A stretch of 20,415 bases of DNA from a virus. The stretch covers positions 1 through 20,415 of the IMG/VR virus record IMGVR_UViG_3300015360_000239; one strand, given 5' to 3'. Below, piece by piece: positions 1 through 20,415 of this stretch. Positions within the stretch are counted from its first letter, which is position 1. Each line of letters starts with the position of its first letter. The notes beneath the pieces were generated by a model. The model was not told the DNA's origin, did no database searches, and worked only from the letters and a program-made list of their open reading frames with translations. A program made the translations under genes and the position numbers.

Positions 1-2
1 GT

Positions 3-125
3 GACGGATTTCCGACAGGCAACGATTCTGACGACTGCGACGACACGATATTCCGCGCCGAAGCTATGGCGTGGCAACGCCGCATTGATGCTCGCGTGGC
101 ATCATTGATGAAGCCTAACCTCTAA
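3..125 (+). CDS. C-terminal end of an unknown protein (5' truncated)
   Basis: The frame is open from the window edge to TAA at 123-125 and gives about 40 residues, ending ARVASLMKPNL. The visible part has an acidic stretch (NDSDDCDD) followed by a helical, basic end (MAWQRRIDARVASLMK). Its codon use resembles the genes downstream, and the alternative frame starting with GTG at base 1 reads as low-complexity noise. No family can be named from so short a piece. A 15-codon ORF at 127-174 fills the gap to the next gene and overlaps its ATG as ATGA, but it is too short to call. Confidence 0.45.
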   Translation, partial: DGFPTGNDSDDCDDTIFRAEAMAWQRRIDARVASLMKPNL

Positions 126-170
126 GATGAGCCACGACCCCGCGCAACATTCCAGACCCAAAATACAACC

Positions 171-464
171 ATGAGCGCACAAGAAAAGGAAACGACCGAG
201 GGCGTGGCGACGGGTTCGGCTCCGCTTTGGCCGTGCCCAAACAACTGTCTGACGTGGTGCCGCACGGACGGCAGCAAGACCAACCATCACCCTCGCTGCC
301 AGTACGTGGACGCATCGCTGATCGACGTGTGGCGCGTGAGCTATGATGGAGCATCCTACGCCCTCGTCACGCGCCCGCTGCTGGCTCAACCCGAGGAAAC
401 GGTGGCGCGCGAGAAAATGCACCGCGAAATCTACGAGAACCTCCGGGAGTTCGGGGGCTTCTGA
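171..464 (+). CDS. Small Cys/His-containing phage protein of unknown function
   Basis: This is a 97-aa protein starting ATGAGC, a start used by several genes here. Residues 23-43 contain CPNNC, then a third Cys, then HHPRC: four Cys and two His in about 20 residues, an arrangement that could bind a zinc ion. The second half (YVDASLIDVWRVSYDGASYALVTR) looks like a small beta-rich unit, and the C-terminus is helical and charged. No Shine-Dalgarno precedes the start; the leader is A-rich (CCAAAATACAACC). I do not recognise the family. The position upstream of the packaging genes would fit a small DNA-binding or accessory protein, but that is inference. Confidence 0.6.
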   Translation: MSAQEKETTEGVATGSAPLWPCPNNCLTWCRTDGSKTNHHPRCQYVDASLIDVWRVSYDGASYALVTRPLLAQPEETVAREKMHREIYENLREFGGF

Positions 465-482
465 CCAGATACTCCCCGCGCC

Positions 483-710
483 ATGAACACCGATACGGCC
501 ATCGCCCTATGCATCGCCGGCCCGGCAACTCCGTGGCAATCTGCGCCTGCGCCAAAGGGCGGGCCGTTATTCGCTCGCAACAGAGGCGCCACGGCTCACA
601 CGCTGCACGCCGAGCCGTGGCTGCTCAGGATAATTCACGGCGAGGACTACGAGTGGGCAGCGTGTTTGTGCTTTACTCTCCCATCGCCAGCGTCCGCACT
701 TGCGCAGTGA
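483..710 (+). CDS. Small hypothetical protein
   Basis: This is a 75-aa ORF starting 18 bases after the previous stop. Its codons mostly end in G or C, like the accepted genes, which supports coding. Its TGA stop (708-710) overlaps the GTG start of the next gene as GTGA, an arrangement repeated at other junctions here. The end of the protein (LCFTLPSPAS) is encoded by a DNA segment that recurs almost exactly before the gene at 9025, so the last part may be shaped by a regulatory sequence rather than by protein function. I see no recognisable domain, signal peptide or membrane segment. It could also be a remnant of a longer gene. Confidence 0.4.
   Translation: MNTDTAIALCIAGPATPWQSAPAPKGGPLFARNRGATAHTLHAEPWLLRIIHGEDYEWAACLCFTLPSPASALAQ
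665..696 (+). promoter_or_regulatory. Copy 1 of a 32-bp repeated upstream element (possible phage promoter)
   Basis: The sequence begins TTTGTGCTTTACTCTCCC and ends GTCCG. It matches 8984-9015 at 29 of 32 positions. Both copies lie just upstream of a gene start, 10 bases here and 9 bases at the second copy. No clear sigma-70 -10 box is seen, so a promoter role is inferred from repetition and position only. Here it lies inside the end of the 75-aa ORF. Confidence 0.4.
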
Positions 711-1174
711 GTAACAGCCAAACAAGGAGCGACCTAAGCCGCACGGTTTATTTTCGCGCACCCGAGCCAAGCAAGGAGGACGAGGCTATTTGCGTCATCG
801 ACGAACTTGTCGAAACACTCGGAACGAAATGCGTGCTTGATGCGTTCCGGCTGAGCAAGGCGAGCGACGGCATTGCGGGAATAACCGGGCGCAACGATTT
901 GCTCCACGCCATAAACTGGATACTCGCACGAATCATCGACGCCAAAGACCCGCGCAAAGAAGCAGACGTCATGGCGCTGGCATCTGGCCTGCTGTTGCGC
1001 GAGGGCAAAACAATTACCGATGTCGCCGCGAAGTACGGCGACACAAAGCAAAACATTTCCAAGATGGCCGTGGACTTCTGCGAGAGAGTCGGCCTGCCTC
1101 CAAGTCACGCGCAACTGACAGAAGAAGCGCGCGACAAATATAGACTAAGCAACCGAAGGAATACAAAACGATGA
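707..1174 (+). CDS. Helix-turn-helix DNA-binding protein upstream of packaging genes
   Basis: This gives 155 aa from GTG at 707, whose GTGA overlaps the stop of the preceding ORF. The frame stays open back to 509, but that extension is Arg/Ala-rich and collides with the 75-aa gene, so the GTG start is preferred. Residues about 102-127 (TITDVAAKYGDTKQNISKM) fit a helix-turn-helix of the sigma-region-4 or terminase-small-subunit type: a short helix, a Gly turn, and a recognition helix with TKQNIS. The N-terminal 90 residues are mostly helical. The C-terminus is basic (SNRRNTKR). It probably binds DNA as a regulator or packaging accessory. The true small terminase is more likely the Nu1-like gene at 2067. 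The stop overlaps the next start as ATGA. Confidence 0.6.
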   Translation: MSNSQTRSDLSRTVYFRAPEPSKEDEAICVIDELVETLGTKCVLDAFRLSKASDGIAGITGRNDLLHAINWILARIIDAKDPRKEADVMALASGLLLREGKTITDVAAKYGDTKQNISKMAVDFCERVGLPPSHAQLTEEARDKYRLSNRRNTKR

Positions 1175-1824
1175 CACCCATGAGCCTCACAACGATCAAG
1201 CAAACCGCGAGCGAGCTGGCGAACATCGCCGCGCCTGGCGCATCATTCAGGCGCAACGCGCTTGTCATCGAAGCGGCGGCGACAGACGCGCAGATCAGGC
1301 GCTTAGGATTTCTCATTGCCGATGTGGCGGACGGAACGGATTGGTGGCGGTCCGACTACCTCGCAGAGATCAAGGCACGCTACGGCGCGGACAAGGCGGC
1401 CAAGGCCAGTCAGTCGCTCGGCATTGAGCAGGCGTCATTCGAGTTCTTCTCCAACATCGCGGCCATGTTCCCGCTGGCTTTGCGCATCGACGGCCTGACA
1501 TTCGCGCACCACTCCGAAGCCATGCTCGGATGCAAGGACGATCCGGAGTCGGCGCTGTCGTGGCTGCAACAGGCGAAAACAAACGAGTGGACCGTGAGCC
1601 AGCTGAGGCGTGAGCTAAGGCAAGCGCACGCCAGCTACAAGCAGGATGGACGCAAGCCAACGGGCACGGGCTATAGCGCGGTCACCGATGCCGAGCGCTG
1701 GGCGTGCACACAAATTGAAAAGGCAAATGAGTACACGCCAGAGCGAGCTAGGGCCGTGTTGCTTGACCTCACTAAACTGCGTCAGTTTATTGAGCAGATT
1801 TCGGTTATTGCGGCGAGGGCGTGA
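1171..1824 (+). CDS. Phage protein with a ParB/replication-like helical motif
   Basis: This is a 217-aa protein. The start at 1171 overlaps the previous stop (ATGA) and has AAGGA 10 bases upstream; ATGAGC at 1180 is a second possible start. Residues 109-150 (LTFAHHSEAMLG, then ALSWLQQAKTNEWTVSQLRRELR) match a pattern I associate with phage and plasmid proteins that share features with ParB-type HTH regions: a His-His segment, a Trp-Leu helix, and Trp-Ser/Thr-Val-x-x-Leu-Arg. The rest is helical with Trp and Arg-rich segments. No nuclease or Walker motif is seen. Because it directly precedes a tandem-repeat array, it could be the protein that binds those repeats in replication or partition, but this is inference. 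The family assignment is tentative. Confidence 0.55.
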   Translation: MTPMSLTTIKQTASELANIAAPGASFRRNALVIEAAATDAQIRRLGFLIADVADGTDWWRSDYLAEIKARYGADKAAKASQSLGIEQASFEFFSNIAAMFPLALRIDGLTFAHHSEAMLGCKDDPESALSWLQQAKTNEWTVSQLRRELRQAHASYKQDGRKPTGTGYSAVTDAERWACTQIEKANEYTPERARAVLLDLTKLRQFIEQISVIAARA

Positions 1825-1828
1825 CCGA

Positions 1829-2074
1829 ATGGCACACATAAACACCCCACGTGGCATGGGTATAAACACCCAGAGGGCGGTTATAGGTATAACCCCCCAG
1901 AGTGGCATAGGTATAACCCCCCAGAGTGGCATAGGTATAACCCCCCAGAGTGGCATAGGTATAACCCCCCAGACGGGGGGTATAGGTTCTTTCGCAAGGT
2001 GTTGCACCGCAGGTAGGGGCGAGCGCACCTCTCGCCTAGGCACAGAGTTTTCGGAAATAAGCCGCCATGCCTAA
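1829..2074 (+). CDS. Possible small protein of octapeptide repeats (ORF over the repeat array)
   Basis: An 81-codon ORF starts 5 bases after the 217-aa gene's stop and overlaps the start of the small terminase by 8 bases. That spacing fits an operon gene. The DNA repeats translate as GITPQSGI repeated, because all repeat units are 24 or 27 bp, both multiples of three. Against it: the C-terminal part (GSFARCCTAGRGERTSRL) looks like translated non-coding DNA, no Shine-Dalgarno is present, and the opposite strand is also open for the same numerical reason. Some phage replication initiators carry origin iterons inside a coding sequence and show similar short G-x-x-T-P-type repeats, so translation cannot be excluded. 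Confidence 0.25.
   Translation: MAHINTPRGMGINTQRAVIGITPQSGIGITPQSGIGITPQSGIGITPQTGGIGSFARCCTAGRGERTSRLGTEFSEISRHA
1838..1987 (+). repeat. Six tandem 24/27-bp repeats upstream of the small terminase (candidate packaging site or iterons)
   Basis: Units are 1838-1861 (24), 1862-1888 (27), 1889-1912 (24), 1913-1936 (24), 1937-1960 (24) and 1961-1987 (27). The three central units are identical; each begins ATAACCCCCCAGAGTGGC and ends ATAGGT. The outer units are diverged versions: the first two begin ATAAACACCC, and the last carries GGGGGG in place of the usual second half. In lambda, gpNu1 binds repeated sites (cosB R sites) just upstream of Nu1, which is the position seen here. Iteron-type replication origins are the main alternative. 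The spacing is too regular and too short for a CRISPR array, and there are no spacers. Confidence 0.85.
1964..1981. other. C6/G6 hairpin at the end of the repeat array
   Basis: ACCCCCC, a four-base AGAC loop, then GGGGGGT gives a perfect 7-bp inverted repeat inside the last repeat unit. No T-run follows, so it is not a standard terminator. It may be a structural mark at the boundary of a protein-binding array, or part of a packaging or replication site. Confidence 0.6.
2018..2036. other. Inverted repeat GGCGAG-N7-CTCGCC before the small terminase
   Basis: This is a perfect 6-bp stem with a 7-base loop, extendable by one G-T pair. It lies 30 bases before the small terminase start, in the gap between the repeat array and the gene. 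No U-tract follows. It could be part of the packaging site or an RNA structure near the start. Confidence 0.4.
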
Positions 2075-2495
2075 GCACGAGGGCGGAATACGCTGGAGCC
2101 TGCGTAACGCGGCGACGGATTTTGGCGTTGTGCGCGAAACGCTTACCCGGCTGCTCAAGCAGGGCGACCATTCGCCCGGCGACGATGGGCAATATTCGAC
2201 GCGGCAAATTCATTCCGCGCTCGCCGGCGACCTCAAGGCCGAGCGCATCAAACTGACTCGCGAGCTGACGCGGGAAAAGGAAATCAAAAACAAGGAGAGC
2301 GAGGGGCTGCTGATTTCCGCGACCGACGCCGCAGACGTCGCCTGCCGGTTCGTGTTCGCCGCGCGCCAAGTCGTGATGCTGTGGAAAATATCTGCCGAGC
2401 AAAAAAACGACTACCTGGCCGAGCTGCGCGGGCTGGCAGAAATCGACTGGAAAAACCTGTCGGGCTACGACGCCGAGGCGCCCGCCGATGAATAA
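2067..2495 (+). CDS. Terminase small subunit (Nu1-like)
   Basis: This is a 142-aa protein, somewhat shorter than lambda gpNu1. Residues 13-32 (RNAATDFGVVRETLTRLLKQ) form a winged-helix/HTH-type motif like that of gpNu1, which binds cos DNA and recruits the large subunit. Residues 45-80 are a long charged helix (QIHSALAGDLKAERIKLTRE and onward) that probably mediates oligomerisation, and the C-terminal half would contact the large terminase. The ATG lies 80 bases after the repeat array, which may be its DNA target. Only a weak GGA is found 13 bases upstream. The end overlaps the next ATG by 8 bases. The small subunit family is poorly conserved, so the assignment rests on HTH, size and position before the large terminase. 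Confidence 0.75.
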   Translation: MPKHEGGIRWSLRNAATDFGVVRETLTRLLKQGDHSPGDDGQYSTRQIHSALAGDLKAERIKLTRELTREKEIKNKESEGLLISATDAADVACRFVFAARQVVMLWKISAEQKNDYLAELRGLAEIDWKNLSGYDAEAPADE

Positions 2496-2862
2496 CCCAA
2501 TCTACTCGACCGGCTGCACGCTGGACGGCTCGACCATAATCGGCGGAGTCTGGACGCTATGGGAGCAGGAGGGCTTCCCGCTAGAAATGTCTTACCTGCT
2601 GTGCCAAAGCAAAGGCTGGTCCGTTGACTGGCTGGAGGCCATGGCCGACGCGAGTTGCACGAACAATTGCCCGGCGCTGATGGACTACGTGGAGTCATTT
2701 TTGCCGCTGCATGTGGTCGTCGCCATTAAGATCGGGTTCATGCGATACCTCGGAACAGGGAAAACCTACCAGCAAATTGTCGAGGGCAAGCGCGCGAACG
2801 GGAAAGCCTTCGCCGAATTTTCCCGAGCTTACGCCGGCCGCAGCAATGAGCCGGCGAAATAA
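2488..2862 (+). CDS. Unknown protein encoded between terminase small and large subunits
   Basis: This is a 124-aa protein beginning 8 bases inside the small terminase, with GAGG 9 bases before its ATG. It contains four Cys (two close together in SCTNNC), a Trp-rich N-terminal half and a hydrophobic stretch near residues 73-84 (FLPLHVVVAIKI). That stretch is probably a buried strand or helix rather than a membrane span, since it is short and followed by charged residues. The last third is helical and basic. Lambda has no gene at this position. Its tight overlap with both terminase genes suggests a packaging accessory, perhaps a regulator of the terminase complex. I do not recognise the family. 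Confidence 0.65.
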   Translation: MNNPIYSTGCTLDGSTIIGGVWTLWEQEGFPLEMSYLLCQSKGWSVDWLEAMADASCTNNCPALMDYVESFLPLHVVVAIKIGFMRYLGTGKTYQQIVEGKRANGKAFAEFSRAYAGRSNEPAK

Positions 2863-4777
2863 ATCTGGCGCCCGGCACCTGTGGGCGGCCGTGGCCCACG
2901 CATCCCGCGCCGCACCGGCCCTGAGCGTCTCCGAGTGGGCGGACAAATATCGGCGCCTGTCGAGCGAGGGCAGCGCCCGCCCCGGCAAGTGGCGGTCCTT
3001 CCCGTTTCAGATCGAGCCGATGGACGCCGCGAATGACCCCGCCGTGGTCGAAGTGGTTTTGGACTGGGCGGCGCAGACAGCCGGCAAGTCGGAAATCTTG
3101 CTCAACCTCATGGGGTTTTTTATGCACGCGGACCCGGCGCCCCAGCTGATGGCACAGCCGACCGTGGATCTGGCCAGCAGTTTCGGCAAAGACCGTATCA
3201 GCCCGATGATTCGCGACTGCCCGCAGCTGCGCCGGCTCGTGAAAGATCCTCGCGCGAGAGACAGCGGCAACACGCTGCTGTCGAAATCCTACCCCGGCGG
3301 CTCGCTCGTGTTGATCGGCGCCAACTCGCCGGCCGGTCTGGCCGGGCGACCGCGCCGCGTGATCCTGCTGGACGAGGTGGACCGCTACCCGGCAAGCGCA
3401 GGAACGGAGGGCGACCCAATTGCGTTGGCCGACAAACGCGCCGAGTCATTCGCAAACTGTGTAAAGATTAAAACGAGTACGCCAACGATCAAGGGATTTT
3501 CCAAGATCGAAAAGCTGATCGAGTCGAGCGACTACCGAAAGTGGCACGTCCGCTGCCCCAAGTGCGACGCCGAGCAGGTGCTGATGTGGGCGCAAATTAA
3601 ATTCCAATTTCCGCATCCCGAGATTCCTGAAACGCATGTGACCGACCCGGAGCGTGCGTATTACGAGTGCGAGCACTGCAAGGCGGCGCTAGACGACGCG
3701 GACCGCGTTGCCATGGTGCAGGCCGGCAAGTGGAAGCCGACGCGTGAATTTCATGGCGTGCGCGGATACTGGCTGAACGGACTCAACACATTATTTGAGC
3801 CGCACAAAGGGTATCGCAACCGCCTGCACCAGTTTGCGGCCGAGTTCCTCAAGGCGAAGAAGGACGGGCGCGAGGCGATGAAAACATGGGTGAATACATT
3901 TCTTGCCGAGACGTGGGAGGAGCAGGGCGAAACCATTTCGCCGAATCCGCTGATGGCGCGCCGCGAGAATTACGGGCCGAAAATTCCACGGCACTGCCTC
4001 GTGCTGATTGGCAAGGCCGATATCCAGGGCGACCGCATCGAGGCCGAGATCGAGGGATTCGGAATCGGCTCCGAGTCGTGGCGCATCCGCTATCAAATCA
4101 TCGTCGGTCCGCCCAACCTTCCCGATGTGTGGAAACAACTGGACGAGTTTTTTCTCCAGACCTTCGAGCACGAGGGCGGCGCGACGATGAAGGTTGCCCT
4201 CGCGCTGGTCGATTCCGGCTACGAGCAGGAGCTTGTGCTGCAATACACGAAGCCGAGGGAGGGGCATCGCGTCTACGCCTGCAAGGGCGTGGGCACTCCC
4301 GGCGCGCCAATCGTCGCACGCGGCACGCGAAACAACCAGGCGCGGGCCATGCAGTTTCCCATTGGAGCGAACGCGGCCAAGGATTTAATTTACGGCCGGC
4401 TCCGCATCGCAGAGCCGGGCGCAGGTTACTGCCATTACCCGGTTGGTTTTGGTTTTGACGAGGAGTGGTTTTTCCAGCTCACCGCCGAAAAAGCAGTCAC
4501 CAGATTCCACCAAGGCCAGGCGGTGCGCGTCTACGAAAAAACCCGAGCGCGTAACGAGGCGCTGGATCTTGCGGTCTACGGCGCGGCCGGCCTTAGCATA
4601 CTAAATCCCAACATGGTCGAGCGGCACAAGGCGCTGAACGGAGACGATGCGGCCGAGCGCGACGCGGAAGCGCCGCCGGCCTCGCGGCTGCAAGTGCCGC
4701 TTCCGCCCGCGCCGGTCGGCCCGGCTCCGGTGCGCGTCAGCAAGCGGCGGCCGCTCGGCGGGTTTGCGATCCAGTAG
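2846..4777 (+). CDS. Terminase large subunit (lambda gpA family)
   Basis: This is a 643-aa protein, close to lambda gpA (641 aa). It is the ATP-driven motor and nuclease that cuts concatemeric DNA and packages it into the prohead. Visible signatures are: an adenine/Walker-A-like loop AAQTAGKS at residues 75-82; Walker B VILLDEVD with D176-E177; a four-Cys pair CPKC (237-240) and CEHC (275-278), likely zinc-binding; nuclease-domain acidic residues at D392 (GKADIQGDRIEAEIEGFG), D456 (LVDSGY) and D574 (RNEALDLAVYG). The frame is open from 2711, but ATGAGC at 2846 fits the family length and overlaps the 124-aa gene by only 17 bases. The C-terminal 60 residues are Pro/Ala-rich and probably flexible, ending in a basic tail that may dock to the portal. 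Confidence 0.97.
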   Translation: MSRRNKSGARHLWAAVAHASRAAPALSVSEWADKYRRLSSEGSARPGKWRSFPFQIEPMDAANDPAVVEVVLDWAAQTAGKSEILLNLMGFFMHADPAPQLMAQPTVDLASSFGKDRISPMIRDCPQLRRLVKDPRARDSGNTLLSKSYPGGSLVLIGANSPAGLAGRPRRVILLDEVDRYPASAGTEGDPIALADKRAESFANCVKIKTSTPTIKGFSKIEKLIESSDYRKWHVRCPKCDAEQVLMWAQIKFQFPHPEIPETHVTDPERAYYECEHCKAALDDADRVAMVQAGKWKPTREFHGVRGYWLNGLNTLFEPHKGYRNRLHQFAAEFLKAKKDGREAMKTWVNTFLAETWEEQGETISPNPLMARRENYGPKIPRHCLVLIGKADIQGDRIEAEIEGFGIGSESWRIRYQIIVGPPNLPDVWKQLDEFFLQTFEHEGGATMKVALALVDSGYEQELVLQYTKPREGHRVYACKGVGTPGAPIVARGTRNNQARAMQFPIGANAAKDLIYGRLRIAEPGAGYCHYPVGFGFDEEWFFQLTAEKAVTRFHQGQAVRVYEKTRARNEALDLAVYGAAGLSILNPNMVERHKALNGDDAAERDAEAPPASRLQVPLPPAPVGPAPVRVSKRRPLGGFAIQ

Positions 4778-4785
4778 GGCGGCGC

Positions 4786-4807
4786 TTGACGTTGCCGGCT
4801 ACGGCAA
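4786..4807 (+). promoter_or_regulatory. TTGACG-N12-GCAA element, copy 1 (before the gpW-position gene)
   Basis: The sequence runs TTGACG, 12 bases, GCAA, then CCC and the ATG at 4811. Bases 4791-4808 form a perfect 7-bp hairpin, GTTGCCG-GCTA-CGGCAAC. The preceding stop TAG and GGCGGCGC context is nearly the same as at copy 8 (18786). Confidence 0.8.
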
Positions 4808-4810
4808 CCC

Positions 4811-5077
4811 ATGAGCGCAGAATCTGACGCAGCCAAACTCGCACGCTACCGTATCGAAGTAACCCAAGCTCGCACGACCCGCGACCGGCTGGAGCTGCAC
4901 GGCCAGTCCGCAAGCTTTGGCGGCACGGCATTTTCCGGCGTGCAGTACGACGCGATCTTGAAGCGTGTCTCACGGCTGGAGGCCAGCATCGACGCACTGG
5001 AGGAGCGCGCCGCCGATAGCTCCATCCGGCCGGGCGTCAACTTGATCAACATCGTTGGAGAGAACAACTACCTGTGA
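4811..5077 (+). CDS. Small head-tail joining protein (gpW position)
   Basis: This is an 88-aa protein between the large terminase and portal genes, where lambda encodes the 68-aa gpW that stabilises filled heads and lets the tail attach. It is largely helical; residues about 44-70 (QYDAILKRVSRLEASIDALE) form a heptad-like helix. A short Gly/Ser segment (QSASFGGTAFSGVQ) separates two helices, as in gpW-like proteins, which have a helix, a beta hairpin and a helix. Sequence similarity to gpW itself is weak, so the name rests on size, helix content and position. Translation probably uses the TTGACG element; there is no Shine-Dalgarno. The stop overlaps the portal GTG as GTGA. Confidence 0.6.
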   Translation: MSAESDAAKLARYRIEVTQARTTRDRLELHGQSASFGGTAFSGVQYDAILKRVSRLEASIDALEERAADSSIRPGVNLINIVGENNYL

Positions 5078-6807
5078 AAAACGTCACCCCCAAGAAATTA
5101 ACGGTGGCGCAAAAAAAGATCGTGGCCTCGCTGAAAGACGCGGGCTATAAATTTACCTACGCGGGCGCCGGCACAACGCGCTTTCGCGATTTCCGAATCA
5201 ATACCGGCTCGCGCTCCGAGGCGCAAATGTTGCCGTACTATGACCGCCTTCGCATCATCACGCGCCTTCGCCAGATGGTTCGTGATGATGCCGTTTGCGC
5301 GGCCATTCTTTCCGCCTACCCGGTGCAGCTCGGCACCAGCACGCTGAACTCGCTGGAGCACACCGCCGCCGACCCCGACACCGGCGAGGATGCTGCCACT
5401 CCGGACGCCGCTGCCGCGCTGTTCAACGACGCGCATGAAACCGAATGGTGCGGCTGGTCGTGCAACTGCGAATATACCGGCATGTCTCTTTCGCAGGTCG
5501 AGACGATTGCATGGCGCGAGGATTTAATCGCCGGCGAGGTGTTCCTGCTCAAGCTCAAGAGCGGAAAGGTGCAGCTCATCCCCAGCGAGTTTTGTTTCAG
5601 CGAGGACGTTTCAATTTTCTCCAAGAGCGCAACGGCGCAACCAGGCCGGGACGAGAAAGACGGCATCGTAGTTCAGGATGGCGTCGTGACCGGCTACCGC
5701 TTTGGCTTCCGCGACTCCGGCGGCAACTTGCAGCAGGGCAAGGAGATTACGCCCGCCGAAGACGTCATCCATTTCTTTTTCCAAGACCGCCCCGAGCAGC
5801 GGCGCGGCATCCCGAGACTGGCGCCCGTGATTAATATTTTGCAGGACATCCAGGAAATCACGAACGCAAAAGTCCAGCAGGTGAAGACGCAGAGCTTCAT
5901 TTCCGCCGTGGTGACAAAAAATTACGCGCCCGCCGAGGCCGCCGACCTGTTGCGCACGAGCAACTCGGACGGCACGCGCAGCGATTATCAAGACCTGCGC
6001 GGAAACGCGATGTACTACCTCGAAACCGGCGAGGACATGAAGCCGTTTCAGTCGAGCACCAACGCCGCCGACTTCTCTGACTTTCTGAAATCTCGACTAG
6101 AGGCCATCGGTGGAGCAATCGGAGTTCCACCGGAAATCTGGATCGAGGGATTCCGTGATTCCAACTACTCCAGCGCGCGGGCGACAATCAGCGGATTTAT
6201 TCGCACGGTCTACCAGCGTCGCGGGCATATGGTGTCGCGCTTGCTGGAGCCGCTGCACGGTTTTTGGGTAGAGAAGAACCCGGCGCTCTGGCGCGAGGTC
6301 GGCGCGGAGTACGATACGACCGAGGTATCATTCACCTTTCCCGGAGTCCCGGCCATCGACGAAAGCAAACAAAACGACGCCGACGCGAAAGCGCTGGCGG
6401 CTTGCCTGACCACGTTCGGCGCGGTGTACGCGGCCAAGGGGAAATTCTGGGACACCGAGTTTAAACAGATTGCGCGGGAGAAGCAGCGCATGGCTGCGCT
6501 GGGCATCGCCCCGAATTTCGCCCCAGCCAACGGCGGATTGCCCGGCTCTGACGGCGCGCCCGAGCAAGATCCATCGGTGGTGATGAAGGCAAAAGCCGAC
6601 GCTTATGGCGTGGCGGTTCGAGCCGGCATGGTCACGCCGCAGGTTGAGGATGAAGAAAAATTCCGCGAGGCCGCAGAGCTGGCGCCGATGTCTGGCTCCG
6701 TTCGCTCGGCATGGGCAGAAAACGCCGTGCGCTATCCAATCACGGTCAAGGCGGACATCGGCGCAGCGCTGCCGGTAAACTCCGCGCCCGTCGCTACCGA
6801 AAATTGA
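5074..6807 (+). CDS. Portal protein (lambda gpB family)
   Basis: This is a 577-aa protein; lambda gpB is 533 aa. It forms the dodecameric ring at one vertex through which DNA enters and leaves and to which terminase and connectors bind. Family features include the N-terminal segment LPYYDRLRIITRLRQMVRDD, the Trp/Cys-rich WCGWSCNCEYTGMSLSQVE followed by AWREDLIAGEVFLLK, the DVIHFFFQDRPEQRRGIPRLAPV region (typical of portals: residues around Arg-Gly-x-Pro), and a later helix-rich stem and crown (SNYSSARATISGFIRTVYQRR). The start is GTG at 5074, overlapping the previous stop, with GGAG about 13 bases upstream. The C-terminal 100 residues are Pro/Ala-rich. The stop TGA lies within the TTGACG element of the next gene. 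Confidence 0.95.
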   Translation: MKNVTPKKLTVAQKKIVASLKDAGYKFTYAGAGTTRFRDFRINTGSRSEAQMLPYYDRLRIITRLRQMVRDDAVCAAILSAYPVQLGTSTLNSLEHTAADPDTGEDAATPDAAAALFNDAHETEWCGWSCNCEYTGMSLSQVETIAWREDLIAGEVFLLKLKSGKVQLIPSEFCFSEDVSIFSKSATAQPGRDEKDGIVVQDGVVTGYRFGFRDSGGNLQQGKEITPAEDVIHFFFQDRPEQRRGIPRLAPVINILQDIQEITNAKVQQVKTQSFISAVVTKNYAPAEAADLLRTSNSDGTRSDYQDLRGNAMYYLETGEDMKPFQSSTNAADFSDFLKSRLEAIGGAIGVPPEIWIEGFRDSNYSSARATISGFIRTVYQRRGHMVSRLLEPLHGFWVEKNPALWREVGAEYDTTEVSFTFPGVPAIDESKQNDADAKALAACLTTFGAVYAAKGKFWDTEFKQIAREKQRMAALGIAPNFAPANGGLPGSDGAPEQDPSVVMKAKADAYGVAVRAGMVTPQVEDEEKFREAAELAPMSGSVRSAWAENAVRYPITVKADIGAALPVNSAPVATEN

Positions 6808-6825
6808 CGCAGGCGCAAACGGCAA
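6804..6825 (+). promoter_or_regulatory. TTGACG-N12-GCAA element, copy 2 (before the prohead protease)
   Basis: TTGACG, 12 bases, GCAA, directly joined to the ATG at 6826. The portal stop codon TGA is part of the element's TTGAC. Confidence 0.85.
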
Positions 6826-7956
6826 ATGCCCGTCGCACAACTTCCACAAACCGAGTTCCGTCTGTCCGCCCGCGCCGCCCTTGGCGCCATTGATTCCGCC
6901 AAAGGTTTTTTCAAGGATGTTTCGCTTATGACCGAGGGCGAGGCGCTCGGGCACGGATGTTTCTGCGACACGAAAACCTTGCAAGGCGTGTTTGGCCTTG
7001 CGCAGAAATCGCCGGTAAAAGCGTACCTCACGCACGGCAGCATGTTCGAGGCCGACCGGCTCGGCCAGGAGGTCGGCCTGTTCTCCGGCATCTACATCGA
7101 GGCCAAGCAGGTCAAGGCCAAGCAATTCACTTTTTTCAAATCCTTCAAGGAAGGCACTGACACGGCTGCGAAGTATGCCGCGCTGATGGATCTCGCCGAG
7201 GCCGACCCGTCGCTGTTTGGCGTGTCGCTGTCGTTCTCCGGCAGTCTGGTCTGGTCCATGCCGGACGGCGCCGAAATGGAGTTTTCCGAGGACCGGCCCG
7301 AGGGCTGCGAAATGGAAATGCCATCCGTGCGCGTGGGCCGCATCTACTCCGCTGATTTTGTGGGAGACCCGGCCGCGAATCCGTCCGGCCTGTTCGACGC
7401 GCGCCGGATTGCCGCCGCGCAGTTGCTCGGCATCGAGCTTCCCACGCTTAGGTCCGCTGATGTTTCCCCTTCCCCTCTCACCAAACCGGCCGCGGTCACG
7501 GTAATTGACGCCGCCGTAGTTAGCAAACCCAACAATATTTCCATGATTAAAGACCTTCGCTCCAAGTTTTCCGATCCCGCCGTGTTCACCCGCGCCTGCG
7601 AAATTTATTCGCTCAACGATAAGCTGACCATTGCCGAAATCGAGACCGCCATTGCAGGCGAGGCCAAGGAATCCGCTTCCATCAAGCTCGCCGCCGACTT
7701 CGAGGCGCTGACGCTCGCTCAGGTCGAGGCCACCAAAAAGCATGAGAGCGAAGTCGCCGCGCTTAAGGCCGACCTTGCCGCCGCCCGGCTGGGCGCGACC
7801 GCCATCAACCTCGGCAACGGTGGCGACGGCGGGGGCGACATCCTCGCCAGGTATTCCGCCATGGGCAACAACGAGGCCGGCGCTTTCTATGCCGCTAACC
7901 GCGAGGCCATCGCCCGCGCTGTCTCGGCCCGCAACGACGCCGCCCGCGCCAAGTAA
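6826..7956 (+). CDS. Prohead protease with C-terminal scaffold domain
   Basis: This is a 376-aa protein. The N-terminal 200 residues fit a serine-type prohead maturation protease: candidate catalytic His at H70 (KAYLTHG), candidate Ser at S134 in LFGVSLSFSG, and the later segment YSADFVGDPAANPSGLF, which resembles the Asp/Pro-containing motif that closes such domains. Residues about 200-239 form a Pro/Ala/Ser linker. From residue 240 (MIKDLRSKFSDPAVF) the protein is a helical, charged scaffold-like region with a coiled coil (residues about 285-325), then a Gly-rich stretch and an Ala-rich tail. Lambda uses the same design: protease C with scaffold Nu3 started internally in the same frame. The protease would cleave scaffold and itself during head maturation. 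The catalytic residues are proposed from context only. Confidence 0.85.
   Translation: MPVAQLPQTEFRLSARAALGAIDSAKGFFKDVSLMTEGEALGHGCFCDTKTLQGVFGLAQKSPVKAYLTHGSMFEADRLGQEVGLFSGIYIEAKQVKAKQFTFFKSFKEGTDTAAKYAALMDLAEADPSLFGVSLSFSGSLVWSMPDGAEMEFSEDRPEGCEMEMPSVRVGRIYSADFVGDPAANPSGLFDARRIAAAQLLGIELPTLRSADVSPSPLTKPAAVTVIDAAVVSKPNNISMIKDLRSKFSDPAVFTRACEIYSLNDKLTIAEIETAIAGEAKESASIKLAADFEALTLAQVEATKKHESEVAALKADLAAARLGATAINLGNGGDGGGDILARYSAMGNNEAGAFYAANREAIARAVSARNDAARAK
7505..7526 (+). promoter_or_regulatory. TTGACG-N12-GCAA element, copy 3 (inside the protease gene, before an internal start)
   Basis: This is an exact spacing match lying inside a coding frame. It is followed by ACCCAACAATATTTCC and an in-frame ATG at 7543. 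The same ACCCAACA continuation follows copy 7 (14618). TAA directly precedes TTGACG out of frame, as at true intergenic copy 7. Confidence 0.8.
7543..7956 (+). CDS. Head scaffold protein from an internal start (Nu3-like)
   Basis: This is a 137-aa product sharing frame and stop with the protease gene. The internal ATG is preceded by a full copy of the element found before other genes of this phage, and by a T-rich leader. The protein begins MIKDLRSKFSDPAVFTRACE, has a charged coiled coil in its middle (TLAQVEATKKHESEVAALKAD) and an Ala-rich C-terminus (SARNDAARAK). Scaffold proteins are small, helical and made in large excess, then removed by the protease. Lambda Nu3 is translated from inside gene C in the same way. 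Internal initiation explains the excess of scaffold over protease. The internal start is inferred from the element and family knowledge, not proven. Confidence 0.65.
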   Translation: MIKDLRSKFSDPAVFTRACEIYSLNDKLTIAEIETAIAGEAKESASIKLAADFEALTLAQVEATKKHESEVAALKADLAAARLGATAINLGNGGDGGGDILARYSAMGNNEAGAFYAANREAIARAVSARNDAARAK

Positions 7957-7997
7957 TTTCCACCAACTCAACCGAAAAAACCTAAAAAAATCTTTTT
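7957..7997 (+). promoter_or_regulatory. A/T-rich leader of the major capsid gene
   Basis: The leader has no Shine-Dalgarno and no TTGACG element, but has long A and T runs (CCTAAAAAAATCTTTTT) directly before the ATG. In this GC-rich sequence that is striking. Unstructured A/U-rich leaders favour strong, Shine-Dalgarno-independent translation, which fits the most abundant virion protein. Confidence 0.5.
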
Positions 7998-8873
7998 ATG
8001 GCAACCCTGACGAACGTAAACGATAAAATTATTTCGCAAAAGGCGCTCGAAGGCCTGACCGCGTACCTGTCTCCCTTCTCTGCTTTCTCAACCAACTACG
8101 ACGACGACGCCAAGCAAAAGGGCGACACCGTTGTCGTGCCGCTCGTCGGCACGCTCACCGCTACGACTTTCTCCAACTATGAAGTTGGGGGCGGGACCAT
8201 GACGGCCGCGACCGTGCTGCTCAATCAGCATAAGAATGTTCCGCTCGACCTGACCGACATTCAGTTCGCGAACTCCAGTTCCGCGCAGCTGGAGAAGTGG
8301 GGTTTTCAAGCCGGCCAAGCGCTTGGCGAACTCGTCACGACCACGATCTGGGCCGCGATCACCTCGGTAAATTTCACGATCGGTTACACCTACCCGGTGG
8401 CCTCGTGGAACGTCGCCCGCTTGCTCGAAGTGCGCCGCGTGCAGAATGTCGGCAAGGTGCCGCAGAACGACCGCAGCCTGTTTCTCGATCCGACCTCGAT
8501 GGCGGCGATCCTCGGCGACGTCGCGGTGCAGTCAGCCAGCCTCTACGGCGGCAACAGTGCCATCCGCGAGGGCCGCATTGATCGTGTGGGCGGATACAAC
8601 CTCTTTGAGTCCTCGCTCATCCCGACCACTAACACTCAATACGGTTTTGCCGTCCACCCCTCGGCCATCGCCGTCGCGGTTCGCGGTCTCCAGCCGAGCG
8701 ATTCCTCGATGTACCTTGCCTCTGGCTTGATCAGGGAGGCAGTCTCGGGCCTGACCATTGGCTATCGCAGACATTACAGCCCTAGCGCTGGTCGTCAGTA
8801 CCTTAATTTCGAGTGCGTTTTTGGATCGGCCGCCGGCATTACCGGTTCGCTGCACCGCATCGCGTTTCAGTGA
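7998..8873 (+). CDS. Major capsid protein
   Basis: This is a 291-aa protein directly after the protease/scaffold gene, the normal place for the major head protein. It begins MATLTNVNDKIISQKALEGL. The sequence shows alternating helices and strands with features seen in HK97-fold capsid proteins: an N-terminal helix, a strand-rich segment with GDTVVVPLVG, a central domain (SLFLDPTSMAAILGDVAVQS), and a late strand with YRRHYSPSAGRQYLNFECVFG followed by a C-terminal hydrophobic strand. No large N-terminal delta domain is present, in keeping with a separate scaffold protein. A hairpin and terminator follow, so the head transcript probably ends or is attenuated after it. The class is supported by position and pattern; the exact subfamily is not clear. 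Confidence 0.9.
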   Translation: MATLTNVNDKIISQKALEGLTAYLSPFSAFSTNYDDDAKQKGDTVVVPLVGTLTATTFSNYEVGGGTMTAATVLLNQHKNVPLDLTDIQFANSSSAQLEKWGFQAGQALGELVTTTIWAAITSVNFTIGYTYPVASWNVARLLEVRRVQNVGKVPQNDRSLFLDPTSMAAILGDVAVQSASLYGGNSAIREGRIDRVGGYNLFESSLIPTTNTQYGFAVHPSAIAVAVRGLQPSDSSMYLASGLIREAVSGLTIGYRRHYSPSAGRQYLNFECVFGSAAGITGSLHRIAFQ

Positions 8874-8894
8874 GAAACTGACTCCACAAAGTTT

Positions 8895-8911
8895 CCCGCG
8901 CCCGGCGCGGG
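8895..8911. other. GC-rich hairpin after the capsid gene
   Basis: CCCGCGC, loop CCG, GCGCGGG gives a perfect 7-bp stem 22 bases after the capsid stop. It has no U-tract of its own. It may protect the 3' end of the head-gene mRNA or assist the terminator that follows 20 bases later. Confidence 0.6.
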
Positions 8912-8930
8912 GTGCTCGTGTGTTCATAGG

Positions 8931-8963
8931 AAGGGCCGCTCAGAAATGGGCGGCTCTTTTTTT
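8931..8963 (+). terminator. Rho-independent terminator after the major capsid gene
   Basis: The stem is AAGGGCCGC paired with GCGGCTCTT (9 bp including one G-T pair) with a 10-base loop, followed by a run of seven T (8957-8963). It lies between the capsid gene and the glycosyltransferase cassette, so the cassette should depend on readthrough or its own promoter. Confidence 0.8.
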
Positions 8964-8990
8964 GTGCAGTCGGCGGCTCTGTTTTTGTGC
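8948..8990 (+). repeat. Tandem duplication of the terminator's 3' arm and T-run
   Basis: 8948-8967 and 8971-8990 match at 18 of 20 positions (GGCGGCTCT, T-run, GTGC) with a period of 23 bases. The second copy has its T-run broken by one G. The 5' arm GCCGC could pair with either copy, giving two alternative hairpins. Confidence 0.7.
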
Positions 8991-9015
8991 TTTACTCTCC
9001 CGCCGCCAGCATCCG
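8984..9015 (+). promoter_or_regulatory. Copy 2 of a 32-bp repeated upstream element (possible promoter of the glycosyltransferase cassette)
   Basis: It matches 665-696 at 29 of 32 positions (shared TTTGTGCTTTACTCTCCC, CGCCAGC, TCCG). It lies between a terminator and the first gene of a coupled cassette, exactly where a promoter is needed. No consensus -10 box is visible. Confidence 0.45.
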
Positions 9016-9024
9016 AAGTGGGCC

Positions 9025-10779
9025 ATGAGCAAAGAGTCCCCGCTTATTTCGCTGTGCCTGATTGCCGGCAACGAGGAAATGCATGTTCGCCGCTGCCTCA
9101 AGACATTCGCGCCAATGGCGGACGAGATTATCGTCGTCCGCGCCATCGGCAACCTGAAACCGGACGCCACGCTCGACATTGCACACGCCGAGTTCGGCGC
9201 GATTACCGCGGAATACCGCAACGCGCCGGAAAACGCGGACTGGCCGCACGTGGACAATTTCGCAAACGCCCGTAACATGGCGTTCGATCTGGCTACCGGG
9301 CAGTTTCAGGTTTGGGTAGATTTCGACGACATCGCGGAGGCCGACCACGTTCTCGGATTCCGCGACGCCGCCGAAAACGCGAACCTTTCCGGCTGGGACG
9401 TTATTCACCTGCCGTACTCCATCCCATACAGTGGCGCCTCTCCGCGCCGTGAGCGCATCATCCGGCGCGGTTGCGGTAAGTGGGTGGGCGCCGTGCATGA
9501 GTGCATCCACGACGCAAAGGAGGGCAACCGGCACGTTGTAGGCGACGACATCGTGGTCGTTCACGCGCCCTTGGTGAATAAGACGCGCAATGGAATGTCA
9601 AACTCGCGCAACATAAGGATCCTCGACGCAGTGAAAGACAAAAGCATTGGCGAGCTGTATTATCACCACCAGGAACTCATTGGCCTTGGCCGCAACACCG
9701 AGGCCATCGCCGCCGGCAAGCTCGCGCTGGGGCACGAGGCGCTCGGGCCGCATGAGAGGTATGAGATATTCACGAATCTGGCGCTCATATCCCAGACCAA
9801 CGAGCAGAGGCGCACGTTTTTGCTGCACGCATTTGGCACCGACCCGACGCGCCGCGAGGCGCTGGCGCTGATGATGACAAACGAGCTTAACGGCGCCACG
9901 CCAAACGCGCGGGCCTCGCTGGCCTACGCGCAGATGATGCGCGCACTGCCCAAGCCCGACAACGCCCCGAGCCTGGCGTCGTTGAGAAACCACCTCTACA
10001 CCCCGAGCGGCGAAGCCTCGTTTTATTCGATGGCGCTTCGTGCAAATGGAAAAATGGCAGAGGCGGACGCGCTTCAACTCGAAGCCTTCCGGCGCGCTGG
10101 CGGCAAGATTTCCCTGCTCCACGCCACGCGCGGGCGCGGACAGCAGGCTCTGACTCAGCGCAAATTTTGGATCGACTCGGCAATTAACCCCGAGCTGGTC
10201 GAGCATATTTTCGCCTGCGACGACGACGACCGGCAGGGCAACGGACATATCGCGCTTTTTAATCACACCGTGGTTCCGGTCGGTGGCGGCTGTTGCGCGG
10301 CATGGAACGCGGCGGCGACGGTATCCAGCGGCGAGGTACTCATCGCAATTGCGGATGACGTTATTCCGCCTATCGGGTGGGACCGCGCCGTGCTGGAGGC
10401 CATCGGCGACACGACAAAGCCGGCCGTGCTCGCAACCTCTGACGGCCACCGCAAGGACACGCTGCTCACTCTCGCGATCCTCACGCGCGCGCGACTGGTG
10501 CAGCAGGGCGGCAAGGTGTGGCACCCCAGATTTAAATCGGTCTACTGCGACAACTATTTCACGCACCAAGCCTACAAGGACGGCGTGGTGATTGAGGCGC
10601 GGCAGATTGTTTTTGAGCACTCGCATCCGGTCTTCACCGGCGCGCCGATAGATAAAACCTATGCCGAAAGCAACGCGGTCCAGCGGTATATCGACGGGCG
10701 CGCGGCCTACATGGAGCTGACCGGCGAGACCCTGCCCGAGCTGGTTTTCACCGAGCCAACACCAACACCAACACCATGA
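9025..10779 (+). CDS. Two-domain glycosyltransferase (GT-A fold, family 2-like)
   Basis: This is a 584-aa protein from ATGAGC at 9025. The frame is open from 8758, but the upstream part overlaps the capsid gene and terminator. The N-terminal domain (about 1-200) begins ISLCLIAGNEEMHVRRCLKT, typical of family-2 glycosyltransferases, and has a DXD-type site DFDD at 99-102. A helical, TPR-like middle follows (about 205-370; YYHHQELIGLGRNTEAIAAG). The C-terminal domain (about 375-540) looks like a second GT-A domain, with CDDDD at 398-402 and ADD at 443-445, the latter being the likely metal site. It would transfer sugars from nucleotide-sugars to a virion protein or host surface glycan. The end is a PTPTPTP tail made by a six-base DNA repeat. 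Its stop overlaps the next start as ATGA. Confidence 0.85.
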   Translation: MSKESPLISLCLIAGNEEMHVRRCLKTFAPMADEIIVVRAIGNLKPDATLDIAHAEFGAITAEYRNAPENADWPHVDNFANARNMAFDLATGQFQVWVDFDDIAEADHVLGFRDAAENANLSGWDVIHLPYSIPYSGASPRRERIIRRGCGKWVGAVHECIHDAKEGNRHVVGDDIVVVHAPLVNKTRNGMSNSRNIRILDAVKDKSIGELYYHHQELIGLGRNTEAIAAGKLALGHEALGPHERYEIFTNLALISQTNEQRRTFLLHAFGTDPTRREALALMMTNELNGATPNARASLAYAQMMRALPKPDNAPSLASLRNHLYTPSGEASFYSMALRANGKMAEADALQLEAFRRAGGKISLLHATRGRGQQALTQRKFWIDSAINPELVEHIFACDDDDRQGNGHIALFNHTVVPVGGGCCAAWNAAATVSSGEVLIAIADDVIPPIGWDRAVLEAIGDTTKPAVLATSDGHRKDTLLTLAILTRARLVQQGGKVWHPRFKSVYCDNYFTHQAYKDGVVIEARQIVFEHSHPVFTGAPIDKTYAESNAVQRYIDGRAAYMELTGETLPELVFTEPTPTPTP

Positions 10780-11117
10780 ACGAAGATGCGCAACGCGTGG
10801 CGCTCGCCGCCGCCGATGGATGGACGAACTTGCAGTGGACCGAGATACATAACCCGTGGAACGAACGAAGATTGAGGGGAATCCCGCCAGCCAGCAGCTC
10901 ACGGTCATTGATCAGTGAGGTGCCATTCTACCGCACCGACCTGAACGCGATGAATTGGCTGGAGAGGAAGCTCGCCGCCGATAGTGACTACGGCTTCCAC
11001 TTGAGCCGCGTCACCGGCGCCACAATTGGCAGCGATATGATGCTTTTCTCGGCGAGCGCGAAACACCGCGCCGAGGCATACCTCCGCACAATCGGCAAAT
11101 GGGTTGACTCACCATGA
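10776..11117 (+). CDS. Phage ABA-sandwich-like small protein
   Basis: This is a 113-aa protein. The pattern YRTDLNAMNWLERKL, then YGFHLSR, then HRAEAYLRTIGKW matches a small domain I know from many phage genomes (often annotated Phage ABA sandwich): an Asp-Leu-Asn-Ala-Met helix, a central strand pair, and a C-terminal Arg-Ala-Glu-Ala-x-Leu-Arg-Thr-Ile/Leu-Gly-x-Trp helix. In other phages it is usually a non-structural protein of unknown role. Here it is locked between two glycosyltransferases by ATGA overlaps on both sides, which suggests co-expression with them. No Shine-Dalgarno is seen, so translation probably depends on coupling. The N-terminal 40 residues, with several Trp, are variable. 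Confidence 0.65.
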   Translation: MNEDAQRVALAAADGWTNLQWTEIHNPWNERRLRGIPPASSSRSLISEVPFYRTDLNAMNWLERKLAADSDYGFHLSRVTGATIGSDMMLFSASAKHRAEAYLRTIGKWVDSP

Positions 11118-11908
11118 AACTCTCCTGCCTCATCCTCACCCACAACGAGGCCGACCGAATCGACATCGCGATCACGCACGCGCTGCAATGGGCCGACGAG
11201 GTTGTCGTGCTCGACAAGCAGAGCACGGACCGGACCCGCGCCATCGCGCTCGACATGGGCGCCCGTGTTGAGACGCTCCCGTTCTCGCGGCAGGGCCACG
11301 AAAACCTTGCGCAAATGGCCTCTTGCGCAACGCATGACTGGGTGTGGCGCTTCACTCCCGGCGAAGTTCCCACCGAAAAACTAATCGCCGCCGGCAAGGC
11401 GCTAATGTCGGACGACATCGACGCCGTTCTCGTGCCTCACTTTTATTATGCGTTCGGCTCGCACCAGCCCACGTCGCCGTGGTCATTCAGCGGTCAGCCG
11501 CGACTGTATAATCGCACCCGAGTAACGTTCACGGGAATTTCTCACGACGCCATCCGGGCCGAGCGCGTCGCGACAATCGAGGGCAAAGAGGATTGCTACG
11601 TGCTCCATCAAACGCACTCGGGCGCCGACAGCTTTTTGCGCGTTCACGCCGACTACGCGCTCAACGAAGGCGCACACGGAGAGCCCAGGCCGGCGTTTGA
11701 GCGCGCCTTGCTCATGTCGCAGAAATACGACAAGCAGTTTGCCGAAAGTGCGGCCATGTTCCCCCACATGTTGGGCTGGAAAATCTACTGGTTTTCCGTC
11801 GCGCTCCACGCATGGGAGCGCAGTCTGTCCGCGCCGATCAAGGAAGGTTACCGCGCCCGCGCGCTGGCCTACCTCAAAACATACTGGCGCAAAGGGGAAT
11901 CGCCATGA
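11114..11908 (+). CDS. Family-2-like glycosyltransferase with altered DXD site
   Basis: This is a 264-aa protein resembling WaaE/KdtX-type family-2 enzymes: LSCLILTHNEADRIDIAI, then WADEVVVLDKQSTDRTRAIA and a GARVE strand, the usual nucleotide-sugar binding half. At the place where these enzymes read DWV-x-x-(L)-DADE, this protein has DWVWRFTPGE (residues 75-84), so both metal-binding Asp residues are replaced (by T81 and G83), while E84 remains. The C-terminal half has the expected Trp/Tyr-rich helices (GWKIYWFSVALHAWERSL) that in this family often bind the acceptor or membrane. It may be metal-independent, a partner of the other two enzymes, or inactive. Its start overlaps the previous stop and its stop overlaps the next start, both as ATGA. 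Confidence 0.8.
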   Translation: MKLSCLILTHNEADRIDIAITHALQWADEVVVLDKQSTDRTRAIALDMGARVETLPFSRQGHENLAQMASCATHDWVWRFTPGEVPTEKLIAAGKALMSDDIDAVLVPHFYYAFGSHQPTSPWSFSGQPRLYNRTRVTFTGISHDAIRAERVATIEGKEDCYVLHQTHSGADSFLRVHADYALNEGAHGEPRPAFERALLMSQKYDKQFAESAAMFPHMLGWKIYWFSVALHAWERSLSAPIKEGYRARALAYLKTYWRKGESP

Positions 11909-12495
11909 CGCCGCTTCTATCAATCCTCGTGGCCGGCACGCCGTCGCGGGTCGAGTCGTTCGCCCTGCCGCTGATTCGCCGGCTGGAGGCTCAGGCGGTT
12001 GGCCTGCCCGTGGAGATCCTTTATTTGCTAGATAATAAAATGCGCAGCGTGGGCGGAAAGCGGCAGGCGTTGCTGGATATTGCGCGGGGCGATTACGTCG
12101 CTTTTTGCGACGACGACGACGCCGTGGAGCATGACTACATTCGCGAAATACTTGGCGCTATTAACCTGAGCCGGCCGGACGTGGTGACGTTCGACCAGCT
12201 GGCCGACATCGGCGGATATATCGGCATCGTCCATTGCCGCCTCGGGCAAGCCGAGGAATGTTTCGCTCCGTCGCCGCACGTTACGCCGCGCGACGCCTGG
12301 CACTTTCACGCATGGCGCCGCTCGCTGGCGCAGTGCTGCAAGTTTCCGGATCTCATGGATGGCGAAGACTACGCATGGGCCAAGCAGGCGCGCACGCTTG
12401 CGAAGTCGGAGGTCCACCTCGACAAGGTTCTACACCGATACACGTTTAGGCCGGCCCTGACCGAGGCGACTGGAAAAAACTTGCCGCAGCATTGA
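11905..12495 (+). CDS. Small family-2 glycosyltransferase with intact DDDD and ED motifs
   Basis: This is a 196-aa protein from ATG 11905, which overlaps the previous stop as ATGA and has GGGG about 9 bases upstream. Open frame extends back to 11812, but that part duplicates the end of the neighbouring gene in another frame. Residues 49-72 (VGGKRQALLDIARGDYVAFC followed by DDDD) are the classic nucleotide-sugar/metal site of GT-A enzymes, and DGEDYAWAKQA gives the ED catalytic-base motif at 154-155. It is smaller than usual (most are 230-300 aa) but appears complete, ending with HRYTFRPALTEATGKN. It is the last gene of the cassette, and its stop TGA lies inside the TTGACG element of the next gene. 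It probably adds a sugar to the same acceptor as the other cassette enzymes. Confidence 0.8.
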   Translation: MTPLLSILVAGTPSRVESFALPLIRRLEAQAVGLPVEILYLLDNKMRSVGGKRQALLDIARGDYVAFCDDDDAVEHDYIREILGAINLSRPDVVTFDQLADIGGYIGIVHCRLGQAEECFAPSPHVTPRDAWHFHAWRRSLAQCCKFPDLMDGEDYAWAKQARTLAKSEVHLDKVLHRYTFRPALTEATGKNLPQH

Positions 12496-12513
12496 CGCCC
12501 TCGGCCATAGCAA
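12492..12513 (+). promoter_or_regulatory. TTGACG-N12-GCAA element, copy 4 (before the connector gene)
   Basis: The element joins directly to ATG at 12514. The cassette's last stop TGA is inside TTGAC. Bases 12501-12521 form a perfect 8-bp hairpin, TCGGCCAT-AGCAA-ATGGCCGA, that encloses the start codon. Confidence 0.8.
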
Positions 12514-12831
12514 ATGGCCGACACCTCGCTGACTTACTTCATGGGCCGCACGCTCGGCTCGCTCATGGACTGGGGCAACGATGCACTGCTCTACCATGGC
12601 CAGCGCTACCGGTGCATCATAAATCCCGCCGTGCGCATAGACGATCAGGAGCTGGTCGGCTCGCTGCCGGGTCTGGTTTATCCGCTGGTGATTTTGAAGG
12701 ATGATTTCCCGGCCGGGCCGCCTCCGGTTGGTGCGCGGCTGACCGTGGGTGGCAAGCTTTTCACGCGCCGGGGCGACGCGGGCGAAGATAATTTGAGCTA
12801 CACTATCACGCTGGCCAAGCACGGCGCCTGA
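12514..12831 (+). CDS. Head-tail connector (gpFII-position protein)
   Basis: This is a 105-aa, beta-rich protein. It is the first gene after the glycosyltransferase cassette and before the tail completion gene, matching lambda gpFII (117 aa), which joins head and tail. Residues 28-60 (HGQRYRCIINPAVRIDDQEL and onward) and 75-100 (GARLTVGGKLFTRRGDAGED, then SYTITLAK) read as beta strands separated by turns, as in small barrel connectors. The loop DDFPAGPPPVGARLTVGG is typical of small phage proteins that say 'value allowed at this site' in barrel form. There is no Shine-Dalgarno; the start depends on the TTGACG element. It could also be a minor tail or neck protein. Confidence 0.55.
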   Translation: MADTSLTYFMGRTLGSLMDWGNDALLYHGQRYRCIINPAVRIDDQELVGSLPGLVYPLVILKDDFPAGPPPVGARLTVGGKLFTRRGDAGEDNLSYTITLAKHGA

Positions 12832-12833
12832 TC

Positions 12834-13664
12834 ATGCAGACCGATGTTCGGGTAGATTTCATCGGATTCAATCGGGCTATGGTTGAACTCCAGCGTGCGA
12901 CCGGGCAAGGCATGAAGCAGGTCATCCGGTCAGAGGTCGGCCACATCCTCAAGGGGGCGGCCGCAAAAACGAAGGTCGGAAATCAGGCTTCCGTTGACCC
13001 CAAATCGCGGCTCCGCTCGGTGAAAAAACTTGGGCTTACGCAGGCGCCGAGCGTGGGCGACGTCACGGTCAATTCCGGCCGGCGCAAGAGCGCGCCGTAT
13101 GGCCGCGTCTGGATAAAATTCCGCTCGGGCGCTGGGCGCAAAGGATTCTTGCTCGCCCAGGGCGCCGGTTTCACGGAACCAACGGGCAGCGCCGTGCTCA
13201 GAAAAACAACCAAATCCGGCGCCGGCACGGATGCCTGGCTCGCAAGCGTGAGAAACGCAGCCAGCGTGGTCAAGCAACTCGTCCCCGGATTCGTGGCTCG
13301 CGGGCGCCGGTCAATTGGCCTCGCTCGGCAAAGTTTCATTCAAATGGCGGACGCGCTGGGCATCGACCTCCAAGCCGTGCCCGGAACGAACCTGGGCGCG
13401 GGTGACATCGCCAAGGCGAGGGCGGCGCTATCGTCCGGCGGGCAGGCGCACCAAAACGGCACGGGCAAAGAATACGCGCGGGCCGAAAAGTATTTTGTCG
13501 AACTCGCAACCACGCTGCCCTATGGGCGCCGCGCGAAGCTGGACGTCGTGCTTGCGCGCGCCATAAATTCCCGCGCGACAAAGTTCGGAAAGAACTTGCA
13601 GGCCGGGGTATTTGCCGACGCCCGCAAGGTGCTAAAGAAATACCCCGGCCTGTTCGTTGCCTAA
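12834..13664 (+). CDS. Tail completion/neck protein (gpZ position)
   Basis: This is a 276-aa strongly basic protein beginning two bases after the previous stop, so translation is probably coupled. The start reads VRVDFIGFNRAMVELQRATG, a pattern common in HK97 gp10/lambda gpZ-like neck proteins, with a long amphipathic helix after it (GMKQVIRSEVGHILKGAAAK). The middle has a Lys/Arg/Gly-rich segment (SGRRKSAPYGRVWIKFRSGAG), the C-terminal half is mostly helical. It lies between the connector and tail terminator, which is the gpZ position in lambda (192 aa); it is longer than gpZ. The high positive charge would suit contact with DNA in the neck. The assignment rests on position and general pattern. 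Confidence 0.55.
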   Translation: MQTDVRVDFIGFNRAMVELQRATGQGMKQVIRSEVGHILKGAAAKTKVGNQASVDPKSRLRSVKKLGLTQAPSVGDVTVNSGRRKSAPYGRVWIKFRSGAGRKGFLLAQGAGFTEPTGSAVLRKTTKSGAGTDAWLASVRNAASVVKQLVPGFVARGRRSIGLARQSFIQMADALGIDLQAVPGTNLGAGDIAKARAALSSGGQAHQNGTGKEYARAEKYFVELATTLPYGRRAKLDVVLARAINSRATKFGKNLQAGVFADARKVLKKYPGLFVA

Positions 13665-13680
13665 TCCGACCCGAGCGCTT

Positions 13681-13702
13681 TTGACGCCGGCCACAAGGGC
13701 AA
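13681..13702 (+). promoter_or_regulatory. TTGACG-N12-GCAA element, copy 5 (before the tail terminator gene)
   Basis: The element joins directly to ATG at 13703, preceded by GCGCTT after a gap of 16 bases from the previous TAA. GGGCAAATGCCC is a short inverted repeat over the start codon. Confidence 0.85.
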
Positions 13703-14182
13703 ATGCCCGCACCTAACCTTGCTACCCTCTACCAATTCGAGGGCCAGCTAGACGCCGCGTTTGCCTCTGTGCTGTCGGCGAGCGGCACGCCCGCATTTTT
13801 TGCGCACACGACCGAGGAAAAGCCGGCTGACCGGATCGAGGTCATGGCGGAAATCGGCGCCGCAACCGACCAGCTGGCCACGAATAAAGAGTTCAACACC
13901 TACAATTTTAACCTCACGGCCACGGCATACACGCAGCGCGACCTCGACGAGCCGCTCCCGACCCGGCACCGCTGGCTAGTCGGCCAGATACGCGCCCGGC
14001 TTTCCGTGTTGAACTCGGCCGCGAACTTCACTTCCGGAAATTTGCCGTATCTGCAATTGCTCAAGTTGGTTCCGGCTGGATCCGCCTCCGACTTCGACAA
14101 CGCGCAGGACCGCGCGCAGGACATTACGCGCCTGCAATATGCCGGACAGTTTGCGATTATCAGCACGGCTTGGCCCGCTTGA
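13703..14182 (+). CDS. Tail terminator-like protein (gpU position)
   Basis: This is a 159-aa protein. It begins with a helix (NLATLYQFEGQLDAAFASVL), followed by a strand-rich core (NTYNFNLTATAYTQRDLDEP) and a helix (RHRWLVGQIRARLSVLNSAA), an order seen in tail terminator proteins such as lambda gpU (131 aa), which cap the tail tube and dock it to the head. Position between the gpZ-like gene and the small putative tube gene supports this. No transmembrane or enzymatic motif is visible. Similarity at residue level is not recognisable to me, so another neck role is possible. It has no Shine-Dalgarno and starts at the end of a TTGACG element. Its stop lies in the next element. Confidence 0.55.
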   Translation: MPAPNLATLYQFEGQLDAAFASVLSASGTPAFFAHTTEEKPADRIEVMAEIGAATDQLATNKEFNTYNFNLTATAYTQRDLDEPLPTRHRWLVGQIRARLSVLNSAANFTSGNLPYLQLLKLVPAGSASDFDNAQDRAQDITRLQYAGQFAIISTAWPA

Positions 14183-14200
14183 CGGGAAGGCTAACGGCAA
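14179..14200 (+). promoter_or_regulatory. TTGACG-N12-GCAA element, copy 6 (before the decoration-like gene)
   Basis: The element joins directly to ATG at 14201. The preceding stop TGA (14180-14182) is inside TTGAC. The start context GGCAAATGGCAGCAC recurs at 15573-15587. Confidence 0.85.
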
Positions 14201-14617
14201 ATGGCAGCACTCACGATCACCGCCGCTAGCTTTGTGCCCGGCGTAAACGCGAAAATAAAGCAGGGCATTGCCGGCGAAACGGTAACGCAGGGGCAAACCG
14301 CTTACCTGAAAACGAGCGATAACCGGCTATACAAGGCCAGCGCGACAACCTCAGCCGAGACCGCGCTGATCGTCGGCCTGTTCGCGAACGGAGCCAGCGC
14401 CGGGCAACCGGTCGATTACGTTTACGAGGATGACGACCTTGCCGTCGGCGCCACGCTCGTCATGACCACGCCGGTTTACGTCGCCGGCACCACGGCCGGC
14501 GCAATCAATCCGACCGCTGACATTTCCACGACATGGTACCCCACGGTTTTATTCGTCGCAAAGTCCACGAGCAAGGCCGTCCTGAAAATCACCGCAGGCG
14601 GCGCGCTCGCGATTTAA
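14201..14617 (+). CDS. Decoration/cement-like virion protein
   Basis: This is a 138-aa protein. IKQGIAGETVTQGQTAYL, KTSDNRLYKAS and TTSAETALIVGLFANGASAG follow a layout I know from small phage head-decoration proteins: a 'Gly-Glu-x-(Ile/Val)-x-x-Gly-Gln-x-x-Tyr-Leu' strand, a 'Lys-x-x-(Asp)-x-x-Leu-Tyr-x-Ala' strand, and Gly-rich turns (VDYVYEDDDLAVGATLV, GTTAGAINPTAD). These bind the capsid exterior and stabilise it after DNA filling. In lambda the decoration gene D lies before E; here the gene is among tail genes, so an alternative is a tail tube or spike decoration. It has many Thr/Ser residues that could be glycosylation targets, but nothing shows they are used. Confidence 0.5.
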   Translation: MAALTITAASFVPGVNAKIKQGIAGETVTQGQTAYLKTSDNRLYKASATTSAETALIVGLFANGASAGQPVDYVYEDDDLAVGATLVMTTPVYVAGTTAGAINPTADISTTWYPTVLFVAKSTSKAVLKITAGGALAI

Positions 14618-14639
14618 TTGACGCTGCCAGCAACGGCAA
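14618..14639 (+). promoter_or_regulatory. TTGACG-N12-GCAA element, copy 7 (before the tail tube gene)
   Basis: The element starts directly after the TAA of the previous gene and is followed by an 18-base A/T-rich leader (ACCCAACACTTTTAATTT) before ATG at 14658. The continuation ACCCAACA is shared with copy 3. Confidence 0.8.
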
Positions 14640-14657
14640 ACCCAACACTTTTAATTT

Positions 14658-14993
14658 ATGGCTTTTCAAGACGGTTCACACCCATTCGGCTCAGTAGTCG
14701 TCACCATTGGCAGCATCGGTTATATCACCGAGAACTGGGAGATCACGCAGCCATCCAGCACCACCGACATTCGGAACAACCTCGGCGAAATTTCCGGCTG
14801 GATTGCCGTTGCCGGTTTCATTACGGCGAAGGCCACCTGCCAGCTCGCAACCTCGACGTATCCGGTGCCGACGCTCGGCTCCATTTTCACGCTTTCGTCC
14901 GTGACGTATGTGGTTCTGGAGACCGGCTCGCCACAGTCGCAGATGGACATCACCAAGGTTAGCCTGACGGTGCGCAAGCGGGTAAACTCGTAA
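14658..14993 (+). CDS. Small virion protein, possible tail tube protein
   Basis: This is a 111-aa beta-rich protein two genes before the tape measure, the usual place of the tail tube (lambda gpV, 246 aa). It is short for a tube protein, but small tubes exist. The sequence alternates hydrophobic strands (SVVVTIGSIGYITENWEIT, SGWIAVAGFITAKATCQL, TYVVLETGSPQSQ) with a 'QMDITKVSLTVRKR' end typical of a barrel's last strand. The A/T-rich leader before its start, like the capsid leader, fits high expression. The ATGGCTTTTCAAG start codes MAFQDG. It could instead be a minor structural protein; no member of the family is recognised by sequence. Confidence 0.45.
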   Translation: MAFQDGSHPFGSVVVTIGSIGYITENWEITQPSSTTDIRNNLGEISGWIAVAGFITAKATCQLATSTYPVPTLGSIFTLSSVTYVVLETGSPQSQMDITKVSLTVRKRVNS

Positions 14994-15000
14994 GCGCGCC

Positions 15001-15005
15001 GGGAG
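15001..15005 (+). promoter_or_regulatory. Shine-Dalgarno GGGAG before the GTG start at 15015
   Basis: GGGAG with a spacing of 9 bases to GTG 15015. This site decides the start, because the gene uses GTG and no ATG is suitable. It contrasts with element-led starts just upstream, which lack such a motif. Confidence 0.7.
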
Positions 15006-15014
15006 TTCCCCGCC

Positions 15015-15623
15015 GTGCAAGAGCCACCCCACGAAGTTCCCGGCCTCGCCGCCGCGCTGCATCTGGAGCAGGAGCGCCGGCAGCTGGCGTTTTGCGACAC
15101 GCTGCTTCCGATTGGTCGAGCATGGGCGAAGCAGTTCACGGCCGCGCACTGGGTCGCGCTCGGCTTGATTGGCTCGCCCTTCCTCGGCGGAAATCGCTTC
15201 ACCCCATTTAGCCGGCCAGCCGTGCTTGAATTTCTCTGGATCGTATCGCCTGACTACGTGGCCGGCTCACGGCTGCGCGCCCTGTGGTTCTGGCTGCGCA
15301 ATTTCTCTGCTGTCCAGCCGGCCACCGCCCGCGCAATATTCGACTACCTGGACGCAGCATTTCAGGACATGCCGAGCTGCACCGCGTCGGCCGACCGCCG
15401 CAGCTATTACGCGGGTGTTGCTTCGCTCGTGGATCTGTTCGCGCGCGAATACGGCTGGGGCGACAACCAGATTATGCATACGCCGCTCGCCCGGCTCTAC
15501 CAGTATTTCAGGTGCGTGGACAAGCACCACAATCCCCGCGCGATAATGCATAATCCGTCTGACCGCGTGCTCGGCAAATGGCAGCACGAGCGGGCCGCAG
15601 CGGCCAGCAAGGGAGAAAACTAA
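15015..15623 (+). CDS. Protein in the tail assembly chaperone position
   Basis: This is a 202-aa protein encoded between the putative tube gene and the tape measure gene, where most siphophages encode their tail assembly chaperone (gpG/gpGT in lambda). It is helical and Trp-rich (RLRALWFWLRNFS), with several hydrophobic segments (AAHWVALGLIGSPFLGG) that look amphipathic rather than membrane-spanning. Chaperones bind and cover the hydrophobic tape measure. I found no sign of a programmed frameshift product: the next frame open downstream is the tape measure itself. It starts with GTG behind a good GGGAG. I do not recognise the sequence family, and the role is inferred from position only. Confidence 0.5.
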   Translation: MQEPPHEVPGLAAALHLEQERRQLAFCDTLLPIGRAWAKQFTAAHWVALGLIGSPFLGGNRFTPFSRPAVLEFLWIVSPDYVAGSRLRALWFWLRNFSAVQPATARAIFDYLDAAFQDMPSCTASADRRSYYAGVASLVDLFAREYGWGDNQIMHTPLARLYQYFRCVDKHHNPRAIMHNPSDRVLGKWQHERAAAASKGEN

Positions 15624-15625
15624 CC

Positions 15626-16927
15626 ATGGCAGACTCAGCAATCACCGCGAGAATCGGGGGCGACGCGTCCGGCCTCGTCGCCGCGCTCGACACGGCGAAG
15701 GCCGCTGCGAGCAAATTTGGCGACGACTTCCAGCGCGTCGTCGCGAAGAAACTTCAATTCCGCGACGTGCTGAAAGGAGTTTTTCAGGGCATCGGCATCG
15801 CGTCGGTTGGTGCTGTCGTTGAAAAAATCGTTGCGCCGTTCAGGCAGGCGGCTGAATCCGCCACGGCCCTCGCCGATGAAACCGAGCGCGGCGCCAGGGC
15901 CACGGAGGAAATGCTGCGCATGAGGCAGAGCGACGTTGAGCAACTGGGCGTGATGGAGAACGCCCTTCGCCGAATCCGCGCCGAGGCGGAGGCGTCGGTT
16001 GCGCCGTCCAAGGAGTTTTTCGGCTTCATAGACCGGGGTTCCGCGCTGGACAAGCTTTTTGGTTTTTCCAGGAGAGAGGACGCTGAAATAGTTCTCCAAA
16101 AAGAGAAGGCCATCACCAAGGAGAAGGAACTGTCCGTAGAGATCATCAAGCTTTCGGAGAAAATCGAGTCCGACAAATTCGACAAGCAGGTTAAGAACGC
16201 GCAGGTGATGCAGAAATATGTTAAGGAAAACTACGAGCTGCTTGTGCTTGAGGCCAAGAAGGTCAGCGGCACTCTGCTCCCGGCGGAGAGATCGAGGCTT
16301 GAGGTGTTGCGGCTACAGGCGAAAGAGAAGGTGTTGATCGGGCGGCTGGAGGATGCGCTTTCGGTTCCCGTTGGACAGCGCACGGCGAAGGAGCGCGAAG
16401 CCATTCGCGCGCTCATCGCGCAGACCGAGGAAATCCGGACTCAGATTGTCCAAAAAGAAAAGCTGCTCGACGTCATCAAAGAAATTAAGGGCGAAGAAAA
16501 AGAAATCACGGCGCAAATAGTAGCTCAAAAGAAAGTCGCTTTCACTCGAAGCGGCCGGGGCGACGCCGACCTATCGGACCGCGAACTTGAGCGGAAGCGC
16601 GGCAACATCAAAAAGGACTTGGCCGAGATCGAGCGGGGCCAGCGCGAGAGCGGAAACTACAACGGGAGCGAATACTTCCAGCGCGTTGAACTCCAGTCGC
16701 TCGCCGGCGAAATTGCCATGCGCCAGAAATTCCGGCGCAACGTGAGCGCGTTCGGCGAGGACCGCGCCTTTGCCATGTCCGGCCTCACCGAGCAGCGTGC
16801 ATCCGCAATCTTGAGCGACACCACCGGCGAAGCGACCAACCGAAAACTTCTCGACGGAATAAACAAATTGAACGACCAGATCAAGAACGGCATCACCGTT
16901 CGCGCATTGACCGCTCCCGGAGATTAA
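15626..16927 (+). CDS. Tail tape measure protein (short)
   Basis: This is a 433-aa protein. It has the tape measure layout: a short N-terminal region (ITARIGGDASGLVAALDTAK) used to contact the chaperone, a hydrophobic stretch (residues about 51-71, VFQGIGIASVGAVVEKIVA), and long charged helices and coiled coils to about residue 360 (SVEIIKLSEKIESDKFDKQV, KEKVLIGRLEDAL). The C-terminus (NRKLLDGINKLNDQIKNGIT) is typical of phage proteins of this kind. Tape length sets tail length: about 0.15 nm per residue would give roughly 65 nm, a short siphovirus tail. GGGAG lies 10 bases before ATG 15626; an upstream in-frame ATG at 15578 would overlap the preceding gene by 46 bases. Confidence 0.75.
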   Translation: MADSAITARIGGDASGLVAALDTAKAAASKFGDDFQRVVAKKLQFRDVLKGVFQGIGIASVGAVVEKIVAPFRQAAESATALADETERGARATEEMLRMRQSDVEQLGVMENALRRIRAEAEASVAPSKEFFGFIDRGSALDKLFGFSRREDAEIVLQKEKAITKEKELSVEIIKLSEKIESDKFDKQVKNAQVMQKYVKENYELLVLEAKKVSGTLLPAERSRLEVLRLQAKEKVLIGRLEDALSVPVGQRTAKEREAIRALIAQTEEIRTQIVQKEKLLDVIKEIKGEEKEITAQIVAQKKVAFTRSGRGDADLSDRELERKRGNIKKDLAEIERGQRESGNYNGSEYFQRVELQSLAGEIAMRQKFRRNVSAFGEDRAFAMSGLTEQRASAILSDTTGEATNRKLLDGINKLNDQIKNGITVRALTAPGD

Positions 16928-16933
16928 CACGCC

Positions 16934-18778
16934 ATGGCATTTTTCGACCTCAGCGGCAACGGAGCCACCCCGACAATCAGCGACCAGAAGCGGGTCAGCT
17001 ACCCGTTTCTCGTCGGCGAGTCGCCCGACATTTACGCCCGCGTTATCGAGCGAGACTACACCGTGCTTGAGTCGGCCTACGTGCCCACGCTGGCCACGCG
17101 CACGACCTTCACGAACCTACTGACCTATTCCGAGCAGTTCGATAATGCCGCGTGGACCAAAACAAACACGACCATTTCGGCAAACTCGCTGGCCAACCCG
17201 ATGGACGGAGCCGTGACGGCGGACAGTATGCTGGAGGCCGCGTCCACCGCAGAGCACCGGGTCGAACGCAATTACACATTCACGGCGGCCAGCCACACGC
17301 TAAGCGTTTTTGCGAAAAGCCTGTCACGGCAATACATGCGGCTGATGACCTACGACGGCACGACATGGGCGCCCGCGTTTTTTGACCTGACCAACGGCAC
17401 GGTGATTTCACAGGTCGATTGCGTCGCCTCAATTGTCGCGGTTGCGCCAGGCTGGTTTCGTTGCTCGGCCACGCGCACGACGCTGGCCGCTGCCGGAGCA
17501 GTCTACCTTAACGCATCAACCGATGGCGTCACGGTCAGCTACGCCGGCGACATCACCAAGGGGCTTTATTTGTGGGGCGCAATGCTTGAGGTGGGCGGCG
17601 CTGGCGGCACCTACGCGCAGTCAGTCGCGGCATCTGCTTCGGTCAGTTCGCCCAACTCCGATTATCGCGACAACCTTGCGGCCGATAGCGGCGCGGACAC
17701 CCTCGCGTTTCTCGCGGCAGAGTCCGCACTTGCTCCGACCGGTGGCGGCATGGTGCAGTTCACGCGCACGTATGCGCGGATACCAGCGAGCCAGACGAGT
17801 TATGGTGCGCGACTGATTGACCGGCCGGCGATGAACGACCTCAAGAGCGGATCCACCTACGCGGTCAGCTTCGACGGCGGGCGGACCTCTACGCTGTTCA
17901 CTTCGCGCATCGCGGTATCGAGCATTACCCAGCCGGATGTGCCGACCACCTCAAACCCAGCCGGTGGGGCAACGCCGGGCACGCTGCCGCATGTGCTCAT
18001 CACCTACACGGCCGACAACAGCGCGCAAACATTCTACCCCGACGACACGGACGCCACAATTTGGGCGGCACTATCAAGCGCCGTTTCCGGAAACGCAGCG
18101 ACCTACGCAAGCAACGCCTACTACCCACTCGCGCGCACGTCCGGCAAGCTGATCATCGGAAATTCAGCCATAAGCACCAAGGTCAAAGGCTTCACGTGCG
18201 ATTCCCCGCTCGTGACCGTGGACATCGGGTCAGGGCGCGAACTCGGCGTGGGCGTGGCCGGCATCGAGTTGCTCACCGTAACGGCCACAAGTTCCAACGC
18301 AAACACCACGCGCACCGTTGCCACTGGCGGCGCTCATTCCGGCGCGGCTGGCGGTTGGTTCGCCGCGTGGAACGGCGACAAACTCGTGGCAATATCCAAG
18401 GCCGTTAGCGCGTCGTCATCGACTATGGAAGTTGCGCTGGTTGATTTTCAGGGCAGCGACCTTGCTCTGACCCACATCGCATTTGCGACGCAAGCCGCCG
18501 CGCGTTACGCCAACGGCCCGGCCTCGTGCACCGTCAAGGAAGTCTCAACCTACGCACTGCCGGGTGTGAGCAATGGCATCACAACCGCCGCCGACATCGC
18601 CCTTGTAGCGCCCAAGACCGCCGCGATCGACTGGCTGGGCGAGATCGTGGCCGCGTCCACTTACGCCGTCGCCGAGGGCTCGCAACTGGCGCGGTGGAAT
18701 GGCTGGCCGATCTACCAGCAGACCAGTGTGTCAGCGCAAATGTCAGACGCGCTGGACAGTGTGAGCCTCACGGCATAG
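16934..18778 (+). CDS. Virion fibre/tip protein with carbohydrate-binding-like domain
   Basis: This is a 614-aa protein with GGAG 11 bases before its ATG. Residues about 60-220 (NLLTYSEQFDNAAWTKTNTT, AEHRVERNYTFTAASHTLSV, then GLYLWGAMLEVGG) match a jelly-roll carbohydrate-binding fold I associate with phage fibres and head fibres. The rest is strand-rich with Gly/Ser/Thr-rich turns and repeated short hydrophobic segments (SGAAGGWFAAWNGDKLVAIS), typical of trimeric beta-structured fibres. The first 50 residues are probably the attachment part to the tail (YPFLVGESPDIYARVIERDY). It probably takes part in host surface binding or tail tip structure. The order directly after the tape measure, without lambda-like M/L/K/I/J genes, is unusual. 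Alternative: distal tail protein with an added lectin-like domain. Confidence 0.65.
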   Translation: MAFFDLSGNGATPTISDQKRVSYPFLVGESPDIYARVIERDYTVLESAYVPTLATRTTFTNLLTYSEQFDNAAWTKTNTTISANSLANPMDGAVTADSMLEAASTAEHRVERNYTFTAASHTLSVFAKSLSRQYMRLMTYDGTTWAPAFFDLTNGTVISQVDCVASIVAVAPGWFRCSATRTTLAAAGAVYLNASTDGVTVSYAGDITKGLYLWGAMLEVGGAGGTYAQSVAASASVSSPNSDYRDNLAADSGADTLAFLAAESALAPTGGGMVQFTRTYARIPASQTSYGARLIDRPAMNDLKSGSTYAVSFDGGRTSTLFTSRIAVSSITQPDVPTTSNPAGGATPGTLPHVLITYTADNSAQTFYPDDTDATIWAALSSAVSGNAATYASNAYYPLARTSGKLIIGNSAISTKVKGFTCDSPLVTVDIGSGRELGVGVAGIELLTVTATSSNANTTRTVATGGAHSGAAGGWFAAWNGDKLVAISKAVSASSSTMEVALVDFQGSDLALTHIAFATQAAARYANGPASCTVKEVSTYALPGVSNGITTAADIALVAPKTAAIDWLGEIVAASTYAVAEGSQLARWNGWPIYQQTSVSAQMSDALDSVSLTA

Positions 18779-18785
18779 GCGGCGC

Positions 18786-18807
18786 TTGACGTTGGCCGCA
18801 ACTGCAA
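18786..18807 (+). promoter_or_regulatory. TTGACG-N12-GCAA element, copy 8 (before the 136-aa gene)
   Basis: The element joins directly to ATG at 18808. The upstream sequence after TAG (GCGGCGC) is almost identical to that of copy 1 at 4778-4785. GTTGGCCGCAAC gives a small 4-bp hairpin. Confidence 0.85.
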
Positions 18808-19218
18808 ATGCCCGCTCAAGTCTATTTCCAGAAAGCTGCCGGCGGCTCAGAGGCCGCTAGCTACATCGCCCCCCTGCCAGTTTCCGCCGGCGCCGACGCC
18901 CGCAACGCCGCGCTGCTTCAGGTTCAGGTTACGCTCACGACCGCGAACACGGTTTATACCGTTGCGTTGCCAACCTCGGCGCGCGGGTTCACTCTGTTCC
19001 CCAGCACGGCTGACGTTATTTTTGCTGTGGCCGAGGCGCCCGTCGCACTTGCCACGAGCGCTGGTAATACCGCCGTGGGCGCATTTGGCATCGGCGCGAC
19101 CGCCCCGTTTGCCGTGGTGACGGCGCGCGTGCTCAATGATGCCCGCGCTGCCGCTGGCGCCGTGCTCCACCTGCGTTCCGCCACCGCCGCCGCTGTTGTC
19201 GTCGTTGGCATTTTCTAA
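18808..19218 (+). CDS. Small Ala/Val/Thr-rich virion protein
   Basis: This is a 136-aa protein between two fibre-like genes. It is composed of alternating small hydrophobic residues and Thr (NAALLQVQVTLTTANTVYTV, GAVLHLRSATAAAVVVVGIF), which suggests a beta-sandwich with few helices. No signal peptide or catalytic motif is visible. The final hydrophobic stretch is about 8 residues long, too short for a membrane span, and probably a last strand. Location suggests a minor tail or fibre-associated protein. I do not recognise it. Its start is the end of a TTGACG element and the stop lies 26 bases before the next ATG. Confidence 0.6.
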   Translation: MPAQVYFQKAAGGSEAASYIAPLPVSAGADARNAALLQVQVTLTTANTVYTVALPTSARGFTLFPSTADVIFAVAEAPVALATSAGNTAVGAFGIGATAPFAVVTARVLNDARAAAGAVLHLRSATAAAVVVVGIF

Positions 19219-19244
19219 TCGTGGCGACGATTCGGTCAGCCACC

Positions 19245-20415
19245 ATGAGCGGATTTACGCGGCAGGTATCTGCCGGCGTGTTTGCGGGCAGCGGTGACGA
19301 CCTGAATCCGGCTAGCATGCCCGGCATGGCGCTGTGGCTCGACACCGGAGATCAAGCCTCTATGCGCGGCGCTGCGGGCGCGGCGATTACGAGCGGGGCG
19401 GCGGTTGCGCTGCTCGGTGACGACAGCGGCAACAGCGCGGTGAATTGTCTGGTGTCGAACACGGCGATTGCCGCCGGCTCCACGGCCCCAACCGTAAGCA
19501 TCACCGGAAATTTCACTGCGTCGTTTGACCTGGCCCCAACCACGTGGCTCCCGGCTGCGAGCTATACACTGTTCAGCAAACTGAGCGGCAATAGCGGGCT
19601 GGAAATCCTGCTGCTTATTACGACTGGCGTGGTCCGGGTGAGAATTGGCGACGGCGCCGCCATCACGAATTTTGATTCAACGGCGGCGACGGGAGTTGCC
19701 GCGAACACGAGGGGCACCCTCGGCATCACCTACGTAGATAATTCTACGCTAAATTTCACCCTCAACGGCTCCGCCCTCGGCACGCAGGTTTCGGTAAATA
19801 AAGTTTTGGCAAACGGTGCGGCCAATGCGACGGTTGGCACGAACCTTATTGGCGAACTGTATTCCGCAATCGTCACTGGGAAATATAACTTCAACCCGGT
19901 TGGCGCGGTCAAGCTGGCCGCTTCTTTCGTTGCGCCGACGACCGGCGAGACGTGGACCATCAACACCACCGGCGACCTCGGCGCCCGCATCTGCGGCGAG
20001 CGTGACTTGGTGCAGCTGACCGTAGCAAATCAGCCGGTCTGGACGTCCGGCGCGGGGATGCTGTTCGACGGAACGAACGACTACTTGAAGGCGGCGCCGT
20101 TCTCGCTGAGCCAGCCGACTACGGTTTACGCGGCGCTGCAACAGGTGACTTGGACGGACAGCGACACGCCGTTCGACGGAAACACGGTCAGCTCAATGCA
20201 GATGTTCCAGCACTCGACCACGCCTACTTTTGCGCTGTGGGCGGGCGCCCTCGCCGGCGCTAACGGCGGATGGCCAGTCGCAACGAACGCCGTGATCACT
20301 GCGGTTTTTAGCGGGGCAAGCTCTGCATCGCGCGTAAACCGGGCGTCCGCAGTTACGGGCAACGCATCCACCGCCGCGGCTGGCGGCTTTACGTTGGGCG
20401 CGGCTGGCGGATTCA
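19245..20415 (+). CDS. Fibre-like protein with two lectin (LamG-like) domains, 3' truncated
   Basis: The frame stays open from ATGAGC at 19245 to the window edge: 390 codons without a stop. GTG at 19221 is in frame and could add eight residues. The sequence contains two concanavalin-A-like jelly-roll modules. The first (residues about 85-215) includes FTASFDLAPTTWLPAASYTL, GTLGITYVDNSTLNFTLNGS and LIGELYSAIVTGKY. The second starts at about residue 270 with MLFDGTNDYLKAAPFSLSQP and continues VYAALQQVTWTDSDTPFDGN, with an early strand order typical of the LamG family. Such modules bind glycans and are often found in phage fibres. The start MPGMALWLDTGDQ is the usual way such lectin-bearing phage proteins begin. 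No Shine-Dalgarno or TTGACG element is present at the start. Confidence 0.75.
   Translation, partial: MSGFTRQVSAGVFAGSGDDLNPASMPGMALWLDTGDQASMRGAAGAAITSGAAVALLGDDSGNSAVNCLVSNTAIAAGSTAPTVSITGNFTASFDLAPTTWLPAASYTLFSKLSGNSGLEILLLITTGVVRVRIGDGAAITNFDSTAATGVAANTRGTLGITYVDNSTLNFTLNGSALGTQVSVNKVLANGAANATVGTNLIGELYSAIVTGKYNFNPVGAVKLAASFVAPTTGETWTINTTGDLGARICGERDLVQLTVANQPVWTSGAGMLFDGTNDYLKAAPFSLSQPTTVYAALQQVTWTDSDTPFDGNTVSSMQMFQHSTTPTFALWAGALAGANGGWPVATNAVITAVFSGASSASRVNRASAVTGNASTAAAGGFTLGAAGGF

Follow-up and report, generated by a model that had tools for sequence, protein, structure and literature searches.

Results

The window and its eight TTGACG elements

The window, that is, the whole stretch of DNA analysed here, is a virus record of 20,415 bases and probably a fragment. 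Its genes run in the order small-terminase-like, large terminase, portal, protease-scaffold-like, major capsid, a block of glycosyltransferases and tail genes. The protease-scaffold protein, which is placed and shaped like a fusion, and the tail proteins owe their putative roles to position and to relatives. The initial annotation of this DNA described eight copies of a 22-nt element, TTGACG-N12-GCAA, and all eight are exactly where it had placed them. They lie on the plus strand, where a mean of 0.05 sites is seen in 100 dinucleotide shuffles, and the minus strand of the window has zero sites. TTGACG occurs nine times in total on the plus strand, the ninth at 4455, within the terminase gene. 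The features are listed below; here and throughout, distances are counted from the first T (U) of the word to the start codon.

4786–4807, plus strand: copy 1 (TTGACGTTGCCGGCTACGGCAA), 25 nt before ATG 4811 (88-aa protein, upstream of the portal gene)
5074–6807, plus strand: portal gene (PHROG 21, E 1e-47), without element; its GTG start overlaps the stop of the preceding ORF
6804–6825, plus strand: copy 2, 22 nt before ATG 6826 (protease/scaffold ORF); TGA 6805–6807 ends the portal ORF 5074–6807
7505–7526, plus strand: copy 3, within ORF 6826–7956, 38 nt before the in-frame internal ATG 7543, the putative nested scaffold start
7543–7956, plus strand: putative nested scaffold protein, the in-frame C-terminal part of ORF 6826–7956, proposed from the reading frame and the analogous nested starts of relatives; its predicted N-terminus is MIKDLRSKFSD...
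7998–8873, plus strand: major capsid gene (PHROG 283, E 8e-24), without element; CA/T-rich leader
12492–12513, plus strand: copy 4, 22 nt before ATG 12514; its TGA ends ORF 11905–12495
13681–13702, plus strand: copy 5, 22 nt before ATG 13703
14179–14200, plus strand: copy 6, 22 nt before ATG 14201; its TGA ends ORF 13703–14182
14618–14639, plus strand: copy 7, 40 nt before ATG 14658; a CA-rich leader (ACCCAACA...) comes after it
18786–18807, plus strand: copy 8, 22 nt before ATG 18808; no ortholog was found in G001, the closest relative (see below)

As first described, the sixteenth base is A in seven of the eight copies, five (6804, 12492, 13681, 14179 and 18786) adjoin the ATG directly, and in three (6804, 12492 and 14179) the ORF before ends with the TGA contained in TTGACG. 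In the copies that do not touch an ATG, the first T lies 25 (4786), 38 (7505) or 40 nt (14618) from the start, with the internal TTGACG-N12-GCAA spacing unchanged. CA-rich leaders precede the two most distant of the element-bearing starts. The description of all copies as standing at gene starts is right for seven; the copy at 7505 is inside ORF 6826–7956, at a place where no start is annotated.

Window starts without the element (171, 2067, 10776, 11114, 11905, 15015, 15626 and 16934) often have CC directly before the start codon (..CCATG or ..CCGTG), unlike the CAAATG context of the element starts. In the window phage this CC may constitute another type of start context.

The closest relative retains TTGAC, not GCAA

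The closest relative found, G001, is 38 kb long and syntenic, and is 71% identical to the window in the terminase, 63% in the portal and 59% in the capsid protein. Seven of the window's element-bearing starts have orthologs in G001, among them the nested scaffold start and that of the long-leader gene at 14658, and TTGACG, TTGACC or TTGACA is present upstream at 7/7 of these; judged from aligned 5' ends, TTGAC is present at 0/7 orthologs of element-free starts. The ortholog of the copy 1 gene has TTGACG 20 nt before its ATG. The leader of the 14658 ortholog is about as long (39 nt), and the orthologs of the window's two distant starts have the word at 39–41 nt. Since G001 keeps TTGAC but not GCAA, the core of the element is TTGAC plus one base, and GCAA is particular to the window phage. 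The ten-letter bipartite motif of the initial annotation thus stands in its TTGAC(A/G) part, which is general, and not in its GCAA part, which is absent even from the closest relative.

TTGACA lies at a narrow distance from the start codon in related phages

Related phages were fetched via the major capsid protein, the alignments of which led to about 80 IMG/VR loci. In the largest group, A (L131–L160), an ATG follows at 19–23 nt after 138 of 164 distinct TTGACA sites; the background is 6.7%, and TTGACA comes first of 3,866 hexamers. In groups E, F and H taken together it again ranks first, of 3,645. Outside approximately 19–24 nt the histogram of TTGACA-to-start distances is at background. 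CTGACA shows similar, weaker behaviour. The general form in related phages is TTGACA-N13–17-ATG: the spacer carries no further information, and homologous genes drift within 19–23 nt. In 17 virus records this pattern is found almost only on the coding strand, with up to 12 occurrences per record, and the reversed control gives 5 in total. The narrow distance to the start codon that a sequence-specific initiation signal would show is thus seen in group A; three of the eight window copies (25, 38 and 40 nt) deviate from it. In subgroups B, most of C and most genes of D the word is absent or rare. The initial annotation had staked a special role for the element on conservation in related phages and on its frequency inside genes as compared with gene starts. 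The word is kept in relatives and is not equally common in the two places, so that the reading survives both comparisons.

Other searches for carriers of the element were set aside. The exact 16-letter element, used as an IMG/VR query, retrieved 13 contigs with a single copy each, which we take as chance. When relatives were collected by the terminase alone, Shine-Dalgarno (SD) words dominated in those from genomes of other phyla (AGGAG is the top upstream word there), TTGAC was not enriched, and L108, a 51% relative, was without the element. Contigs that matched the pattern and lacked the family's proteins, considered as unrelated phages sharing the word, had chance sites in coding sequence and none at real gene starts.

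Nested starts in the protease/scaffold ORF

In most related phages TTGAC(A) stands ahead of internal in-frame starts in the ORF that precedes the capsid gene. Group A has two marked internal starts per ORF, about 160 and 124 codons from its end. By an automatic tally 43 of 50 distinct protease/scaffold ORFs carry the word, a count that includes ORFs marked only at their first start, among them those of the window and G001, the nested starts of which (38–41 nt) fall outside the range searched. In G326 the marked internal start is at residue 112, just before the match to a ClpP-like protease (residues 116–401). A signal that marks true starts is expected to mark internal in-frame ones as well, and this is what the nested protease/scaffold starts display. 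The reading frame of the nested sites differs between phages (xTT-GAC-A at distances of 20 and 23 nt, TTG-ACA at 21 nt), and the peptides differ too. With differing peptides and two reading frames, it is the nucleotides rather than the protein that are under selection here.

The head protease of phage lambda, gpC, likewise contains a nested in-frame start, that of the scaffold Nu3. In our phages, too, translation of a scaffold protein is predicted to begin in frame within the protease ORF, directly ahead of the capsid gene; the difference is that this start is marked by TTGAC(A/G), and that group A has two such marked starts.

The nested sites also bear on the suggestion that the element is a conserved linker at which genes are exchanged, i.e. 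recently duplicated DNA that does nothing more than join exchanged genes. In the window copies, the 12-nt middles resemble one another more closely than their composition would lead one to expect (mean pairwise identity of 42% vs 27%; 0 of 20,000 shuffles reach the observed value), so some of the copies probably share descent, and copies 1 and 8 have GGCGGCGC upstream in common. Against this, relatives keep only the six-letter word and the start distance while the spacer is free, and nested sites lie within coding sequence in differing frames. A linker accounts for the partial likeness of copies within the window phage and for nothing beyond it; already largely refuted, it is extremely improbable as a general explanation.

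The word is found at uncoupled starts of late genes

Whether a start carries the word depends on the position of the preceding stop codon. Gene starts were computed with the element-supported start preferred where present, and the following fractions are accordingly upper estimates: among starts 15–25 nt after the preceding stop, 30/43 carry the word in group A (70%), 13/18 in groups E, F and C (72%) and 3/3 in the window and G001; among starts overlapping the preceding stop the corresponding numbers are 21/68 (31%), 1/26 (4%) and 0/10. In 81 of 216 sites the TGA of TTGAC itself terminates the ORF before. The word is restricted to that half of the genome in which the structural and lysis genes lie. 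With fractions that are again upper estimates, and with the start-choice rule favouring the word applied to early genes equally, it is found at 30 of 104 late-module starts vs 1 of 95 early ones (P 6e-9), and at uncoupled starts in 16/19 late vs 1/10 early cases. Taken together, these distributions indicate that the word serves those late genes for which translational coupling to the preceding gene is not available.

Promoter, Shine-Dalgarno and structural features

The letters TTGACA are identical to the consensus of the sigma-70 −35 element, and one alternative is a late promoter, in which TTGAC would be read by an RNA polymerase that the phage modifies or encodes, and leaderless or very short-leader mRNAs would start just before the ATG. 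The window lends this some support, as TTGACG-N12-GCAA is fixed while the distance to the ATG varies in three copies, and in Deinococcus-Thermus leaderless expression from ORF-adjacent promoters is known (PMC12340547). However, what is fixed in related phages is the distance to the start codon, and there is no −10 box at promoter spacing, 15–18 nt after the −35-like hexamer. At sites of the main class the best TATAAT matches average 2.07 of 6 positions vs 2.28 in shuffles, and none has five or more, in agreement with what the initial annotation had noted for the window. A −10 box of the main class would, moreover, sit inside the gene. A six-letter word without other information is little for a promoter, some ten promoters would be needed in one late operon, and the promoter reading gives no reason either for the 5-nt window of start distances or for the avoidance of starts that overlap the preceding stop. 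We therefore regard a late promoter as unlikely.

SD-like 4-mers at positions −15 to −4 are as frequent as expected (14 seen vs 13.1 expected in 108 sites), and we found no further sequence information around the word. Nor is there a common hairpin: the unpaired probability of TTGACA is 0.573 vs 0.566 with shuffled flanks. A hairpin that presents the word was rejected overall, long enclosing stems being present at few starts, mostly that of the first late gene. In L131, L138, L142 and L147 the word at the small-terminase-like gene is in the loop of a perfect 6–7 bp stem, the sequence of which differs between them; an example of a stem near the first late gene is ATAAGCA-TTGACAGG-TGCTTAT.

Another RNA-level alternative, which the initial annotation had named together with a protein-binding site, is processing, in which an endoribonuclease would cut the late polycistronic mRNA at UUGAC and thereby free the downstream start. 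Sites at intergenic junctions and before nested starts of the late module are compatible with this, and the bipartite form in the window, with its variable leader, fits a cut near GCAA. However, no structure is conserved around the word, a cut needs no tight distance to the start, and no candidate nuclease was identified; we rate processing as quite improbable.

Variant spacing and the probable hosts

Phage P8625 (L129; described in PMC4642752) is the only cultured Verrucomicrobia phage near the group and the best cultured match for both capsid and portal. It has no TTGACA at 19–23 nt. Instead, TTGACA stands 35–36 nt before five ORFs (4637, 5412, 10736, 15558 and 22406), and any excess at this distance is inconspicuous among the ranked hexamers. 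Three of these five sites have a GTATCC...GGATAC-like hairpin between the word and the start. In L169, L194, L195, L196, L198 and L337, TTTGACTTTCGCC is found 34–35 nt before starts, counted from TTGAC; such starts often have an AANCCT-like word about 6–11 nt upstream. The possibility that a hairpin between TTGAC and ATG restores the usual distance in this 34–36 nt class was considered and dropped: it is suggestive in the three P8625 sites and not general. The class could be a differently spaced version of the TTGACA signal, or it could consist of short-leader promoters, and both P8625 and the TTTGACTTTCGCC sites have the distance expected of a leaderless −35 site.

From the similarity of capsid and portal to P8625, the hosts are probably Verrucomicrobiota. 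An attempt to reach them through prophages, by a search of 294 genomes of the phylum Planctomycetota, yielded three weak capsid matches, none of them accompanied by the word, and a repeat from another centre brought up almost the same genomes. PMC10783764 counts some Verrucomicrobia among the SD-scarce bacteria that have an intact anti-SD sequence, and together with the Verrucomicrobia phage as best cultured relative this brings up the alternative that UUGAC is a ribosome-binding word of the SD-poor hosts' own genes, adopted by the phages. A host-wide word is expected at early as well as late genes, but it is absent from the early genes of the same phages. P8625 is without it at 19–23 nt, contigs that match the pattern and lack family proteins do not have it at real gene starts, and 26 genomes of phyla other than Verrucomicrobiota have no clear excess of the word, as judged against a rough reversed control. 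A host-type ribosome-binding word is thus very unlikely.

Discussion

The element as a putative translation-initiation signal

Of the three readings offered in the initial annotation, a translation-initiation signal is the best supported. The fixed start distance, the internal starts, the avoidance of coupled starts and the lack of promoter partners are together best explained by initiation, and we consider it reasonably likely that the element is an RNA-level, non-Shine-Dalgarno signal for the translation of late genes. In the late polycistronic phage mRNA, UUGAC(A/G), normally 19–23 nt upstream of the start codon, would recruit or position the 30S subunit at starts that receive no ribosomes from the preceding cistron. 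We infer from the sequence patterns both the action on translation and the specific binding of the word by something. That the word is restricted to late genes speaks for a reader encoded by the phage or specific to infection, and against the everyday ribosome of the host. Two features count against a translation signal: in the window GCAA is fixed relative to TTGACG and not to the ATG, and an ordinary ribosome-binding site would not tolerate starts 38–40 nt away (39–41 nt in G001).

Like an SD site, the word is short, lies on the sense strand of the RNA, keeps a narrow distance to the start and is used at uncoupled starts. It differs in that TTGAC(A/G) is neither purine-rich nor complementary to the CCUCC anti-SD sequence, is separated from the start codon by 13–17 nt rather than about 5–9 and is used by late genes only. 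Non-SD signals that have been described include archaeal GGTG, AT-rich cyanobacterial leaders and S1-mediated initiation (PMC4535381). Our phages would share with them initiation other than via AGGAGG and the setting of SD-poor lineages; the differences are a specific hexamer, a sharp distance and a phage late module. A description of such a word as an initiation signal was not found in the literature searched, outside of which lay most subscription journals and preprints, and the word looks like an apparently undescribed, non-Shine-Dalgarno way of marking ribosome start sites.

A phage-encoded ribosomal protein, bS21, selects late phage mRNAs (PMC9723584). The idea of an initiation-site switch in the late phase of freshwater phages with SD-poor hosts is common to that system and to ours. 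The difference is that none of the group's 17 records, several of which are fragments, has a bS21 above the family cut-off (PF01165). We found neither a complementary rRNA nor a phage factor for the word, and among the early proteins annotated in G326, which include helicase, endonuclease and helix-turn-helix families, none is an evident translation factor. As a tentative proposal, which we hold with considerably less confidence than the initiation signal itself, a widespread group of uncultured Verrucomicrobiota phages may possess a late start code, UUGACA about 20 nt before the start, by which a phage-encoded or phage-modified ribosome factor brings in ribosomes without SD pairing and selects late messages.

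How start codons are chosen in SD-poor bacteria and their phages is an open question, and a hexamer at a fixed distance in dozens of phage genomes makes it testable. Should a phage factor read the word, phages would have a novel means of turning translation over to late genes. A practical use is the correction of predicted gene starts, those of nested scaffold proteins included, across a large group of environmental phages.

Other features of the window

Four further observations concern the window itself. The listed start of the terminase gene (2711–4777) is probably too far upstream, as similarity to relatives sets in at approximately residue 57–71. Between the capsid and tail genes (9025–12495) lie three or four glycosyltransferase-like genes; the block is also present in G001, and G326 has one such gene in the equivalent place. 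Tandem-like direct repeats of approximately 24 nt (GGTATAACCCCCCAGAGTGGCATA...) occupy 1836–1985, a gap and ORF region ahead of the small-terminase-like gene, and are possibly a replication or packaging site. Finally, a long stretch, GTGCTTTACTCTCCC..CGCCAGC.TCCG, occurs twice in near-identical form, at 663–700 and, immediately upstream of the glycosyltransferase gene at 9025, at 8972–9012; it is a possible promoter or recombination site.
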